Shown here: piece after piece, positions 1-64,000 of the stretch | Numbering within the stretch: position 1 is the first letter of the stretch | Layout of the letters: every line of letters starts with the position of its first letter | Notes under the pieces: model-generated | Told to the model about the DNA's origin: nothing | What the model saw: only the letters and a program-made list of their open reading frames with translations | The model's database searches: none | Translations under genes and position numbers: made by a program | From: Streptomyces antimycoticus | GTDB lineage: Bacteria > Actinomycetota > Actinomycetes > Streptomycetales > Streptomycetaceae | NCBI RefSeq assembly: GCF_005405925.1 | Contig: NZ_BJHV01000001.1 | Coordinates: 5,270,001 to 5,334,000, forward strand | DNA: 64,000 bases | Reading direction: 5' to 3'

Positions 1-308
1 GGCGTCCCGTCAACGCCTGGTTCGACCGCACCAACGGGTGTGAAATCGCCCGATGGAATCGGTTCTCCGTCGTTTTGCGCACGCCTGGGAGCTGACCTGG
101 GGATTGGGGCGGGAGTGAGAAGAGGAGAGCACGGAGAGGTTTGTCCGGGCGTGCGTCGAGACGCGTACGTCGTGCTGCGACCTCCCTCTCATCCACCGTC
201 ACGTCCGGCTTCGGTGGCCGTAGACTCCCCTAGAGACACTCCGCAGACGGGACGGCAGAATGACCGCGAGTGTCAGCAAGATGCAGTAGTCAGGGAGGAA
301 GCGTCGTC
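1..308. other. Upstream region of the first gene
   Basis: I see no convincing gene here. Short reading frames on either strand lack Streptomyces codon bias or a ribosome binding site. The last part carries GGAGGA at about 294-299, which serves the GTG start at 309, so this is the 5' region of the large sensor-like gene. No operator or terminator could be recognised. Confidence 0.5.
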
Positions 309-3300
309 GTGAGCAGCAGGCCATCCCGAGGCGCTGCTCGCCTCGCAGCGATACTCGACGCCCTCCCGGACGCGCTGTTGCTCGTCAACTGCAACGGCAC
401 GATCGTCAACGCCAACCACATCGCGCTGGAGTCCTTCGAGGCTCCGGGCACCGCCCTGGTCGGCCGTGGTCTGCTCGACGTTCTCCCCTCCTTCGATCCC
501 AATCGCATTCCCGGGTCGATGCGGCGCCCCGAGTCGGCGCAGCGGGACGGCATCAAGCCGACCCGGATGATGGCCCGGCGCACCGACGGGGCGCAGATTC
601 CCGTCGAGGTGACCAGCGCGAATCTGGAGGACGGGCGGACTCCTTACGCCGATCAGTACAGCTACACCGGCGATGAGCTGCTGATGCTCATCGTGCGCGA
701 CCTGACCGGGACGCTCGACACCGAGGCCGAACTCGCCCGTCAGCAGCGCCAGACCGAGATGATCCTGCGCGCGGCGGCGGAGGGCGTGGTCGGCGTGGAC
801 ACCGAGGGCAAGGTGGTCCTCGTCAACCCGGCCGCCGCGCAGATCCTCGGCTACCGGGCCAGCGACATGGGCGGTCAGGAGCTTCACTCTCTTGTACACC
901 ACTCGCGCCCGGACGGTTCCCCGTTCCCGTACGAGGAATCACCCCTCGCCGACTCCCTGCGCTCCGGCCGCAAGCACCGGGTGCGCGGCCAGGTGCTGTG
1001 GGCGAAGGACGGAAGCGAGGTGCCGGTCGATCTGACCACCGCGCCCGTCCGCGACGGCGAGCAACTCGTGGGCGCGGTGATGACCTTCACCGACCGGCGT
1101 GCCGAGAGGGACATGGCGGCCCAGCACGCCGAGGAGGTGGAGAGCCTCACGACCCAGCACACGGAGGAGGTCGAGAGGCTCACCACCGAGCACACGGAGA
1201 AGGTGGAGAGCCTCACCACCCAGCACGCCGAGGAGCTGGAGAACCTCACCGCGCAGCATACGAAGACCGTGGAGGAGCTGCGGACGCAGCTCGCCGAGGA
1301 GCGCGCGCGGTACACGGCACAGCTGGAGTCCGTCACCGCCCGGAACAGCCAGCTGCTCGCCGTGCTGGACCAGTCGCTGCGCGGACCGCTGCTGCAGCTG
1401 CGCGGCGAACTCGGTGTGCTCGCCGACGACCCGGCCGGGCAGCTGTGGCCCGAGGCCAACCAGATCCTGCACCACCTCGCCGCCGGCTACACCCGGATGA
1501 CCACGCTCGTCGACAACGTCCTGAGCTATCAGCGGCTCGACGCGCACAGCGAGGAGCTGGCCCGCCGTACGGTCTCGATGGACGAGGTCGTATCGGCCAG
1601 TGTGGAGGGCGCGGTCGAGCTGATCGGCCCGGGCCGCGCGCAGTTCGCCGTGCACGCGCCGCCGATCGACGCCGAGGTGGACCCGGAGCGGCTCGCCCAG
1701 GCGCTCGCCCATTTGATCGCGGACGTGGCCGGGGTCGACTCCACCGGCAACACCGCGGCGGGCAGCGCGGCGAGCGACTCGACGATCGTGGTCGCGGCGG
1801 CGCAGCGCGGCGATGTCGTGCGGATCGAGGTCCGCGGACCGTACGCGGGCGGCGACCCGGTGCACGAGCCGATCGTGCGCGGGATCGTGCGCCGGCACGG
1901 GGGCGTGCTCCAGACCCATGAGATGCCGGGCATGGGCGGTCACGCCTACGTCCTGGAGGTGCCGATCTCGGCGGCGGCCGCGGCCGAGCAGGAGCGCGCG
2001 AACGGCGACACCGCCGGGCACGGCGACGGTACGCAGGGACAGGGCACCTCCGGCACGGGTACGGGCGCCGACGCGGGTGCGGGGACGGGCACCGCGGGCG
2101 GCAACGCCACCGGCCAGACCCCGACCGGACGCCGCGCCCGGCACGGCGCGGCCCCAAGCGGCACGCCGGGCGACACCAGCGGCGGCGGTACGCAGGGCAA
2201 CGGCACGCTGGGCAACGGCACACAGGGCGGTACGCCGCCGCCCAACCTCCGTAAGGCCGACCCGCATACGGCCGATCCCCGTACGGCCGACCCGCGCACC
2301 CCCGCTCAGCAGGGCGCCCCGGGCACGCCCGCCGCTCTGCCCGCAGTCGTCGGCGAGGACAGCGCGGCCCAGCAGCAGGGCGCTGCCGAGACCGCGGACA
2401 CCCCACGGCCCACCGGGCGGCGCAGGGCGCGCCCCCACCCCGACGAAGCGGCGGCCGCGGCCACCGGTCCGCAGCCGACGGGCGCAGCCGCCATGGGTGT
2501 TGTGCCGCCTCAGGGCATTCCGGCCCAGCAGCAGCCCCGGGGCCGCCGCGCCCGGCGCGGCGCCCCGGCGCAGGAACAGGGCGGCCCTCAGGCCGCCGGC
2601 GCCCCTGCCCAGGGCGCGAACGGCCGGCCTGCCCTCGCCCTGCCCGCGGCCGCCTCCGACACGCCCCAGCAGCCCGCCCAGCCGGTCGCATCGGGCATGC
2701 CCGCGCTGCCCGCCGCCCGTACGCCCGGGGAACAGCAGCCCAACTGGGGCCAGGACACCGGCGCAGGCCAGCCAGAAGAGGTCCAGCCCACCGGACGTCG
2801 CCGCGCCCGCCGCACACTGGCCGAGGCGCCGGAGCTGCCGGCGCCCGATCAGGCGCAGCCCCAGGCCCAGGGCCAGTCACAGCCCCAACCTCAGCCGCAG
2901 CAAGCCCAGCCGCAGCCCGCGGGGGAGTCCGGTCTCGTCCGCTCTCCCTTCGCGCTGCCCCCGGCCGCCGCCGACCGGGCGCAGCCCGGCGCGCTGCCGC
3001 CGGAGCTCGGCCCGGCCGGGCTCGTCCCCGCGCAGCACGGCGCCCGTGAGGCGCGGGGCGGCGCGCCCCAGCCACAGCAGGGCGGGGGCCTGGCCGTACG
3101 AGGCGAGCCCGTACCCCCCAACGGCGCCGCACGGCCCGGGGGCTGGCCGTCCGACCCCGGTCAGGCACAGGGCCAGGACCCGCGTCGGCCCCAGCCTCAG
3201 GCCCAGGGCTCCGGCACCGGTCAGCCCGCCGGATCGGGCATGCCCGCACTGCCCGCCGCCCGTACGCCCGAGGAGCAGCAGCCCAATTGGGGCCAGGACA

Positions 3301-4766
3301 CCGGCGGCGGCCGGCCGCAGGAGGTGCCGCCCACCGGACGTCGCCGCGCCCGGCGGCCGCTGGCCGAGGAGCAGCCGGACGCGACCCAGGGTGCCCAGAG
3401 TGGCCCGGGTAATCCGGTTGGTCCGCCCCAGGGTGGCCCCGGTGGCCCGCAGCCCGCGGAGGCGAACGGGCGCCCACCGGCCCAGCAGCCACCGGCCCAG
3501 CAGCCGGCGCAGTGGCCGGACGCGCCCACGCAGCCCCGTCCGCAGCCGCTGCCCGCCGAGGCCCCGCCGAACGCCGACGCCGCCCAGGGGCGCGCGATCA
3601 GCGTGCGCACCCTGGGCCAAGGGGTGCCGTTCGCCCAGCAGGTGGGGGAGCACCCCCAGGGCCAGGCGCCGCAAGGCCAGCCGCAGGGACGCCCGCAGCA
3701 GGGCCAGCCCCAGACGCCCTCCGGAGGCACCAGCTTGGGCTCCGGCAGGCGCCGCAAGCTGGCCGCCCGGCCCGAGATGGCGGACCAGGGCACCTCGGCC
3801 GAACTGCAGCCGGCCGGCAGCCGTTCGCAACCGCACCCCGGGGCACAGACCGGCGCGCAGCCCCGCCCCCAGCCCGGGCCGGGGGCGCAGCCGCAGCGTG
3901 CGGCGAGTGCGTCGCAGAGCTCGGGCCGTGCGTTCGCCATCGGCGCGCCGGACGAGGGCGCCGAGGGGCCGGAGCCGCTGGACGGGCCCAACGGCGCCGT
4001 CGAGATCGTCGACGACCGCACCCCGCCGCCCGACGACGAACTGCCCCCGGAGCCGCTGGACAACCCGCGCCGCCTCCTCGTGTGGCCCGCGCCGGACATG
4101 TCCACCCAGCAGGCGCTGAGCGACCGCGGCTACCGTCCGGTGATCGTGAACTCCCGTGAGGAGGTCGACGCGCAGATCGCCGCGTACCCGGCGGCGCTGT
4201 TCGTCGACCCGCTGACCGGGCCGATCACCCGGACCGCGCTGCAGTCGCTGCGTACGGCCGCGGTCGCCGCCGAGGTGCCGGTGCTGGTGACCGCGGGGCT
4301 CGGCCAGGCGACACGGGAGGCGGCGTACGGCGCCGACCCGGCCGTCCTGTTCAAGGCGCTCGCCCCGCGCGACAGCGAGCAGCATCCGTCGCGCGTTCTG
4401 CTGATCGAGGAGCACGAGCCGATCGCCGCGGCCCTTACGGCGACGCTCGAGCGTCGCGGGATGCAGGTCGCCCGCGCGGCGACGGACGCGGACGCGGTCT
4501 CGCTCGCGGGGCAGATGCGGCCGAATCTGGTGGTGATGGACCTGATGCAGGTACGCCGCCGCCGGGCCGGGATCGTCGACTGGCTGCGCGGCAACGGACT
4601 GCTCAACCGCACCCCGCTGGTCGTCTACACCTCCGCGGACATCGATCCGGCGCATCTGTCGCGGCTGGCCTCGGGCGAAACGGTGCTGTTCCTCGCGGAG
4701 CGCTCGACGAGCGCGGAGGTGCAGTCGCGGATCGTGGACCTGCTGGCGAAGATCGGCACCAACTGA
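309..4766 (+). CDS. Giant PAS/coiled-coil/receiver protein, kinase-like but without phospho-acceptor His
   Basis: This 1485-residue protein resembles Streptomyces hybrid sensor kinases. I chose GTG 309 because GGAGGA lies about 10 bases upstream; an ATG at 270 is in frame but has no such site. Order: PAS domain (about 10-130), second PAS (155-265), a coiled coil of five 11-residue repeats (268-342), a dimerisation-like helix (350-370), a degenerate ATPase-like region to about 555, a Pro/Gln/Gly-rich linker of about 700 residues, then two receiver-like domains (about 1254 and 1361 to the end). The helix reads VLDQSLRGPL where kinases have a conserved His, and N-box and G-box motifs are absent. 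The second receiver keeps Asp in VVMDLM but has Glu-Glu in place of the usual acidic pair. The linker repeats basic TGRRRARR motifs. I infer a signalling scaffold rather than an active kinase. Confidence 0.85.
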   Translation: MSSRPSRGAARLAAILDALPDALLLVNCNGTIVNANHIALESFEAPGTALVGRGLLDVLPSFDPNRIPGSMRRPESAQRDGIKPTRMMARRTDGAQIPVEVTSANLEDGRTPYADQYSYTGDELLMLIVRDLTGTLDTEAELARQQRQTEMILRAAAEGVVGVDTEGKVVLVNPAAAQILGYRASDMGGQELHSLVHHSRPDGSPFPYEESPLADSLRSGRKHRVRGQVLWAKDGSEVPVDLTTAPVRDGEQLVGAVMTFTDRRAERDMAAQHAEEVESLTTQHTEEVERLTTEHTEKVESLTTQHAEELENLTAQHTKTVEELRTQLAEERARYTAQLESVTARNSQLLAVLDQSLRGPLLQLRGELGVLADDPAGQLWPEANQILHHLAAGYTRMTTLVDNVLSYQRLDAHSEELARRTVSMDEVVSASVEGAVELIGPGRAQFAVHAPPIDAEVDPERLAQALAHLIADVAGVDSTGNTAAGSAASDSTIVVAAAQRGDVVRIEVRGPYAGGDPVHEPIVRGIVRRHGGVLQTHEMPGMGGHAYVLEVPISAAAAAEQERANGDTAGHGDGTQGQGTSGTGTGADAGAGTGTAGGNATGQTPTGRRARHGAAPSGTPGDTSGGGTQGNGTLGNGTQGGTPPPNLRKADPHTADPRTADPRTPAQQGAPGTPAALPAVVGEDSAAQQQGAAETADTPRPTGRRRARPHPDEAAAAATGPQPTGAAAMGVVPPQGIPAQQQPRGRRARRGAPAQEQGGPQAAGAPAQGANGRPALALPAAASDTPQQPAQPVASGMPALPAARTPGEQQPNWGQDTGAGQPEEVQPTGRRRARRTLAEAPELPAPDQAQPQAQGQSQPQPQPQQAQPQPAGESGLVRSPFALPPAAADRAQPGALPPELGPAGLVPAQHGAREARGGAPQPQQGGGLAVRGEPVPPNGAARPGGWPSDPGQAQGQDPRRPQPQAQGSGTGQPAGSGMPALPAARTPEEQQPNWGQDTGGGRPQEVPPTGRRRARRPLAEEQPDATQGAQSGPGNPVGPPQGGPGGPQPAEANGRPPAQQPPAQQPAQWPDAPTQPRPQPLPAEAPPNADAAQGRAISVRTLGQGVPFAQQVGEHPQGQAPQGQPQGRPQQGQPQTPSGGTSLGSGRRRKLAARPEMADQGTSAELQPAGSRSQPHPGAQTGAQPRPQPGPGAQPQRAASASQSSGRAFAIGAPDEGAEGPEPLDGPNGAVEIVDDRTPPPDDELPPEPLDNPRRLLVWPAPDMSTQQALSDRGYRPVIVNSREEVDAQIAAYPAALFVDPLTGPITRTALQSLRTAAVAAEVPVLVTAGLGQATREAAYGADPAVLFKALAPRDSEQHPSRVLLIEEHEPIAAALTATLERRGMQVARAATDADAVSLAGQMRPNLVVMDLMQVRRRRAGIVDWLRGNGLLNRTPLVVYTSADIDPAHLSRLASGETVLFLAERSTSAEVQSRIVDLLAKIGTN

Positions 4767-4774
4767 CGCACGCG

Positions 4775-4950
4775 GTCCTTACGGTGACGTGCCGCCCGTA
4801 GCAGCACGCCCGCGGCCCTTACGGTGACTGCCGCCCGTAAGGGCGCGCCTGCTGTCCTTACGGTGACGCGCGGCCCATAAGGCGACGTTCGCCGGTCCAT
4901 ACGGTGGCGTGCCGCCCGTAAGGAGACACTCGCCTCCTTACGGTGACCGC
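4775..4950. repeat. Cluster of CTTACGG/CCGTAAG inverted-repeat units
   Basis: Between two convergent genes lie about five degenerate units of roughly 35-45 bp. Each has CTTACGG, about ten bases, then CCGTAAG or a near match, so every unit could form an imperfect hairpin. Four exact CTTACGG and two exact CCGTAAG copies fall in this short stretch. It may act as a bidirectional terminator array or as a protein-binding array; the sequence does not decide. Confidence 0.7.
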
Positions 4951-5028
4951 GTCACCGAGCGACAGGGGCTCGGGCCCGCTCGGCCCGCGCCCCCGCTCCG
5001 GACGTTCCTCAGCCCAGTCCCAGCATGA

Positions 5029-6687
5029 TCACAGGCCCAGCGTGGTCACATCCAGCTCCCCGTCCGCGTACTGCTTGCGGATCACCTTCTTGTTGAACTT
5101 CCCCACGCTCGTCTTCGGCACCGCCGGGATCAGCGCCCAGCGCTCCGGCAGCTGCCAGCGCGCGACCCGTTCGGCGAGGAAGGCCCGCAGCCCCTCGTAG
5201 TCGACCGTGGCTCCCTCCGTCAGCACCACCGTGGCCAGTGGCCGCTCTCCCCACTTCTCGTCCGGCACCGCCACCACGGCCGCCTCCGCGACCTCCGGAT
5301 GGCCCATCAGCTGGTTCTCCAGCTCGACCGAGGAGATCCACTCGCCGCCCGACTTGATGACGTCCTTGGCCCGGTCGGTCAGCGTCAGATAGCAGTCGGG
5401 GCTGATGGTGCCGACGTCGCCGGTCTTCAGCCAGCCGTCCTCGGTGAACTTGTCCTCGGGGCGGAACGGCTCGCCGTCCGCCCCTCCGTAGTACGCGCCC
5501 GCGATCCACGGCCCGCGTACCTCCAGCTCACCCGGCGTCTTCCCGTCCCACGGCACGACTTCGCCGTCCGCCGAGATCAACCGGCACTCGACGGACGTCG
5601 GGAAGCGGCCCTGCGACAGCCGGTACGGCCAGGCGTCCTCCGCCGAGAGCCCGCCCGGCGGATGGGCCACGGAGCCGAGCGGAGAGGTCTCCGTCATGCC
5701 CCATGCATGGACGACGTGGATGCCGTGGCGCTCCTCGTACGCCTTCATCAGGGAAGGCGGGCAGGCCGAGCCGCCGATGAAGACGTCCCGCAGACAGCTC
5801 ACCTCCCGCGGCCGGGCGTCGAGTTCGGCGAGCAGCCCCTGCCAGACGGTGGGCACGGCGGCCGCGATGGTGGGACGTTCGCGCTCGATCATCTCGGCGA
5901 GCGGCTCGGGCTGGAGGAAGCGGTCGGGCATGAGTATCGAGGCGCCCGCCATGAAGGCGGCATGTGCGGTGCCCCATGCGTTGGCGTGGAACATGGGCAC
6001 CACCGGCAGCAGGGTGTCGGCACCGGACATCCCGAACGACTCGGCGGTGTTGACCTGCATCGAGTGCAGATAGATGGAGCGGTGGCTGTAGGCCACGCCC
6101 TTGGGGTCCCCGGTCGTCCCCGAGGTGTAGCAGAGCGCGGCGGCCTGGCGCTCGTCGATCTCCGGCCAGGCGTAGTGCTGCGGCCGCCCCTCGATCAGCT
6201 CCTCGTAGTCATGGACCCGGGCGGCGCAGCCGTCCAGGACGGAACGGTCGCCGGGCCCCGCGACCACGATGTGCTTCACGGTGGTGAGGCCGGGGAGGAG
6301 CGGGGCGAGCAGCGGCAGCACCGAGCCGTTGACGATGATCACGCGATCGGCGGCGTGGTTCACGATCCAGCCGAGCTGCTCGGTGGGCAGCCGCAGGTTG
6401 AGGGTGTGCAGCACGGCTCCCATGGAGGGGACCGCGAGATACGCCTCCAGATGCTCGCCGTTGTTCCACATCAAAGTGGCCACGGCCTGCCCCGGCTCCA
6501 CCCCGAGCTCATCGCGCAGCGCGTTCGCCAACTGGATCGACCGCATGCCCACCTCGTGGAAGCTGCGGCGCCGGGGCTCGTCCTCACCGGTCCAGGTGGT
6601 CACATGGGCCGTACGGCCATGCACGAATGCCCCGTGCACGAGGATGCGGGTCACGGTCAGCGGTACGTCCTGCATCGTGCTGAGCAC
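5029..6687 (-). CDS. Fatty acyl-CoA synthetase (AMP-forming)
   Basis: The 552-residue protein belongs to the ANL superfamily and activates a carboxylic acid, probably a medium or long fatty acid, through an acyl-adenylate to the CoA thioester. The P-loop-like AMP-binding motif [12 protein letters not shown] is near residue 190. The hinge region GWLKTGDVG and [17 protein letters not shown] follow, and the catalytic Lys lies in FNKKVIRKQ near the C-terminus. GTG 6687 is preferred because GGAGG lies 7 bases upstream; an ATG four codons later is possible. It is monocistronic, convergent with the sensor-like gene across the repeat cluster, and sits just downstream of the sigma factor gene in the same direction. 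The true substrate cannot be read from sequence. Confidence 0.9.
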
Positions 6688-6865
6688 CGGGGCCTCCAGG
6701 GTTCCGGTTACGCGCGGGCTGAGGTTCCGCCGATTCTGCAGCCGACCGCTCGGTATGTCACTACCCCCGGACCCCGTCGATCACCTCCTCGATCGCCCCG
6801 TCGGTCCCCCTGCCGACCCCCGGGGCGGTCCCCCGGTCAGCCCCCGTCGACCGGCGCGCGGCCGA

Positions 6866-7396
6866 TCATGCCGCGTAGCCGAGTTCCGGGTCCTCGCGGA
6901 GCTTGCCGAGGGCGCGCGAGACCGCGCTCTTGACGGTGCCCACGGACACTCCGAGTACCTCCGCCGTCTGCGCCTCGCTCAGGTCCTCGTAGTACCTGAG
7001 GACGACCATCGCCCGCTGGCGGTCCGGCAGCCGCAGTACGGCCCGCCACAGTGCGTCGCGGACGGCCTGCCGTTCGGCGGGGTCCGGGGCGGGCACCGTC
7101 TCGGGCTCGGGCAGCTCCTCGCAGGCGAATTCGTCGATCTTGCGCTTGCGCCACTGCGAGGTCCGGGTGTTGACCAGGGCACGCCGCACATAGCCGTCCA
7201 GCGCGTTGTGGTCCTCGATACGCTCCCACGCCAGGTACGTCTTGGTCAGCGCGGTTTGCAGCAGATCCTCGGCGTCGCACACGTTGGAGGTCAGCGAGCG
7301 GGCGGTGCGCAACAGCACCGGCCCCCGCGCCCGTACATACGAAGTGAACGACGGGAACGCGGCGGCGGATACGCCTGTGCACACGGTCGTGGTCAT
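6866..7396 (-). CDS. SigE-family ECF RNA polymerase sigma factor
   Basis: This 176-residue protein has a sigma-70 region 2 (DAEDLLQTALTKTYLAWERI, about residues 41-60) and a region 4 helix-turn-helix (SEAQTAEVLGVSVGTVKSAV near 140-160), with no other domain. It is the size of the actinobacterial SigE-family ECF group, which uses short group-specific promoters. No anti-sigma gene is adjacent. The acyl-CoA synthetase gene starts 178 bases after its end in the same direction, so they may be co-transcribed, but no coupling is visible. Start is ATG 7396. Confidence 0.92.
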   Translation of the reverse strand: MTTTVCTGVSAAAFPSFTSYVRARGPVLLRTARSLTSNVCDAEDLLQTALTKTYLAWERIEDHNALDGYVRRALVNTRTSQWRKRKIDEFACEELPEPETVPAPDPAERQAVRDALWRAVLRLPDRQRAMVVLRYYEDLSEAQTAEVLGVSVGTVKSAVSRALGKLREDPELGYAA

Positions 7397-7519
7397 GGCT
7401 TAACGCTAGGAGCCGGGCAGGTCGGAGCGGATCGGCCATAAGTGCCGAAGGGGGATCAGCCTCAGGTTGTACGGGTGGGGCTGGCACCACCTCCTCCGGG
7501 GGGAGGGGGCGAGCCGAGG

Positions 7520-7655
7520 GTCAGGGTTCCTCCCGACGGTTCCCCGAGAACGTCCCCGAAGGCGCTCCGGGAGAGTTCCCGAGGATTCCCCGACGATGCC
7601 TCCGAGGACCCCTCCGAGAATGTCACCGAGGATGCCGCCGAGGATCCAAGGGTGT
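7520..7655. repeat. Degenerate CCGAGGA-type tandem repeat
   Basis: The gap between the sigma factor and DUF1906 genes contains a run of roughly 12-18 bp units built around CCCGAGRA and CCGAGGATGCC. Units are too diverged for a fixed copy number. No gene is supported here. Confidence 0.55.
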
Positions 7656-7681
7656 CCCGGACGGGGGCCGGTGGCGGTGGG

Positions 7682-8569
7682 TCACTTGATGATCGCGACC
7701 GGTGCGTCCACCTTGTTGCGGTCGATGCGCAGCTTCCGGCCGCCGTGCGTCACATCGACGTTGCCCTTGTACTGGTGGATGCGGCGGTGCGGATTCCACG
7801 CGCTCTTGGCCAGCGTCGGCTCGCCGTACAGCGACGGCTTCCCCTTCCAGCGCGCGAACCACATGGCGGAGGGCAGGTCATGGACTCCTGCCCGGCGGGC
7901 CTGCTCCAGGTGGCGCACCCCGGACTCGGCGCTGCTGTAGAAGCCGGGGAAGAAGCCGCGCGAGCGGACCTCGCGGTTCCAGCCGCGGATGAAGGAGAGC
8001 GTCTTGGCGGCGCAGCTCGTCTTCGTCAGGTCGTACGCCTCCATGTCGAGGTAGAGCGCGCTGCGCTTCTTCAGGGACAGCGCCTTGGCGCGCGCGACCG
8101 CGTCCTTGCCCTCCGCGCGCCCCTGGGAGAAGGGCTTGCTGCCGATCGGCACATGCTTCTTGTTGGCGCTGCGGACGCAGGGGGCCTGGGATCCGACGAA
8201 GATGGGCAGCACCCGCCACTTCATGCTCTTGACGCCCCGCATCCAGGAAACGGTGAGGTTGGGCTGGCTCGCACAGGCCCGGCCGCGGCCGGCGTAATAG
8301 ACGCCGACGGCGCGGTAGCGGGAGCTGTTCCACGCGCGCAGGGTGGCGAGGGACGGCGCGTGGCAGGTGTCGAAGGCCCAGCCCTGGAAGACCTTGGCGC
8401 CCAGGGGGCGGGGATCGGGCAGGACCTCCGCCGAGGCGGCGGGGGTGGCACCGGCGATCGCGGTGGCCAGCGCCGCGGCCAGACCGGCGGTCCAGCCCGT
8501 GACCTGCCATCTGCTCTGCCTGCTCAGCCTGCTGGGCCTGCTCCGCCTGCTCTGCTCTCTTCGGGTCAT
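7682..8569 (-). CDS. Secreted DUF1906 (glycoside-hydrolase-like) protein
   Basis: The protein (295 residues from ATG 8569; an upstream in-frame start at 8602 exists) has an Arg/Ser-rich N-terminus, a hydrophobic segment ending in GATPAASA and a predicted signal cleavage there. The mature part matches the DUF1906 / Rv2525c-like family, a TIM-barrel fold related to glycoside hydrolases. It contains VFQGWAFDTCHAPS near the start, VGVYYAGRGRAC and the acidic strand ALYLDMEAYD, where family members place the putative catalytic acids. Such proteins are exported and thought to act on the cell envelope, but the substrate is unknown. It is transcribed alone, downstream of the thiolase cassette. Confidence 0.85.
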   Translation of the reverse strand: MTRREQSRRSRPSRLSRQSRWQVTGWTAGLAAALATAIAGATPAASAEVLPDPRPLGAKVFQGWAFDTCHAPSLATLRAWNSSRYRAVGVYYAGRGRACASQPNLTVSWMRGVKSMKWRVLPIFVGSQAPCVRSANKKHVPIGSKPFSQGRAEGKDAVARAKALSLKKRSALYLDMEAYDLTKTSCAAKTLSFIRGWNREVRSRGFFPGFYSSAESGVRHLEQARRAGVHDLPSAMWFARWKGKPSLYGEPTLAKSAWNPHRRIHQYKGNVDVTHGGRKLRIDRNKVDAPVAIIK

Positions 8570-8622
8570 ATGACGAGTGAAGGTGGATCTCGGCGGCCCC
8601 ATACCGCCGACACGCGCGCGGT

Positions 8623-9789
8623 TCAGCCGTCTGCGCCGAGGAGAAGCCCGGATGTCGGTACCCCGGTGCCCGCGGTGACCAGGGCGTGGGCGGCCCCCGG
8701 CACCTGGTTGACGGAGCTGCCGCGGATCTGGCGGACGGCCTCGGCGATCCCGTTCATCCCGTGCAGATACGCCTCACCGAGCTGACCGCCGTGGGTATTG
8801 AGCGGCAGCGCGTCCTCGGCGACGAATCCGGCCGCCTCACCGCGCCCGCAGAAGCCGAACTCCTCCAGCTGCATCAGTACGAACGGCGTGAAGTGGTCGT
8901 AGAGGATGGCCACGTCCATATCGGCCGGGGTCAGCCCGCTGCCGCGCCACAACTGGCGGGCCACCACCCCCATCTCGGGGAGGCCCGCCAGGTCGTCGCG
9001 GTAGAAGCTCGTCATCTGCTCCTGGCCGCGGCCCGCGCCCTGCGCCGCGGCCGTGATCACGGCGGGCGGACGCGGCAGGTCGCGCGCCCGCTCCACGCTG
9101 GTGACCACGAGCGCCTGGCCGCCGTCCGTCTCCTGACAGCAGTCGAGCAGCCGCAGCGGCTCGACGATCCAGCGGGAGGCGGCGTGATCGGCGAGGGTGA
9201 TCGGCTTGCCGTGGAAGTACGCGGCCGGGTTGGTGGCCGCGTGGCGACGGTCGGTGACGGCCACATGGCCGAAAACCTCGGGCGTCAGCCCATAGGCGTA
9301 CAGATAGCGCTGGGCGGCCATGGCGACCCACGAGGCCGGGGTCAGCAGCCCGAAGGGCAGCGACCAGCCGAGCGCGGCGCCCTCGGCGGACGGCTCGCGG
9401 TGCTGTACGCCCGAGCCGAAGCGGCGCCCGGAGCGCTCGTTGAACGCGCGGTAGCAGACGACGACCTCGGCGACGCCGGTCGCGACGGCGAGCGCGGCCT
9501 GCTGCACGGTGGCGCAGGCCGCGCCCCCGCCGTAGTGGACGCGCGAGAAGAAGGTGAGATCGCCGATGCCGCACGCCTGCGCCACGGTGATCTCGGGGCT
9601 GGTGTCCATGGTGAAGGTGACCAGCCCGTCCACATCGGCCGGGGTGAGGCCTGCGTCGTCCAGGGCCGCCTGGACGGCCTCGACCGCCAGCTTCAGCTCG
9701 CTGCGGCCCGAGTCCTTGGAGAACTCGGTGGCGCCGATACCGACCACGGCGGCCCGGCCGCCCAGGGTGTCCGCCTTACGGGCGCTCAT
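8623..9789 (-). CDS. Ltp2-like thiolase-fold retro-aldolase / lipid transfer protein
   Basis: The 388-residue protein has the thiolase-like fold of sterol-carrier-type lipid-transfer proteins (Ltp2 group). It begins AAVVGIGATEFSKDSGRSEL, has VHYGGGAACATVQQAALAVA in the nucleophile region without a clear thiolase Cys-His pair, and ends with NTHGGQLGEAYLHGMNGIAE, typical of the Ltp group. In mycobacteria Ltp2 with ChsH1-ChsH2 cleaves a hydroxylated steroid side-chain CoA ester by retro-aldol reaction. Here the gene overlaps the preceding MaoC gene by ATGA (9786-9789), showing translational coupling and a probable complex. The substrate in this organism is unknown; other sterol genes are not in view. 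Confidence 0.85.
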   Translation of the reverse strand: MSARKADTLGGRAAVVGIGATEFSKDSGRSELKLAVEAVQAALDDAGLTPADVDGLVTFTMDTSPEITVAQACGIGDLTFFSRVHYGGGAACATVQQAALAVATGVAEVVVCYRAFNERSGRRFGSGVQHREPSAEGAALGWSLPFGLLTPASWVAMAAQRYLYAYGLTPEVFGHVAVTDRRHAATNPAAYFHGKPITLADHAASRWIVEPLRLLDCCQETDGGQALVVTSVERARDLPRPPAVITAAAQGAGRGQEQMTSFYRDDLAGLPEMGVVARQLWRGSGLTPADMDVAILYDHFTPFVLMQLEEFGFCGRGEAAGFVAEDALPLNTHGGQLGEAYLHGMNGIAEAVRQIRGSSVNQVPGAAHALVTAGTGVPTSGLLLGADG

Positions 9790-10283
9790 CGGGGGGTGTC
9801 CGGGGTGGTCATGGGGGCGTCGGTGGTCGCTGGGCTGTCGGTGGTCCTCTTACGGGCGTCACCGGTTCCCGGGGCGTCACCGGTTCCCGGGCCGTCGGTG
9901 GGGAGCTCCGCTGTGACCTTGCCGGTCACGTGGTGGCCGATGCCGTTCCTGCCGGTGACGGCGACCTCCACCGTGCCCTCCGCGACCGCGGTGACCTGGC
10001 CGGTCAACACCATCTCGTCGCCCGGATAGTTGGGCGCCCCGAGCCGGATGGCGACCTTACGGAGGCGGGCCCGCGGCCCGAAGTGATCGGTGATGTACCG
10101 GCCGACCAGCCCATTGGTGGTGAGGATGTTCATGAAGATGTCCGGGGAGCCCTTCTCCTTGGCCGCCTCGGCGTCGTGGTGCACATCCTGGTAGTCCCGG
10201 GAGGCGAGGGCGCCGGCGACGATCAGGGTCCGGGTGATCGGGATACGCAGCGGCGGCAGCTCATCGCCCGTACGCACCGTCAT
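9786..10283 (-). CDS. MaoC-family hydratase (ChsH1-like)
   Basis: From ATG 10283 the protein is 165 residues, a single hot-dog domain with SRDYQDVHHDAEAAKE (the hydratase motif with Asp and His) and a variable Thr/Gly/Ala-rich tail. It should hydrate an enoyl-CoA in complex with the DUF35-containing partner encoded upstream. ATG 10283 is favoured by GAGGAGG 7-8 bases upstream. An alternative ATG at 10436 overlaps the upstream stop as ATGA and stays open, adding 51 residues that include nine Gly-Gly-Pro repeats. Gene order hydratase pair then aldolase is the same as mycobacterial chsH2-chsH1-ltp2. Confidence 0.85.
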   Translation of the reverse strand: MTVRTGDELPPLRIPITRTLIVAGALASRDYQDVHHDAEAAKEKGSPDIFMNILTTNGLVGRYITDHFGPRARLRKVAIRLGAPNYPGDEMVLTGQVTAVAEGTVEVAVTGRNGIGHHVTGKVTAELPTDGPGTGDAPGTGDARKRTTDSPATTDAPMTTPDTPR

Positions 10284-10314
10284 GGGGCCGCCTCCTCGTC
10301 CGTACCGTCCGTCA

Positions 10315-10395
10315 GGTCCACCCGGTCCACCCGGTCCACCCGGTCCACCCGGTCCACCCGGTCCACCCGGTCCACCCGGTCCACCCGGTCCACCG
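10315..10395. repeat. 9-bp tandem repeat GGTCCACCC, nine copies
   Basis: Nine nearly perfect copies of GGTCCACCC lie between the two hydratase genes. Read on the minus strand in the frame of the MaoC gene they encode (Gly-Gly-Pro)9. They could therefore be a collagen-like N-terminal extension if translation starts at 10436, or plain spacer if it starts at 10283. Confidence 0.95.
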
Positions 10396-10432
10396 GAGGG
10401 TCCGCTGGAGGGGTTGTTGCCTCGTCCGTCCC

Positions 10433-11422
10433 TCATGCCTCGGCACCCCGGAACACGGGCAGCTCCAGCTCCTCGTCCACGCGCAGAAACTCCAGCTCGA
10501 CGGGCATCCCGATGCGCACCTTGTCGTACGGCACTCCGGTGATGCCGCTGACCATCCGCACCCCCTCCGCGAGCTCGATCAGGCCGACCGCGTAGGGCGG
10601 GTCGAAGGCAGGGAAGGGCGGATGGTGCATGACCACATAGCTGAACACCGTGCCCGCGCCGGACACCTCGACCGCCTCCCACCGCTGGGAACCGCACGCC
10701 CCACACCCCGGCAGCCAGGGGAAGCGCGGGGCGGCGCACTCCAGGCAGCGCTGGAAGAGCAGCTGATGCCGGGCGACGCCCTCCCAGAAGCCCGCGTTGT
10801 CGCGGTTGATGACGGGGCGAGGGCGGCGGGGGCGGCCGGCCGCCCGCTCCGACTCCCGCTCCCGTATGGGCTCCGGCTCCCGTTCCAGCTTCGCCTTCGA
10901 CCGCGCGGGTGCGTACTTGAGGATGCGGAAGCGGTGGGTACCGGCCAGCTCCCCCTCCCCCGTACGGACGTTCATCCGGGTGGTGACGAAGTATCCGGTG
11001 CCGAGTTTGGTGGTCTTGCGCGGCGACACCGACTCGATGACCGCGTCGAAGGTGATCTCGTCGCCGGGGCGCAGCGGCCGCACGTACTCCTGCTCGCAGT
11101 CGGTGGCGACCACCGAGGTGCAGCCCGCGTCGTCGAGCATCGCCAGCAGCTCGTCGTACGCCTCGGAGCGGGCCGAACCGCCGGGGTGCCCGGCCAGTCC
11201 GCCCATCGTCCACGCCTGCAGCATGGTCGGCGGGGCGATACCCGGATAGGCGGGGTTGGTGTCGCCCATCGCCTCGCACCAGTGCCTGATCATGGGCTCG
11301 TTGACGGGGTCCCTGCCCGCGCCGCCGCTCGCGCACGTGCGCCCCTCGTACGCTTTCAGCCGTCCGTACAGCTCATCCAGCGCATTCAGTTCATCCAGGT
11401 CGTGCAGCTCATCGCGCGTCAT
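10433..11422 (-). CDS. MaoC/DUF35 fusion hydratase subunit (ChsH2-like)
   Basis: The 329-residue protein joins an N-terminal hot-dog domain (about 1-170) to a C-terminal DUF35 module (about 205-329). DUF35 has a zinc ribbon visible as CLEC and CGAC pairs around residue 235, followed by an OB-fold. This is the architecture of ChsH2, which pairs with the small MaoC protein to hydrate CoA esters and docks the Ltp2 aldolase through DUF35. I took ATG 11422; the frame stays open to 11560 but that extension has no coding character. The gene leads a three-gene operon and a palindromic operator lies 35-53 bases upstream. Confidence 0.87.
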   Translation of the reverse strand: MTRDELHDLDELNALDELYGRLKAYEGRTCASGGAGRDPVNEPMIRHWCEAMGDTNPAYPGIAPPTMLQAWTMGGLAGHPGGSARSEAYDELLAMLDDAGCTSVVATDCEQEYVRPLRPGDEITFDAVIESVSPRKTTKLGTGYFVTTRMNVRTGEGELAGTHRFRILKYAPARSKAKLEREPEPIRERESERAAGRPRRPRPVINRDNAGFWEGVARHQLLFQRCLECAAPRFPWLPGCGACGSQRWEAVEVSGAGTVFSYVVMHHPPFPAFDPPYAVGLIELAEGVRMVSGITGVPYDKVRIGMPVELEFLRVDEELELPVFRGAEA

Positions 11423-11456
11423 CGCTGCCCCTGCCGCATGTCTGCCGTAGAAAGCA

Positions 11457-11475
11457 ATCTGACTATCCGTCAGAT
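11457..11475. promoter_or_regulatory. TetR-type palindromic operator
   Basis: Perfect 7-bp arms ATCTGAC and GTCAGAT flank a 5-bp spacer. TGACGG-type palindromes of this kind are common operators of TetR-family regulators of acyl-CoA metabolism in actinobacteria. Placement 35-53 bases upstream of the ChsH2-like start suggests repression of the operon. No TetR gene lies beside it. Confidence 0.6.
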
Positions 11476-12106
11476 GAGTCGACGCCGTCAAGAACACCGA
11501 ACCAGGCCGCCACACCGCAAGGCCACCACGCACGATCGCGCGATGGCGTCGATACGCCACCGCGCGACCGCAGACCTCACCCGTCCCGTTCGCTCAATGA
11601 ATCACCACAGCTCACTCGGATCGATCGGACATTGCCCCACCCCTGCGCTCCCCTGCGGGCGCCGCGATGGCGGCGACCTCCCCCGTGCGATCGGGCCAGA
11701 TCCCAGGAGCCGCGCCCCGCCCTGGACGCGGAGAACGGCGGTGCGGTGAAGGTGCGGCCGGAGCCCGCCCTTGTGTCCGCCATCTCGATTCCTCCGATCC
11801 TCCGACGCTCGGGAAGTGTCGCGGAAGCAGAGTTGCCCACCGCTTCCCGGACGATGCGCACGGGCCAGGGGAATTACCACGCAAGCATGATGAACCTGTT
11901 TTAAACGCCCGACACACCCTCGCTCCCCGCATCACGCCGATGCGCCGGGTGCGGCAGGTGCGACTCTGCGCCGGTACGGGGCACGCCACCCCGCCCCGCC
12001 GCAGGATGGGCCTTACGAGGGAGCCGGTTCCGCATAGTTTCGGCCATCCTCGGCGACTTGCAGGACCCTCTTCCCATTACCGAACACTTGTCCGAAAATG
12101 GGTCAC
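11476..12106. other. 630-bp gap without a supported gene
   Basis: The stretch between the hydratase operon and the PrimPol gene is divergent promoter space. Several short frames exist on both strands but none has a ribosome binding site with convincing codon bias. An AT-richer patch occurs at about 11870-11905, and another lies just before the PrimPol start. I see no RNA gene or repeat. Confidence 0.5.
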
Positions 12107-13129
12107 ATGGCGAATCCCGCACTCGCCCATGTTCTTGCCCACGCCCTGACCGCCGCGGCCCACGGCTTCCGCGTGATCCCGCTGACCCGCGCGAAGCTGC
12201 CCGCCGTGCGCTCCCCTCACCACCACGACCCCGCGCCTCTGCCGTGCCGCGGCGAATGCGGTCGGCTGGGCCATGGAGTCCATGACGCGTCGGCGGACCC
12301 CGAGGCGATCCGTGCCCTGTTCGCCGCCGCCCCCTGGGCCACCGGCTACGGCATCGCCTGCGGACGCGCCCCGTACCACCTCATCGGCCTCGACCTCGAC
12401 CTCAAGGGCGGAAGCCCGGGAAGACCCCGAGAAACCGGAGGAGCGGGCGCCACGGACGGTCGGGTCGGGACCAGGAAGCCCGGCGCAAGCCGTAAGGACG
12501 GCACGGGCGGCATGGACAGCACGGACGGTCTGGCCGCGGACGGTCTCGCCGCCCTCGCCCGTCTGGCCCGCGAGCACGCCTTCGCCATCCCCCCTACGGT
12601 CACCGTGCTCACCCCGAGCGGCGGCCGCCATCTCTGGTTGTGCGGCCCGCCCGACGTCGCAGTCCCCAACTCCGCCGGACGCCTGGCCCCCGGCATCGAC
12701 ATCCGCGGGCTGGGCGGCTATCTGGTCGGCCCCGGCTCATACGGCTCGCACGGCAGCTACCGCCTCGCTCCGGGCTCCCCCGCCTGGGCCCCGGCGCCCG
12801 CCCCGGCCGCACTACTGCGCCTGCTCACGCCCCCGCGCCCGGCACCGCACCGCTCGTACCGCCCCGGCCCGCCGTCCCCCGGGCCGCATCCCGCGGCCCT
12901 GGAGGGGCTCGTACGGTTCGTCCGCGCCTCACGGGAGGGCCAGCGCAACGTCCGCCTGTTCTGGGCCGCCTGCCGCGCCTACGAGACGGGCGCCGGGCCG
13001 GAGTTGGCCCCCGCGCTGATCGAGGCCGCACTCGACACCGGTCTGGCCCCGCGCGAGGCCCGCGCCACCGTCGCCTCCGCGGCCCGCAGCGCCGCCCGCC
13101 ACCTCCAGCCCCCGGATGCTTGGGCCTGA
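12107..13129 (+). CDS. Bifunctional DNA primase/polymerase (PrimPol) domain protein
   Basis: The 340-residue protein carries the AEP-superfamily primase/polymerase N-terminal domain. It shows AAAHGFRVIPLTRAKLPAV at the start, CRGECGRLGHGVHDAS with Cys and His residues that may bind zinc, and the catalytic strand IGLDLDLKGG with the Asp-x-Asp pair. Residues about 110-145 are a low-complexity Gly/Thr insert. The C-terminal helices resemble the replication-protein tail of plasmid and element PrimPols, but there is no helicase. ATG 12107 is chosen; an ATG three codons earlier is possible. A second, degenerate PrimPol-like gene lies near 23.5 kb. Chromosomal Streptomyces genes of this kind have no established role. 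Confidence 0.82.
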   Translation: MANPALAHVLAHALTAAAHGFRVIPLTRAKLPAVRSPHHHDPAPLPCRGECGRLGHGVHDASADPEAIRALFAAAPWATGYGIACGRAPYHLIGLDLDLKGGSPGRPRETGGAGATDGRVGTRKPGASRKDGTGGMDSTDGLAADGLAALARLAREHAFAIPPTVTVLTPSGGRHLWLCGPPDVAVPNSAGRLAPGIDIRGLGGYLVGPGSYGSHGSYRLAPGSPAWAPAPAPAALLRLLTPPRPAPHRSYRPGPPSPGPHPAALEGLVRFVRASREGQRNVRLFWAACRAYETGAGPELAPALIEAALDTGLAPREARATVASAARSAARHLQPPDAWA

Positions 13130-13498
13130 CGCAAACGCCGAGCCGGATGAACGGAGCAGTGGCGGCAGCCGTACGGCAGGTCGCCAGAGGCGGCGCGATC
13201 CAGCGGTATACGGACGGTGAGCCGTGCGTTACGTGAACGAGGAGCACTATCGTGACCACGCGACGAGGCGCTCCGTACAGGAACCGAAAGGCGCAGGGAC
13301 CGCACGGCGCGGTGACCAGGCGGCGCGGGAACCACGCCCGTTCGCCGGTGCTTCCGCCCCGAGGCGGACCGTGAAGGGATTCCCGCTCTCCCCGTGACCG
13401 GTGATCGGTGATCGGTGATCGGTGACTGGTGGCCGACCGACCGGTGACCGTCCGACCGCCTCCGGCGCACCGGTACCAAGGCGCGAGCAGGGGGAGCA
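13130..13498. other. Gap with short GATCGGT repeat
   Basis: No gene is supported. A 7-bp tandem repeat (GATCGGT, three copies plus a variant) lies at about 13398-13427. The AGGGGGAG just before 13499 is the ribosome binding site of the next gene. Confidence 0.5.
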
Positions 13499-14296
13499 TT
13501 GCACGAGCTCTACGCACAGGGGTGGTTCGCGGACGTCGCGTTACCCATCGGCGTCTGCGCACTGGTCACCTGGATCTCGCTGGTCCACCGCTTCTCCGAC
13601 AAGGGCCGCCTGCTGGGAACCGTAAGGTCCGCGGCGCTGTGCTGCGGCATCATCGCCTGCAGCTGCGCGGCGGCGCTGCTCACCATCGCCCTGTTGCTGC
13701 CGCACGCCGCCGATGTGCCCCCCGCCGTGGCCGCTGCCGCAGCGGGCGGGGCCCTGGCGCCTCGCGTCCGTCAGCAGCAGAACCAGCAGTCCACGCCCCC
13801 CTTCGTCGCCGTGATCACGCTGGGCATCGCGGTGCTGCTGAGCGAGCTGGAGCGACGGCTGGTCCACGACATGTACATCCACTGCCACCGGCTGGTCCGC
13901 GACTTCGAGAACGTGGCCCAGCTGCGCATGTTCGCCTTCGAGGCCCGCCGCCACCTGCGCGGCTGCGCCGCCGCGACCAAGGACAGGACGACGATCAACA
14001 CCTTGTACGAGGAGGTGGACCAACTCCTGGACGACGCGACCAAGGTCGAGGCCGATATCGAGGCGAGGTGCCGGCAGCGGGAGGTCCAGGAGTTCCCGCC
14101 GGAGCTGCACACCCCGACCCGGGAGGAGTCGGAGGACCGCCGTCAGGCCCTGGCGATGGCCATGGACGCCTGCGCGCGCATGCTGGAGTTCGGCTACCGT
14201 ACCGGCAAGCGGAGCGGCGACCGCGAGCTCACGCGGCTCAGGGACGAGGCCCTGGCGGCGCGCCCCCTAGCCACGACGGGCACCCCGCACCCCTGA
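13499..14296 (+). CDS. Hypothetical membrane protein with a TTA codon
   Basis: The 265-residue protein starts at TTG 13499 behind GGGGGAG. Three hydrophobic segments are visible (about 8-27, 42-66 and 100-118), followed by a long charged, helical cytoplasmic region (120-260) with many Arg and Glu residues. I do not recognise a family. Codon 15 (13541-13543) is TTA, which in Streptomyces is read only by the developmentally regulated bldA tRNA, so translation may be limited to late growth. The gene stands alone, convergent with the XRE regulator. Confidence 0.7.
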   Translation: MHELYAQGWFADVALPIGVCALVTWISLVHRFSDKGRLLGTVRSAALCCGIIACSCAAALLTIALLLPHAADVPPAVAAAAAGGALAPRVRQQQNQQSTPPFVAVITLGIAVLLSELERRLVHDMYIHCHRLVRDFENVAQLRMFAFEARRHLRGCAAATKDRTTINTLYEEVDQLLDDATKVEADIEARCRQREVQEFPPELHTPTREESEDRRQALAMAMDACARMLEFGYRTGKRSGDRELTRLRDEALAARPLATTGTPHP

Positions 14297-14347
14297 GCAA
14301 CGCGACCCTGACACGACGCCGCACACCACACCGCCCCTCAGCGACGC

Positions 14348-14680
14348 TCAGGGAGCGTAGACAAAGGCATCGGACCCATCGCCCAGCCCACGCGTCCGAC
14401 GAGCCCCGTCCTCCTTGGGCTCCACAAAACTGATCTTGATGTCCAGATCCAGGGCCTCGGCCACGGCAGCGAGGCTCCGCAGCGTCAGATTCTCGTCTCC
14501 GGAGAGTATTTGGCTCACCCGTCCCGGACTGACATCCATGAGCCGGGCGAGGTCAGCACGGCTCATGTCGCGCTTCCCCAGCAACCCCGCGACCTCCACG
14601 GTGGCCTGACGCGCCAGCCGCGCCCCCGCACAGTCCGCGGCCTCCCCCTTCGAACCCTTGCCTTTCCACGGCACACTCAT
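14348..14680 (-). CDS. XRE-family helix-turn-helix regulator
   Basis: The 110-residue protein contains an XRE helix-turn-helix near residues 40-75 (MSRADLARLMDVSPGRVSQI) and a short C-terminal extension, the size and layout of antitoxin-like HigA-type repressors. ATG 14680 follows GGGAGA; a GTG one codon earlier is also possible. No toxin gene lies on either side. An inverted repeat TTTAG/CTAAA 63 bases upstream is a plausible autoregulatory operator. Confidence 0.8.
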   Translation of the reverse strand: MSVPWKGKGSKGEAADCAGARLARQATVEVAGLLGKRDMSRADLARLMDVSPGRVSQILSGDENLTLRSLAAVAEALDLDIKISFVEPKEDGARRTRGLGDGSDAFVYAP

Positions 14681-14683
14681 CAC

Positions 14684-15101
14684 TCTCCCAGCGCATGGTG
14701 CCGACCGTTGGGCTTCACACCCCTCAGCGACAGGATCCCACCTTTAGCTACAACTAAAAGCCCACATCCCCCACCCCCGCCACCCAGCCCACCCCCACCC
14801 GCGCCTTCCCCTGGCGCTGACCTGCACCAACGCCCCACCCATAGCTTTTCGGCCAGATCCAACGCCGCCCACCCCCACCCAGGACCGCCGACGCGCCCTC
14901 TGGCTCGACCGGCCAACGATGTAGTCCGGTCGAGAGTCCCTGATCAGGACTCCGGTGCCGATGGCCGCTGAGCGGGGCGGCGGACAGGAGCGGGCGGGTC
15001 GTCACGGGCCGCCAGCACACGGCCCGCGCGAGCCGGCCGCCTTGAAGGACGACGACGAGGAGCGACGTTAGGGTCTGCGAAGGGCCGAGGGGGCGAAGGG
15101 C
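14684..15101. other. Gap with candidate operator, no gene
   Basis: At 14743-14758, arms TTTAG and CTAAA surround CTACAA in an AT-rich patch suited to an XRE operator and promoter. The remainder is C-rich low-complexity DNA up to about 14885, then unremarkable sequence before the next gene. No gene is supported. Confidence 0.45.
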
Positions 15102-15815
15102 ATGGGCAGCATCGCGGGGGCCGTGGGCTCGCAGATTCTCAGCGCCGTGATTGCCGCTGCGCTCACCGGCATTGGTGGGCTGGTGCGTTGGTTCGTCATC
15201 AGACGGCTGCCCGCGCGCCGCACATGGCGATTTTCGGATGCGAGCCAACTCTCCGTCGCTCTGGACACCGGCTACATAGACACAGGTCGCTACCAACGCC
15301 CTGTCGCCGGTCTGGGACAGGTCCGAGCCCTGTCCCTGCTGATCCCCTCCCTTACCCACGCCTACCGGGACCTGGATCTGGAGAAGGTCCGGCTGTCAGC
15401 CCACGTGCCGGGCCATGAGATGGAGCACGACCTGCTTGTCCTCGGCGGGCCGAAGAACAACGAGGTAGCCCGCCGCCTCCTCACCGCCATGGGGGAGTCG
15501 CTGCCTTTCCGGCCGAGCGGGGGAACGATCACCTGGGAGGGCACCGTCTACCAGGGGGAAGTCGCTGATGGCGTGGTCACGCGGGACTGCGGTTATGTCG
15601 TCCGGGCGCCGCACCCGCTCAACCCGAGCAGGCGCGTCGTACTCCTCGGCGGCTGGTCCACCTACGGCACGGTGGCCGCCGCCCGTTGGCTGACGGACAA
15701 TGGCGCCGACCGCTCGCTCACCGCCGATGTCGCCGTACTCGTGGAGGCTTCAGTCCTACGCGACGGCCACGTGTCCACGCCGAACGTTCTACGCCAAGCC
15801 AGCCTGAACATGTGA
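15102..15815 (+). CDS. Membrane-anchored protein of unknown function with GGPKNN loop
   Basis: The 237-residue protein has one N-terminal transmembrane helix (about 8-30) followed by a basic RRLPARR stretch and a soluble domain. Conserved-looking elements are GYIDTGRYQRPVAGLGQVRA, HAYRDLDLEKVRLS, the strand-loop DLLVLGGPKNNEVARRLL and VVLLGGWSTYGTVAAARWL. The alternating strand-Gly loop-helix pattern suggests a nucleotide- or ligand-binding Rossmann-like fold. I cannot name the family. It lies next to a tRNA-borne element and an orphan XRE gene, a typical place for variable or defence genes, but that role is only a guess. Confidence 0.7.
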   Translation: MGSIAGAVGSQILSAVIAAALTGIGGLVRWFVIRRLPARRTWRFSDASQLSVALDTGYIDTGRYQRPVAGLGQVRALSLLIPSLTHAYRDLDLEKVRLSAHVPGHEMEHDLLVLGGPKNNEVARRLLTAMGESLPFRPSGGTITWEGTVYQGEVADGVVTRDCGYVVRAPHPLNPSRRVVLLGGWSTYGTVAAARWLTDNGADRSLTADVAVLVEASVLRDGHVSTPNVLRQASLNM

Positions 15816-15892
15816 CCTGCGGCGAATCGCAGAGGCATTCCTGAGAGAGCCCCACAAGGCGCCGGGAACCACGCCCGGATTCTGGCCCTGGC

Positions 15893-16065
15893 CCACACGC
15901 GCTGGTCAACGGTGGGCTTCCGGCGGTACAGCGTGAGACAGCGGACACGCAGAAGGGGTGCCCCTGAAGCAGGGACACCCCTTCCGACCAGCTAGTTCGC
16001 TGACCTCGGCGGAGGCTGAGGGATTTGAACCCTCGGTGACATCGCTGCCACGACGGTTTTCAAGA
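15893..16065 (-). repeat. Distal copy of 173-bp direct repeat with tRNA-Ser 3' fragment (att-like)
   Basis: This copy matches 18018-18190 at a constant offset of 2125 with about 14 mismatches. It contains the 3' portion of tRNA-Ser from the anticodon loop to the acceptor end (identical over roughly the last 55 bases) and a diverged copy of the tRNA terminator. Identity stops inside the anticodon loop at 16065, as expected for a tyrosine-integrase core site. Confidence 0.85.
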
Positions 16066-16096
16066 GGGCTGTAGCCGAAACGGCGGCTACAGCCCT
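16065..16096. terminator. Hairpin just inside the element boundary
   Basis: Perfect 13-bp arms AGGGCTGTAGCCG and CGGCTACAGCCCT enclose a 6-base loop. It begins exactly where identity to the intact tRNA ends, so it belongs to the element. It could be a terminator or part of the attachment-site arm. Confidence 0.6.
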
Positions 16097-16289
16097 CACC
16101 TGCGCGAATGACTCCTCTCACTGCCTCCTGCGGGCCTCGTGGTCCACCAGGGGTCCACAGCGTCATCCGTACGGCTTGGCAGACGACGGCACTACTGCCA
16201 GACCTCAGTGGCCACCGTGGGCAGTTCTACAGTTAAGGGCCTACCAAGGGGGCGGTCACTGGAACGAGTGAGCGCCGACACGAACAGGA

Positions 16290-16434
16290 ATGGAGGACGC
16301 CTTGGCACGCGAGCGCGGGTCTCACTCCGTGTTGATGTGGCACTCGTCGACCGACCGGCCTTGGGCCAAGGAGATCGTTTCCGGTCTCACCCGACACGGC
16401 TTCGCTGTACGAAGAACGGAGCAATACCTACCGC
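16290..16434 (+). pseudogene. TIR-like N-terminal fragment
   Basis: From ATG 16290 the frame reads HSVLMWHSSTDRPWAKEIV then SGLTRHGFAVR, which resembles the first strand and helix of TIR domains (a hydrophobic strand, an Asp-Arg-x-Trp-Ala motif and the next strand). It stops being protein-like at the 28-G run. If real, this was the start of a TIR effector. The resemblance is short and the assignment weak. Confidence 0.3.
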
Positions 16435-16462
16435 GGGGGGGGGGGGGGGGGGGGGGGGGGGG
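16435..16462. repeat. 28-nucleotide poly(G) tract
   Basis: An uninterrupted run of 28 G residues separates two unrelated coding fragments. Nothing similar occurs elsewhere in the window. Two-colour Illumina instruments emit poly(G) when signal is lost, so a chimeric join is the likeliest source; a biological contingency tract is less likely. Confidence 0.95.
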
Positions 16463-16602
16463 AACAAACGATGGATCTACGAAAAGGTAAGCAGGAATGG
16501 CTGGCAATACCTGGCCTCCGGCTACAGCCCCGGCGAAGAACTCATCGCCGCCCAGGTACGCCACGACATCACCCAAGCACGCGACCACCTCACCGGGGCG
16601 GT

Positions 16603-16883
16603 CACGTCCTTTCCAAGGAGTACCGCGAGATCTGGCAGGCTGCGCGCCTCGTGGTGCTGTCAGAGGAGGAGGCCAAGACTCCGTTGGCCGAGAAGCCGTA
16701 TTCGGCCAGGGCCGCTGGCGTCTCGCTCTGGCTCGAATCGGGGTGCCCCCCATCGAGGTCGCCCGGCGGGCCGGACACAGCATCGCCGTCCTGTTCCGGT
16801 TCTACGCGAAGGTGATCCACCGCAACCAGCAGCGCTCGAACGAACAGATAGAACGGTCGTTGGAAGCGGCGGAGGACGAGTAG
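16603..16883 (+). pseudogene. Tyrosine recombinase (integrase) C-terminal remnant
   Basis: The fragment reads SKEYREIWQAARLVVLSEEE, AEKPYSARAAGVSLWLES and, after a one-base frame change, GVPPIEVARRAGHSIAVLFR and FYAKVIHRNQQRSNEQIE. These match the catalytic end of Streptomyces tRNA-targeting integrases. The active-site Tyr (FYAK) and the Gly-His box are present, but the first catalytic box reads YSARAAG where YDLRHA is usual, so His is lost. The N-terminal two thirds are missing. The frame change sits at GGGG 16740-16743, where one more G restores the frame. Confidence 0.8.
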
Positions 16884-17129
16884 GGAAGGCAGGAGGCCGA
16901 GGAAGATGAGCGCCAGGCGGCGACCGCCGAACCGAGCGCATGTCCGGCGGCCTCTGGTCCCGTCTCCGCCCCTGACCGGGCGTGCTGCCGACGCTGCTCC
17001 GGCCGGGCAAGCCCACAGGGAAACCTGGGCAAGCCCGGCCGGTTTGGCGCTGCCAGGCGGTACATTCGCCCCTGAGACCGCGAGGGCTCAGCTCGGCGCA
17101 GCGGGACCGCTGGCGGTGGCCTTGGGGTT

Positions 17130-17888
17130 TTACGGCTCCGGGTCCAGAGGAATGTTCAGGGTCACGAGCACGCCTGCGCGCTTGACGACGACCGGGTAGG
17201 TGGCGCCCGACCTCTTACCGCTGAGGACCGCATCGAGGTCGTTGACGGTGGGGGTGAGGATTCCCGCGACTTCGGTGATGACATCACCGGGGAGGAGTCC
17301 TGCGGCTTCGGTGCTGCTGCCCGGGTCGACGGCGAGCACTCGTACACCTCCGCCCGCAGGGCTGGTGTTCTTGAGGTTGCCCGCGATGATGCCCTGGATG
17401 CCGGGGGCGATGTGCACGGTGAGCGGCTGGGTCACCCCGTTCAGGGTGAAGCTCCCGGTGAAAGTCCCCCCGGCCAGAGGAGCATCGCTGTCGGCGACGA
17501 CGTGGACGGTGAAAGGCCGGATGAAGTCCCACGTGCTGGCGGAGCCCTGCGCCGTGGCGGACTTGCCGTCCCCGGCGATCTGTACCGGGCATGACATCCC
17601 TGTGCATCGCAGATCCAGTCCGACGATGCGAGTGTGCGGCGGTGCCTGGATGCTGATGGAGCTGGGCTGGTGGTACCGCTGCCCGTCCGGCGGATAGTCG
17701 ACGGTCTTCGCCGGCCCGCCTGCGTCCAGGTCGGGAACGTTCTGCTGAGGAGGCAGGGAACGCGCCTGAGAGGGCGCGGACGCCGCTGCCGACGCGGAGA
17801 ACCCGGTGGCGGGCACAGCCGCTCCGGCTGCGAACAGGGCGGTGCCCAGGGTGAGAACGCCGCATGCTCGACGGAACTTACGGATCAT
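17130..17888 (-). CDS. Secreted PDZ-domain protein without protease domain
   Basis: The 252-residue protein starts at ATG 17888 behind GGAAGG. It has a signal peptide ending near ATGFSASAAA, a beta-rich middle region with a Cys pair (LRCTGMSCPV) and a C-terminal PDZ domain (VLAVDPGSSTEAAGLLPGDV). PDZ domains bind C-terminal or extended peptides. The HtrA-like protease beyond the tRNA gene also ends in a PDZ domain, so this could be a PDZ-only partner or competitor acting outside the membrane. It lies within the tRNA-bounded segment, so it was probably acquired with it. A frame extension upstream to 17966 has no support. Confidence 0.7.
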   Translation of the reverse strand: MIRKFRRACGVLTLGTALFAAGAAVPATGFSASAAASAPSQARSLPPQQNVPDLDAGGPAKTVDYPPDGQRYHQPSSISIQAPPHTRIVGLDLRCTGMSCPVQIAGDGKSATAQGSASTWDFIRPFTVHVVADSDAPLAGGTFTGSFTLNGVTQPLTVHIAPGIQGIIAGNLKNTSPAGGGVRVLAVDPGSSTEAAGLLPGDVITEVAGILTPTVNDLDAVLSGKRSGATYPVVVKRAGVLVTLNIPLDPEP

Positions 17889-18017
17889 CAGGAGCCTTCC
17901 TGATAGTAGGGGCCTAAATGTCCCAGCCCATACCAGAGGGCAACTTGAGTTTCGGGCTCGGCCCACTCAACCGAGGAGGAACATGTCCTAAGGCCCTTGA
18001 TTTGGCCCACGCCTGGT

Positions 18018-18190
18018 CCACACGCGCTGATCAACAGTGGGATTCGGGCAGCACAGGGTGAGACAGCGGACACGCAGAAGGGGTGCCCCCGAACCGGGGG
18101 CACCCCTTCTGACCAGCTAGTTCGCTGACCTGCGCGGAGGCTGAGGGATTTGAACCCTCGGTGACATCGCTGCCACGACGGTTTTCAAGA
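18018..18190 (-). repeat. tRNA-proximal copy of the 173-bp direct repeat
   Basis: This is the partner of 15893-16065. It includes the 3' part of the intact tRNA-Ser and the following terminator, and marks the tRNA-side junction of the decayed element. Confidence 0.85.
18078..18108 (-). terminator. tRNA-Ser terminator
   Basis: Perfect 13-bp arms AAGGGGTGCCCCC and GGGGGCACCCCTT with a 5-base loop lie about 27 bases beyond the tRNA 3' end. Read on the minus strand it is well placed to end the tRNA transcript. The distal repeat copy keeps a weakened version. Confidence 0.8.
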
Positions 18191-18221
18191 CCGTTCCCTT
18201 AGGCCGCTCGGGCAAGCCTCC
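18135..18221 (-). tRNA. tRNA-Ser (anticodon UGA)
   Basis: On the minus strand the acceptor arms GGAGGCT and AGCCTCC pair perfectly. The anticodon arm is ACGGT-CTTGAAA-ACCGT with anticodon TGA, a long variable arm typical of serine tRNAs follows, and the T-arm is GAGGG-TTCAAAT-CCCTC. The discriminator is G and CCA is not encoded. An element has used the 3' half as its integration site and left the tRNA intact. Confidence 0.97.
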
Positions 18222-18260
18222 CCGCGCCACTCGCGGTGGCGCGGGGATCAGCCTAGCGCG

Positions 18261-19742
18261 TCAGCTGTCACCCTTGCGCTTCCCCAAGGTGACGTCCGCC
18301 TTGGACACCTTGCCGCCGCGCTTGTAGGTGAGAGTGACCTTGTCGCCCGGCTGGTGGGTCCAGATCTCGCTGATGAGGGTCGGGCCGCTGTCGATGGCCG
18401 TGTCGTCCAGCTTGGTGATCACGTCGCCGGACTTGAGGCCCGCCTTGTCGGCCGGGCCGCCGGGGACGACGGCGGGGCTGCCGCCGGTGCCGTTGGAGGC
18501 GATGGTGGCGCCGTTGGTGGAGTCCTTCGTGCTGACCGTGGCCTCGATCACCGGGTAGATGGGCTGGCCGGTCTTGATCAGCTGCTCGGCGACGTTCTTG
18601 GCCTGGTTGATCGGGATCGCGAAGCCGAGGCCGATGCTGCCGGACTGCTGGGACTCGCCGAGGCCGCTGCCGTTGCCGGCGGACTGGATGGCGGAGTTGA
18701 TGCCGATGACGCCGCCGTCCGCGTTGAGCAGCGGGCCGCCGGAGTTGCCCGGGTTGATGGAGGCATCGGTCTGCAGGGCGCTCATGTACGAGGCGTTGCC
18801 GCCGCCTCCGTCGCTGGAGGCGACCGGGCGCTTCTTGGCGCTCACGATGCCGGTGGTGACGGTGCCGGAGAGGCCGAAGGGGGCGCCGATGGCGACGGTG
18901 GCGTCGCCCACGGCGACCCGGTCGGAGTTGCCGAGCGGCAGCGGGTTGAGCTTGGCGTCCGCGGCGTTCTTGAGCTTGACCACGGCGACGTCGTAGCCCT
19001 GGGCGCGGCCGACGACCTGGGCGGTGTACCGCTTGCCGTTGGAGAAGGTGGCGGTCAGCTTGCCGTTGTCGGCGGCCGAGGCGACGACGTGGTTGTTGGT
19101 GAGGATGTGGCCCTGCTTGTCGTACACGAAGCCGGTGCCGGTGCCGCTCTCGCCGTTGTTGCCCTGGGCCTCGATGGTGACGACGCTGGGCAGGGTCTTG
19201 TTGGCGATGCTCGACACCGAGCCGGGCGCGCGGCTCTCCGTCTTGGGGTTGCCGTAGGCGGAGACGGTGGTGGTGTCGCTGCCGTCGCTCTCCCGGTCGG
19301 CGGCCCAGAAGCCGATGCCGCCGCCGATGGCGCCCGCGACCAGTACGGCGGCCAGCAGGGCGGCGACCAGCCCGCGGGGCTTGCGCTCGGACGGGCCGGA
19401 GGGCGGCACGGGAGCGGTCCCCCACGGTCCGCCCGGGCCGCCCTGCCCGCCTTGTCCTTCGCCCGGGCCGCCGGGCTGCTGTCCGCCGTCGGCCGACCAC
19501 CACGTGCCGGCCTGTCCGGCGTCCGCTCCGGGGCCCGAGGCGCCGGACGCGGGGCCGGGGGCTCCCGGCTGCCCTGCCGCGTCGGGCGAGCCTATTGGCG
19601 CGTCGGACGCGGCCGGCTGCCTGCCCGCGGTGGGCTCATAGTCCGGCGCGGGTGGCACGGCCGGGTTCGGGTGCGGCGCCGGAGGGGCCGGATGCGGCCC
19701 GGGCGCGGGCGGAACGGCAGAGCCCTCGTTCTCGGTGCTCAC
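18261..19742 (-). CDS. HtrA/DegP-like membrane serine protease with PDZ
   Basis: GTG 19742 is the start (GAGGAG seven bases upstream), giving 493 residues. The N-terminal 120 residues are Pro/Gly/Ala-rich and cytoplasmic, then one transmembrane helix (VAALLAAVLVAGAIGGGIGF), a trypsin-like domain and a C-terminal PDZ domain. The catalytic triad is visible: His in LTNNHVVAS, Asp in GYDVAVVKLKN and Ser in INPGNSGGPLL. It should degrade or refold misfolded proteins outside the membrane under envelope stress. The gene is transcribed toward the tRNA and is flanked upstream by the divergent GDPD gene. Confidence 0.93.
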   Translation of the reverse strand: MSTENEGSAVPPAPGPHPAPPAPHPNPAVPPAPDYEPTAGRQPAASDAPIGSPDAAGQPGAPGPASGASGPGADAGQAGTWWSADGGQQPGGPGEGQGGQGGPGGPWGTAPVPPSGPSERKPRGLVAALLAAVLVAGAIGGGIGFWAADRESDGSDTTTVSAYGNPKTESRAPGSVSSIANKTLPSVVTIEAQGNNGESGTGTGFVYDKQGHILTNNHVVASAADNGKLTATFSNGKRYTAQVVGRAQGYDVAVVKLKNAADAKLNPLPLGNSDRVAVGDATVAIGAPFGLSGTVTTGIVSAKKRPVASSDGGGGNASYMSALQTDASINPGNSGGPLLNADGGVIGINSAIQSAGNGSGLGESQQSGSIGLGFAIPINQAKNVAEQLIKTGQPIYPVIEATVSTKDSTNGATIASNGTGGSPAVVPGGPADKAGLKSGDVITKLDDTAIDSGPTLISEIWTHQPGDKVTLTYKRGGKVSKADVTLGKRKGDS

Positions 19743-19959
19743 AGCAATCTCCTCAGGTGCACGACAGATTTCCTCGACGGCCCACGTGTACGTCTTACCG
19801 TCGTCAGCTTTTCCCACAGCGCGTCAGACGGCCGTAAGGAGCGGCGGTCCTGCGGACTACCACCCTTTATCCCGGACAATTCGACCCACCGCCATTCCGT
19901 GCGAACGTACGGAGGGGCCGAGTCCACCGGCTGTCACCGGGCGGTGGCACCATAACGCG

Positions 19960-20793
19960 GTGACCTATGCGCGCCCTGCCCGGGACAGCCACCCCGGGCC
20001 GCCCACCGTCTCCGTCGTCGCCCATCGCGGGGCCTCCGAGGATGCCCCGGAGCACACCCTGGCCGCCTACCGTAAGGCAATCGAGGAGGGCGCCGACGCC
20101 CTGGAGTGCGATGTCCGGCTGACCGCCGACGGCCACCTCGTCTGTGTCCATGACCGCCGCGTCAACCGCACCTCCAACGGCCGGGGCGCGGTCTCGGCGC
20201 TGGAGCTGTCCGATCTGGCGGCCCTGGACTTCGGCTCCTGGAAGGGCCGGGCCACCGACAAGGAGGAGCCGGACCGCGACAGCCGGGACAGCATCTCCGT
20301 CCTCACCCTGGAACGGCTTCTGGCGCTCATCGCCGACGCGGGACGCCGTATCGAACTGGCGATCGAAACCAAGCACCCCACCCGATGGGCGGGCCAGGTG
20401 GAGGAGCGGCTGCTCGCGCTGCTGCGCCGCTACGGCCTGGACGCCCCGCCGCCCGGCGAACTTTCACCCATCCGTGTGATGAGCTTCTCAGCGCGCTCCC
20501 TGCACCGGATCCGCAGCGGGGCCCCCGGCATCCCGACCGTCTACCTGATGCAGTTCATACTGCCGCGCCACCGGGACGGGCAGCTGCCGGCCGGGGTGCG
20601 GATCGCGGGGCCGAGCATCCGGATCGTGCGGAACCATCCCGGCTATGTGGCGCGACTGCAGCGCGAGGGGCACCGAGTGCACGTGTGGACCGTCGACGAA
20701 CCGGAGGACGTCGACCTGTGCGTCCGCCTCGGGGTCGACGCACTGATCACCAATCGCCCCAAACAGGTACTGTCCCAACTCGGACGCTCATAA
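19960..20793 (+). CDS. Glycerophosphodiester phosphodiesterase
   Basis: The 277-residue protein is a GDPD-family TIM barrel. The signature VVAHRGASEDAPEHTLAAY contains the catalytic His and the Glu-His variant of the usual Glu-Asn pair; the metal-binding Glu-Asp is in ADALECDVRL, followed by the second His in VCVHDRRVNRTS. It hydrolyses deacylated phospholipids to glycerol-3-phosphate and an alcohol. It has no signal peptide, so it is cytoplasmic. GTG 19960 is the best in-frame start, with a weak ribosome binding site. It is divergent from the protease gene. Confidence 0.9.
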   Translation: MTYARPARDSHPGPPTVSVVAHRGASEDAPEHTLAAYRKAIEEGADALECDVRLTADGHLVCVHDRRVNRTSNGRGAVSALELSDLAALDFGSWKGRATDKEEPDRDSRDSISVLTLERLLALIADAGRRIELAIETKHPTRWAGQVEERLLALLRRYGLDAPPPGELSPIRVMSFSARSLHRIRSGAPGIPTVYLMQFILPRHRDGQLPAGVRIAGPSIRIVRNHPGYVARLQREGHRVHVWTVDEPEDVDLCVRLGVDALITNRPKQVLSQLGRS

Positions 20794-20933
20794 TGGGCAT
20801 TACAAGGCGTGCACCGGCGCGTTCGGTACGTATTCGATCGTAACGAGTGCGTCACCCGATGCCACTTGGCCGGTTTCCGCTCCAGCACCGCGGGGCATTC
20901 ATCCCGTGGCGTGGGGCGAAGGAGGTCTCGGGG

Positions 20934-21611
20934 GTGGCGTTGGTGGTGGCACGGCAGGTGCCGACGTCGTCGACCATGGCCGTACCCCATGGTCCTGCGG
21001 GTGTCCGCGCGGCAAGACAGCGGATGCGTGCCGATTTGGGCAGGACTGGGGTATCGGATTCGGTCATAGACGACGCTGTATTGATCCTTTCAGAACTACT
21101 CAGTAATGCATGGCGACATGGTCGCCCTTGGCGTTCCGGCCATGGTGGCGGCACGGTCCGGGCTGCATGGAGCGTCGACGAGGACGACCGGCTGACGGTC
21201 GAGGTGACGGATGGCGGAGGCCCCACAAGGCCACTTCCGGCCAATCCCTCGGTCACCGCACGCGGCGGTCGCGGGCTGAACATCATCATGTCGCTGGCCG
21301 AGGAATGGGGCGTGCGGGACGGAGTCGGCGAGGTCACCGTATGGGCCCTTCTTCCGCCTGACGACGATTTCGCCCGTCGCGTCGTGCTTCCGCCGGATCT
21401 CTCCCCCGACCTGGGCGCGGAGCTGACCTCCGGGCTGCACCCGAGCCTCGAGACGAATCTCGACGCCAGTCTCGACGCGAACCTGGGGCCGAATCTCGGG
21501 GCGAACCTCGACGCTGATCTCGACGCGAACCTGGGATCGAACGTCGAGGCGAACATCGACCCCGATTTCGATCGCGAGCTGGACTTCGCCGATCTGGACG
21601 AGCTCGCCTAG
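20934..21611 (+). CDS. RsbW-like ATP-binding protein with NLDA tetrapeptide-repeat tail
   Basis: GTG 20934 follows GGAGG and gives 225 residues. The N-terminal 150 residues are an anti-sigma-type HATPase domain: N-box ILSELLSNAWRHG, EVTDGGGPTRP and GGRGLNIIMSLAEEWG. Such proteins regulate sigma factors or act as serine kinases on anti-anti-sigma proteins. The C-terminal 70 residues are unusual: about eleven four-residue units of the type Asn/Ser/Asp-Leu-Asp/Gly-Ala, strongly acidic. The tail is absent from ordinary family members such as the protein at 30.1-30.6 kb. No sigma factor gene is adjacent. Confidence 0.85.
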   Translation: MALVVARQVPTSSTMAVPHGPAGVRAARQRMRADLGRTGVSDSVIDDAVLILSELLSNAWRHGRPWRSGHGGGTVRAAWSVDEDDRLTVEVTDGGGPTRPLPANPSVTARGGRGLNIIMSLAEEWGVRDGVGEVTVWALLPPDDDFARRVVLPPDLSPDLGAELTSGLHPSLETNLDASLDANLGPNLGANLDADLDANLGSNVEANIDPDFDRELDFADLDELA

Positions 21612-21768
21612 CCGACGCGGCTCATGGAGCCGACGCGGTTCGGCCAAAGGGCTAGGCTCGCGCCCGTACCAGTCGTACGCGCCGTAAGAGAGCACTGCCA
21701 CGGCCGTACGCAGACCGTCACGGGCGTACGAGCAAGCCCTGAGCCGCAGATCGGGAGACAGCCTCACC

Positions 21769-22725
21769 ATGGCCAAGAAGCGCCGCCCCCAGACGAAGGC
21801 CGCAGGCCCACAGGTCGCCAACGGCGAGATCCCTGTGGTGGGCGCGCGGGAGCCTTGCCCGTGCGGTTCGGGCCGTCGCTACAAGGCCTGTCACGGCAGG
21901 GAAGCCGCACACGCCGCCACCGAGCTGGTGCAGCGCCCCTTCGAGGGGCTCCCCAACGAATGCGACTGGGTGGCCCTGCGCGAGCTGGTGCCCGCCGCGA
22001 CCGTCGAGCTGTCTCTCGCCGAGGGGCTGCCCGAGGGGGTTCCGTCGGTCACCCTGGCGACCGTGCTGCCCATGGCGTGGCCCGCGCTGCGCCGCGACAG
22101 CGGCGCCGTGCTGCTCGGTCTGCAGAACGACACGCCCTCCGGTGACATCAGCCGCGACCTGGCCGACACCCTGCGCCGGGCGCTGACCGCCGATCCGGGC
22201 ACTCCGGTGGCCGCCGAGCGGGCTCCGGGCGACGGTCCCCGGCTGCAGGATCTGCTCGACCCGAAGGGCACTTTCTCGCCGACCCTGCACGAGGGGTTCG
22301 AGTTCTGGCTCGACGACGCCGCGAACGCGACCGGAGAGGTCGCCGCGTCCCTGGAACGGGCCAACGCGGCCGCGATCCCCACCGCCCGGCTCACCGGCGT
22401 GGAGGCGGCCTACTGGTGCGAGACGCCGGAGAAGAACCACCTGCGCTGGGTGATGTCCCACCCCGAGGAGAAGCTGCTCGACGCGCTCGCCCGGCTGCAC
22501 GCCGCGGGTGCCTCCTCGCTCGGCGAGAACACCCGGCTGGTGGGCTCCTTCCGGGCCCATGGGCTCACGGTGCCGGTGTGGGATCTGCCACGCGGGATGA
22601 GCGCCGAGGACACCGAGAAGCCGGCCGTGGACCTCGCCGAGCGGCTCGCGGAGGCGCTCGCCTCCGACGCCCCGCTGACGCCCGAGCAGCGGCGCGCCCG
22701 GGCGGTCTCACCAACCGTCAGGTGA
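21769..22725 (+). CDS. DUF5926 family protein with SEC-C motif
   Basis: The 318-residue protein starts with a basic MAKKRRP segment and a SEC-C zinc motif ([18 protein letters not shown], residues about 29-46), as at the C-terminus of SecA. The rest is a conserved actinobacterial domain of unknown function (DUF5926). The Cys-x-Cys...Cys-His ligands are complete. The gene is in the same direction as the RsbW-like gene but 157 bases away. Function is unknown; zinc binding is the only safe prediction. Confidence 0.85.
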
Positions 22726-23343
22726 CGCTGAGCTGACGGTCGCCGAACGGCCGGAGGGCGCCAACGGGTGACGTGACGCTGCTCACAACTCACCGTTACG
22801 CCCTGCAAATAGGCGTCCGGAAATCCGCGATCGAATTTGCTATCGGCCGATCTCTTGTTACGGTTCTAAAAGCCCGGTCGCTGGTGCATCCCCCGTCGCC
22901 AGCGACCGGGCGCTTCCATGTCCGCGTCCGGAGGCCGACGCGAGAGGCGGGCGGCGCGGCACGAGGCGGCCGGGAGAAGGTACGGACCAATTGCCCTCGG
23001 CGGTACGGGAGTTGACCCCGGATCCCGAAGCGAGCCCGGAACGTGAGTTCGGATCCCGAGTCCGGATCCTGAGCCCGAAAACCGCAGCGCGAAGCCTGGC
23101 CACGCAACCCGGAGCCGCTGACCTCGGAACCCGGAACCCCAGCGCCCTGAATTTCGGCATGCTGCCCTGAGAGCGCCCCCCCAGAGCGCCGTACCGCCGG
23201 AAAAGAACGGGCCCGGAGCCCACGCCGGAAAAGAGCGGGCCCGGAGCCCGGGGAAACGCCTCCCCGGCCTCCGAGCCCCACACATCCCTGCCCCTGAGCC
23301 TCGCGCTCAGCGGCCCCCGAACCCCCGCACCCGGGGCCCGCCC
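22726..23343. other. 620-bp gap: orphan promoter-like patch, hairpin and short repeats
   Basis: An AT-richer patch (22795-22870) precedes a strong hairpin at 22872-22911. From 22990 the DNA is rich in GGATCCCGA/GGAGCCC-like motifs, and at 23197-23251 a 28-bp unit beginning GCCGGAAAAGA is tandemly doubled. No reading frame has coding character. A short non-coding RNA from the patch is possible. Confidence 0.5.
22872..22911. terminator. Strong intergenic hairpin
   Basis: Arms GCCCGGTCGCTGG and CCAGCGACCGGGC are perfectly complementary over 13 bp with a 14-base loop. It stands 147 bases past the DUF5926 stop and directly after a promoter-like AT-rich patch, so it may terminate DUF5926 transcripts or a short separate RNA. 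Confidence 0.6.
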
Positions 23344-24018
23344 TCAATAGGCGAGCCGGCTGCCCCCGTCGGGCGCGCTGGTGCTCGCCTCGACCAAAGC
23401 GTTCACCACGGTGGCCACCTGAGGCAGCCAGGGCCGCCCGGAGCGGCGCAGCGGCGGCCGCTCCCAGCGCACCCGCCCGAGGCCCGTCTGCGACGGCGGC
23501 AGCACCACATAGCCGCCCTCGCCGTGGAACCGCAGCGAGCTGGGCACCCAGTCCTGCTGGTTCAGCAGCTCGCCGAGGTCTTCGAGGGAGTACGGCTCCA
23601 CCAGCAGCGACCAGCGGGTGGGTGTGGCGACCACCGGGCCGAGCCGCACCCCCGCCCGGTCGAAGGCCGCCAGCGCCCGCGCTCCGGCGACCGCGGGCAG
23701 GCTCACCGCGCAGGGCGCGAGGCCGCCGGTGGCCAGCAGCAGGGGCGCGCTGGGCCGGTTGGCCCACCACCAGCGCACCATCCGCTGGTCGGTGGTGGCG
23801 GCAAGGAGAGCAGGGTCGAACGGATGACCACCCGGAACCGCACATTCCGGGTCGGGGCAGCCGCATACCCGGGGCCGTCCGCCGCCGGACCGGAGTCCGA
23901 CGCCCGGGACCACGGGCCACTGCCACTCGGTGGCGCAGGTGAGCGCCGCACGCAGCAGCGGCGATCGCGCGCCGCGCCGCAGCGAGAACTTGCGTCGCCT
24001 TCCGAGGATCTCGCGCAT
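23344..24018 (-). CDS. Degenerate PrimPol-like protein
   Basis: The 224-residue protein (ATG 24018, AAAGGA upstream) aligns by eye with the bifunctional primase/polymerase N-terminal domain: a TEWQWPVVPGV start, the Cys/His-containing segment CGCPDPECAVPGGHPF and MVRWWWANRPSAPLLLATGG. At the place where active enzymes have an Asp-x-Asp pair it reads GLAPCAVSLP, so the catalytic metal ligands are lost. It is a conserved-looking Streptomyces protein without predicted polymerase activity. It may bind nucleic acid or nucleotides. It is divergent from the SpoIIE-type phosphatase gene. Confidence 0.7.
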   Translation of the reverse strand: MREILGRRRKFSLRRGARSPLLRAALTCATEWQWPVVPGVGLRSGGGRPRVCGCPDPECAVPGGHPFDPALLAATTDQRMVRWWWANRPSAPLLLATGGLAPCAVSLPAVAGARALAAFDRAGVRLGPVVATPTRWSLLVEPYSLEDLGELLNQQDWVPSSLRFHGEGGYVVLPPSQTGLGRVRWERPPLRRSGRPWLPQVATVVNALVEASTSAPDGGSRLAY

Positions 24019-24600
24019 GAGCGCTCGTTCCTTTCCGTTAACGCCGAGGGCTGTCCGTCGCACTACATCGCACTTCAGATGGCACTTCACTTGGCACTAC
24101 GTGGCGCTGTGCGGCATCGTTCGGCCCGTCACAGCAGGTGGATCACAAGTCACTGCGCGTACAAGGCAGCGCATCATGCCGCGGGCCGAGCGTGGAACGT
24201 GGCGAGGGGTGGCGCGCGCATGGCGCTTGCCGTCCGGTTGGTGCGTTCCTCGCCACTCGGGGATGGGCGCGGCCGTTGTGGTCTATGACGCCTGGACCGG
24301 CCGCGGGGTTCCGGGGCGATCCGAACTGCCCCTGCCCCTTCTCCGAATGTGTACCCGCCGCGGTGGAGACGACGCGCTGTCGAATGACGTCAGTCGACCT
24401 CGAAGGGACAGCCTAACGACTTTTTTTCAGCCAAGTTCAATTCCCCCCAGACACCAACAAGACCACCGGGACGATGCTGGACATCGCATCTCCGCTCCGT
24501 GTACATCTGGAGACAGTAGCGGCACAGTAGCGGCGCAGCACGACAGGGGGTTTGCGATGCTATTGAGCGAGCCGGACCCGGCGGGTGAAGGCAGCGGGCC
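24019..24600. other. 580-bp divergent promoter region
   Basis: No gene is supported. Several GCACTWC direct repeats lie at about 24057-24107, just upstream of the PrimPol-like gene and suited to a regulator. A T8 run occurs near 24421. The rest shows no structure I can name. Confidence 0.45.
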
Positions 24601-26211
24601 ATGAACTCCCCCCACGCGCCGAAAGTGGCTGGAATCGATCCTTCCCTCCCCTCGCCCACGCAAACTGCGGACCCCGTCCCGGACCCGGTTCCCCCGCCCC
24701 TGACCGATGCCAACTCCGGTGTCCAGGACCGGCTCGCGAGCTGGGTCTCGGATCTCACCACCCTTCATGAGCTCACCGAGCGGCTGGTCAGGACCGGGAC
24801 GCTCGACGAGGCGCTGCGTGAACTGCTGCGCGCGGGCGCGGCCCTGGTCGGCGCCCGGCGCGGGCTGGTGGCGCTCGAACCGGCCGATGGACTCGGCCCG
24901 GTGACCACCGTGGGGCTCGGCCTCGGCCACGCCGATCTCGGCCAGATCGAGACCATTCCCCGCGGCTCCGCCTCCGCCGGTCATCTCCTCGACGGGCTGC
25001 CCGAGCCGGGTGGTGAGCGGCGTGCCGATGTGACCCACCCCGATATCGCCGGCGAGGCCGACCTCGACCCGCGCCACCGCGAGGTGGCCGCACGGCTCGG
25101 CTTCGCCGCGAGCTACGCGGTGCCGCTGGACCCGTTCCGGGCCACCCCCTGTACCGCGCCCGGCCTTACCGCCATCCCCGCGCCCGCCCCCGACGCGGAC
25201 GGGTCCGGCACCGGATCCCCGGCAGGCGCGGGCGACCGTCCGGCCCCCGGCGCGCCCGGCACCGGCCACGGACGCGATGCCGCACCGGCCGCCGCGGCCC
25301 CGCCCGGGATCGCCGCCGCCATGGGCGCCGGCGGGCCCTCCGGGCGGCTCGGCGGAGCCGCCTGGCTCTACGACGAGCCCGCCGAGCCCGGGGAGCGCCA
25401 GCGCCATCTCGTGGGCCTGTACTGCCAGTACGCCGCCGCGCACATCGCCCGGCTGATCGAGCTGTCCCGCGCCCGCGCCGTCGTCGCGACCGTCCAGGAG
25501 GAGCTGCTGCCCACCCGGCTGCCCCGGGTCCCCGGGGTGCGTCTGGCCGTTCGCCACCACCCCGGTCCGCACGGCGGCGGGGACTGGTACGACGCGCTGC
25601 CGCTGCCGGACGGGGCGCTCGGGCTCTCGGTGGGCGGGGTCACCGGTTCCGGGCCGAGCGCCGTGGTCGCGATGGGGCGGCTGCGGGCCTCGCTGCGGGC
25701 GTATGCGGTGATGGAGGGCGAGGACCCGGTCGCCGTCCTGTCCGATCTGGAGCTGCTGCTGCGGCTCACCGAGCCCGCCCGCTCCGCGACCGCCCTCTTC
25801 GCCTACTGCGAGCCCGGCACGCGCAAGGTGGTCCTGGCCGGGGCCGGGCACTGCCCGCCGCTGCTCACCGGGGAGCGGCGCACCGAGTTCGTGGAGACCA
25901 CCCTGTCCGCGCCGCTGGGGATGCTCTCGTGCTGGGAGGCGCCCAGCGTCGAGATCGAACCGTCGTCCGGGGAGACGCTCCTCTTCTACAGCGACGGGCT
26001 GCTCCATCGCACCGGTGAGCCGATGGACCGGGCCTTCACCCGGCTGCACACGGCCGCGGCGAGCGCGCCCAAGGGCGTCCGGGGCGACCCGGACGCCTTC
26101 GCCGACCATGTGCTCCGTACGGTCCTCCCCGACGGCCCGGCGGCCCCCGTGGGGCGGCCCTCGGAGGACGGCACCGAGGACCTCGTCCTGCTCGTGGCCC
26201 ACTTCGACTGA
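24601..26211 (+). CDS. GAF/SpoIIE-type PP2C protein phosphatase
   Basis: The 536-residue protein has a Pro-rich N-terminus, a GAF-like sensory region (about 45-250) interrupted by a low-complexity Ala/Pro/Gly insert, and a C-terminal SpoIIE-type PP2C domain (about 295-536). Phosphatase motifs are LAVRHHPGPHGGGDWYDALP with the metal-binding Asp, VAMGRLRASLRAYA, LVLAGAGHCPPLL-like FAYCEPGTRKVVLAGAGHCP and LLFYSDGLLHR. The residue usually Asp in the GDVxGxG motif reads SVGGVTGSG, so one metal ligand is replaced by Gly. Such phosphatases dephosphorylate anti-anti-sigma factors and pair with RsbW-like kinases, two of which are in this window. Confidence 0.88.
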   Translation: MNSPHAPKVAGIDPSLPSPTQTADPVPDPVPPPLTDANSGVQDRLASWVSDLTTLHELTERLVRTGTLDEALRELLRAGAALVGARRGLVALEPADGLGPVTTVGLGLGHADLGQIETIPRGSASAGHLLDGLPEPGGERRADVTHPDIAGEADLDPRHREVAARLGFAASYAVPLDPFRATPCTAPGLTAIPAPAPDADGSGTGSPAGAGDRPAPGAPGTGHGRDAAPAAAAPPGIAAAMGAGGPSGRLGGAAWLYDEPAEPGERQRHLVGLYCQYAAAHIARLIELSRARAVVATVQEELLPTRLPRVPGVRLAVRHHPGPHGGGDWYDALPLPDGALGLSVGGVTGSGPSAVVAMGRLRASLRAYAVMEGEDPVAVLSDLELLLRLTEPARSATALFAYCEPGTRKVVLAGAGHCPPLLTGERRTEFVETTLSAPLGMLSCWEAPSVEIEPSSGETLLFYSDGLLHRTGEPMDRAFTRLHTAAASAPKGVRGDPDAFADHVLRTVLPDGPAAPVGRPSEDGTEDLVLLVAHFD

Positions 26212-26216
26212 GGCGC

Positions 26217-26288
26217 GAGTTCGGCTGAAGCTCGAGTTCGGCTGGGGCTCGAGTTCGGCTGAGGCGCGAGCTCGGCTGAGGCTCGAGG
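26217..26288. repeat. 17-bp tandem repeat, about four copies
   Basis: Units of the type GAGTTCGGCTGAGGCTC start at 26217, 26234, 26251 and 26268 with a partial fifth at 26285. They lie between the phosphatase stop and the pepP start and encode nothing recognisable. Confidence 0.9.
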
Positions 26289-26394
26289 GGGACCACGGCG
26301 CCCGCTGGAGCCGTGGTCGCCCCGCGCTGCGGGCCCTCCCTGCCGTCGCGCCCCCGCACATACGATGGGTGGGGTCCAGTTCGAGGAGGAAGAC

Positions 26395-27861
26395 GTGACC
26401 GAGGAGCCCACTCCCGAAGCCCCGGAGAACCCGGAAGGCGAGGAGCCCATCAAGCAGCGGAAGAACGGCCTCTACCCAGGCGTTTCCGACGAGCTTGCGG
26501 CGAACATGCAGTCCGGTTGGGCGGACACCGAGCTGCACGACCTGGAGCCCGTCGAGCAGGCTCCGCACACCGCCCGCCGCCGCGCCGCGCTCTCCGCGCG
26601 CTTCCCGGGCGACCGTCTGGTCATCCCCGCGGGCAATCTCCGCACCCGCTCCAACGACACGGACTACGGCTTCCGCGCCTCGACCGAGTACGCGTACCTC
26701 ACCGGCGACCAGACCGAGGACGGTGTGCTGGTACTGGAGCCCGAGGCGGGCGGCGGCCACACGGCGACGCTGTACCTGCTGCCGCGCTCCAACCGGGAGA
26801 ACGGCGAGTTCTGGCTGGACGGCCACGGCGAGCTGTGGGTCGGCCGCCGGCTCAGCCTTACGGAGGCCGAGAAGCGGCTGGGCCTGGCCGCCAAGGACGT
26901 CCGCGAGCTGGCCGACGAGCTCAGGGCCGCGACCGGCCCGGTCCGTATCGTGCGCGGTCACGACGCCGCTCTGGAGGCCGCGCTGACCGACAAGGTCACC
27001 GGTGAGCGCGACGAGGAGCTGCGGGTCTTCCTCAGCGAGCAGCGCCTGGTCAAGGACGAGTTCGAGATCGGACAGCTGCAGGCGGCCGTCGACTCGACGG
27101 CGCGCGGCTTCGAGGACGTCGTCAAGGTGCTGGACAAGGCGCAGGCGACTTCCGAGCGCTATATCGAAGGAACGTTCTTCCTTCGGGCCCGGGTCGAGGG
27201 CAACGACGTCGGCTACGGCAGCATCTGCGCCGCGGGCCCGCACGCCACCACGCTGCACTGGGTGCGCAACGACGGCCCGGTCCGCTCCGGCGATCTGCTC
27301 CTCCTGGACGCGGGCGTGGAGACCACCACCCTCTACACCGCCGACGTGACCCGCACGCTGCCGGTGAACGGCACCTACAGCCCGCTGCAGCGCAAGATCT
27401 ACGAGGCGGTGTACGAGGCGCAGGAGGCGGGCATCGCCGCCGTCCGGCCGGGTGCGAAGTACCGCGACTTCCACGACGCCGCCCAGCACGTCCTGGCCAC
27501 CAGGCTCGTCGAGTGGGGCCTTGTCGAGGGCCCGGTGGAGCGGGTGCTGGAGCTGGGGCTGCAGCGGCGCTGGACGCTGCACGGCACCGGTCACATGCTC
27601 GGCATGGACGTCCACGACTGCGCCGTGGCCCGTACCGAGACCTATGTGGACGGCACCCTGGAGCCCGGGATGTGCCTGACGGTCGAGCCGGGGCTGTACT
27701 TCCAGCCCGACGATCTCACCGTGCCCGAGGAGTACCGGGGCATCGGCGTGCGGATCGAGGACGACATCCTGGTGACCGAGGACGGCAACCGCGTGCTGTC
27801 GGCCGCGCTGCCGCGGACCGCCGACGACGTCGAGGCGTGGATGGCCCGCCTCACCGCGTGA
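26395..27861 (+). CDS. pepP: Xaa-Pro aminopeptidase (aminopeptidase P family)
   Basis: The 488-residue protein has the N-terminal AMP_N domain and a C-terminal M24 pita-bread metallopeptidase domain. It removes N-terminal residues that precede proline. Metal ligands are visible: Asp in LLLDAGVETTT, Asp in ADVTRTLPV, His in HGTGHMLGMDVHD, Glu in TVEPGLYF and Glu in RIEDDILV. GTG 26395 is chosen because GAGGAGGA lies just upstream; an ATG ten codons earlier is in frame. A strong bidirectional terminator follows at 27893-27921. Confidence 0.93.
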   Translation: MTEEPTPEAPENPEGEEPIKQRKNGLYPGVSDELAANMQSGWADTELHDLEPVEQAPHTARRRAALSARFPGDRLVIPAGNLRTRSNDTDYGFRASTEYAYLTGDQTEDGVLVLEPEAGGGHTATLYLLPRSNRENGEFWLDGHGELWVGRRLSLTEAEKRLGLAAKDVRELADELRAATGPVRIVRGHDAALEAALTDKVTGERDEELRVFLSEQRLVKDEFEIGQLQAAVDSTARGFEDVVKVLDKAQATSERYIEGTFFLRARVEGNDVGYGSICAAGPHATTLHWVRNDGPVRSGDLLLLDAGVETTTLYTADVTRTLPVNGTYSPLQRKIYEAVYEAQEAGIAAVRPGAKYRDFHDAAQHVLATRLVEWGLVEGPVERVLELGLQRRWTLHGTGHMLGMDVHDCAVARTETYVDGTLEPGMCLTVEPGLYFQPDDLTVPEEYRGIGVRIEDDILVTEDGNRVLSAALPRTADDVEAWMARLTA

Positions 27862-27892
27862 GGCGGCGGCTCATCGTGTGACCACGTGGTCC

Positions 27893-27921
27893 TGTGGGGA
27901 GCGGCGGCGCCGCTCCCCACA
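27893..27921. terminator. Bidirectional terminator
   Basis: Arms TGTGGGGAGCGGC and GCCGCTCCCCACA form a perfect 13-bp stem with a 3-base loop between the converging pepP and ahpD-like genes. Confidence 0.85.
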
Positions 27922-27929
27922 GTCCGTTC

Positions 27930-28441
27930 TCAGCCCTGCCCCGGACCCTTGCGGGTGGTCACCGCGATCCGGTTCCAGGAGTTGATCGTGAAGATGAGGG
28001 CGATGAGCTGGGCCAGCTCCCGCTCCTCGAAGTGCCGGGCGGCCCGCTCGTAGACCTCGTCCGGGACGCCGCCCGGCAGCAGCGTGACCGCCTCGGTGAG
28101 CGCCAGGGCGGCCTGCTCCTTCTCGGTGTAGAACCCGCCCTTACCGGCCTCCTCCTAGACCCCCACCAGGGCGATGCGCTCATCGCTCTCGCCCGCCTTA
28201 TGGGCGTCGGTGGTGTGCATATGGAGGCAGTAGGCGCAGTTGTTGAGCTGGGAGGAGCGGATCTGCACCAGCTCCACCAGGGCCGGGTCCAGGCCCTCGC
28301 GGGCGGCCGCGTCCAGGCTGATCAGCGCCTTGAACGCCTTGGGGCGGCCTTCGCGAAGTCGACCCGTCCGGTCTGCCGCGTCGCCGTCGCCGCTGTGGTC
28401 GTCGTCTGGACCGTCGTCGCTGTCGCTGTCGTTGTCGTCAT
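27930..28441 (-). pseudogene. AhpD/carboxymuconolactone decarboxylase-family gene, broken
   Basis: On the minus strand ATG 28441 opens a Thr/Ala-rich start followed by GRVDFAKAAP. One base is then missing in a C run near 28361-28364. The other frame continues with ALISLDAAAREGLDPALVEL and SSQLNNCAYCLHMHTTDAHK, which holds the peroxidatic Cys-x-x-Cys and His of AhpD-like proteins. An in-frame TAG follows in LVGV-stop-EEAGKG, where Trp (TGG) is expected, and the rest runs to IFTINSWNRIAV and the stop at 27930. The missing base may be an assembly error, but the amber codon is a second lesion. The gene is divergent from MocR, its probable regulator. Confidence 0.8.
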
Positions 28442-28466
28442 GGGAATGAAATTAGGCCGCTAAGCG

Positions 28467-28480
28467 ACCCTCTGTAGGGT
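28467..28480. promoter_or_regulatory. Small palindrome in the MocR/ahpD divergent promoter
   Basis: Arms ACCCT and AGGGT enclose CTGT, directly upstream of the MocR ATG and between the two divergent starts. It is a candidate MocR or RNA polymerase control site. The arms are short, so confidence is low. Confidence 0.35.
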
Positions 28481-28488
28481 GCATTTCC

Positions 28489-30027
28489 ATGGCGGATTCA
28501 TGGGTCAATTCGGCGGAGATCCTCGGCAGTGACCTCCATCTGGAGCTCGCCCGCGCGGGCAGCCGCAGGACCGCGCTGATGGCCGCGCTGCGCGAGGCCA
28601 TCCGCGACGGCCGGCTCGCCCCGGACACCCGGCTGCCGCCTTACCGCTCCCTCGCCGCCGACCTGGGCATCGCCCGGAACACGGTCGCCGACGCCTATGC
28701 CGAGCTGGTCGCCGAGGGCTGGCTCACCGCCCGCCAGGGCTCCGGAACCCGGGTGGCGCCCCGCCCCGCACCGCCCCCGCCCCGGCGGCGCACGCCCGGC
28801 CGGGGGCCCGGCGGGCGGTCGGCCGGGGCGAGCGGCGGCCCTCGCGCGCGCCGGCCCGCCCCGCGACCGGTGCACAACCTGCTGCAGGGCCAGCCGGACG
28901 CCGCCGCCTTCCCCCGCACCGCCTGGCTCGCCTCGGCCCGCCGCGCGCTGACCGCCGCGCCGCATGAGGCGTTCGGCCCCGGTGATCCGCGCGGCCGCCC
29001 GGAGCTGCGCCGCGCCCTGGCCGACTACCTCGCCCGCGCCCGCGGCGTCCGTACCGACCCCGGACGGATCGTCGTCTGCTCGGGCTTCGCGCACGCCCTG
29101 CAGCTGCTGAGCGGCACCCGGCTGCTGCGTCCCCGGATGGCCGTCGAGTCCTACGGCCTGGCCTTCCACCGCTCGCTGCTGAGCTCCGCCGGGATCCGCA
29201 CGATCCCCCTTCCGCTGGACGCCGATGGCGCCCTTACGGATGGACTGACCGCCCTCGACGGCCTACGGGCGGCCCTGCTCACCCCCGCCCACCAGTTCCC
29301 CACCGGCGGTCCGCTGCACCCCGAGCGGCGGGCCGCGGCCGTCGCCTGGGCGCGGGAGAGCGGCGGTCTGGTCCTGGAGGACGACTACGACGGGGAGTTC
29401 CGCTACGACCGCCGTCCGGTGGGCGCCGTCCAGGGCCTCGACCCCGACCGGGTGCTCTACCTCGGCTCGGTCAGCAAGAGCCTCTCCCCGGCCCTGCGGC
29501 TGGGCTGGATGGTCCTGCCGGACCAGCTGGTCGACCGCGTGCTGGCCGCCAAGGGGGAGCGCGAGGGCTGGACCGGCGTCGTCGACCAGCTGACCCTCGC
29601 GGACTTCATCGAATCGGGCGGATACGACGGCCATGTGCGCCGTATGCGCCAGCACTACCGCCGTCGGCGCGATCAGCTCGTCGCCACCCTCGCCGAACGC
29701 GCGCCCCATGTCCGCGTCTCGGGGATCGCGGCCGGTCTGCACGCGGTGCTGGAGCTACCGCCCGGCACCGAGCGGTCCGCCCTGCGCGCCGCCGCCTGGC
29801 AGGGGCTGGCGCTCGACGGCCTCGGCGGCTACCGCCACCCGGACGCCACCACACCCCACCCCGACGGGCTCGTGGTGGGCTACGCGACCCCGCCCGAGCA
29901 CTCCTTCGCGGGAGCGCTGGACGCGCTGTGCCGTGCCCTGCCGCCCGAGGCGACCGAGGCGACCGAGGCGACCGAGGCGACCGAGGCGACCGAACAAACC
30001 GACCAGACCGACCGGACGGCCACCTGA
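28489..30027 (+). CDS. MocR-type GntR/aminotransferase regulator
   Basis: The 512-residue protein has an N-terminal GntR winged helix (RLPPYRSLAADLGIARNTVA, about residues 47-66), a Pro/Arg-rich linker and a fold-type I aminotransferase domain. The PLP-binding Lys is in YLGSVSKSLSPALRLGW and the Asp in LVLEDDYDGEFRYD. MocR proteins use PLP as a ligand and usually control an adjacent divergent gene, here the broken ahpD-like gene. The C-terminus carries five Glu-Ala-Thr repeats encoded by GAGGCGACC units (29947-29991). Confidence 0.92.
   Translation: MADSWVNSAEILGSDLHLELARAGSRRTALMAALREAIRDGRLAPDTRLPPYRSLAADLGIARNTVADAYAELVAEGWLTARQGSGTRVAPRPAPPPPRRRTPGRGPGGRSAGASGGPRARRPAPRPVHNLLQGQPDAAAFPRTAWLASARRALTAAPHEAFGPGDPRGRPELRRALADYLARARGVRTDPGRIVVCSGFAHALQLLSGTRLLRPRMAVESYGLAFHRSLLSSAGIRTIPLPLDADGALTDGLTALDGLRAALLTPAHQFPTGGPLHPERRAAAVAWARESGGLVLEDDYDGEFRYDRRPVGAVQGLDPDRVLYLGSVSKSLSPALRLGWMVLPDQLVDRVLAAKGEREGWTGVVDQLTLADFIESGGYDGHVRRMRQHYRRRRDQLVATLAERAPHVRVSGIAAGLHAVLELPPGTERSALRAAAWQGLALDGLGGYRHPDATTPHPDGLVVGYATPPEHSFAGALDALCRALPPEATEATEATEATEATEQTDQTDRTAT
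29947..29991 (+). repeat. 9-bp in-frame repeat GAGGCGACC, five copies
   Basis: Five perfect copies at the 3' end of the MocR gene encode (Glu-Ala-Thr)5 in a disordered tail. Copy-number change would keep the frame. Confidence 0.95.
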
Positions 30028-30059
30028 CGTCCTGAGTTCCTTGAAGGGCTACGACACGG

Positions 30060-30563
30060 TTACGACGCCCTCAGCAGCGCCCCTTCACGCCACTTGAGGA
30101 TCTTGTCGAAGCTCACCACCACCCCGCCACGCCCCGGACGGTCCCGGTAGCGGACATGGTCGGTGAGAGCCTCGATGAGAAAAAGCCCCCGCCCGTGCTC
30201 CGCCTGTGGCGGAGCCGGACTGCGCGGCTGCTGTGGTCTCGGCGCGCCCGCCGGACGCCGCTCGTTCCGAGTGCGGCCCTCGCGGCGGACGGTGCCGCGT
30301 CCGGCGAAGCCGGGGCCGGAGTCGGTGACCTCGATACGGCAGGTGTCGCCGTCGATATAGGCCGTGACTCGGTAATCCCCGCCCGTGCCGTCGCGACCTC
30401 CGTGCTCCACCGCGTTCGCACACGCCTCGGAGAGGGCGACCGACAGATCGTAGGAGATCTCCGGATCGACTCCGGCCGTCTCCATGGTGCCGAGGAGCAG
30501 TCGTCGTGCGAGCGGAACGCTCGCCGCCTCGCGGGGCAAATGGAGTGACCACCAGATGCTCAT
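30060..30563 (-). CDS. RsbW-like anti-sigma regulatory ATPase
   Basis: The 167-residue protein is a single HATPase domain of the anti-sigma factor type: N-box LSVALSEACANAVEHGGRDG, EVTDSGPGFAGRG and a Pro/Arg-rich loop before GRGLFLIEALTDHVRY. It probably binds a sigma factor or phosphorylates an anti-anti-sigma protein. It is convergent with the MocR gene (32 bases between stops) and has no cognate sigma gene beside it. Unlike the homologue at 20.9 kb it has no repeat tail. Confidence 0.88.
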   Translation of the reverse strand: MSIWWSLHLPREAASVPLARRLLLGTMETAGVDPEISYDLSVALSEACANAVEHGGRDGTGGDYRVTAYIDGDTCRIEVTDSGPGFAGRGTVRREGRTRNERRPAGAPRPQQPRSPAPPQAEHGRGLFLIEALTDHVRYRDRPGRGGVVVSFDKILKWREGALLRAS

Positions 30564-30764
30564 GCTCCAGCCTCCCGGCCGCGGCTCGACATACCGTTAC
30601 GTATTGCCTGGGTCCATGGTCCGTAAGCGTCTTATCAACGTGACTCCGCTCATTCGGCGGACGCGCTCGATGCGCGAACCGGTGTATGGGCCTGTCCTGG
30701 TGTGCGCCGGTACGCCCCACCCGCCGTAGGGAACGCGCCCTCCCAGTGGGATGATGTCGCCGCC

Positions 30765-31580
30765 ATGGCTTCCCCTGTCGCCCGTGCCGGCGCCGATCTG
30801 CGAATGCTGCGGGCCGCGGTCTTCACCGCGGTCTGCGTCGTGCTGTCCGCGGCGGGGCACGTGCTGGCCTCCTGCGCGACCGTGCCGCTGTGGACGGTGG
30901 GCGTGGGCTGCGCGGCGATGTTCACGGTGGCCCTGACGCTGGCCGGGCGGGAGCGGTCGCTGCCCGGGATAGCGGCCCTGCTGGCCATCGGGCAGCTCGC
31001 GCTGCACGCCCTCTTCGCGCTCGGGCAGCACCGGGCGACGGCCGCCGAGGAGGCAGCCCAGCGGGCCGACGCCGCCCAGGGCCACGTCATCGGCCTGGCA
31101 GCCAGGCTGCTGTGCACGTCGGGCCCCGGACGGCTCGACGCCGCCACGGCCCATCGGATCGTCGCGCACGCGGGCATCGACCCGTCCGCCGCGCACAGCC
31201 CGCACACCATGCCGTCGTCCGCCGCCCCGGCGGAGCAGGCGGCCGGGATGGCCGGCCTGCTGCCGTCGCTGCCCATGACCCTGGGCCATCTGCTCGCCGC
31301 GCTCGCCATCGGCTGGCTGCTGCGCCGGGGCGAGATGGCCGTATGGCGGGCGGTGCGGCTGTCGGTGGACGGGGCGCGCGGGGTCGCGGAGGCCGCGCTC
31401 GTACGGGCGCTGCGCGCCGCCCTGAAGCTCGTACGGGTGCTCCTGACCCCTTCGGGGGCGCCTTACGGCGGGCCGTGCCGTCCCCGCACGGCCGACCGGG
31501 ACGAGGGCGGGACGACGGCCCTCGCCCTCCAGCACAGCGTGATCAGGCGAGGACCGCCGGCCTGCGACCTCGCGGCCTGA
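30765..31580 (+). CDS. Hypothetical integral membrane protein upstream of the copper genes
   Basis: From ATG 30765 the protein has 271 residues with hydrophobic segments near 15-35, 38-57, 64-84 and 165-185. The region between the last two is rich in Ala, His and Met (HIVAHAG-like and PHTMPSS stretches), which could bind metal. I do not recognise a named family. The gene precedes ycnI by 92 bases in the same direction and is probably part of the copper cluster. Confidence 0.7.
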   Translation: MASPVARAGADLRMLRAAVFTAVCVVLSAAGHVLASCATVPLWTVGVGCAAMFTVALTLAGRERSLPGIAALLAIGQLALHALFALGQHRATAAEEAAQRADAAQGHVIGLAARLLCTSGPGRLDAATAHRIVAHAGIDPSAAHSPHTMPSSAAPAEQAAGMAGLLPSLPMTLGHLLAALAIGWLLRRGEMAVWRAVRLSVDGARGVAEAALVRALRAALKLVRVLLTPSGAPYGGPCRPRTADRDEGGTTALALQHSVIRRGPPACDLAA

Positions 31581-31672
31581 CCGACGCGACACTCCTCCAG
31601 CGGGACCGGAGGGTGGCCGCGACGTCGCCGCACGCGCGCCCACCTGATCATTCCTGTCCCTGGAGTGTTGAC

Positions 31673-32428
31673 ATGAACGCCATGCGTCTCCGCCGTCTGC
31701 CGGTCATCGGAGCCCTCACCGCGGGCGGCCTGGTGCTGCTCACCGCGGGCCCCGCCTTCGCGCACGTCAGCGTGCAGCCCGGCGAGGCCGAGAAGGGCGG
31801 CTACAGCACCATCAACTTCAAGGTGCCGAACGAGCGCGACGACGCCTCCACCGTCAAGCTCGAGGTGACCCTGCCCGCCGACCATCCGCTCGCCTCGGTG
31901 ATGCCCCAGCCGGTGCCCGGCTGGGACGTCAAGGTCACCAAGTCCAAGCTCCCCAAGCCCATGGAGATGCACGGCGAGAAGATCAGCGAGGCGGTCACCA
32001 AGGTCACCTGGTCCGGCGGCAAGATCGAGCCGGGGATGTTCCAGCAGTTCCCGCTGTCGGTCGGCCAGCTGCCCGACGACGCCGACCAGCTCGCCTTCAA
32101 GGCGCTCCAGACGTACGACGACAAGGAGGTCGTGCGCTGGATCGAGGAGCCCAAGGAGGGCGCCGCCGAACCGGAGAACCCGGCGCCGGTGCTCAAGCTG
32201 GTCGCCCCGGCCGAGGGCTCGGACGGCCATGACGCCGCCGCGGCCTCCGGACAGGGCAAGGACGGCGGCGCCGAGAAAGCCGGCGCCGAGAAGGCCGCCT
32301 CGGCCGACTCCTCCGACGACAAGGACAGCAGCGACACCACGGCCCGGGTGCTGGGCATCGTGGGCATCGTCATCGGCGCCGCCGGTGTCGCCTACGGCGT
32401 GGTTGTCAGCCGCCGCCGCTCCGCCTGA
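31673..32428 (+). CDS. ycnI: YcnI-family (DUF1775) secreted copper-associated protein
   Basis: The 251-residue protein has a signal peptide (residues 1-30) cleaved before HVSVQPGEAEKGGYS. The first mature residue is therefore His, matching the N-terminal His that binds copper in YcnI-family domains. The DUF1775 domain covers about 31-180, followed by a charged Ala/Asp/Lys linker and a C-terminal transmembrane helix (LGIVGIVIGAAGVAYGVVV) that anchors it to the membrane. GGAG lies upstream of ATG 31673. It heads a run of copper genes. Confidence 0.9.
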   Translation: MNAMRLRRLPVIGALTAGGLVLLTAGPAFAHVSVQPGEAEKGGYSTINFKVPNERDDASTVKLEVTLPADHPLASVMPQPVPGWDVKVTKSKLPKPMEMHGEKISEAVTKVTWSGGKIEPGMFQQFPLSVGQLPDDADQLAFKALQTYDDKEVVRWIEEPKEGAAEPENPAPVLKLVAPAEGSDGHDAAAASGQGKDGGAEKAGAEKAASADSSDDKDSSDTTARVLGIVGIVIGAAGVAYGVVVSRRRSA

Positions 32429-32570
32429 CCGCCGACCACCCGACCGTACGCGGGTACCGCCGGTGACCGCCGGTCGTGAACCGACCGTGTGATCCCGGCG
32501 CGGGCGGCGGACCCCGTGTCCGCCGCCCCCGCGCGCCACCGAACCACTTCTCTCTTTGGAGAACAGCTCC

Positions 32571-33233
32571 ATGCGCACCAAAATCCTGGCCCCCGCCATC
32601 GTCGCCACCGCCGCTCTCACCCTCAGCGCCTGCGGCGGCTCGGACAGCGGCGGCAAGGGCGACAACGCGGCCGCCGCCGAGGTCAAGGGCGGCCAGAAGT
32701 CGGGGCAGGCCATCGTCCTCGACCAGGCGAAGGCCAAGCCGGACCTCGCCCTCACCGACACCGACGGCAAGAAGTACGACCTGCTCAAGGAGACCAAGGG
32801 CCGGCCCACCCTGCTCTTCTTCGGCTACACCCACTGCCCGGACGTCTGCCCGCTGACCATGAGCAACGTCGGCCTCGCCGTGAAGAAGCTCCCCAAGGCC
32901 GAGCGGGAGAAGCTGCGGGTCGTCTTCGTCAGCACCGACCCGGCCCGGGACACCCCCAAGCGGATGCGTTCTTGGCTGGACGCCCAGGGCGGCACCGACT
33001 TCGTCGGCCTGACCGGCGACTTCAACACCATCGAGGCCGCCGCGCGGCCGCTGGGCATCTTCATCGAGAAGCCGAAGAAGGAGAAGGACGGCAGCATCAC
33101 CGTCAGCCACGGCGCCGAGGTGGTCGGCTTCTCGCCCAAGGACGACAAGGGTCACTGGATCTACACGACGAACGCCACGGCGGATCGTTACGCCAAGGAT
33201 CTGCCGAAGATCATCGAGGGACGGAACCCGTGA
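32571..33233 (+). CDS. sco: SCO1/SenC-family copper chaperone lipoprotein
   Basis: ATG 32571 follows GGAGAACAG and gives 220 residues. A lipobox LTLSAC marks Cys 20 as the lipidated residue. The thioredoxin-like SCO domain has the copper-binding CPDVC motif in FFGYTHCPDVCPLTM and the distal His in VSHGAEVVGF. Sco proteins deliver copper to the CuA site of cytochrome oxidase. In S. lividans, Sco also acts with the PCu(A)C protein and the DtpA peroxidase encoded next door, and this operon has the same order. The stop overlaps the next start (GTGA). Confidence 0.95.
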   Translation: MRTKILAPAIVATAALTLSACGGSDSGGKGDNAAAAEVKGGQKSGQAIVLDQAKAKPDLALTDTDGKKYDLLKETKGRPTLLFFGYTHCPDVCPLTMSNVGLAVKKLPKAEREKLRVVFVSTDPARDTPKRMRSWLDAQGGTDFVGLTGDFNTIEAAARPLGIFIEKPKKEKDGSITVSHGAEVVGFSPKDDKGHWIYTTNATADRYAKDLPKIIEGRNP

Positions 33234-33718
33234 CGGCGGCAGCCCCTGGCATTCCCGGCCTCCGTAAGGCGGCCGCCGCCGTCCTCGCGCTCGGTCTGTC
33301 CGCCGGGCTCGCCGCCTGCTCGGGCGACGGCGGCCGGAAGGGCGGGGGCGACCCCAAGCTGTCCGTGACCGGCGCCTATGTCTCCCAGCCGCCCATGACC
33401 GACATGGCGGCGGGCTATCTGACCGTACGGAACGCCGGTGGCGGCGCCGACGAGCTGACGTCCGTCACCACCCCGCTCGCCTCCGAGGTCACCCTGCACA
33501 CCACCAAGGGCACCCGGATGAAACAGGTGAGCTCGCTCGATGTCCCGGCCAACGACCGGGTCGAGCTGTCCACCGGCGGAGATCATCTGATGCTGACAAA
33601 CCTCTCCCACCGGCCGAAGGTCGGTGAGAAGGTCAGCTTCACCCTGCACTTCGCCACATCCGCCCCCATCGAGATCAAAGTCCCGGTCGAGCCGACGACG
33701 TACCGCCCCAAGGACTGA
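33230..33718 (+). CDS. PCu(A)C-type copper chaperone lipoprotein
   Basis: GTG 33230 overlaps the sco stop, so translation is coupled. The 162-residue protein has a lipobox LAAC and a PCu(A)C cupredoxin-like domain. The copper ligands are visible as His...Met in VTLHTTKGTRM and His-x-Met in GDHLML. It should carry Cu(I) outside the membrane and hand it to Sco or the oxidase. In S. lividans the equivalent is called ECuC. Confidence 0.93.
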   Translation: MTAAAPGIPGLRKAAAAVLALGLSAGLAACSGDGGRKGGGDPKLSVTGAYVSQPPMTDMAAGYLTVRNAGGGADELTSVTTPLASEVTLHTTKGTRMKQVSSLDVPANDRVELSTGGDHLMLTNLSHRPKVGEKVSFTLHFATSAPIEIKVPVEPTTYRPKD

Positions 33719-33724
33719 CACCCG

Positions 33725-33802
33725 ATGCCCTCGCTGACCTCCCTGGCCCCGCCGGGCCCACCGCGACCCCCACCCGGACCACCGCGACCGCCCGGCGGCT
33801 GA
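33725..33802 (+). CDS. Possible proline-rich leader peptide coupled to copCD
   Basis: ATG 33725, with AAGGA about 10 bases upstream, opens 25 codons of which about half are Pro, and its TGA overlaps the copCD ATG as TGATG. Pro-rich leaders can stall ribosomes, so this could tune copCD translation. It may equally be a chance frame. Confidence 0.3.
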   Translation: MPSLTSLAPPGPPRPPPGPPRPPGG

Positions 33803-35817
33803 TGGCGATCTGCGGCACCCTGCTCGCCGCGCTGCTGTGCGCGCTGAGTGTGGGCGCGAGCTCCGCGTCCGCGCATGCCGCGCTCACCTCGACCGACCCC
33901 GCCGACGGCTCGGTGGTGAAGACCGCGCCCAGGGAGGTCACGCTGAACTTCTCGGAGGGCGTGCTGCTCTCCGGCGACTCGGTGCGCGTGCTCGACCCCA
34001 AGGGCAAGCGCGTGGACACCGGGAAGACCGCCCATGTCGGCGGCAAGTCGTCGACCGCCGCCGCCGGGCTGCACTCCGGGCTTCCGGACGGCACCTACAC
34101 GGTGGCGTGGAAGGCGGTCTCGGAGGACAGCCACCCGGTGAGCGGCGCGTTCACCTTCTCCATCGGCGCCCCGTCCAAGACCACGGCGAAGGTACCCACG
34201 GGCCAGGCGTCCGACAGCACCGTGAGCACGCTCTACGGAATCGGCCGGTACGCCGCCTACGGCGGTTTCGCGGCCCTGGTCGGCGGCAGTGTGTTCGCCG
34301 GGTTCTGCCGGTCCTCCCGCCCGGTGCGGAAGATCGCCGTGGGCGGCTGGGTGACGGTCTTCACGGCCAGCCTGCTGCTGTTGCTGCTGCGCGGGCCGTA
34401 CACCGACGGCGAGGGGATCGGCGGGATTCTCGACCTCGGCAGGCTGGGCGATGTGCTGTCCACCAAGCCGGGCGCGGCGCTGCTGTCCCGGCTGCTGCTG
34501 CTCGGCGCGGCGGCGGTCTTCCTGGCCGTCCTCTTCGGCTCGTACACCCGTCGCACCGGGGAGCGGGAGGCGGACGCGCGGCGCCGCCAGGACCTCGCCT
34601 TCGGGCTGGGCTTCGGCGGCACGGTGATGGCGGTGGGCCTCTCCGCGACCTGGGCGATGGCCGAGCACGCCTCGGTCGGCCTCCAGCGGCAGCTCGCCAT
34701 GCCGGTGGACATGATCCATCTGATCGCGGTCGGGGTGTGGCTGGGCGGTCTGGCCTCGCTCGCGGTGACGCTCCGGGCGGGTGAGCCGATCGGGCGGGCG
34801 GCCGTGCGCCGCTTCTCGCGGCTCGCCTTCGGCTCGGTCGTCGCCCTGGTGGTCACCGGGCTGTACCAGTCGTGGCGGCAGGTGGGCTCCTGGGGCGCGC
34901 TGACCGACACCGAGTACGGGCGATGGCTGCTGGTCAAGGTGGGTCTGGTGGCGGTGCTCCTGGCCATCGCGGCCATCTCGCGACGCTGGACCGGCCGCCT
35001 TACGGATGCCACGGCGGAGGAGACGGAGGCCGAGGCGGAGAGCGGGTCGGAGGCGGCTTCGGCGGCTTCGGAGGCGGAGGCCGGGACCAAGACTGAGGCC
35101 AAGGCAGCGGTGAAGGCCGCGCGGCCGGTCCGTACCGGCGCGGCCGCCGCGGCGGTCGACACCCCTGCCGATGCCGAGACCGAGTCCGGAGGCGGGCCCG
35201 GTGACGGCGCCGATACCGACGCGGCCGACGACGATCCCGAACGCGCCGCCCAGCTCGCCCGTCAGCGGGCCGCCAAGGACAAGACCGCCACGCTGCGGGA
35301 GCGCGACGCCGACCGCGAGCGCAGCGGTCTGCGCCGGTCGGTGATCGCCGAGACCATCGTGGCCGTCGTGCTGCTGGCGGTGGCCACCGTGCTGAGCGGC
35401 ACCCAGCCCGGCCGGGCCGAGACCGAGCAGGCGAGCGCCCCGGCCACGAAGCCCGGCGGCCGGCTGAACGTCGACCCGGTGAGCGTCCTCGTCCCCTATA
35501 ACACGGGCCCCAAGAGCGGACGCGGCAAGGCCGTTGTCATGATCGAACCCGCTCTGCCGGGTGACAACGCGCTGCATGTCTTCACCACCGACCTGGCGGA
35601 CCGTCCCGTGGACGTCCCCGAGGTCAAGCTGTCGCTGACGCTCAAGTCGAAGGGGATCGGGCCGCTGCGCATCCCGCTCGAGCGCCTCTCGACCGGGCAC
35701 TGGAGCGCCAAGACGGTCCAGCTCCCCATGGCCGGCACCTGGCAGCTCTCCCTGACCGTACGAACCTCCGACATCGACCAGGTGACGGAGACCAGGAACG
35801 TGAAAGTCGCTCAATGA
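33802..35817 (+). CDS. CopC-CopD copper resistance fusion protein with YtkA-like tail
   Basis: The 671-residue protein has a signal peptide, a CopC domain whose mature N-terminus is HAALTSTDPADGS (His being the copper ligand; second site SEDSHPVSG), an eight-helix CopD membrane domain (about 145-400), a long charged Glu/Ala/Asp-rich loop (about 405-500), another helix and a C-terminal YtkA-like domain (about 560-671). CopC-CopD imports or handles copper at the membrane. ATG 33802 overlaps a small Pro-rich frame upstream, and the stop overlaps the dtpA start (ATGA). Its place supports a role in supplying copper to extracellular oxidases. Confidence 0.92.
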   Translation: MAICGTLLAALLCALSVGASSASAHAALTSTDPADGSVVKTAPREVTLNFSEGVLLSGDSVRVLDPKGKRVDTGKTAHVGGKSSTAAAGLHSGLPDGTYTVAWKAVSEDSHPVSGAFTFSIGAPSKTTAKVPTGQASDSTVSTLYGIGRYAAYGGFAALVGGSVFAGFCRSSRPVRKIAVGGWVTVFTASLLLLLLRGPYTDGEGIGGILDLGRLGDVLSTKPGAALLSRLLLLGAAAVFLAVLFGSYTRRTGEREADARRRQDLAFGLGFGGTVMAVGLSATWAMAEHASVGLQRQLAMPVDMIHLIAVGVWLGGLASLAVTLRAGEPIGRAAVRRFSRLAFGSVVALVVTGLYQSWRQVGSWGALTDTEYGRWLLVKVGLVAVLLAIAAISRRWTGRLTDATAEETEAEAESGSEAASAASEAEAGTKTEAKAAVKAARPVRTGAAAAAVDTPADAETESGGGPGDGADTDAADDDPERAAQLARQRAAKDKTATLRERDADRERSGLRRSVIAETIVAVVLLAVATVLSGTQPGRAETEQASAPATKPGGRLNVDPVSVLVPYNTGPKSGRGKAVVMIEPALPGDNALHVFTTDLADRPVDVPEVKLSLTLKSKGIGPLRIPLERLSTGHWSAKTVQLPMAGTWQLSLTVRTSDIDQVTETRNVKVAQ

Positions 35818-37055
35818 CGACAGAGCAAGCACCCTCGTCCGGCATCTCCCGGCGGCGTCTGCTGGGCTCGGCGGGTGCCGCCGGCGCGGCCGGACTGGTC
35901 GCCGGCGGAGCCGCCGGAGCCTACGCGTCCGAGGCGACGCGGGAGGCACCCGAACCCCTCAGCTCCCTGGGCGCGACCGCCGTGCCCTTCCACGGCAGGC
36001 GCCAGGCGGGCATCACCACCCCTCTCCAGGCCCATGGCCATCTGCTCGCCTTCGACCTGGCGCCCGGTGCGAACCGTAAGGCGGCCGCCGCACTGCTGCG
36101 CCGCTGGTCGCGAACGGCCCAGGAGCTGATGGCGGGCGAGGCCCCACCGGACGACACGGGGATCGCGCTCGACGCCGGTCCCTCGTCTCTTACGGTCACC
36201 TTCGGCTTCGGGCGGACCTTCTTCGGCAAGGCGGGACTCGACGACCAGCTGCCAAAGGCGCTCGCTCCGCTTCCCGACTTCGTCTCGGACGAGCTCGACC
36301 CCAAGCGCAGCAACGGCGATCTGTGGATCCAGATCGGCGCCGATGACGCGCTGGTCGGCTTCCACGCGCTGCGCGCGCTGCAGCGCGAGGCCGCGGGCAC
36401 GGCCCGGCTGCGCTGGCAGATGAACGGCTTCAACCGCACCCCCGGCGCCACCGACCGCCCCATGACCACCCGCAACCTCATGGGACAGATCGACGGCACC
36501 AACAATCCCAAGCCGGCCGACGACGACTTCGAACGGCGGATCTTCGTACCGGAGAAGGGCGAGCCCGCGTGGATGGCGGGCGGTTCCTACGCGGTCGTCC
36601 GGCGCATCCGGATGCTGCTGGACACCTGGGACCACCTCTCCCTGGAGCGGCAGGAGAAGGTGGTCGGCCGCCGCAAGTCCGACGGCGCCCCGCTGTCCGG
36701 CGGCACGGAGACCACCCCGGTCCGGCTCGACAAGGTCAACGCGGACGGTGCGCTGGCCATCGCGGGCGCCGCCCATGTGCGGGTCGCGGCGCCCGCGTCC
36801 AACCAGGGCGCCGCCATGCTGCGCAGGCCCTTCTCGTACCACGACGGCTTCCGCGACGACGGGGCGCCGGACGCCGGGCTGCTCTTCATCGCCTGGCAGG
36901 CGGATCCGATGAAGGGGTTCGTCCCGGTGCAGCGGAAGCTGGACCTGGGCGACGATCTGTCGCGGTTCCTGCGGCACGAGGCCAGCGCGCTGTTCGCGGT
37001 GCCCCCGGGCTGCGCCCCGGGAGAGTACGTGGGTCAGGCACTCTTGGAGGGATAG
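35814..37055 (+). CDS. dtpA: Tat-exported dye-decolorizing (Dyp-type) heme peroxidase
   Basis: The 413-residue protein begins with a twin-arginine signal (SRRRLLGSAGAAG). The Dyp signature is present as MGQIDGTNNP, with the catalytic Asp in GxxDG, and the proximal heme His is probably that in AAHVRVAAP. The size fits class A Dyp peroxidases. In S. lividans, DtpA works with the Sco/ECuC copper pathway in maturing the GlxA radical copper oxidase, and this operon keeps the same gene order. Translation is coupled to copCD by ATGA. Confidence 0.95.
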   Translation: MTTEQAPSSGISRRRLLGSAGAAGAAGLVAGGAAGAYASEATREAPEPLSSLGATAVPFHGRRQAGITTPLQAHGHLLAFDLAPGANRKAAAALLRRWSRTAQELMAGEAPPDDTGIALDAGPSSLTVTFGFGRTFFGKAGLDDQLPKALAPLPDFVSDELDPKRSNGDLWIQIGADDALVGFHALRALQREAAGTARLRWQMNGFNRTPGATDRPMTTRNLMGQIDGTNNPKPADDDFERRIFVPEKGEPAWMAGGSYAVVRRIRMLLDTWDHLSLERQEKVVGRRKSDGAPLSGGTETTPVRLDKVNADGALAIAGAAHVRVAAPASNQGAAMLRRPFSYHDGFRDDGAPDAGLLFIAWQADPMKGFVPVQRKLDLGDDLSRFLRHEASALFAVPPGCAPGEYVGQALLEG

Positions 37056-37170
37056 GAGACGGGGACGAGCCGCCCCCGGTCGCCCGCGTCCAAGAGGTGA
37101 CCGGCGAGTCCGCCGAGTTCGGGGACGCGAGTATCGTGGCGGTCTCGTCTGATCACAGGGAGCGACCGTG

Positions 37171-38106
37171 ATGTCGGCCAGCCGCTATGCCTACCTCGGC
37201 CCCGAGGGCACCTTCACCGAGGCCGCCCTGCGGTCCATGCCGGAGGCCGCCACCCGGGAGCTGGTGCCGATGGTCTCGGTGCCGGTGGCGCTCGACGCGG
37301 TGCGCTCCGGTGCCGCGGCGGCCGCGCTGGTCCCCATCGAGAACTCGGTCGAGGGCGGCGTCACCGCGACCCTCGACGAGCTGGCCACCGGCGAACCGCT
37401 GATGATCTACCGCGAGGTGCTGCTGTCGATCAGCTTCGCCCTGCTGGTGCGGCCGGGCACCGCGCTCGCGGACATCAAGACGGTGACCGGACATCCGGTC
37501 GCCCAGCCCCAGGTCCGCAACTGGCTGGCGGCGAACCTCCCGGACGCCCTGTGGGAATCGGCCGCCTCGAACGCGGACGGCGCGCGGCTGGTGCAGGAGG
37601 GGCGGTACGACGCGGCGTTCGCGGGCGAGTTCGCGGCGTCCAAGTACGGTCTGGAGCCGCTGGTCACCGACATCCACGACGCGCAGAACGCGATGACCCG
37701 CTTCGTCCTGGCAGGCCGCCCCGCCCGGCCCGCCGCCCGGACGGGCGCGGACAAGACGTCCGTGGTGATCTGGCTCGGGGACGACCACCCGGGCGCGCTG
37801 CTGGAGCTGCTGCAGGAGTTCTCCGCGCGCGGGGTCAACCTGATGCGGATCGAATCGCGCCCGACCGGCGAGGGCATCGGCCGCTACTGCTTCTCGGTGG
37901 ACTGTGAGGGGCACATCACCGACCGGCGGGTGGGCTCGGCCCTGATGGGGCTGAAGCGGATCTGCCCGAAGGTGCGGTTCCTGGGCTCGTATCCCCGGGC
38001 GGGTGTGACGGCGGAGGACCTGGCGGAGCTGCGGCACGGCACCTCGGACGAGGCGTTCACGGAGGCGGCGGAGTGGCTGGCCCGCTGCCAGGACGGCCGG
38101 GCCTGA
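37171..38106 (+). CDS. pheA: Prephenate dehydratase
   Basis: The 311-residue protein converts prephenate to phenylpyruvate in phenylalanine synthesis. It has the periplasmic-binding-like PDT domain (YLGPEGTFTEAAL, VPIENSVEGGV, the TRF motif in NAMTRFVL) and a C-terminal ACT domain (ARGVNLMRIESRP) that binds Phe for feedback inhibition. AGGGAG lies eight bases before ATG 37171; the adjacent GTG 37168 is an alternative. It is monocistronic and followed by a long regulatory gap before serS. Confidence 0.95.
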   Translation: MSASRYAYLGPEGTFTEAALRSMPEAATRELVPMVSVPVALDAVRSGAAAAALVPIENSVEGGVTATLDELATGEPLMIYREVLLSISFALLVRPGTALADIKTVTGHPVAQPQVRNWLAANLPDALWESAASNADGARLVQEGRYDAAFAGEFAASKYGLEPLVTDIHDAQNAMTRFVLAGRPARPAARTGADKTSVVIWLGDDHPGALLELLQEFSARGVNLMRIESRPTGEGIGRYCFSVDCEGHITDRRVGSALMGLKRICPKVRFLGSYPRAGVTAEDLAELRHGTSDEAFTEAAEWLARCQDGRA

Positions 38107-38750
38107 GCCGAGCCACGGGTAGCGGCCCGCCCCGTAGCGAGCGTGCGCCGGGGCACTCCGGTGGCAGGTGGCCGGGCGGCTGGAGCCGGGTTCGCGGGGC
38201 TGAGCGCCGCCCGGCTGCTGGGGATCGTCGGAATCGCTGCGGAAAAGTTATCCACAGGCTGATGCGGCGCGCTGGGGATAAGTCGACATCATCAATCCGG
38301 CGAGACGGCCATACCACCACATTCACCACATCCACTCCCATCGTCGAACATCACTCACTTGTCACTCCAATTCCCTCGACCAACTCTTTGGAGTGAGGGA
38401 TTCCTCTCTTGTGGAGTGTGTGAACGCTGTTTGATAGGGGAATCCATCGCCGAGCACTTGGGGGGGCGAGCGATCACCGCGACATCCACAGATCTCACAC
38501 ACAGCCTGTGGATAACTCCGGGGACCCCCCTCGCCCCTGTGGACAACCGGGCCTCAACTCACCCTGCGCACAAGGGAAGAAGGTCGACTCGACGCCGCCT
38601 CTTTGCCCCTTTTCGGGGAATGCGCAGGCATTCCTTGACGACGGCCGTCACAGGAATTCCCCGGTTTACCCACAGCCCCAAAAGAGGGCAAAACGGGACG
38701 CAAAGGAATATCGCGTCGAGCAGCCGAGGTCACACCGGTAACCTGGTGGG
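38107..38750. other. 640-bp gap upstream of serS
   Basis: The gap is AT-richer than its surroundings from about 38235 onward and holds the DnaA-box cluster listed separately. I find no gene, no T-box-like structure and no clear terminator for pheA. Several CACA and ATTCCC-type direct repeats occur at 38310-38450. Confidence 0.6.
38248..38674. promoter_or_regulatory. DnaA-box cluster
   Basis: Perfect or near-perfect DnaA boxes occur at 38248-38256 (TTATCCACA, plus), 38273-38281 (TTATCCCCA, minus, one mismatch), 38507-38515 (TTATCCACA, minus), 38538-38546 (TTGTCCACA, minus, the preferred Streptomyces form) and 38666-38674 (TTACCCACA, plus, one mismatch). Five boxes in 430 bp with no dnaA or dnaN nearby indicate a titration or regulatory cluster, not oriC. 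Confidence 0.75.
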
Positions 38751-40027
38751 GTGATTGACCTTCGCCTGCTCCGTGAGGACCCCGATCGTGTGCGCGCCTC
38801 CCAGCGCGCCCGTGGAGAGGACGTCGGCATCGTCGACGCCCTCCTGACCGCCGACGAGCGGCGCAGGTCCTCCAGTGTCCGCTTCGACGAGCTGCGCGCC
38901 GAACAGAAGGCGCTCGGCAAGCTCATCCCCAAGGCCTCCGGTGACGAGAAAGCCGAGCTGCTGAAGAAGGCGGGCGAGCTGTCCGCCGCCGTCAAGGCGG
39001 CCGACGCCGAGCAGGACGCGGCCGCGGAGGAGACCCAGCAGCTCCTGCTCCAGCTGGGCAATCTCGTCCACCCCGCGGTCCCGGTCGGCGGTGAGGACGA
39101 CTTCACCGTCCTGGAGACGATCGGCACCCCGCGCGACTTCGATGCCGAGGGCTTCGCGCCCAAGGATCATCTGGAGCTCGGCGAGCTGCTCGGCGCGATC
39201 GACACCGAGCGCGGCGCCAAGGTCTCCGGCTCCCGCTTCTACTACCTGACGGGCATCGGCGCCCTGCTGGAGTTCGCACTGGTGAACGCGGCGATGGCAC
39301 AGGCCACCGCGGCGGGCTTCACCCCGGTGCTCACCCCGGCGCTGGTCAAGCCGAAGGCCATGGAGGGCACCGGCTTCCTCGGCCAGGCCGCCGAGGACGT
39401 CTACCACCTCGACAAGGACGACCTCTACCTGGTCGGCACCTCCGAGGTCCCGCTGGCCGCGTACCACATGGACGAGATCCTGGAGGCGGACCAACTGCCG
39501 CGGCGCTACGCCGGGTTCTCCTCCTGCTTCCGCCGTGAGGCCGGGTCGTACGGCAAGGACACCCGGGGATCTTCCGGGTGCACCAGTTCGACAAGGTCGA
39601 GATGTACGTCTACACGACCCCGGAGGACGCCGAGGCCGAGCACCAGCGGCTGCTGGACTGGGAGAAGCAGTGGCTGACCTCCCTCGAGCTGCCGTTCCGG
39701 GTGGTCGACCTGGCCTCGGGTGACCTGGGCTCGTCGGCGACGCGGAAGTTCGACTGCGAGGCGTGGATCCCGACGCAGGGCAAGTACCGCGAGCTGACCT
39801 CGACCTCCAACACCACCGAGTTCCAGTCGCGGCGGCTGTCGATCCGGATGCGCGAGGGCAAGAAGGTCCGTCCGCTGGCCACGCTCAACGGCACGCTGTG
39901 CGCGGTCACCCGGACCATCGTCGCGATCCTCGAGAACCACCAGCAGGCCGACGGCTCGGTGCGGGTGCCCGAAGCGCTGCGGCCGTTCCTGGGCGGACGC
40001 GAGGTCCTGGAACCGGTCGCACGGTGA
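38751..40027 (+). CDS. serS: Seryl-tRNA synthetase, with one-base frameshift in this sequence
   Basis: The class II synthetase charges tRNA-Ser. From GTG 38751 the frame covers the N-terminal coiled-coil arm (about 30-100) and motif 2 up to [15 protein letters not shown]. It then leaves frame at CCCGGGGATC (39562-39570). One extra G restores [20 protein letters not shown], the motif 3 region and the proper end EVLEPVAR, giving 425 residues, the normal length. serS is essential and usually single-copy, so an assembly or read error is far more likely than a dead gene. The stop overlaps the next gene start (GTGA). Confidence 0.92.
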
Positions 40028-40881
40028 CGAACGCCGGACCGACGGACGCGCAGCTCGCCGGACCGACGGACGAGCTCCCCTATCGACTGGTCGCGACCGA
40101 TCTCGACGGCACGCTGCTCCGCCCCGACCACACGGTCTCGGCGCGGACCCGTGACGCGCTCGCCGCGGCCACCGCGGCGGGCGCCGCGCACATCGTGGTC
40201 ACCGGGCGGACCGTCCCGGTGGCCCGGCACATACTCGACGACCTCGGCTACCAGGGGCTCGCGGTGTGCGGTCAGGGCGCCCAGCTCTACCACGCGGGCG
40301 AGCACCGGCTGGTGACCTCCGTCACACTGGACCGCCAGGTGGCCCTGCTGGCGCTGGAGAAGATCGAGGCGGAGATCGGCCCGCTGTCGCTGGCCGCGGC
40401 CCGCGACGGGCTGGACGGCGAGGTGCTGTTCGGCGAGGGATACCGGATGGACCACGAGGGGATGCCCCTGGTGCCGTTCACGGACCCGGCCGAGCTGTGG
40501 TCGCAGCCCATCAGCAAGCTCTACATCCAGCACCCCGAGTTGGACGACGACGCGCTGGCGGACGCCGCCCGGACGGCCGCCGGGGGCCTGGTCGGGGTGA
40601 CGATGGCCGGTACCGGACTGGTGGAGCTGCTGCCGCTGGGACTGACGAAGGCCACGGGCCTTTCGATGGCCGCGCGTCGGTTGGGGATGGCCGCCGGCGA
40701 CGCGATCGCGTTCGGCGATATGCCCAATGACATCCCGATGCTCGGCTGGGCGAAGCACGGGGTCGCGATGGCGAACGCGCACCGGGATCTGAAGGCCGTC
40801 GCCGACGAGATCACCGCGTCCAACACGGAGGACGGCATCGCCGTGGTGCTGGAGCGGCTCTTTCCCGCGGCACGCCGATGA
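40024..40881 (+). CDS. Cof-type HAD hydrolase
   Basis: The 285-residue protein is a HAD-superfamily phosphatase of the Cof/type IIB group. Motif I is [14 protein letters not shown], motif [12 protein letters not shown], the Lys of motif III is in [10 protein letters not shown], and motif IV is [12 protein letters not shown]. Members dephosphorylate sugar phosphates, nucleotides or flavin precursors; the substrate is not predictable. GTG 40024 overlaps the serS stop, so the two are translationally coupled. A paralogue is encoded at 54.5 kb. Confidence 0.9.
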
Positions 40882-40919
40882 CGGCAGCACGCCGATGACG
40901 GCAGCACGCCGGTGAACCG

Positions 40920-40949
40920 GGGCCCCCTCGGCCGCCGCCGAGGGGGCCC
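40920..40949. terminator. Bidirectional terminator
   Basis: Arms GGGCCCCCTCGGC and GCCGAGGGGGCCC make a 13-bp stem with a 4-base loop between the converging HAD and phospholipase genes. Confidence 0.85.
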
Positions 40950-40962
40950 GGTCCAGGACGGG

Positions 40963-41411
40963 TCAGCCGAAGACCTTGACCGCCTGGTAGTAGGTCCACG
41001 CCGTGCCGTCGCACGACGTCTTGGTGGCACCGCTGTAGGCGCTGCACACCCGCTTGAGGTCCTCGTAGAAGGCGCTGTCGATGCGCGGTTTGTTGGCGTC
41101 GAAGGTGCCCATCGCCTTGTAGTTGCGGTAGCCGAAGTCATGCCGGGCGCAGGCGGTCTGGAAGGGGAAGCCGAAGGGGTTGTCGGGGGAGCTGCTGCAG
41201 TAGTCGGTGGACCAGTCGAACCCGTAGGCGGCCCAGGCACCCTGGTTGCTCCGCGCCGCGACCCAGGTGTTGTAGCTGCTGGCGCTGGTCTGCGTCCAGC
41301 TGGCGAGAACCTGCGGCTTGTCCGCGGGGCGGCCTGGGCGGGTGCGGCCAGGGCGATGGCGGTGGCCGCGGTGACAGCGGTGGCCGCGAGACTCGTGACG
41401 AGGCGACGCAT
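40963..41411 (-). CDS. Secreted phospholipase A2, with one-base frameshift in this sequence
   Basis: ATG 41411 encodes a signal peptide ending LAAPAQA, then the frame is lost at CCCC (about 41329-41332). Adding one C gives ADKPQVLASWTQ, a mature domain with CSSSPDNPFGFPFQTACARH, DFGYRNYKAM, Cys residues for two disulfides and the end TYYQAVKVFG. This is the bacterial secreted PLA2 family known from S. violaceoruber, with the catalytic His-Asp pair in CARHDFGYRN. It releases fatty acids from the sn-2 position, usually with Ca2+. Corrected length is about 149 residues, normal for the family. Confidence 0.88.
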
Positions 41412-41610
41412 TCGGGTTCCTCCCGTTTTTTCACTTCTGACGCCCCCTCAAAGGCTTGTGGCGCAGGGGGCGGCGCGGTGTGATCCAGCGCACGCCAAGA
41501 GTTGAGCAGGTCCCTGACAACCGTCAAGATCTACACCGACGTAGAGATGAACAGAGTGCGACCGGCAGAGTTTCGGACTTTCCTCCAACTACCGCCGCTG
41601 CACGGGTCGT

Positions 41611-42615
41611 TCAGGAGGAGCGCCGGGCCACCCGGGAGGGAGGGGTGAGCAGCGGCCCCGGACCCTTGACCCGTCGGAGGATCGGGGAGGTCTCCATGTC
41701 CAGGACGGAGGGCAGTTCGGCGATGCGGGTCGTCAGATAGGTGTAGAGGGCCGGGACATCGGCGCAGACCACGGTCGCCATCAGATTCTTCGTCCCGGTG
41801 GTCGCACATGCGAACGCCACCTCGGGGTGGTCCGCGAGCGTCTGCCCGGTGGCGGCGAGATCCGACGGCCTTACGGACAGCCACATCGTGGTGGTGACGC
41901 CCTGATGGAACATCCGGTGGGTGTAGTCGACGTCGAAGTACAGGGTGCCGTCGGCGCGCAGATCGGCCAGCCGGCGGCGCACCGTCGACTGTGACCAGCC
42001 GGTGGCGGCGACCAGTTCGGCCAGCGGCGCCCGGCCGTCCCGTGCGAGGACGTCCAGCAGCTTGCGGTCCTCGGCGCCCACCGGTCCGCGCGGCCGCTTC
42101 GACCGGTCCGCGGCGGGCGGGCGCAGCCGCCCGACCTGCTCGGCCGTCAGTGCGTCGGTCTTGTTGACCAGGCCCTGCTCGCCGCCGTAGAACTCATGCA
42201 GCACGCAGTGTGCGCTCACCCCCACCACTCGTGGCGTCTGCGGGAGTTTGCGCAGCAGCAGGGCATCGCTGTCCAGGCCGGACGCCGCCCGTGTCGACGC
42301 GGCGACCTCGGTGCCGTCGGAGAGCACATGCACCCAGGAGGTGTCGGTCCGCCGGGCCATCGCCTCGGCCACCGGCAGCGCGGCGTCCGGCAGGCACCGC
42401 ACCCGCACCAGCCAGACCACATCGCCGACCGCCGCCGGGTCGGTGAGCCCCAGCACCCGGATCGCTCCCGTCGTCCGCAACCGGGTGTAGCGGCGGGCCA
42501 CGGTCTGGTCGGAGACGCCCAGCACCTCGGCGAGCCGGCTGAAGGGGGCCCGGCCGTCGAGCTGAAGGGCGTGCACCAGCGCCCGGTCCAGGTCGTCGTA
42601 CGCGTCGGATTCCAC
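41611..42615 (-). CDS. Tandem Lrp/AsnC-family regulator
   Basis: The 334-residue protein is a duplication of the Lrp/AsnC unit. A first helix-turn-helix is at about 20-45 (FSRLAEVLGVSDQTVARRYT) with its sensing region, then a second helix-turn-helix at about 195-220 (LAELVAATGWSQSTVRRRLA) with a RAM/ACT-like domain. Such proteins bind amino acids or related ligands. It is divergent from the DHA2 exporter gene with 161 bases between starts and most likely controls it. Confidence 0.88.
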   Translation of the reverse strand: MESDAYDDLDRALVHALQLDGRAPFSRLAEVLGVSDQTVARRYTRLRTTGAIRVLGLTDPAAVGDVVWLVRVRCLPDAALPVAEAMARRTDTSWVHVLSDGTEVAASTRAASGLDSDALLLRKLPQTPRVVGVSAHCVLHEFYGGEQGLVNKTDALTAEQVGRLRPPAADRSKRPRGPVGAEDRKLLDVLARDGRAPLAELVAATGWSQSTVRRRLADLRADGTLYFDVDYTHRMFHQGVTTTMWLSVRPSDLAATGQTLADHPEVAFACATTGTKNLMATVVCADVPALYTYLTTRIAELPSVLDMETSPILRRVKGPGPLLTPPSRVARRSS

Positions 42616-42776
42616 CGCATAAAGCTAGCGGACGTCGGATATCGCCACCGGAGCGGTGCCGGCTGGAGGAGCGGACCGGTCAGGACGACCGTAAGAGCCG
42701 CGGGGACTGTCGGACCGTCATCGGGATCGGCCCTCGCGTCCCCTTGCTCGGCACGTTCCGAATACCGGAGTCAGTC

Positions 42777-44321
42777 ATGCGCAGATCATGGTGGCCGCTC
42801 GCCGCCATCACGCTCGGCAATTTCATGCTGTTGATAGACGTCACGATTGTGAACACCGCGCTGCCCCAGGTGGCGCGGGGACTGGACGCGTCCTTCACCT
42901 CGCTCCAGTGGGTGATGGACATCTACGCGCTGGCGCTGGCCGCGCTGCTGATGGTGGCCGGTTCGGCGGCGGACCTCTTCGGACGGCGGCGGCTGTATGT
43001 CGTCGGCCTCGCGGTGTTCGCGGTCTCCTCCCTGGTCTGCGGTCTGGCACCGGACGCCGGGGTGCTGATCGCGGCCCGCGCCGTCCAGGGCGTGGGGGCG
43101 GCGGCCATGTTCGCCACCAACACCCCGCTGCTGATGGCGACATACTCCGGACGCGACCGCGGTATCGCCTTCGGAGTGTGGGGCGGTACGAGCGGGGCGG
43201 CCGCGGCGATCGGCCCGGTGCTGGGCGGGGTGCTCACCGAGTACGTCGACTGGCGGGCGATCTTCCTGGTCAATCTGCCGCTGACGGCGATCGCGGTGTG
43301 GATCACGGTCCGTTCCATCGAGGAGTCGCGCGGCGCGCCGGGGGTGCGGATCGACTGGCCGGGCGCCGCCTCGTTCACGGTGTGCGCCGGGGCGCTGACG
43401 TATGGGCTGATGCGCGGCGGTGAGGAGGGCTGGGCCGACACCGGCACGGTCGCCGCGCTGGTGACGGCCGCGATCGCGCTGCTCGGCTTCGTCGCGGTGG
43501 AGCGCGGAAAGCGGCAGCCGCTGCTGGACCTGGGGCTACTGCGCCGCCCGACGTTCGCGGTGCTGATGGCCGCGGCCCTGCTGCTGCAGGCGGGTGCCTT
43601 CCCGTATCTCACCTACGCCGGGCTGTGGCTGCAGTCGGTGCTGGGGATGAGCCCGGTGCAGGCGGGGCTCGCGGTGACGCCGATGGCAGGAGTCTCACTG
43701 GTCGTCGGCGCGGCGGGCGGACGGCTGCTGGACCGGGTCGCCCCCGGGCGGTCGCTCGGCGGCGGACTGCTGCTGGTGGGCGCGGGCGCACTGGTCAACG
43801 CGGCGATGGTGACCCCGGACGCGGACTGGACGGCCTTCGTCCCGGGCCTGGCGCTGGCCGGTCTGGGGATCGGCCTGGCCATGCCGGTGCTGGTCTCGGC
43901 CGCCCTCGGCTCGGCCCCGCCGGAGCGGGCGGGCATGGCCAGCGGCGCGGTGAACACCTTCCGGCAGCTGGGCTACGCCCTGGGGATCGCCGTTCTGGGC
44001 ACGGTGTTCGCGACGCGGGTGCGGGACATGGTCGACGACAGCGGGACCGTCCCGGCCCGGGCGGCCGGACAGGCCGCCGAGGCCATCAGCGGCGGCCACG
44101 CCGACGCCGTGATCGCCACCGCGCCCCCGGCCCACGCGGACGCGGCGCGCACACTCGTCCACGAGTCGTTCGCGGCCGGACTCGACCGCATCTGCCTGAT
44201 CTCCGGCATCGCGGCCCTGGCGGCGGGCCTACTGGTCCTCGCCGTCGTCCGCGGCGGCCCCGGCGGAGCACCCCCGAAGCCGACCCCGGAGCAATCCCCG
44301 GCGGAGCCGATCCACGCCTGA
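42777..44321 (+). CDS. DHA2-family MFS drug exporter
   Basis: The 514-residue protein has 14 predicted helices. The first loop has DVTIVNTALPQVARGL, the DHA2 motif D1, and motif A-like GSAADLFGRRRLY follows helix 2; motif C-like GPVLGGVLTEY is in helix 5. These proton antiporters export drugs or secondary metabolites. ATG 42777 with GGAG six bases upstream is preferred over ATG 42744. Regulation by the divergent Lrp-type protein is likely, and a terminator follows. Confidence 0.93.
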   Translation: MRRSWWPLAAITLGNFMLLIDVTIVNTALPQVARGLDASFTSLQWVMDIYALALAALLMVAGSAADLFGRRRLYVVGLAVFAVSSLVCGLAPDAGVLIAARAVQGVGAAAMFATNTPLLMATYSGRDRGIAFGVWGGTSGAAAAIGPVLGGVLTEYVDWRAIFLVNLPLTAIAVWITVRSIEESRGAPGVRIDWPGAASFTVCAGALTYGLMRGGEEGWADTGTVAALVTAAIALLGFVAVERGKRQPLLDLGLLRRPTFAVLMAAALLLQAGAFPYLTYAGLWLQSVLGMSPVQAGLAVTPMAGVSLVVGAAGGRLLDRVAPGRSLGGGLLLVGAGALVNAAMVTPDADWTAFVPGLALAGLGIGLAMPVLVSAALGSAPPERAGMASGAVNTFRQLGYALGIAVLGTVFATRVRDMVDDSGTVPARAAGQAAEAISGGHADAVIATAPPAHADAARTLVHESFAAGLDRICLISGIAALAAGLLVLAVVRGGPGGAPPKPTPEQSPAEPIHA

Positions 44322-44345
44322 GCCGTGGAGGACGGCGAGCCCACA

Positions 44346-44375
44346 AGGGGCGGGCGCCCGACGACGCCCGCCCCT
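44346..44375 (+). terminator. Terminator of the MFS gene
   Basis: Arms AGGGGCGGGCG and CGCCCGCCCCT (11 bp) with an 8-base loop lie 25 bases after the MFS stop. Confidence 0.8.
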
Positions 44376-44444
44376 CCGCTGCGTGAGGTCGGCGTCCGTC
44401 AGCACCGGGATGCACCGCCCGCGAGGCTCTGACCTGCACGCTTT

Positions 44445-44469
44445 TGATCGGTCCAACGTGGACCGATCA
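44445..44469. promoter_or_regulatory. FadR/GntR operator upstream of the regulator gene
   Basis: Perfect 10-bp arms TGATCGGTCC and GGACCGATCA surround AACGT. GntR/FadR-type regulators bind palindromes of the GGTCC-N-GGACC class, so this is probably the autoregulatory site for the FadR-type gene at 44573 and the linked transporter. Confidence 0.7.
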
Positions 44470-44477
44470 GATTCGAG

Positions 44478-44486
44478 TTATCCACA
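44478..44486 (+). promoter_or_regulatory. Single DnaA box
   Basis: TTATCCACA is an exact consensus DnaA box, nine bases after the FadR operator. A one-mismatch box, GTATCCACA, lies at 50998-51006. Alone it may link the promoter to DnaA, or be chance. Confidence 0.5.
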
Positions 44487-44572
44487 GGGCCGGGCCCACC
44501 CTCACCCGCGCTCCTGTGCGAGTTGTAGGATGACTGGGCAACCGGGTGAATCGAGTGAGGGAGCCGAGACGG

Positions 44573-45283
44573 ATGGCGTTGCGGGCGGCTGGGCGGCAGT
44601 CGTTGGTCGACTCCGTGGTGGAGCAGCTGCGGGCGCAGCTTGCCGAGGGTGAGTGGGAGGTCGGCGACCGCGTGCCCACCGAGCATGCCCTCGCCGAACA
44701 GCTCCAGGTCGGCCGGAACACGGTCCGTGAGGCGGTCCGCGTCCTCGTGCACGCGGGGATGCTGCAGTCCCGGCAGGGCGAGGGCACCTTCGTGGTCTCC
44801 ACGACCGACCCCGCCGAGGTCATGCGGGGCGTACGGCGCGCCGGGATCCGGGATGTGCTGGAGCTGCGGATCGCGCTGGAGGCGGAGGGCGCGCGGCTGG
44901 CCGCGCTTCGGCACAGCCCCGACGATCTGCGGCGGATGCGGGCGGCGCTGGAGTCGCTCGAGGCGTTCGGGGACGCCGGGGAGCCGCCTGCGGATAGTCA
45001 TCATGAGCTGCACGCCGCCCATGACCTGGAGTTCCACACCGCCGTGGTGGAGGCCGCGCACAACGCCGCGCTGAGCGCGACCTACGGCTGGTTCAGCAGC
45101 TCGGTGCGCGACTCGCTGGTGGCCTCGCTCGGCGACCGCGAGGTGCCGAGCATCGTCCCCGCCGACCACCGCGCCCTGGTCGACGCCATCGCCTCTGGCG
45201 ACCCGGCGGCCGCCGAGGCGGCGGCGCGGGCGCTGCTGGAGGCGCCGAAACGCGCCATCGAAGCCCTGCTCGCCACCGGCTGA
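44573..45283 (+). CDS. FadR-type GntR transcriptional regulator
   Basis: From ATG 44573 (GGGAG upstream) the protein has 236 residues: a GntR winged helix (VPTEHALAEQLQVGRNTVRE near 40-60) and an FCD ligand-binding domain with metal-binding His residues around HAAHDLEFHTAVVEAAHN. FCD proteins sense small carboxylates or sugar acids. The NimT/CynX-type transporter gene starts 70 bases downstream in the same direction, so the pair is probably an autoregulated operon under the palindrome at 44445-44469. Confidence 0.92.
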   Translation: MALRAAGRQSLVDSVVEQLRAQLAEGEWEVGDRVPTEHALAEQLQVGRNTVREAVRVLVHAGMLQSRQGEGTFVVSTTDPAEVMRGVRRAGIRDVLELRIALEAEGARLAALRHSPDDLRRMRAALESLEAFGDAGEPPADSHHELHAAHDLEFHTAVVEAAHNAALSATYGWFSSSVRDSLVASLGDREVPSIVPADHRALVDAIASGDPAAAEAAARALLEAPKRAIEALLATG

Positions 45284-45353
45284 GCCCTCTCTCGGCGGGC
45301 CTCACCGCGACCCGGACCACCCCACCCCCACCACGACCGGAACGGAGCTCTTC

Positions 45354-46646
45354 TTGCCACGCCCGCACACCCCCGGCCCCGAGGCCGAACCCCTGCTCGT
45401 GGACGCCGAGACGGATCTGCGGCCGACCCCCGAGGTGGCCGCCGCGCGGCGCACCCTGCGGGCTCACCCCGCCCTCCTCCTGATCGGCATCGTGCTGGCG
45501 TCGCTCAACATGCGGGCCGCGCTCGCCGGGGTCTCCCCGCTGCTCGGCGAGATCAGCGGCCACTTCGGGCTGTCCGCGACCATGAGCAGCCTGGTCACGA
45601 CCATTCCGTTGATCTTCATGGGCCTGGCCTCGCCCTTCGCGCCCCGGCTCGCCCGGCGCTGGGGCACCGAGGCGGTGCTGCTGAGCGCGCTGGCGCTGCT
45701 GATCGGCGGCATCCTGCTGCGCGTGGCGCCGCCCGTGACGGCGCTCTTCGCCGGGGGCGCCCTCGTCGGCAGCGGGATCGCGTTCCTCAATGTGCTGATG
45801 CCGGGCCTGGTCAAGCGGGACTTCCCGCACCGGGCCGCCGGGATGACCGCGCTCTACACCACCTCGATGATCGGCGGGGCGACGGTCTCCGCCGCCTCCG
45901 CCGTGCCCCTGGAGAACGCGCTCGGCGGCTGGCAGGGGTCGCTCGCCTCCTGGTCGCTGCTGGCGGCGTTCGCGGCGCTGGTCTGGATACCCCAGACGGT
46001 GCTCGCGCGGCGCGGAACGCACCACGGTGAGCCCGCGGCGACGCCCGTAAGGACGACACCGGAGGCGGGGCCGAGGCTGAGCCGCTCCCCGCTGGCCTGG
46101 CAGGTCACGCTGTTCATGGGGTTGCAGTCGTCGATCGCGTACGTCTGCATCGCATGGCTGCCGACGATCTTCACCGACCACGGCATGAGCAAGAACACGG
46201 CCGGGCTGGTGTTCGCCTTCAGCACCATGCTGCAGATGGTCGGTTCGTTCGTGGTGCCCACCCTCGCCGGGCGGATGCGCTCCCAGCGGATGCTGGCCGT
46301 CGCGGTCGCGGCGCTGATGGGCGCCGGGATCGCGGGCCTGCTGGTGGCTCCCGTCGCCGGGGCGTGGGTCTGGGCGACGCTGATCGGCGTCGGACAGGGC
46401 GGGGCCGTGGGGCTCGCGCTGACCATGATGGTGCTGCGGACCGGGGACGCCCACACCTCGGCGCGGCTGTCCGGAATGGCGCAGACCTGGGGCTATCTGC
46501 TGGCCGCGGTGGGCCCTCTGGCGCTCGGCGTGGTGCACCAGACCATCGGCGGCTGGGGGCTGCCGCTGACGCTGATGCTGGCGGTGTGCGGGGTACTGGC
46601 GGCGCTGGGCCTCGGCGCGGGACGCGACCGCAAGATCCGGTCCTGA
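45354..46646 (+). CDS. CynX/NimT-family MFS transporter
   Basis: The 430-residue protein starts at TTG 45354 with ACGGAGC upstream. It has 12 predicted helices and the CynX/NimT hallmark LNMRAALAGVSPLLGEI in the first helix. Members transport cyanate, 2-nitroimidazole or other small anions and drugs; the substrate here is unknown. Co-transcription with the FadR-type gene is likely. Confidence 0.9.
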   Translation: MPRPHTPGPEAEPLLVDAETDLRPTPEVAAARRTLRAHPALLLIGIVLASLNMRAALAGVSPLLGEISGHFGLSATMSSLVTTIPLIFMGLASPFAPRLARRWGTEAVLLSALALLIGGILLRVAPPVTALFAGGALVGSGIAFLNVLMPGLVKRDFPHRAAGMTALYTTSMIGGATVSAASAVPLENALGGWQGSLASWSLLAAFAALVWIPQTVLARRGTHHGEPAATPVRTTPEAGPRLSRSPLAWQVTLFMGLQSSIAYVCIAWLPTIFTDHGMSKNTAGLVFAFSTMLQMVGSFVVPTLAGRMRSQRMLAVAVAALMGAGIAGLLVAPVAGAWVWATLIGVGQGGAVGLALTMMVLRTGDAHTSARLSGMAQTWGYLLAAVGPLALGVVHQTIGGWGLPLTLMLAVCGVLAALGLGAGRDRKIRS

Positions 46647-46782
46647 GCGGCCCGGGGGCCGAACGGCTCGAGCCTGAGCGACCTCACGCCTTCATAGCCG
46701 GTCCTCAGGCCACGGAGGGCCGGCCGACAACTCCCGCCGCCACTCTCGGTGTCATCGCGATCGACGAGGACCGGAGGACGCC

Positions 46783-47082
46783 ATGAGTGGCATGAGCTGG
46801 ATGAGCGGTACGAGCGGCATGGCCGAGGCGAAGACCACCCACGGCACGCGGGCCACGGCGGGAGGCGGCACCCGGCGGCCATGGCGGCGGCTGCGAGCCC
46901 CCTGGACCGTGGCCTGTGTGGCCGCTACCGTCCTGCTCGGTTCGTCCGCGGCCGTGGCCTCCGCCCTGGGCCACTCCAACGCGGCCCCCGGACACGCCGC
47001 GGCGGCGGCCGTTACGACGACCGCCGCCACCGCGGAGACAACCGGCGGCCGCTCCGCCGTCCCTGCGCGGTGGCGGCCGTAA
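46783..47082 (+). CDS. Small hypothetical membrane or secreted protein
   Basis: ATG 46783 follows GGAGGACGCC, a good ribosome binding site. The 99-residue product begins with a Met/Ser/Gly-rich stretch (MSGMSWMSGTSGM), has one hydrophobic segment (about 43-63) and a Thr/Ala-rich end. No family is recognised. The strong start signal is the main argument that it is real. Confidence 0.5.
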   Translation: MSGMSWMSGTSGMAEAKTTHGTRATAGGGTRRPWRRLRAPWTVACVAATVLLGSSAAVASALGHSNAAPGHAAAAAVTTTAATAETTGGRSAVPARWRP

Positions 47083-47191
47083 GGCGGGCACGAACTCCTG
47101 GGCGCCGTAAGGCGCGTACGAACCCCTGGCGCCCGTAACGCGTACACGAACCCCGGGCGCCGGGCGTCACCTCACGCGGATCGCGCGGCCC

Positions 47192-47266
47192 GCGCGGGTC
47201 ACGCGGGTCACGCGGGGTCACGCGGGGTCACGCGGGGTCACGCGGGGTCACGCGGGGTCACGCCAG
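47192..47266. repeat. 10-bp tandem repeat CGCGGGGTCA
   Basis: Five perfect copies (47211-47260) are preceded by two 9-bp variants CGCGGGTCA and followed by a diverged copy. The array ends at the stop codon of the ABC permease gene. Two CCGTAAGG motifs lie just before it at about 47080 and 47106. Confidence 0.95.
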
Positions 47267-47269
47267 GGG

Positions 47270-47998
47270 TCACTCCTCCCCCGCGAGGGTCAGCGTGCGC
47301 AGCTTGCGGCCCGCGAACCAGGTCGCGGCCACGGTCACGACCAGCAGCAGGATGACACCGGTCGCCAGGCCGACGTCCGACGTGATCACATCGCCGTCCG
47401 CCACCTTCTGCCCGAGCGCCAGCGCCCACTGCTGAACACTGAGCTTGCGGGCCCCGGCCACCAGGTTGCCGAAGAACGTCTCCCACACCAGGGCGTAGAC
47501 AAGACCCGCGATCACCGCATGCCGGGTCACGGTGCCCAGCAGTAGGAAGACCGCGCTGTAGGCGACCGAGGCCACGGCGGCGGCGACGGCGTAGCCGACG
47601 GCCAGCTGATTGGCGTTGCCGTTCAGCAGGAAGCCCGCGAGCAGGGTGGGGATGGCGGAGAAGGCGACCGTGACGCCGATCGCCACGATCAGCTTGGTGA
47701 AGATGATCGTCGGCCGCTTCACCGGCTTGGCCAGCAGATAGATGACCGAGCCGTCGTCGATCTCCGGGCCGATCGCGCCCGTACCGGCGATCACGCCGAT
47801 CAGCGGGACCATGGTGGCCATCGCGAAGCCGCCGAGGATCGCGTCGGCCGTCTCGTCGTCGGCCCCGGTGAGCAGCCGTACGGCGATCGAGATCAACAGC
47901 AGCAGACCCGGGAGTGAGAAGAGGATCAGCGCCCGGCGGCGGCCGAGCAGGGCCCGGTAGGTGAGCCGTGCGACGGTGGGGTGGTAGAGCGAGGACAT
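47270..47998 (-). CDS. ABC-2 type permease
   Basis: The 242-residue protein has six hydrophobic segments and the ABC-2 features GPEIDDGSVIYLLAKPVKRP between helices 2 and 3, typical of permeases that work with NatA-like ATPases. It is the last of four genes in an operon, 15 bases after the ATPase gene at 48014-48940, its partner. The cargo is unknown; drugs, lipids or peptides are usual. Confidence 0.9.
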   Translation of the reverse strand: MSSLYHPTVARLTYRALLGRRRALILFSLPGLLLLISIAVRLLTGADDETADAILGGFAMATMVPLIGVIAGTGAIGPEIDDGSVIYLLAKPVKRPTIIFTKLIVAIGVTVAFSAIPTLLAGFLLNGNANQLAVGYAVAAAVASVAYSAVFLLLGTVTRHAVIAGLVYALVWETFFGNLVAGARKLSVQQWALALGQKVADGDVITSDVGLATGVILLLVVTVAATWFAGRKLRTLTLAGEE

Positions 47999-48013
47999 CG
48001 CTATGGGCTCCTT

Positions 48014-48940
48014 TCAGGCCGCGACGAGGTAGGAGAAGACGCTTTCCAGGGACTCGTCGGAGGGCGAGACCGTGAGGAGCCGGATGTGCTGGTCACGGGC
48101 GACCCGGGGCAGCAGTTCGGTGAAGCGGGCGAAGTCGACCGCCTGGATGTGGAGTCCGCCGTCGGCGCCGGTGCTCGCGTCGACCTGGATACCGGTGGTC
48201 GACGGGTCGGCGATCAGGGCGGCCGCGAGCGCGCGGTCGTCGCTGGACCGTACGAGATAGCGGTGCGGACGGTCCGTCATCAGCCGGCGGATCTTGCGGA
48301 AGTCGCCGGAGGCGGCGTGTCGGCCCGCGACGATCACCTCGATATGCGCCGCCAACTGCTCGACCTCCTCGAGGATGTGCGAGGAGAACAGCACCGTGCG
48401 GCCCTCCGCGCCCATCCGCCGCAGCAGATCCATGAGCTGCATCCGCTGCCGGGGGTCCATGCCGTTGAACGGCTCGTCCAGGAGGAGCACCGAGGGCTCG
48501 TGCACCAGGGCGGAGGCCATCTTCACGCGCTGGCGCATGCCCTTGCTGTACGTGGCGATCTTCCGGGAGCCGGCGTAGTCCATCTCGACGGTGTCGAGCG
48601 CCTTACGGGCGGCACCACGCGGATCGGGCAGCCCGTGCAGCTCGGCGTTGGCGATCACGAACTCGCGACCGGTGAGGAAGTCGTACATCGCCTCGCGCTC
48701 GGGGACGATGCCGATGTGGCGGTAGGCCTGCTCATTGCGCCAGATCTGGGCGCCGTCCAGGGTCACGGACCCGGTGGAGGGGGCCAGGAAGCCGCCCATC
48801 ATGTTGATGAGGGTGGACTTGCCGGCGCCGTTGGGGCCGAGGAGCCCGGTGACACCGGGGCCGATGTTCATGGTCACGTCGTTGACGGCCACGACGTTCC
48901 CGAACCAGCGGGAGACGTTGTCGATGGCGATCGTGGTCAC
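48014..48940 (-). CDS. ABC transporter ATP-binding protein (second pair)
   Basis: GTG 48940 overlaps the preceding permease stop (GTGA) and gives 308 residues. Walker A is GLLGPNGAGKST, the signature YSKGMRQRVKMASALVH, Walker B VLLLDEPFNGMD and the H-loop FSSHILEEVEQL. A C-terminal regulatory extension of about 90 residues follows. It energises the permease at 47270-47998. Confidence 0.95.
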   Translation of the reverse strand: MTTIAIDNVSRWFGNVVAVNDVTMNIGPGVTGLLGPNGAGKSTLINMMGGFLAPSTGSVTLDGAQIWRNEQAYRHIGIVPEREAMYDFLTGREFVIANAELHGLPDPRGAARKALDTVEMDYAGSRKIATYSKGMRQRVKMASALVHEPSVLLLDEPFNGMDPRQRMQLMDLLRRMGAEGRTVLFSSHILEEVEQLAAHIEVIVAGRHAASGDFRKIRRLMTDRPHRYLVRSSDDRALAAALIADPSTTGIQVDASTGADGGLHIQAVDFARFTELLPRVARDQHIRLLTVSPSDESLESVFSYLVAA

Positions 48941-49836
48941 AGGCCGACCTTTCGGTAGCGGCGCATCAGCAGCCCGTACGAGCCGGCGATCAGGCCGAGG
49001 AGAACGAGGACGTAGACGAGCCCGGTTCCGGTGCCGGGGCCGACCCCGCCGGGGAAGGAAGAGGTGGCACCGAGGAAGGCCGTCTGCACCCCGTCGATGA
49101 TGGTGATCGGCGAGAACAGCCCGATCCAGCTCACCGGGCCGGTGCTGCCCTGGTCCCACGCGATGGCCTGGACGGCGGACACCGCGCCGTAGGAGATGGT
49201 CAGCAGGGCGATGACGGCGGCGACGCCGAAGCCGCGGCGTGGGGTGAGCGCGGCGACGACCAGGCTGATGCCGGCGAAGAGAAGCGAGAGCAGAGCCACG
49301 GAGATCAGTCCTTGTGCGAAGCCCTTCGTCTGATCGGCGAAGTCCAGCTTGGCGAGCAGTGCCCCGACGTAGAGGATCAGCAGGGGCGCGCCGGTGAGGA
49401 TGAACAGCGACGAGGCCATGGCGGCGAACTTGGCCACCACATAGTCCATCGATTCGATGGGACGCGAGAAGTAGAGCGGGACCGTCTTGAAGCGGAGGTC
49501 CCGGGAGACGGACTGCGGCGCCTGGGAGGCGGTGTACAGGCCGATCACGGCCTGCAGCATGATCGCGTAACGGGTGTACTCGACGGGGAGCTCGTCCACC
49601 TTGGTGGCGATGGCCACCGCGACGATGATCGCGGCGGGCATGCACATCACGGCGAACAGCAGCATCGGCGCCACCTTGGACTTCGCCGAGCGGCCGAGGC
49701 CGTAGGCACCGCGCAGGCTCTGGGAGAAGAGCGAGCGGCGGGCGTAGGCGCGGCCGAGGCGCGGGCCGTCGTAGTGGCGATAGCCGATGTTGTGAATGAC
49801 GTCGGCACGCTGCAGGGTCACGGTCTCAGGCGGCAT
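48937..49836 (-). CDS. ABC-2 type permease (first pair)
   Basis: ATG 49836 behind GGAGGTGCC gives 299 residues with six to seven hydrophobic segments. The loop SVSRDLRFKTVPLYFSRPIE is characteristic of ABC-2 permeases. The start lies inside the 3' end of the upstream ATPase gene (11-base overlap) and the stop overlaps the next ATPase start, so the four genes are tightly coupled. Confidence 0.92.
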   Translation of the reverse strand: MPPETVTLQRADVIHNIGYRHYDGPRLGRAYARRSLFSQSLRGAYGLGRSAKSKVAPMLLFAVMCMPAAIIVAVAIATKVDELPVEYTRYAIMLQAVIGLYTASQAPQSVSRDLRFKTVPLYFSRPIESMDYVVAKFAAMASSLFILTGAPLLILYVGALLAKLDFADQTKGFAQGLISVALLSLLFAGISLVVAALTPRRGFGVAAVIALLTISYGAVSAVQAIAWDQGSTGPVSWIGLFSPITIIDGVQTAFLGATSSFPGGVGPGTGTGLVYVLVLLGLIAGSYGLLMRRYRKVGL

Positions 49837-50878
49837 CGACGGCACCTCCGTTCCCGTGTGCGCTTGCGCCGGCCGGTCCTGCGGGCTTCTTCGTGCCGTC
49901 CGGCGCGTCCGATGCGTCCGGGGCGTCCGCATCGTCGTCGGACCGGAAGATCTCCGCGATGCGGTGGCGGCGCTGCTCCATGCGGACCAGGCCGAGGCCG
50001 AGGTCGGCGATGGTGTCGCGGACCGTGTCGTACGTCTCCTCGCTCGCGACGTCGACCAGCAGCACATGGTCGGAGCCGGGCGTCCCGTCGGCCTCGCGGC
50101 CGACGGGCTGGACGGTGAGCCCGGCCCGGTCGAGGGCGGTGCGCAGCGCCTTGGTGCCGTCAGGGTGGTCGGTGGTGTCGGTCACCTCGACCGCGAGCGA
50201 GGCCGTCGCCTGGGTGAAGTCACTGGTGGAGCTGGAGCGGAGCAGCTTGCCGCCGTCGATGACCACGACGTGGTCGCAGGTGCGCTCGAGCTCGCCGAGC
50301 AGATGGGAGGTGACCAGGACCGAGATGCCGAAGTCGGTGTGGACGCGGCGGATCAGGCCGAGCATCTCATCGCGGCCGACCGGGTCCAGGCCGTTGGTCG
50401 GCTCGTCCAGCAGGACCAGGCGGGGGTCGTGCACCAGCGCCTGGGCCAGCTTGACCCGCTGCTTCATGCCCGTGGAGTAGCCGCCCATGGGGCGATATCG
50501 CTCCTCGTACAGGCCGACATGGCGCAGCGTGTCGGCCGTGCGCTCACGGGCGGCGGAGGGCGGCAGCCCGGACATGCGCGCCATGTGGACGACGAACTCG
50601 GTCGCCGAGACATCGGGCGGCAGGCAGTCGTGCTCGGGCATATAGCCGACGCTTTCGCGGATGGCGCTGCCGTCCTTGGCCACATCGAGACCGAGCACGG
50701 AAGCGCGGCCCTCGCTGGCGGGGGACAACCCGAGCAGGATCTTGATCAGCGTGGACTTACCGGCGCCGTTCGCACCCACCAGGCCAGTTACTCCTGGTGC
50801 GATGTCGACGGAGAGCCGGTCGAGCGCGGTGACGCGGGGGAACCGCTTGCTCAGACTTTCGGTGGCGATCACAGTCAC
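49826..50878 (-). CDS. ABC transporter ATP-binding protein (first pair)
   Basis: The 350-residue ATPase starts best at GTG 50878, where homologues begin (VIATESLSKRF); starts at 50905 or 50917 are possible because AGGAG lies near them. Walker A is GLVGANGAGKST, the signature YSTGMKQRVKLAQALVH and Walker B VLLDEPTNGLDP. The C-terminal 110 residues are a regulatory domain with an Asp/Ala-rich disordered tail. It leads the four-gene operon. Confidence 0.93.
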   Translation of the reverse strand: MTVIATESLSKRFPRVTALDRLSVDIAPGVTGLVGANGAGKSTLIKILLGLSPASEGRASVLGLDVAKDGSAIRESVGYMPEHDCLPPDVSATEFVVHMARMSGLPPSAARERTADTLRHVGLYEERYRPMGGYSTGMKQRVKLAQALVHDPRLVLLDEPTNGLDPVGRDEMLGLIRRVHTDFGISVLVTSHLLGELERTCDHVVVIDGGKLLRSSSTSDFTQATASLAVEVTDTTDHPDGTKALRTALDRAGLTVQPVGREADGTPGSDHVLLVDVASEETYDTVRDTIADLGLGLVRMEQRRHRIAEIFRSDDDADAPDASDAPDGTKKPAGPAGASAHGNGGAVDAA

Positions 50879-51020
50879 GTGTTCGACCGTAGTGGTGTGA
50901 GCCACAAGCGGCGTCACTCCTGACGGTGGGATTCCCCTCGTCCTCGGGTCTGACGCGCCCGTAGGGGAAGGACCCCGACGGGCGGGGGTTACCCCGGGTA
51001 TCCACAGGTGTTCCGGGGAC

Positions 51021-51584
51021 TTATGCCCGGTGTGCGGCCGGTGTGAGACGCGACCGTGCCCATCCTGGGTACCACGCGGTGAACAGGGCCGGAAGAACGA
51101 ACCCGGCGAACTGGACCGCGAGCGCCGCCACCATGCCCAGACCGGCGGAGATCACCACGACCATGGCCGCGGCGGAGAGGGTGAAGGCGGTCGACCAGGC
51201 GCGGGTGATCACCACATTGATCCGCTTGAACACATAGGTGTCCCACACCTCGGGCGGTGCCTGGCGGCGGGCGACACCGGTGGTGAAGGGACGCCCCACC
51301 GCGAGCGTCATCCAGGCGGTGACGGCCAGCCAGCTCAGCGCCAGCGCCCCGATGTAGTCCTTGAGTCCACTGTCCGGCCGGGCGAAGGCCCAGATCGTCA
51401 GCGCGGTGAAGAAGGCCACCGTGCTGCACTCCAGGATGAGGGCGTCGGCCGCCATGCCCGCCTTACGGGCCCGCACCAGCATCGCGCCACCCAGCACCAG
51501 CCCGGCCAGGGCGCCCCACTGCCAGCCGAGTGTCGACACGACCGCGAGGGCGATCCACGGGATGAAGCCGCGCAAGTAGTTCAT
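51021..51584 (-). CDS. Conserved integral membrane protein
   Basis: The 187-residue protein has about five hydrophobic segments (8-38, 50-68, 78-95, 128-150, 152-172). I do not know a named function. The gene stands between the ABC operon and pspAB, in the same direction as both. A one-mismatch DnaA box (50998-51006) sits just beyond its stop. Confidence 0.8.
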   Translation of the reverse strand: MNYLRGFIPWIALAVVSTLGWQWGALAGLVLGGAMLVRARKAGMAADALILECSTVAFFTALTIWAFARPDSGLKDYIGALALSWLAVTAWMTLAVGRPFTTGVARRQAPPEVWDTYVFKRINVVITRAWSTAFTLSAAAMVVVISAGLGMVAALAVQFAGFVLPALFTAWYPGWARSRLTPAAHRA

Positions 51585-51793
51585 TCGGCCCTCCCCCGGG
51601 CGTCAGGTCACCTTCCGGCATGCGATGTCGAAGGTAGAAGGTGCCCCGCGAGCCCATTCCTATGCCTGAGGGCCTGTCCGGTCCGTGGATTCGCCTTTGC
51701 ACGGGGAGGGGAGTTGGGCCGCTGCGTCGGGGGCGAGTTGGGCCGGTTCACCCGGAGCGAGTTGAGCCGCTTCATCCGGGCGGAGCCGGGCCG

Positions 51794-52377
51794 TTAGAGA
51801 CCCGGTGCGCCCCAGACCGGGAACCAGCGGCTCAGGTCCTCCTCGATCCGCAGATCGTCCCCGAGCAACGCCCGCATCTGGAGCTCCAGTGCGTTGTCCC
51901 GCTTCTCCGCGGCACCCGGCAGCGGCGCGAAGGGGTAGAAGGTGCCGCGCTTGTAGAGATAGACCAGCGCGAGCGAACGCCCCGCCGGGTCCTGGAAGCC
52001 GATCAGCGAGCACAGCAGCTGAGGGCCGAACCCGCCGTCCTGGAGCAGCGAATTGACCGCGTGCAGATCGTTCACCAGGGCGGGCACATCGTCCGGCGGC
52101 TGCCGGGCCAGCAGCCAGGTGTAGCCGTACGCGTCCTGGCTGAACTCCACGGGCACCCCGCCCCGGTCCGTGTCCGCGTCCAGCAGCTCCCGCACATCCC
52201 GCTGGAGCTGGGAGAACGCGCCGCCCTCCACGCTCGCGAAGCAGACCGAGCCGCGCCCGGTCGGGGTGAACCCCGCCCCCGCCTCCAGGCTGACCGCGGC
52301 CCCGGGAGCCCGAAGAGCCGGTCGAGGTCGGGGCGCACCGGCTTGCTGCGGCCCAGGATGGCGTCCAAGATCCTCAC
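51794..52377 (-). CDS. pspAB: PspA-associated protein PspAB, with one-base frameshift in this sequence
   Basis: GTG 52377 opens ILDAILGRSKPVRPDLDRLF then loses frame at CCCC 52300-52303 (GGGG in the coding strand). One extra base joins it to AAVSLEAGAGFTPTGRGSV and then FSQLQRDVRELLDADTDRGG through WFPVWGAPGL, giving about 194 residues, the full PspAB length. PspAB is found with PspA (phage-shock) genes and, as here, directly after htpX, so a membrane stress role is likely. The start lies two bases from the htpX stop. Confidence 0.85.
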
Positions 52378-52379
52378 GC

Positions 52380-53288
52380 TCAGCCCCTTCCCGCCTGGCC
52401 GAGCTGGGCGGAGATGCGGGCGAGCTGATCGAGCCGCCGCTCCAGCGTCGGATGCGAGGAGAACAGCCGGCTGACGCTCTCCCCAGAGAGCGCGGGCGCG
52501 AAGAAGAAGGCGTTGAACGGCTCGACCTTGCGCAGATCCCGGGTCGGGATCCGGGCCATCTGCCCCGTCACCTTGGTCAGCGCGGCGGCGAGCGCCGAGG
52601 GCCGCCCGGTCAGCAGCGCGCCGGCGCGGTCGGCGGACAGCTCGCGATAGCGGGACAGCAGCCGGGTCAGCAGAAAGCTGATCGCATAGACCACGGCGCT
52701 GATCAGGGGGATGAGCAGCACCGCGATGCCCACGTTGTTGTTGCGGCTGCCCCGGCTGAGCCCGCTCCACAGCGCCGCGCGGGTCATGATGCCCGCCAGC
52801 ACGCCGAGGAAGGACGCGATGGTCATGACCGCCACATCGCGGTGCGCCACATGCGACAGCTCATGGGCGAGGACGCCCTCCAGCTCCTCCGGCTCCAGCC
52901 GCCGCAGCAGCCCCGTGGTGGCGCACACCAGCGCGTTGCGCTGATTGCGCCCGGTGGCGAAGGCGTTCGGCACATCGGTGTCGGCGATGGCCACCCGGGG
53001 CTTGGGCATGTCCGCGAGCGCGCACAGCCGGTCCACCGCACCGTGCAGCTCGGGGGCCTGCTGCGGGGTGACCTCCCGGGCGCCCATGCTGAACGCCGCG
53101 ATCCGGTCGCTGAACCAGAACTGCGCCACGAACAGCCCTCCCGCGATGATCACGATCAGCAGCCAGGCGCCCTTGAAGAGGGCGAGCAGCACACCGATGA
53201 AGACCACATAGAGCAGCCCGATGAAGAACATCGTCGTGACCATGCGGGCGGTCAGGCCCCGGTCCGGGGCATAGCGGGTATGCGGCAT
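52380..53288 (-). CDS. htpX: M48 membrane zinc metalloprotease HtpX
   Basis: The 302-residue protein has two N-terminal helices (about 15-55), the zinc motif VLAHELSHVAHRDV (HExxH as HELSH), two further helices after it and the third zinc ligand Glu in SRYRELSADRAG. HtpX degrades misfolded membrane proteins. The gene is followed at once by pspAB, which fits an envelope-stress pair. Confidence 0.95.
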   Translation of the reverse strand: MPHTRYAPDRGLTARMVTTMFFIGLLYVVFIGVLLALFKGAWLLIVIIAGGLFVAQFWFSDRIAAFSMGAREVTPQQAPELHGAVDRLCALADMPKPRVAIADTDVPNAFATGRNQRNALVCATTGLLRRLEPEELEGVLAHELSHVAHRDVAVMTIASFLGVLAGIMTRAALWSGLSRGSRNNNVGIAVLLIPLISAVVYAISFLLTRLLSRYRELSADRAGALLTGRPSALAAALTKVTGQMARIPTRDLRKVEPFNAFFFAPALSGESVSRLFSSHPTLERRLDQLARISAQLGQAGRG

Positions 53289-53424
53289 GGGATGCCTCCC
53301 CAGTGACGCGACGCCAAAGGCTCTATACCCGATTCTGCCGCTTATAGGGCGATCTGCGCCCCGGCCTTTATTCGGTTATCCGGTGGTCCGTGCCACGCCT
53401 GCTGTCCGGCGACCGTGCCGCCCG

Positions 53425-54333
53425 CTACCCGGCGAGCTGTGCCGCGCCCTCCGTGGCGATCTTCTCGAAGGTCGCGAGGTCGGCCGCGAAGATCGAATCG
53501 GGGATCGGCCAGTGCAGCACGATCTCGTCGATGCCCAGCTCGGCATGGCGTCCCGCGAAGTCCACGAAGGCGTCCACCGAGCTCAGCGGCCCTGTGGCCT
53601 CCGGGGTGAAACCGGTGAGCATGATCTTGTCGAGCTCGCCGGTGTCCCGTCCGGCCTCCGCGCACGCCTGGCCCAGCCGCTCGATCTGACCGGCGATGGC
53701 GGCCAGCGAATCGGCCGGGGTGCCGGTCTCGGAGATCTTCGGGTCGCCCGTGGTCACCCACCCCTGGCCGTATCGCGCCGCGAGCCGCAGCCCGCGCGGA
53801 CCGGTGGCGGCCACCGCGAACGGCAACCTCGGCCGCTGCACACAGCCGGGGATGTTGCGCACCTCGTGGGCGCTGTAGTGGGTGCCCTCGTGCGTCACCA
53901 CATCGTGCGTCAGCAGCCGGTCGAGCAGCTCGACGAACTCACCGAAGCGGTCTGCCCGCTCGCGGGGCGACCACGGCTCCTCGGCGCCCCGCAGCAGCGC
54001 CGTCGCGTCGAAGCCGGAACCGCCCGCGCCGATGCCGAGGGTGATCCGCCCGCCGGACACGTCGTCCAGCGTGATCAGCTCCTTGGCCAGCGTCACCGGA
54101 TGCCGGAAGTTCGGGGAGGTGACCAGGGTGCCCAGCCGCAGCCGGGAGGTCGCCGCCGCGGCCGCCGTCAGCGTGGGGACCGCCCCGAACCAGGGCCCGT
54201 CGCGAAAGCTGCGCCAGGACAGGTGGTCATAGGTGTACGCCGCGTGGAAACCCAGCTCCTCGGCGCGCTGCCATATCTCCCGGCCGCGCTCGGACCAGCG
54301 GTAGACGGGCAGGATCACGGTGCTCACTCGCAT
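53425..54333 (-). CDS. LLM-class F420-dependent oxidoreductase
   Basis: The 302-residue protein is a luciferase-like TIM barrel. Signs are FHAAYTYDHLSWR near the N-terminus, LRLGTLVTSPNFRHPVTLAK and GRITLGIGAGGSGFDA. Actinobacterial members use F420 or FMN to oxidise or reduce small substrates; the substrate is unknown. The gene is monocistronic and divergent from the HAD gene. Confidence 0.9.
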   Translation of the reverse strand: MRVSTVILPVYRWSERGREIWQRAEELGFHAAYTYDHLSWRSFRDGPWFGAVPTLTAAAAATSRLRLGTLVTSPNFRHPVTLAKELITLDDVSGGRITLGIGAGGSGFDATALLRGAEEPWSPRERADRFGEFVELLDRLLTHDVVTHEGTHYSAHEVRNIPGCVQRPRLPFAVAATGPRGLRLAARYGQGWVTTGDPKISETGTPADSLAAIAGQIERLGQACAEAGRDTGELDKIMLTGFTPEATGPLSSVDAFVDFAGRHAELGIDEIVLHWPIPDSIFAADLATFEKIATEGAAQLAG

Positions 54334-54368
54334 GGGGCGAGCCTAAGCGGTGGGTGTGACAACGCCAC

Positions 54369-54436
54369 ACCGATATCAGCGCCGTCCCGAGATCAACGCC
54401 GTACCGAGATCAACGCCATACCGAGATCAACGTCGT
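54369..54436. repeat. 17-bp tandem repeat, four copies
   Basis: Four units of the type ACCGAGATCAACGCCGT occur at 54369, 54386, 54403 and 54420 in the divergent promoter between the oxidoreductase and HAD genes. Confidence 0.92.
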
Positions 54437-54546
54437 ACGGGCGGGACACCCGGGACGGCGCCTGGGGACGTCCCGTGACGGCGCCCAAGGACCCACACGA
54501 GCACAGCCCGGCACCGCTGAGCGGCATATGCGGGAGGATGGTTGCC

Positions 54547-55431
54547 GTGACCCCTGCGACCGAGCGGCCGAACACCCCGGCCCCAGAGCCTTCCCGCCCC
54601 GCCCCGGCCCGGCCCCGGCTGATCGCCACCGACCTCGACGGCACCCTGCTGCAGAACGACAAGACGGTCTCCGACCGCACCGTGGCAGCGCTCGCGGCGG
54701 CCGAGCGGGCGGGCATCGAGGTGTTCTTCGTCACCGGCCGCCCGGCCCGTTGGATGGACGTCGTCAGCGCCCATGTGCACGGCCACGGCCTGGCGATCTG
54801 CGCCAACGGCGCCGCCGTGGTCGATCTGCACCGGGGCGGGCTGCCGATCGAGGTCCGCCCGCTCGCCGCCGACCAGGCCCTCGCCGTCGTCGAGGCGCTG
54901 CGCGGGGCGGCCCCCGGCACGTCCTTCGCGGTCGAGCGCAGCGGCGGGATCTTCTACGAGCCGCAGTACCCGCCGTTCCACCTCGACCCGGGCGCGATCG
55001 TCGCCCCCGCCGAGAAGCTGCTGCACGACGGATTCGCGCACGCCGACATGCCGGTCCTCAAGCTGCTCGCCCACCACCCCGAGCTGGCGCCCGACGCCTT
55101 CCTGCAACTGGCCCGCTCGGTGGCAGGAGACTACGGCGACTTCACCCGCTCCAGTCCGTCCGCCCTGCTGGAGGTCAGCGGGCTCGGGGTCAGCAAGGCC
55201 AGCACGCTGGCCCGGTGCTGTGCCGAGCGCGGGATCTCCGCCGCGGAGGTCGTGGCGTTCGGCGACATGCCCAATGACCTGGAGATGCTGATGTGGGCGG
55301 GCACCTCCTACGCGATGGCCAACGCCCATCCGGAGGTGCTCGCCGCGACCACCCACCGCACGGGCGCCAACACCGAGGACGGCGTCGCCGCCGTCATCGA
55401 GCGGATCGTCGAGCGGATCCTGGCGGGCTGA
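54547..55431 (+). CDS. Cof-type HAD hydrolase
   Basis: GTG 54547 with GGAGG nine bases upstream gives 294 residues; an ATG three codons earlier overlaps that site. Motif I is [14 protein letters not shown], motif II FFVTGRPARWM, the motif III Lys is in LGVSKASTLAR and motif IV is [12 protein letters not shown]. It is a paralogue of the serS-linked phosphatase. The frame is open far upstream but that part lacks coding character. Confidence 0.9.
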   Translation: MTPATERPNTPAPEPSRPAPARPRLIATDLDGTLLQNDKTVSDRTVAALAAAERAGIEVFFVTGRPARWMDVVSAHVHGHGLAICANGAAVVDLHRGGLPIEVRPLAADQALAVVEALRGAAPGTSFAVERSGGIFYEPQYPPFHLDPGAIVAPAEKLLHDGFAHADMPVLKLLAHHPELAPDAFLQLARSVAGDYGDFTRSSPSALLEVSGLGVSKASTLARCCAERGISAAEVVAFGDMPNDLEMLMWAGTSYAMANAHPEVLAATTHRTGANTEDGVAAVIERIVERILAG

Positions 55432-55442
55432 AGCGCACACGA

Positions 55443-55471
55443 CCGCCCCCCGGCCGTGGGGTCGGGGGCGG
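55443..55471. terminator. Terminator between HAD and glycine-rich genes
   Basis: Arms CCGCCCCC and GGGGGCGG (8 bp) enclose a 13-base loop 12 bases after the HAD stop. Confidence 0.6.
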
Positions 55472-55483
55472 CGGCTCGCACGA

Positions 55484-55522
55484 CCGCGTTTACCAGCCGC
55501 GTTTACCAACCGCGTTTACCAG
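55484..55522. repeat. 13-bp tandem repeat CCGCGTTTACCAG, three copies
   Basis: Three copies overlap the stop codon and last codon of the glycine-rich gene, so the repeat forms the 3' end of that gene and its immediate downstream region. Confidence 0.95.
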
Positions 55523-56355
55523 AAGAAGACCAGGTAGCCGTTGCCGCCGGGGGTACCGGGGGTGCCCGCGCTGCCCGGGGTGTTGCCACCGGGGCCGCCG
55601 ATGCCGCCGTCGCCGCCCGCGCTGGTGTTCGTCGGGGGCAGCTCGACGATGCCCTCGACCGCGTCGCCGCCCTCGCCGCCGTCGGCACCGGACGCCCCGT
55701 TCTCACCGGTGCGGTTCACCGCGGAGAGGCTGTTGCAGGCGCCGGTGCCGCCGGTACCGCCGGTGCCCGGAATGCCCGGAGCGGCCGTACCGCCGGCACC
55801 GCCCGTGCCGCCCGTGCCGCCACCGGCGATGAGCTGGACGCCGCTGCTGGAGGTCAGCGTCGTCGCAGTGCCCGGCCCGCCGGCGCCGCCGTGCCCACCC
55901 GGGTTGCCGCCCACGGGGCCACCGCCACCGGCACCACCGGCGCCGCCGGCGGTACCCAGGTCCACCGAGTAGGTGGCGAACGGCGTGACCGGGATGACAC
56001 ACCACGTGAAGCCGCCGGATCCGCCGCCACCGCCGGTGCCGCCGGGGCCGGTCAGCGTGGCGCTGGCGCCGCCACCACCGCCACCGCCACCACCGCCCGC
56101 TCCCCACGCCTGGATGTGCACCGAGGTGACGCCCGCGGGGGGCGTGAAGGTGCCGTCCGCGGTGAACTCCTGGACCCCGTGGATGATGGACGGCGGCCGG
56201 GGCGGCTTGGGACGGCCGCCGCCCAGGGTGTCGTCCGCCTGAGCGACGGGGGACATGCTCAGCACCTGGCCGGTGAGGCTCGCCGCAGCAAGGGTGGCGA
56301 AGAGGACCCGGCGGCGCGCCCGGGATCGCTTGGGAGTGGGACTCTGGCTGTTCAC
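55516..56355 (-). CDS. Secreted glycine-rich protein
   Basis: GTG 56355 (GGAAGG upstream) gives 279 residues. A basic N-terminus (PKRSRARRR) and hydrophobic segment ending in SPVAQA form a signal peptide. The mature part starts with a short beta segment (HGVQEFTADGTFTPPAGVTS and VHIQAWGAGGGG) as in glycine-rich domain surface proteins. It continues in Gly-Gly-x repeats of over 150 residues, interrupted by one Cys-containing segment (FTWCVIPVTPF) and another Cys later, and ends GNGYLVFFW. It is probably an extracellular structural or surface protein of unknown function. Confidence 0.85.
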   Translation of the reverse strand: MNSQSPTPKRSRARRRVLFATLAAASLTGQVLSMSPVAQADDTLGGGRPKPPRPPSIIHGVQEFTADGTFTPPAGVTSVHIQAWGAGGGGGGGGGGASATLTGPGGTGGGGGSGGFTWCVIPVTPFATYSVDLGTAGGAGGAGGGGPVGGNPGGHGGAGGPGTATTLTSSSGVQLIAGGGTGGTGGAGGTAAPGIPGTGGTGGTGACNSLSAVNRTGENGASGADGGEGGDAVEGIVELPPTNTSAGGDGGIGGPGGNTPGSAGTPGTPGGNGYLVFFW

Positions 56356-56882
56356 GTCATGACTTCCTTCCCCGCGGTCGGGCCAACATCTGTCGCGGAG
56401 GGCGATGGGATACGAAGGTCCGAACGGCCCGCGAGCCTCATCCCACCGTCGGCCACCACGCACCGCACTCCGACGGCGCGCTAGTTGGCCCGCGTAGGTG
56501 AGGCGTTGCGCCGGGCGGGCGACAACCGGCGCCCCACAGCGGCGTGTCGGGCACACAGTGGCCCGCCGGGCATCACCCTCGCCCGGCGGCGACGCGTCAC
56601 GCATGCGGCAGACGTAGGCGTACGGCGGCGTCAGGCGCACGACGGCATACGCAGGCACGCAGCCCGCCGTCAGGCACACAGCGCCGTCACGCGTACGGCA
56701 GTGGCAGACGTACCGAGGCGTCAGACGCACGGCAGACGCAGGCGTACCGCGGCGCCAGACGCAGACACACAGCCCGCCGTCAGGCGCTGGACGGCGTCAC
56801 GCGCACGGCAGCCGCAGGCACGCAGCCCGCCGTCAGGCACACAGTGGCCTCGGGCTGCGGCGACACCAGACGCACGGCGCCG
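56356..56882. repeat. Degenerate repeat region between glycine-rich and kinase genes
   Basis: From about 56560 to 56880 the DNA is built of CGTCAGGC, GCAGRCGYA and CACGGCAG-like words. A 31-bp stretch starting GCAGGCACGCAGCCCGCC recurs exactly at 56651-56681 and 56814-56844, 163 bp apart. No real gene is supported, although several frames stay open because of the repeat. Confidence 0.7.
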
Positions 56883-58582
56883 TCAGGCGCCCTCGCTCGG
56901 CAACGGCGCCTCCCACACCACCGCCGTACCGCGCCCGCCCTCCCCGAGCCCGGGCCCGACGCCGCTCGAGCCGCCCAGCGCCTCGGCCCGCCGCACCAGG
57001 TTCGTCAGACCGCTGCGCCGCCCGCCCGCGGGCACGCCCACCCCGTCGTCCGCGACGGTCAGCCGCACCGACGGTCGTCCATCCGTAAGCCGCCCGGTGG
57101 CGTCCACGACCACCTCGATCCGCTCCGCCCGCGCGTGCCGAAAGGCGTTGGACAGCGCCTCGCGCAGCGCCGCGACGAGATGGGCGCCGGTCGCCGTGCC
57201 AACCCGGGAGTCCACCGGTCCCACGAAGGTCAGGGACGGCTGGAAGCCCAGCGGCACGGCGGCCGCTCTGACCTCCCGCAGCACCCGGCCGCGCAGCCCG
57301 GGCGGCGTCTCGGGCGGGGTCTGTTGCAGCGCGTAGATCGCCGTCCGCACCTCCTGGATGGTGGCGCCCAGTTCCTCGACGGCCCGCTCGATCCGCTCCC
57401 GCACCTCCGGCGCGTCCAACTGGCGCTCCGCGCTCTCCAGCAGCATCCCGGTCGCGAAGAGCCGCTGGACGACGAGGTCGTGGAGATCGCGGGCGATCCG
57501 GTCGCGCTCCTCGAGGACCGCGAGCCGCTCCCGGTCGCGCTGCGCCCCGGCGAGCACCAGCGCGACCGCCGCCTGCGCCGCGAACTGGGCGGCCAGCGTG
57601 CGCTCGGTGGCGGTGAACGGGCGGGCGCCGCGCTCGCGCGCGGTGGCCAGCACGCCGACCACCCGGTCCCCACTGCTCAGCGGGACCATCAGGCTCGGCC
57701 CGTAACGCCCGGGGACGCCGGTGCCGAGCAGCGGGTCGGCGGCCGGGTCCTCGATGACAACCGGCTGCCCGGCCAGCAGCCTCGGCACGGCCGGGGAGCG
57801 AGCCGGAAGTACGGCGCCGAGCAGCCCCGACCGCTCATCGGCGGCCACCGCCGCGACCTTCAGCCCGCCCTCGCCCTCCTCCGGCAGCAGCACGATCCCC
57901 ACCACCGCGTCCGCGAGTTCACGGATCTTCTCGGCGACCACGGCGGGCCCTTCCCCGGCGTCGCCGGACAGCAGCGCCTGGGTGACGGCCACCGATCCCT
58001 CGATCCAGCGCTCGCGCTGCCGGGTGGCCCCCTGGACGCGGGTGTGGCCGATGGCGATCCCCGCCTCGGTCGCCAGCACCTCGACCAGATGCCGGTCGGA
58101 CTCGGTGAACGGACCGCCGTCCCGCTTCCCGGCGAGGCAGAGGGTGCCGAAGATCTCCTCCCCGACCCGCAGTGGAACGCTGAGATACGAGCCCTGCGGC
58201 CGGGTGGCCGACGGCGTTCCGGTGCGCCGTGCGTCGGCCAGCAACTCCGCGCACCGCTCCCGGTCGGTCTCGGTATCGGTATCGGTGTCGGTGTCGGTGT
58301 CGGTCTCGCCGTAGGTGACCACATCGGCCAGGCCCTGCCCCCGGCGGCATCGCCGTCGGCGTGGTGCACCCCGATCGCGGCGCGGCGGGCACCCACCAGC
58401 TCGGCCGCGGTGCGCACGATCCGGTCGAGGACGGTATGCGCGTCCGGCCCGTCACCGAGCGAACGCATCGCCTCCAGCAGCCGCGGCAGCCTCGCCGTGA
58501 GCTCGGTGGACAGCCCACGCAGACCCCGGGTCGCCTCCGCGGCCACGTCCAGGGGGTCGGGGGAGGGCGCAGCGGCCGCCAT
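56883..58582 (-). CDS. DosS-like GAF sensor histidine kinase, with one-base frameshift in this sequence
   Basis: ATG 58582 starts MAAAAPSPDPLDV, then a first GAF domain up to IGVHHADGDAAGG. The frame is lost at a G run near 58349-58353; one extra base continues with GLADVVTYGE. A Thr-Asp repeat insert, the rest of GAF 1 (SYLSVPLRVGEEIFGTLCLA), GAF 2, a HisKA_3 domain with His in RDRIARDLHDLVVQRLF and an HATPase domain (VADDGVGVPAGG, RRSGLTNLVRRAE) follow. Corrected length is about 566 residues. DosS-type kinases of actinobacteria sense O2, NO or redox state, which fits its place beside cydCD-cydB. No cognate response regulator is in the window. Confidence 0.85.
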
Positions 58583-59614
58583 GCCGTCGAGCCTAATGAA
58601 TGGCTCAGATGAACGCCGCTCTGCTCGCGCTGGGCCCTGTCCGGTGGTCTTCGTCGCCTGCGCAACGGTCGACTGGCGCCTGCGACATCGGTCGGCAGGC
58701 ACCGTGAGGCCCGTAGCCCGCTGCGGCCGTCGCCGCGGCCCGCGCCGTCCGGTGCCTGGCCCCGGGCCCGTCTGCCGCCGTAGCCCGCGGCATCTCGTGC
58801 CGTGGCCCGCGACAGCCCGTGACGTGGCCCGCGGCATCCGATGCCGTGGCCCGCTATGGCCATTGCTGTGGCCCGTGGCCTCTGGTGCCGGGCCCCGCGA
58901 CAACTGGCGCCGTGGCTGCTGCGAACTGGCGCCGTGGCAAGCGGCGACCGTTGCCGAGGCCCCGCCGTCTCCTACCGGACCCGCGCCGGTCTGCCGCCGT
59001 AACCCCGCTACAGCAGGCGCCGTAGCCCACGACAGCTCATGCCGTGCCCCACTGCAGGCTGGCGCCGAGACCCGCGCCACCTGCTACCGGACCCCGGGCC
59101 CGTCTGGCGCCGTAGCCCGCGGCATCTCGTGCCGTGGCCCGCTCCGGCCATTGCCGTGGCCCGCGCCGCCTGCTGCCGGACCCCGCGCCCATCCGGCGCC
59201 GTAGCCCGCCGCGGCTCGTGCCGTGGTCCGCGCCGGCTGCTGCCGTGGCCTGCGGCATCTGCTGCCATGCCCCGCTGCGGCCGTTACCGGGGCCCGCGCC
59301 GCCTGGCGCCAGACCCCATGCCCCCCACCTGATGCCGTAGCCCGCGACAGCAAGCGCCGTGCCCCGCTGCGGCCGTTGCCGAGACCCGCGCCATCTGCTG
59401 CCGGACCCCGCGCCCATCCGGCGCCGTAGCCCACGACAGCTCGTGCCGTGCCCCGCTGCGGGCTGGCACCGAGGCCCGCGCCGGCTGCTACCGGGGCGCC
59501 TCGCAGCGGTGCCGGAGGGCGCCCCCAGCGGCGCCGGGGAGGCGACTCCCGGCCCTAGCCGGGGCCGCCGGGCCAGGCGTCGCGGGTCCGCGACGATCCG
59601 CCGGGCAGGGCCGC
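58583..59614. repeat. About 800-bp minisatellite of degenerate 22-bp units
   Basis: From roughly 58705 to 59505 the DNA consists of some 35 diverged units of about 22 bp with consensus near CTGGTGCCGTGGCCCGCGGC. Longer blocks recur: the block around 58781-58811 returns at about 59113-59143, and the block at about 59023-59092 returns at about 59427-59495. All six frames stay partly open but none has a start signal or protein character. It separates the kinase gene from the end of cydCD. Flanks up to the genes show nothing else. Confidence 0.85.
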
Positions 59615-62600
59615 CTAGCCAGCGCCCAAGTGCCCAGCGCTCAAGTGCCCGGCGGCCACCAGGACTCCGCCTTCCAGGGCTCCGTCCTCCGCAGTCTCGC
59701 GCTCCAGCATCCGGCGGAACGGCCCGTCGGCCGAGGCCAGTTCCTCGTACGTCCCGCGCTGGACGGCCCGGCCCCCGTCGAGCACGATCACCTCGTCCAC
59801 CGCGTCCAGACCCGCCAGCCGGTGCGTGATCAGGACGGTGGTGCGCCCCTGGGTCGCCGACAGCAGGTCGGCCGTCAGCGCGTCGGCCGTGGGGAGGTCC
59901 AGGTGCTCCGCCGGTTCGTCCAGCACCAGCACCGGGAAGTCCGCCAGCAGCGCGCGGGCCAGCGCCAGCCGCTGCCGCTGACCGCCCGAGAGCCGTGCGC
60001 CCTGCTCGCCGACGAGCGTGTCCAGGCCGTCCGGCAGCCCGTCCACCCAGTCCAGAAGCCGGGCCCCGGCCAGCGCCGCGCGAAGCTCGTCATCGCTCGC
60101 GTCGGGGCGCGCCAGCCGCAGGTTCTCGCGCAGCGAGCTGTCGAAGACATGGGCGTCCTGGGCGCAGAGACCGACGAGTCGCCGCACCGCGTCCCCGTCC
60201 AGGGCGGCGGCGTCCCGGCCCGCCAGGGTGTAGGTGCCGCCCTCGATGTCCAGGAAGCGGAGCAGCACCTGGGCGAGCGTGCTCTTGCCCGCCCCCGACG
60301 GGCCGACGACCGCGACCCGGCGGCCCGGCCGCAGCTCCAGGCCGAACCCGTCCAGCGCGGGGGCACACTGCCCGGGGTGACGGGCGGTGATCCCGCGCAG
60401 CACCAGCGGATACGGCGCACCGGGCGCCTCCTCGCGCCGCGCCTCGTCGGGCTCACGCACCGGAAGCGGCTCGTCCAGCACCTCGTACACCCGCTCCGCG
60501 GCCCGCCGCACGCGCTGCCGGTGCTGCACCGCGAGCGGCAGCCCCGCGACGGCCTCGAAGGCGGCGAGCGGGGTCAGCACCACGACCGCCAGCCACACCC
60601 CGTGGATCCGGCCGTCCGCCACGGCCGGCACCCCCACCCATGCCGCGGCCGCCACGGTCAGCCCGCAGACCAGTGCGGACAGCCCGGCACCGGTACCGGC
60701 GGCGGCCGCGGCCCGCCGGGCGATCCGGGTGAGCACCCCATCGGCCCGGCGCACCGCGTCCAGCCGGCGCGGCAGCGCGCCCGCGACGGTCAACTCGGCG
60801 GCCCCCGCGAGCAGATCGACGACCTGCGCCGACAGGGCACCGCGCGCCGGTGCCAGTCGGCGCTCCGCCCGCCGTGCGAGCGCCCCGGACACGAGGGGCA
60901 CCGCGACCCCCGCCACCAGCAGCCCCGCCGCCAGCACGGCCCCGGCCTCGGGCAGCACCCAGGTGAGGAAGCCCACCGAGGCCACACCGACGGTCAGCGC
61001 GGTGCCGACCGGCAGCAGCCAGCGCAGGAAGTAGTCCTGGACGGCGTCCACATCGGCCACCAGCCGGGAGAGCAGATCGCCGCGGCGCGTCCGGCCGAGC
61101 CCCGCGGGCGCCAGCCGCTCGAGCCGCCGGTAGACGGCGACCCTCAGCTCGGCCAGCACCCGCAGTACGGCGTCATGCGAGACCAGGCGCTCGGCGTAGC
61201 GGAAGACGGCCCGGCCGATCCCGAACGCCCGGGTCGCGGTGACCGCCACCATCAGATAGAGGACGGGTGGATGCTGTGCGGCCCGGGAGATCAGCCAACC
61301 GGAGACGGCCATCAGCCCGACCGCACTCAGCAGGGCCAGGCTCCCGAGCAGCAGCGCCAGACCGAACCGGCCCCGCCCGCCACGTGCGGCGCCCCGCACC
61401 CGAGCCAGCGCGCCCCGGCGCGGACGTGCGGCCGAGCGACGCGACGGGACCGGTCCGCCCGGCGCGGTCACGGGCCGGAGAGAGACGGTCGGCCCCGGGC
61501 GCACGCCGCCCACCGCCAACTCGCGCCCAGCGGCGGGCAGGAGGGCAGATCCACCGGAAGCATCGGGCAGAAGGCCCGGTCCACCAGAAGCGGCCGGCAA
61601 GAGGCCCGGACCACCAGAAGCGGCCGGCAGGTGGCTTGGTCCACCAGAAGCATCGGGCAAGAGGCCCGGTCCACCAGAAGCATCGGGCAGGAGGTCCAGC
61701 GCACCAGAAGCGTCCGGCCCCGGCAGCCGCAGCACGCGGTCAGCCAGTGGAAGCAGCGCCGGGCGGTGGACCACCAGCAGCACCGTGCGGCCCTCGGCCA
61801 GCCGCCGCACCGCCTCCACCACCGACGCCTCCGTCTCACCGTCCAGATTCGCCGTCGGCTCGTCCAGCAGCAGCACCGGCCGGTCGGCCAGGAAGGCGCG
61901 CGCCAGGGCGATCCGCTGCCGCTGGCCCGCGGAGAGCCCGGCGCCCATCTCGCCGAGCCGGGCTTCGATCCCGTCCGGCAGCGCGGAGACGAAGCGCAGC
62001 GCGTCCGCGTCCCGCAGGGCGGCCCGTACCGCCGCGTCATCGGCGTCCGGCCGGGCCAGCCGGACGTTCTCCGCGATCGTCCCGGCGAAGAGATACGGGC
62101 GCTGGGGCACCCAGGCGATCTGGCGCCGCCAGCTCTCCGGGTCCAGCGCGGCCAGGTCGCGGCCTCCGATCAGCACCCGGCCCTCGTCCGGTGTCGTGAA
62201 GCCCAGCACGGCGTTCAGCAGCGTCGACTTCCCGGCACCGCTGGGACCCACGACGGCGACCGTCTCCCCCGGCCGGATCTCGAACGAGGTCCGGGCGAGG
62301 GACGGTTCGCTGCGCCCGGGGTGGCGGACCACCAGCCCGTCCAGCGTGAGTGCGGCGCTCCGGGCATCGGGGGCCGCCCGGGCATCGGGGGACGGCGAGC
62401 CGCCCGTGTTCGAGGGCTCGCGCTCCAGCACCGCGAACACTCCGTCCGCCGCCGCCAGCCCCTCCGCCGCCGCGTGGTACTGCGCGCCCACCTGCCGCAG
62501 TGGCAGATACGCCTCGGGGGCGAGTACCAGCACCACCAGCCCGGTGAAGAGGTCCATCTCGCCGTGCACCAGCCGCATGCCGATGTCGACCGCGACCAGG

Positions 62601-63379
62601 GCGACCGACACGGTGGAGAGCAGTTCCAGGGCCAGGGAGGACAGAAAGGCCAGCCGCAGCGTCTTGAGCGTGGCCCGCCGGTAGTCGGCCGTGCTCGCGC
62701 GGATCGAGGCGGCCTGGGCCTTCGCCCGGCCGAAGACCTTGAGGGTCGGCAGTCCGGCGACGACATCGAGGAAGTGCCCGGACAGCCGGGACAGCAACCG
62801 CCACTGGCGGTCCATCCGGGACTGGGTGGCCCAGCCGATGAGCATCATGAACAGCGGGATCAGCGGCAGGGTGGCGACGATGATCAGCGCGGAGATCCAG
62901 TCCGCGGTGACGATCCGGGCGAGCACCGCCACCGGCACCACCACGGCCAGCCCCAACTGGGGCAGATAGCGCGCGAAGTAGTCGTCCAGCGCGTCGATGC
63001 CCCGGGTGGCGAGGGTGGTGAGCTCACCGGTCCGCTGGGAGTCCAGCCAGCTCGGGCCGAGCCGCACGGCCCGTTCCACCAGCCGCAGCCGCAGCTCCGA
63101 CTTGACCGCCGCACCGGCCCGATGGGCGGCCAGCTCGGTCAGCCAGGAGACGGCCGCCCGGCCGACGGCGACCAGCGCCAGCAACCCCAGCGGGAGCGTC
63201 AGCGCCCCCACGTCCTCGCCCCGCTGGAAGGCACCCACCACGATTTCGGCGATCAGCATCGCCTGCGCGATGACCAGACCCGCTCCGGCCAGGCCCAGCG
63301 CCACGGAGGCGACCAGGAAGAACCGGGTGGCCCGTGCGTACCGCAGCAGCCGGGGATCGATTGGTTTCACGTGAAACAC
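59615..63379 (-). CDS. cydCD: Fused CydD-CydC thiol/heme ABC exporter
   Basis: The 1254-residue protein is two complete ABC exporters in tandem (CydD about 1-555, CydC about 640-1254), the fused form usual in Streptomyces. Walker A GPSGAGKST occurs near 381 and 1030, signatures LSAGQRQRIALARA and LSGGQRQRLALARA follow, and each half has six hydrophobic segments. CydDC exports cysteine/glutathione and is needed to assemble cytochrome bd oxidase, whose cydB lies just upstream. The linker contains a 10-residue repeat. The N-terminal codons FHVK are encoded by a parS site. Confidence 0.95.
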   Translation of the reverse strand: MFHVKPIDPRLLRYARATRFFLVASVALGLAGAGLVIAQAMLIAEIVVGAFQRGEDVGALTLPLGLLALVAVGRAAVSWLTELAAHRAGAAVKSELRLRLVERAVRLGPSWLDSQRTGELTTLATRGIDALDDYFARYLPQLGLAVVVPVAVLARIVTADWISALIIVATLPLIPLFMMLIGWATQSRMDRQWRLLSRLSGHFLDVVAGLPTLKVFGRAKAQAASIRASTADYRRATLKTLRLAFLSSLALELLSTVSVALVAVDIGMRLVHGEMDLFTGLVVLVLAPEAYLPLRQVGAQYHAAAEGLAAADGVFAVLEREPSNTGGSPSPDARAAPDARSAALTLDGLVVRHPGRSEPSLARTSFEIRPGETVAVVGPSGAGKSTLLNAVLGFTTPDEGRVLIGGRDLAALDPESWRRQIAWVPQRPYLFAGTIAENVRLARPDADDAAVRAALRDADALRFVSALPDGIEARLGEMGAGLSAGQRQRIALARAFLADRPVLLLDEPTANLDGETEASVVEAVRRLAEGRTVLLVVHRPALLPLADRVLRLPGPDASGALDLLPDASGGPGLLPDASGGPSHLPAASGGPGLLPAASGGPGLLPDASGGSALLPAAGRELAVGGVRPGPTVSLRPVTAPGGPVPSRRSAARPRRGALARVRGAARGGRGRFGLALLLGSLALLSAVGLMAVSGWLISRAAQHPPVLYLMVAVTATRAFGIGRAVFRYAERLVSHDAVLRVLAELRVAVYRRLERLAPAGLGRTRRGDLLSRLVADVDAVQDYFLRWLLPVGTALTVGVASVGFLTWVLPEAGAVLAAGLLVAGVAVPLVSGALARRAERRLAPARGALSAQVVDLLAGAAELTVAGALPRRLDAVRRADGVLTRIARRAAAAAGTGAGLSALVCGLTVAAAAWVGVPAVADGRIHGVWLAVVVLTPLAAFEAVAGLPLAVQHRQRVRRAAERVYEVLDEPLPVREPDEARREEAPGAPYPLVLRGITARHPGQCAPALDGFGLELRPGRRVAVVGPSGAGKSTLAQVLLRFLDIEGGTYTLAGRDAAALDGDAVRRLVGLCAQDAHVFDSSLRENLRLARPDASDDELRAALAGARLLDWVDGLPDGLDTLVGEQGARLSGGQRQRLALARALLADFPVLVLDEPAEHLDLPTADALTADLLSATQGRTTVLITHRLAGLDAVDEVIVLDGGRAVQRGTYEELASADGPFRRMLERETAEDGALEGGVLVAAGHLSAGHLGAG
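61536..61716 (-). repeat. 30-bp in-frame repeat in the CydD-CydC linker
   Basis: About six copies of a 30-bp unit encode the decapeptide Asp/Ala-Ala-Ser-Gly-Gly-Pro-Gly-Leu-Leu-Pro between the two ABC halves (residues about 554-614). Unit length is a multiple of three, so copy changes keep the frame and only alter linker length. Confidence 0.92.
63364..63377. promoter_or_regulatory. parS centromere-like site
   Basis: GTTTCACGTGAAAC is the perfect 14-bp ParB-binding core found clustered around oriC in Streptomyces and other bacteria. Here it overlaps the first codons of cydCD (Met-Phe-His-Val-Lys-Pro). Confidence 0.92.
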
Positions 63380-63392
63380 ACCACCCGAAGCA

Positions 63393-64000
63393 TCAGTGGG
63401 CGGCGGGGATGTGCCGGGTACCGATGCGCTTACGGAAGACCCAGTACGTCCACGCCTGGTAGGCCATGATCAGCGGCATCATGATCGCCCCGACCCACGT
63501 CATGATCTTGAGCGTATAGGGGCTGGAGGCCGCGTTCGCCGCCGTGAGGCTCCACTTCGGGTCCAGCGAGGAGGGCATGACGTCGGGGAAGAGGGCCAGG
63601 AAGAGCATCGCGACAGCCGCCGCGATCGCCACCCCGGACAGCCCGAACGCCCAGCCCTCACGCCCCCGCCGGTTCATGACCAGCGCCACTGCCAGCGCCA
63701 GGACGGCGATGACGACCGCCACCAGACTGCGGGCGTTCCCGCTGGCGCTCTGCGTCCAGACCAGGAACGGCACCGTGACCACGACGGTGGCCAGTCCCAG
63801 CCCGGTCGCATGCCGCCGTGCCCTCGTCCGGATGTCCCCGGACGTCTTGAGCGCGGCGAAGACGGCGCCGTGGAAGGTGAACAGCACCAGCGTGACCGCC
63901 CCGCCCAGCAGGGCGTACGGCGTGATCAGGTCCGCCAGACCGCCCGCGTAGTTCCCGTCCCGGCCGATCGGCACCCCGTGCACCAGATTGGCGAAGATCG
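63393..64000 (-). CDS. cydB: Cytochrome bd ubiquinol oxidase subunit II (3' part)
   Basis: The visible 202 residues are the C-terminal part of CydB; the gene enters from beyond the right edge, and the frame is already IFANLVHGVPIGRDGNYAGG at the edge. Five hydrophobic segments and SPYTLKIMTWVGAIMMPLIM followed by YQAWTYWVFRKRIG are typical of the CydB end. Cytochrome bd is the high-affinity terminal oxidase used at low oxygen. cydCD follows 13 bases after the stop, so cydB-cydCD form an operon, presumably headed by cydA outside the window. Confidence 0.95.
   Translation of the reverse strand, partial: IFANLVHGVPIGRDGNYAGGLADLITPYALLGGAVTLVLFTFHGAVFAALKTSGDIRTRARRHATGLGLATVVVTVPFLVWTQSASGNARSLVAVVIAVLALAVALVMNRRGREGWAFGLSGVAIAAAVAMLFLALFPDVMPSSLDPKWSLTAANAASSPYTLKIMTWVGAIMMPLIMAYQAWTYWVFRKRIGTRHIPAAH

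Follow-up and report, generated by a model that had tools for sequence, protein, structure and literature searches.

One-base shortfalls at G/C runs and frame-broken genes in the genome assembly of Streptomyces antimycoticus

Frame-broken genes in a 64-kb stretch

The stretch of DNA analysed here (the window, 64,000 nucleotides) covers positions 5,270,001-5,334,000 on the 10.92-Mb main contig of the Streptomyces antimycoticus assembly GCF_005405925.1, a genome of 11.17 Mb in three contigs with a completeness score of 99.98%. Frame breaks are found at eight coding sites in the window: in an integrase-like remnant, a DUF5926/SEC-C gene, an AhpD/CMD-family gene, a CopC-CopD gene, serS, a gene for a prokaryotic phospholipase A2, pspAB and a gene for a GAF/HisKA_3 sensor kinase. 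A preliminary description of the sequence had listed six of these as lacking exactly one base. All six frame breaks are present and each locus is indeed one base short in comparison with relatives, the integrase remnant with respect to one genome only, while the breaks at 22700 and 33747 had been overlooked.

For comparison we used the reference genomes G022, G023 and G024, the last being the complete relative Streptomyces sp. S465, together with related loci. A first automatic sample of relatives was too distant and was exchanged for the genomes behind nine named loci, eight of which were used (the genome of locus L012 was left out). Alignments shorter than 400 bases (800 for the nine-locus comparison) were dropped, as were gaps that were not exactly one base long or whose flanks were unclear and gene matches below 60% identity or below 60% coverage. 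Upstream of serS lies a prephenate dehydratase gene with matches in Streptomyces niphimycinicus (99%), S. rugosispiralis (98%) and further members of the violaceusniger group.

The gene serS (approximately 38751-40024, forward strand) is interrupted at a GGGG run at 39565-39568, where it is one base short in comparison with nine out of nine related loci, five of which show a longer G run. At this point the TIGR00414 profile is split between two frames (profile positions 2-275 and 275-418), the halves following each other in the correct order and together spanning the whole profile, and a tblastn search with the seryl-tRNA synthetase (SerRS) protein of G022 places the frame switch at the same four bases. 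Throughout the genome, the profile search revealed no serS above the TIGR00414 family cut-off, only the two halves of one copy. No second serS that could stand in for the split copy was found; the three other matches are weak, partial and located in longer frames. Among 8,000 scored proteins, the 120 best are nearly all full-length SerRS; these 120 include copies of 425 residues that are 99-100% identical over the first part as well as a form of 295 residues encoded on a contig of 10,917,594 bases, exactly the length of the present chromosome. From these comparisons, the lack of one open serS frame above the cut-off is attributed to a probable assembly error. Real one-base contractions, either because repair is defective in the strain or because the genes are decaying, would be the obvious alternative, which we consider very improbable. 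It had been argued beforehand that real contraction cannot explain a dead serS, and this argument stands, since the sole copy is split and relatives that are nearly identical in serS are intact.

Three further genes on the reverse strand are broken in the same manner. The phospholipase A2 gene (approximately 40966-41411) is one base short at 41326-41329 in comparison with all eight loci that cover the site; the G run is longer in the closest relative, and five of the others have an A in this place. PF09056 matches the longer piece as well as the gene of the relative, whose protein switches frame at the site. In pspAB (approximately 51797-52377) the shortfall at 52300-52303 is seen against eight of eight genomes (three plus six compared, one genome being in both sets). 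The relatives differ on the identity of the extra base, and the change from four to five is plain in the nearest one. PF22742 (PspAB) matches the relative's gene, and its protein switches frame at these four bases. The AhpD-like gene (matched at approximately 27936-28435) is one base short against all three covering loci, in each of which the change from four to five is plain. Its break had been placed near 28361, about 17 bases away from the run concerned at 28341-28344, where the relative's protein switches frame; TIGR00778 and PF02627 match the relative's gene. The earlier statement that five sites would go from a four-base to a five-base run by addition of G or C thus applies in part. It is borne out by all three relatives for the AhpD-like gene, by five of nine for serS and by the nearest relative for phospholipase A2 and pspAB, whereas several relatives carry a different base at the phospholipase, pspAB and integrase sites.

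The two overlooked coding sites lie near gene ends on the forward strand. The DUF5926/SEC-C gene, which starts at 21769, is broken near its 3' end at 22700, one base short against three of three genomes and not at a long run. PF19348 is found on the relative, the protein of which switches frame at residue 311 of 322, the short second piece being weak (E 0.075). The CopC-CopD gene (approximately 33725-35814) is broken near its 5' end at 33747-33750, one base short against seven of nine loci and three of three genomes, with a plain four-to-five change in five of the nine relatives. Here, too, the frame switches with respect to the relative's protein, the short piece being weak alone (E 0.068), and PF04234 and PF05425 match the relative's gene. 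A further one-base shortfall, at a poorly conserved and probably non-coding position, adjoins the C run at 11680-11684; it is seen against three of three genomes, only G024 having a longer C run.

At two sites real decay may also be considered. The sensor kinase gene (approximately 56886-58582, reverse strand) switches frame at about 58337-58345, adjoining a run of five C at 58338-58342 and not a four-base run. It is one base short against three of three genomes, but these relatives are divergent, and the responsible run cannot be fixed. The G022 and G023 kinase proteins switch frame at the site, and GAF and HisKA_3 domains are found on the relative. The integrase-like remnant is one base short at a GGGG run at 16740-16743 (forward strand) in comparison with a single genome, which has an A there (the loci L144 and L151 overlap), and a second shortfall with respect to the same genome follows about 110 bases further on. 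A Pfam search of the remnant gave no match, "integrase" being the name given in the preliminary description. With its two shortfalls the remnant resembles a decayed mobile gene, as real contraction would have it. A mixed origin that is compatible with assembly error, most sites being errors and the remnant and perhaps the kinase gene being truly broken, is conceivable but on balance doubtful: two shortfalls against one informative genome and the divergence at the kinase site speak for it, while the same error rate alone would give such sites.

A run of 28 G at 16435-16462 lies between the remnant and a candidate N-terminal frame that is TIR-like by the impression gained from its translation. 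It is the only G/C run of at least 18 bases on either strand of the 11.17-Mb genome. So long a tract is unexpected where the assembly shortens runs, and it is possibly a junction artefact. Contigs of G022 and G023 open with extended stretches of C or G (36 bases; 11 and 15 bases; starts of L194 and L204), as if these assemblies ended at such tracts.

Direction of indels and frame breaks within and beyond the window

Where at least two of the three reference genomes cover the window, ten private one-base shortfalls were counted, some of them intergenic, and no private insertion. The earlier claim that no +1 error occurs holds for this covered part, while a few breaks of the +1 type exist elsewhere. 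Over all sequence, the ratio of private shortfalls to excesses was 21:10 for this genome, 20:10 for G024, 8:4 for G022 and 6:8 for G023. These counts were dropped as the main test because the controls G024 and G022 share the ratio, and the resemblance to two of three controls is a point in favour of real contraction. In a strict GC-phase test for coding shifts, this genome showed five private shortfalls and one private excess, the three controls together no private shortfall and one private excess. In G024, private shortfalls outnumber private excesses at 4.56-4.96 Mb over all sequence (20 to 10), but the strict test revealed no private coding shift there.

Frame breaks were then scanned in two 400-kb stretches about 2 Mb apart, i.e., in 0.8 of 11.17 Mb, and in the matching parts of the relatives, with G022 being included in the first stretch only; the direction of a break was taken from its size modulo three. 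When genes of G024 were placed on this genome, 18 breaks (16 in the shortfall, 2 in the excess direction) were found among 201 genes (238,746 bases) of the first stretch and 36 (32 and 4) among 213 genes (245,322 bases) of the second, giving 54 breaks, 48 of them in the shortfall direction, over a matched gene length of 484,068 bases. Comparison of G022, G023 and G024 with each other, in eight ordered comparisons that share data, yielded 16 breaks (9 shortfall, 7 excess) in 1,029,156 bases. Genes of G022 and G023 on this genome gave 5 (5, 0), 7 (6, 1) and 28 (27, 1) breaks. The mirror test, with genes of this genome placed on the relatives, gave 46 breaks, 38 of which mean that this genome is the shorter one. 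Among the 54 breaks, 29 are exactly minus one and four exactly plus one; the direction of the other 21, of larger apparent size, is less sure because the matched pieces overlap or are gapped. The scan misses the window sites at 22700, 33747 and 58337 and therefore undercounts.

The broken genes are unrelated, occur in both stretches and are not confined to one gene class. Chromosomal murF and dnaX are among them. For murF, an intact second copy is located on the 126-kb contig C3 at 26119-27393 (L282, L298), in a neighbourhood part of which matches Streptomyces plasmids, a plasmid of S. chartreusis also carrying murF. The chromosomal break therefore need not be lethal, and murF was rejected as further proof of lethality. 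A truncated DnaX may be tolerable as well, to judge from Escherichia coli, where dnaX is frameshifted by design. The presence of dnaX among the broken genes would suit programmed ribosomal frameshifting or transcriptional slippage at G/C runs, by which full-length proteins could be produced from interrupted genes. We deem this explanation extremely improbable, and likewise the notion that the short runs are real and the strain lives by such means with broken essential genes including its sole serS. The genes of the relatives are in one open frame, serS being one base longer in all nine loci and full-length SerRS predominating among the 120 best-scored proteins mentioned above, and the named broken genes are unrelated.

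Dependence on run length

The preliminary description had proposed a comparison of run lengths with related genomes. We carried it out for G/C runs of a reference relative with clean flanks, keeping coding and non-coding runs apart and leaving out runs with substitutions inside, ragged edges or a difference of more than one base. With G024 as reference, coding runs of this genome were one base short in 4 of 10,786 cases at length 3, 8 of 2,487 at length 4, 17 of 564 at length 5 and 8 of 39 at length 6, corresponding to 0.04%, 0.3%, 3.0% and 21%, and one base long in 1, 2, 1 and 0 cases. The controls G022 and G023, compared with G024 in the same way, had short coding runs in 2 of 8,603, 0 of 2,016, 2 of 410 and 0 of 24 cases. 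The coding shortfall in this genome thus exceeds that of the controls at lengths 4 to 6 (Fisher p 0.45, 0.009, 0.003 and 0.016 at lengths 3 to 6). With G023 as reference, 15 of 401 five-base and 6 of 26 six-base coding runs were short, with G022 5 of 144 and 0 of 6. In coding sequence, the share of short runs among six-base runs is about sevenfold that among five-base runs (8/39 vs. 17/564); five-base runs dominate among the broken sites because they are common. For A/T runs, which are few, no clear effect was seen.

Outside genes, six-base runs were short in 10 of 19 cases here and in 4 of 22 cases in the controls (p 0.02), and no excess over the controls was found at lengths 3, 4 and 5 (p 0.88, 0.31 and 0.83). 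In this genome taken alone, shortfalls are less frequent in coding than in other runs at length 3 (p 0.007) and at length 6 (8/39 vs. 10/19, p 0.018), not significantly less frequent at length 4 and not less frequent at length 5. The statement that coding sequence is not spared, which had rested on five-base runs alone, was rejected as a general one once all lengths were considered, and the shortfall pattern is not simply blind to genes. The lower share of short coding runs at lengths 3 and 6 is what selection on real contractions would give; natural variation outside genes, which is seen in the controls too, may also explain it. On the other hand, coding runs of 4, 5 and 6 bases stand out by their excess over the controls; in coding sequence the controls show almost no length variation, and real changes should be rarest there. 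Real contraction would furthermore have to account for roughly one interrupted gene in every 10 kb of coding sequence (48 breaks of the shortfall type in 484 kb), including the sole serS, and we judge a cell in this condition not credible.

Origin and consequences of the short runs

Based on the direction bias, the rise with run length and the split serS with intact relatives, we attribute the frame breaks with high confidence to errors in the assembly consensus, in which some G/C runs are probably one base short, and not to biology. The systematic homopolymer under-calling proposed in the preliminary description is supported by the same observations. Six of the 54 breaks in the opposite direction and some sites away from a long run are points against it. 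Loss of a base from this consensus would be rare in G/C runs of length three or four and would affect about 3% of the coding runs of length five and roughly one in five of those of length six. In agreement with the earlier view that the effect is partial, the runs near 18877 and 28799 both have five bases, and the window still contains 155 five-base G/C runs. Error rather than mutation at each single site is what we infer, and the same applies to the platform and the genome-wide number: the assembly was most likely based on long reads of the PacBio CLR or nanopore type with too little correction by accurate reads, and perhaps several hundred genes would appear broken, as extrapolated from 0.8 Mb with the control rate subtracted.

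Parallels have been published. In one Streptomyces study, short-read-corrected sequences and PacBio-only assemblies disagreed at 70, 295 and 335 sites, overwhelmingly through single-base insertions in homopolymers (PMC6923854). The present case resembles those described there in the high G+C Streptomyces background, in the single-base shortfalls at G/C homopolymers and in being judged by comparison of proteins with homologues. It differs in that the 70-335 differences per genome were obtained with short reads, while several hundred are extrapolated here from relatives alone. In the Kastor paper, false deletions constitute the majority of indels, most following runs of four to five bases (PMC12007338). 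The long-read assemblies treated in that paper are alike in that deletion-type indels fragment genes and create false pseudogenes; unlike the Pss508 assembly described there, in which A/T runs were hit most, G/C runs are concerned here, A/T runs being few (PMC12007338). The error type fits a long-read consensus lacking sufficient correction.

The completeness score of the assembly gives no sign of the frame breaks, and its users would be led to list numerous false pseudogenes and split enzymes and to regard seryl-tRNA synthetase as missing. Comparing the lengths of coding runs with those of a few relatives, as was done here, is a cheap way to spot such assemblies that needs no reads.
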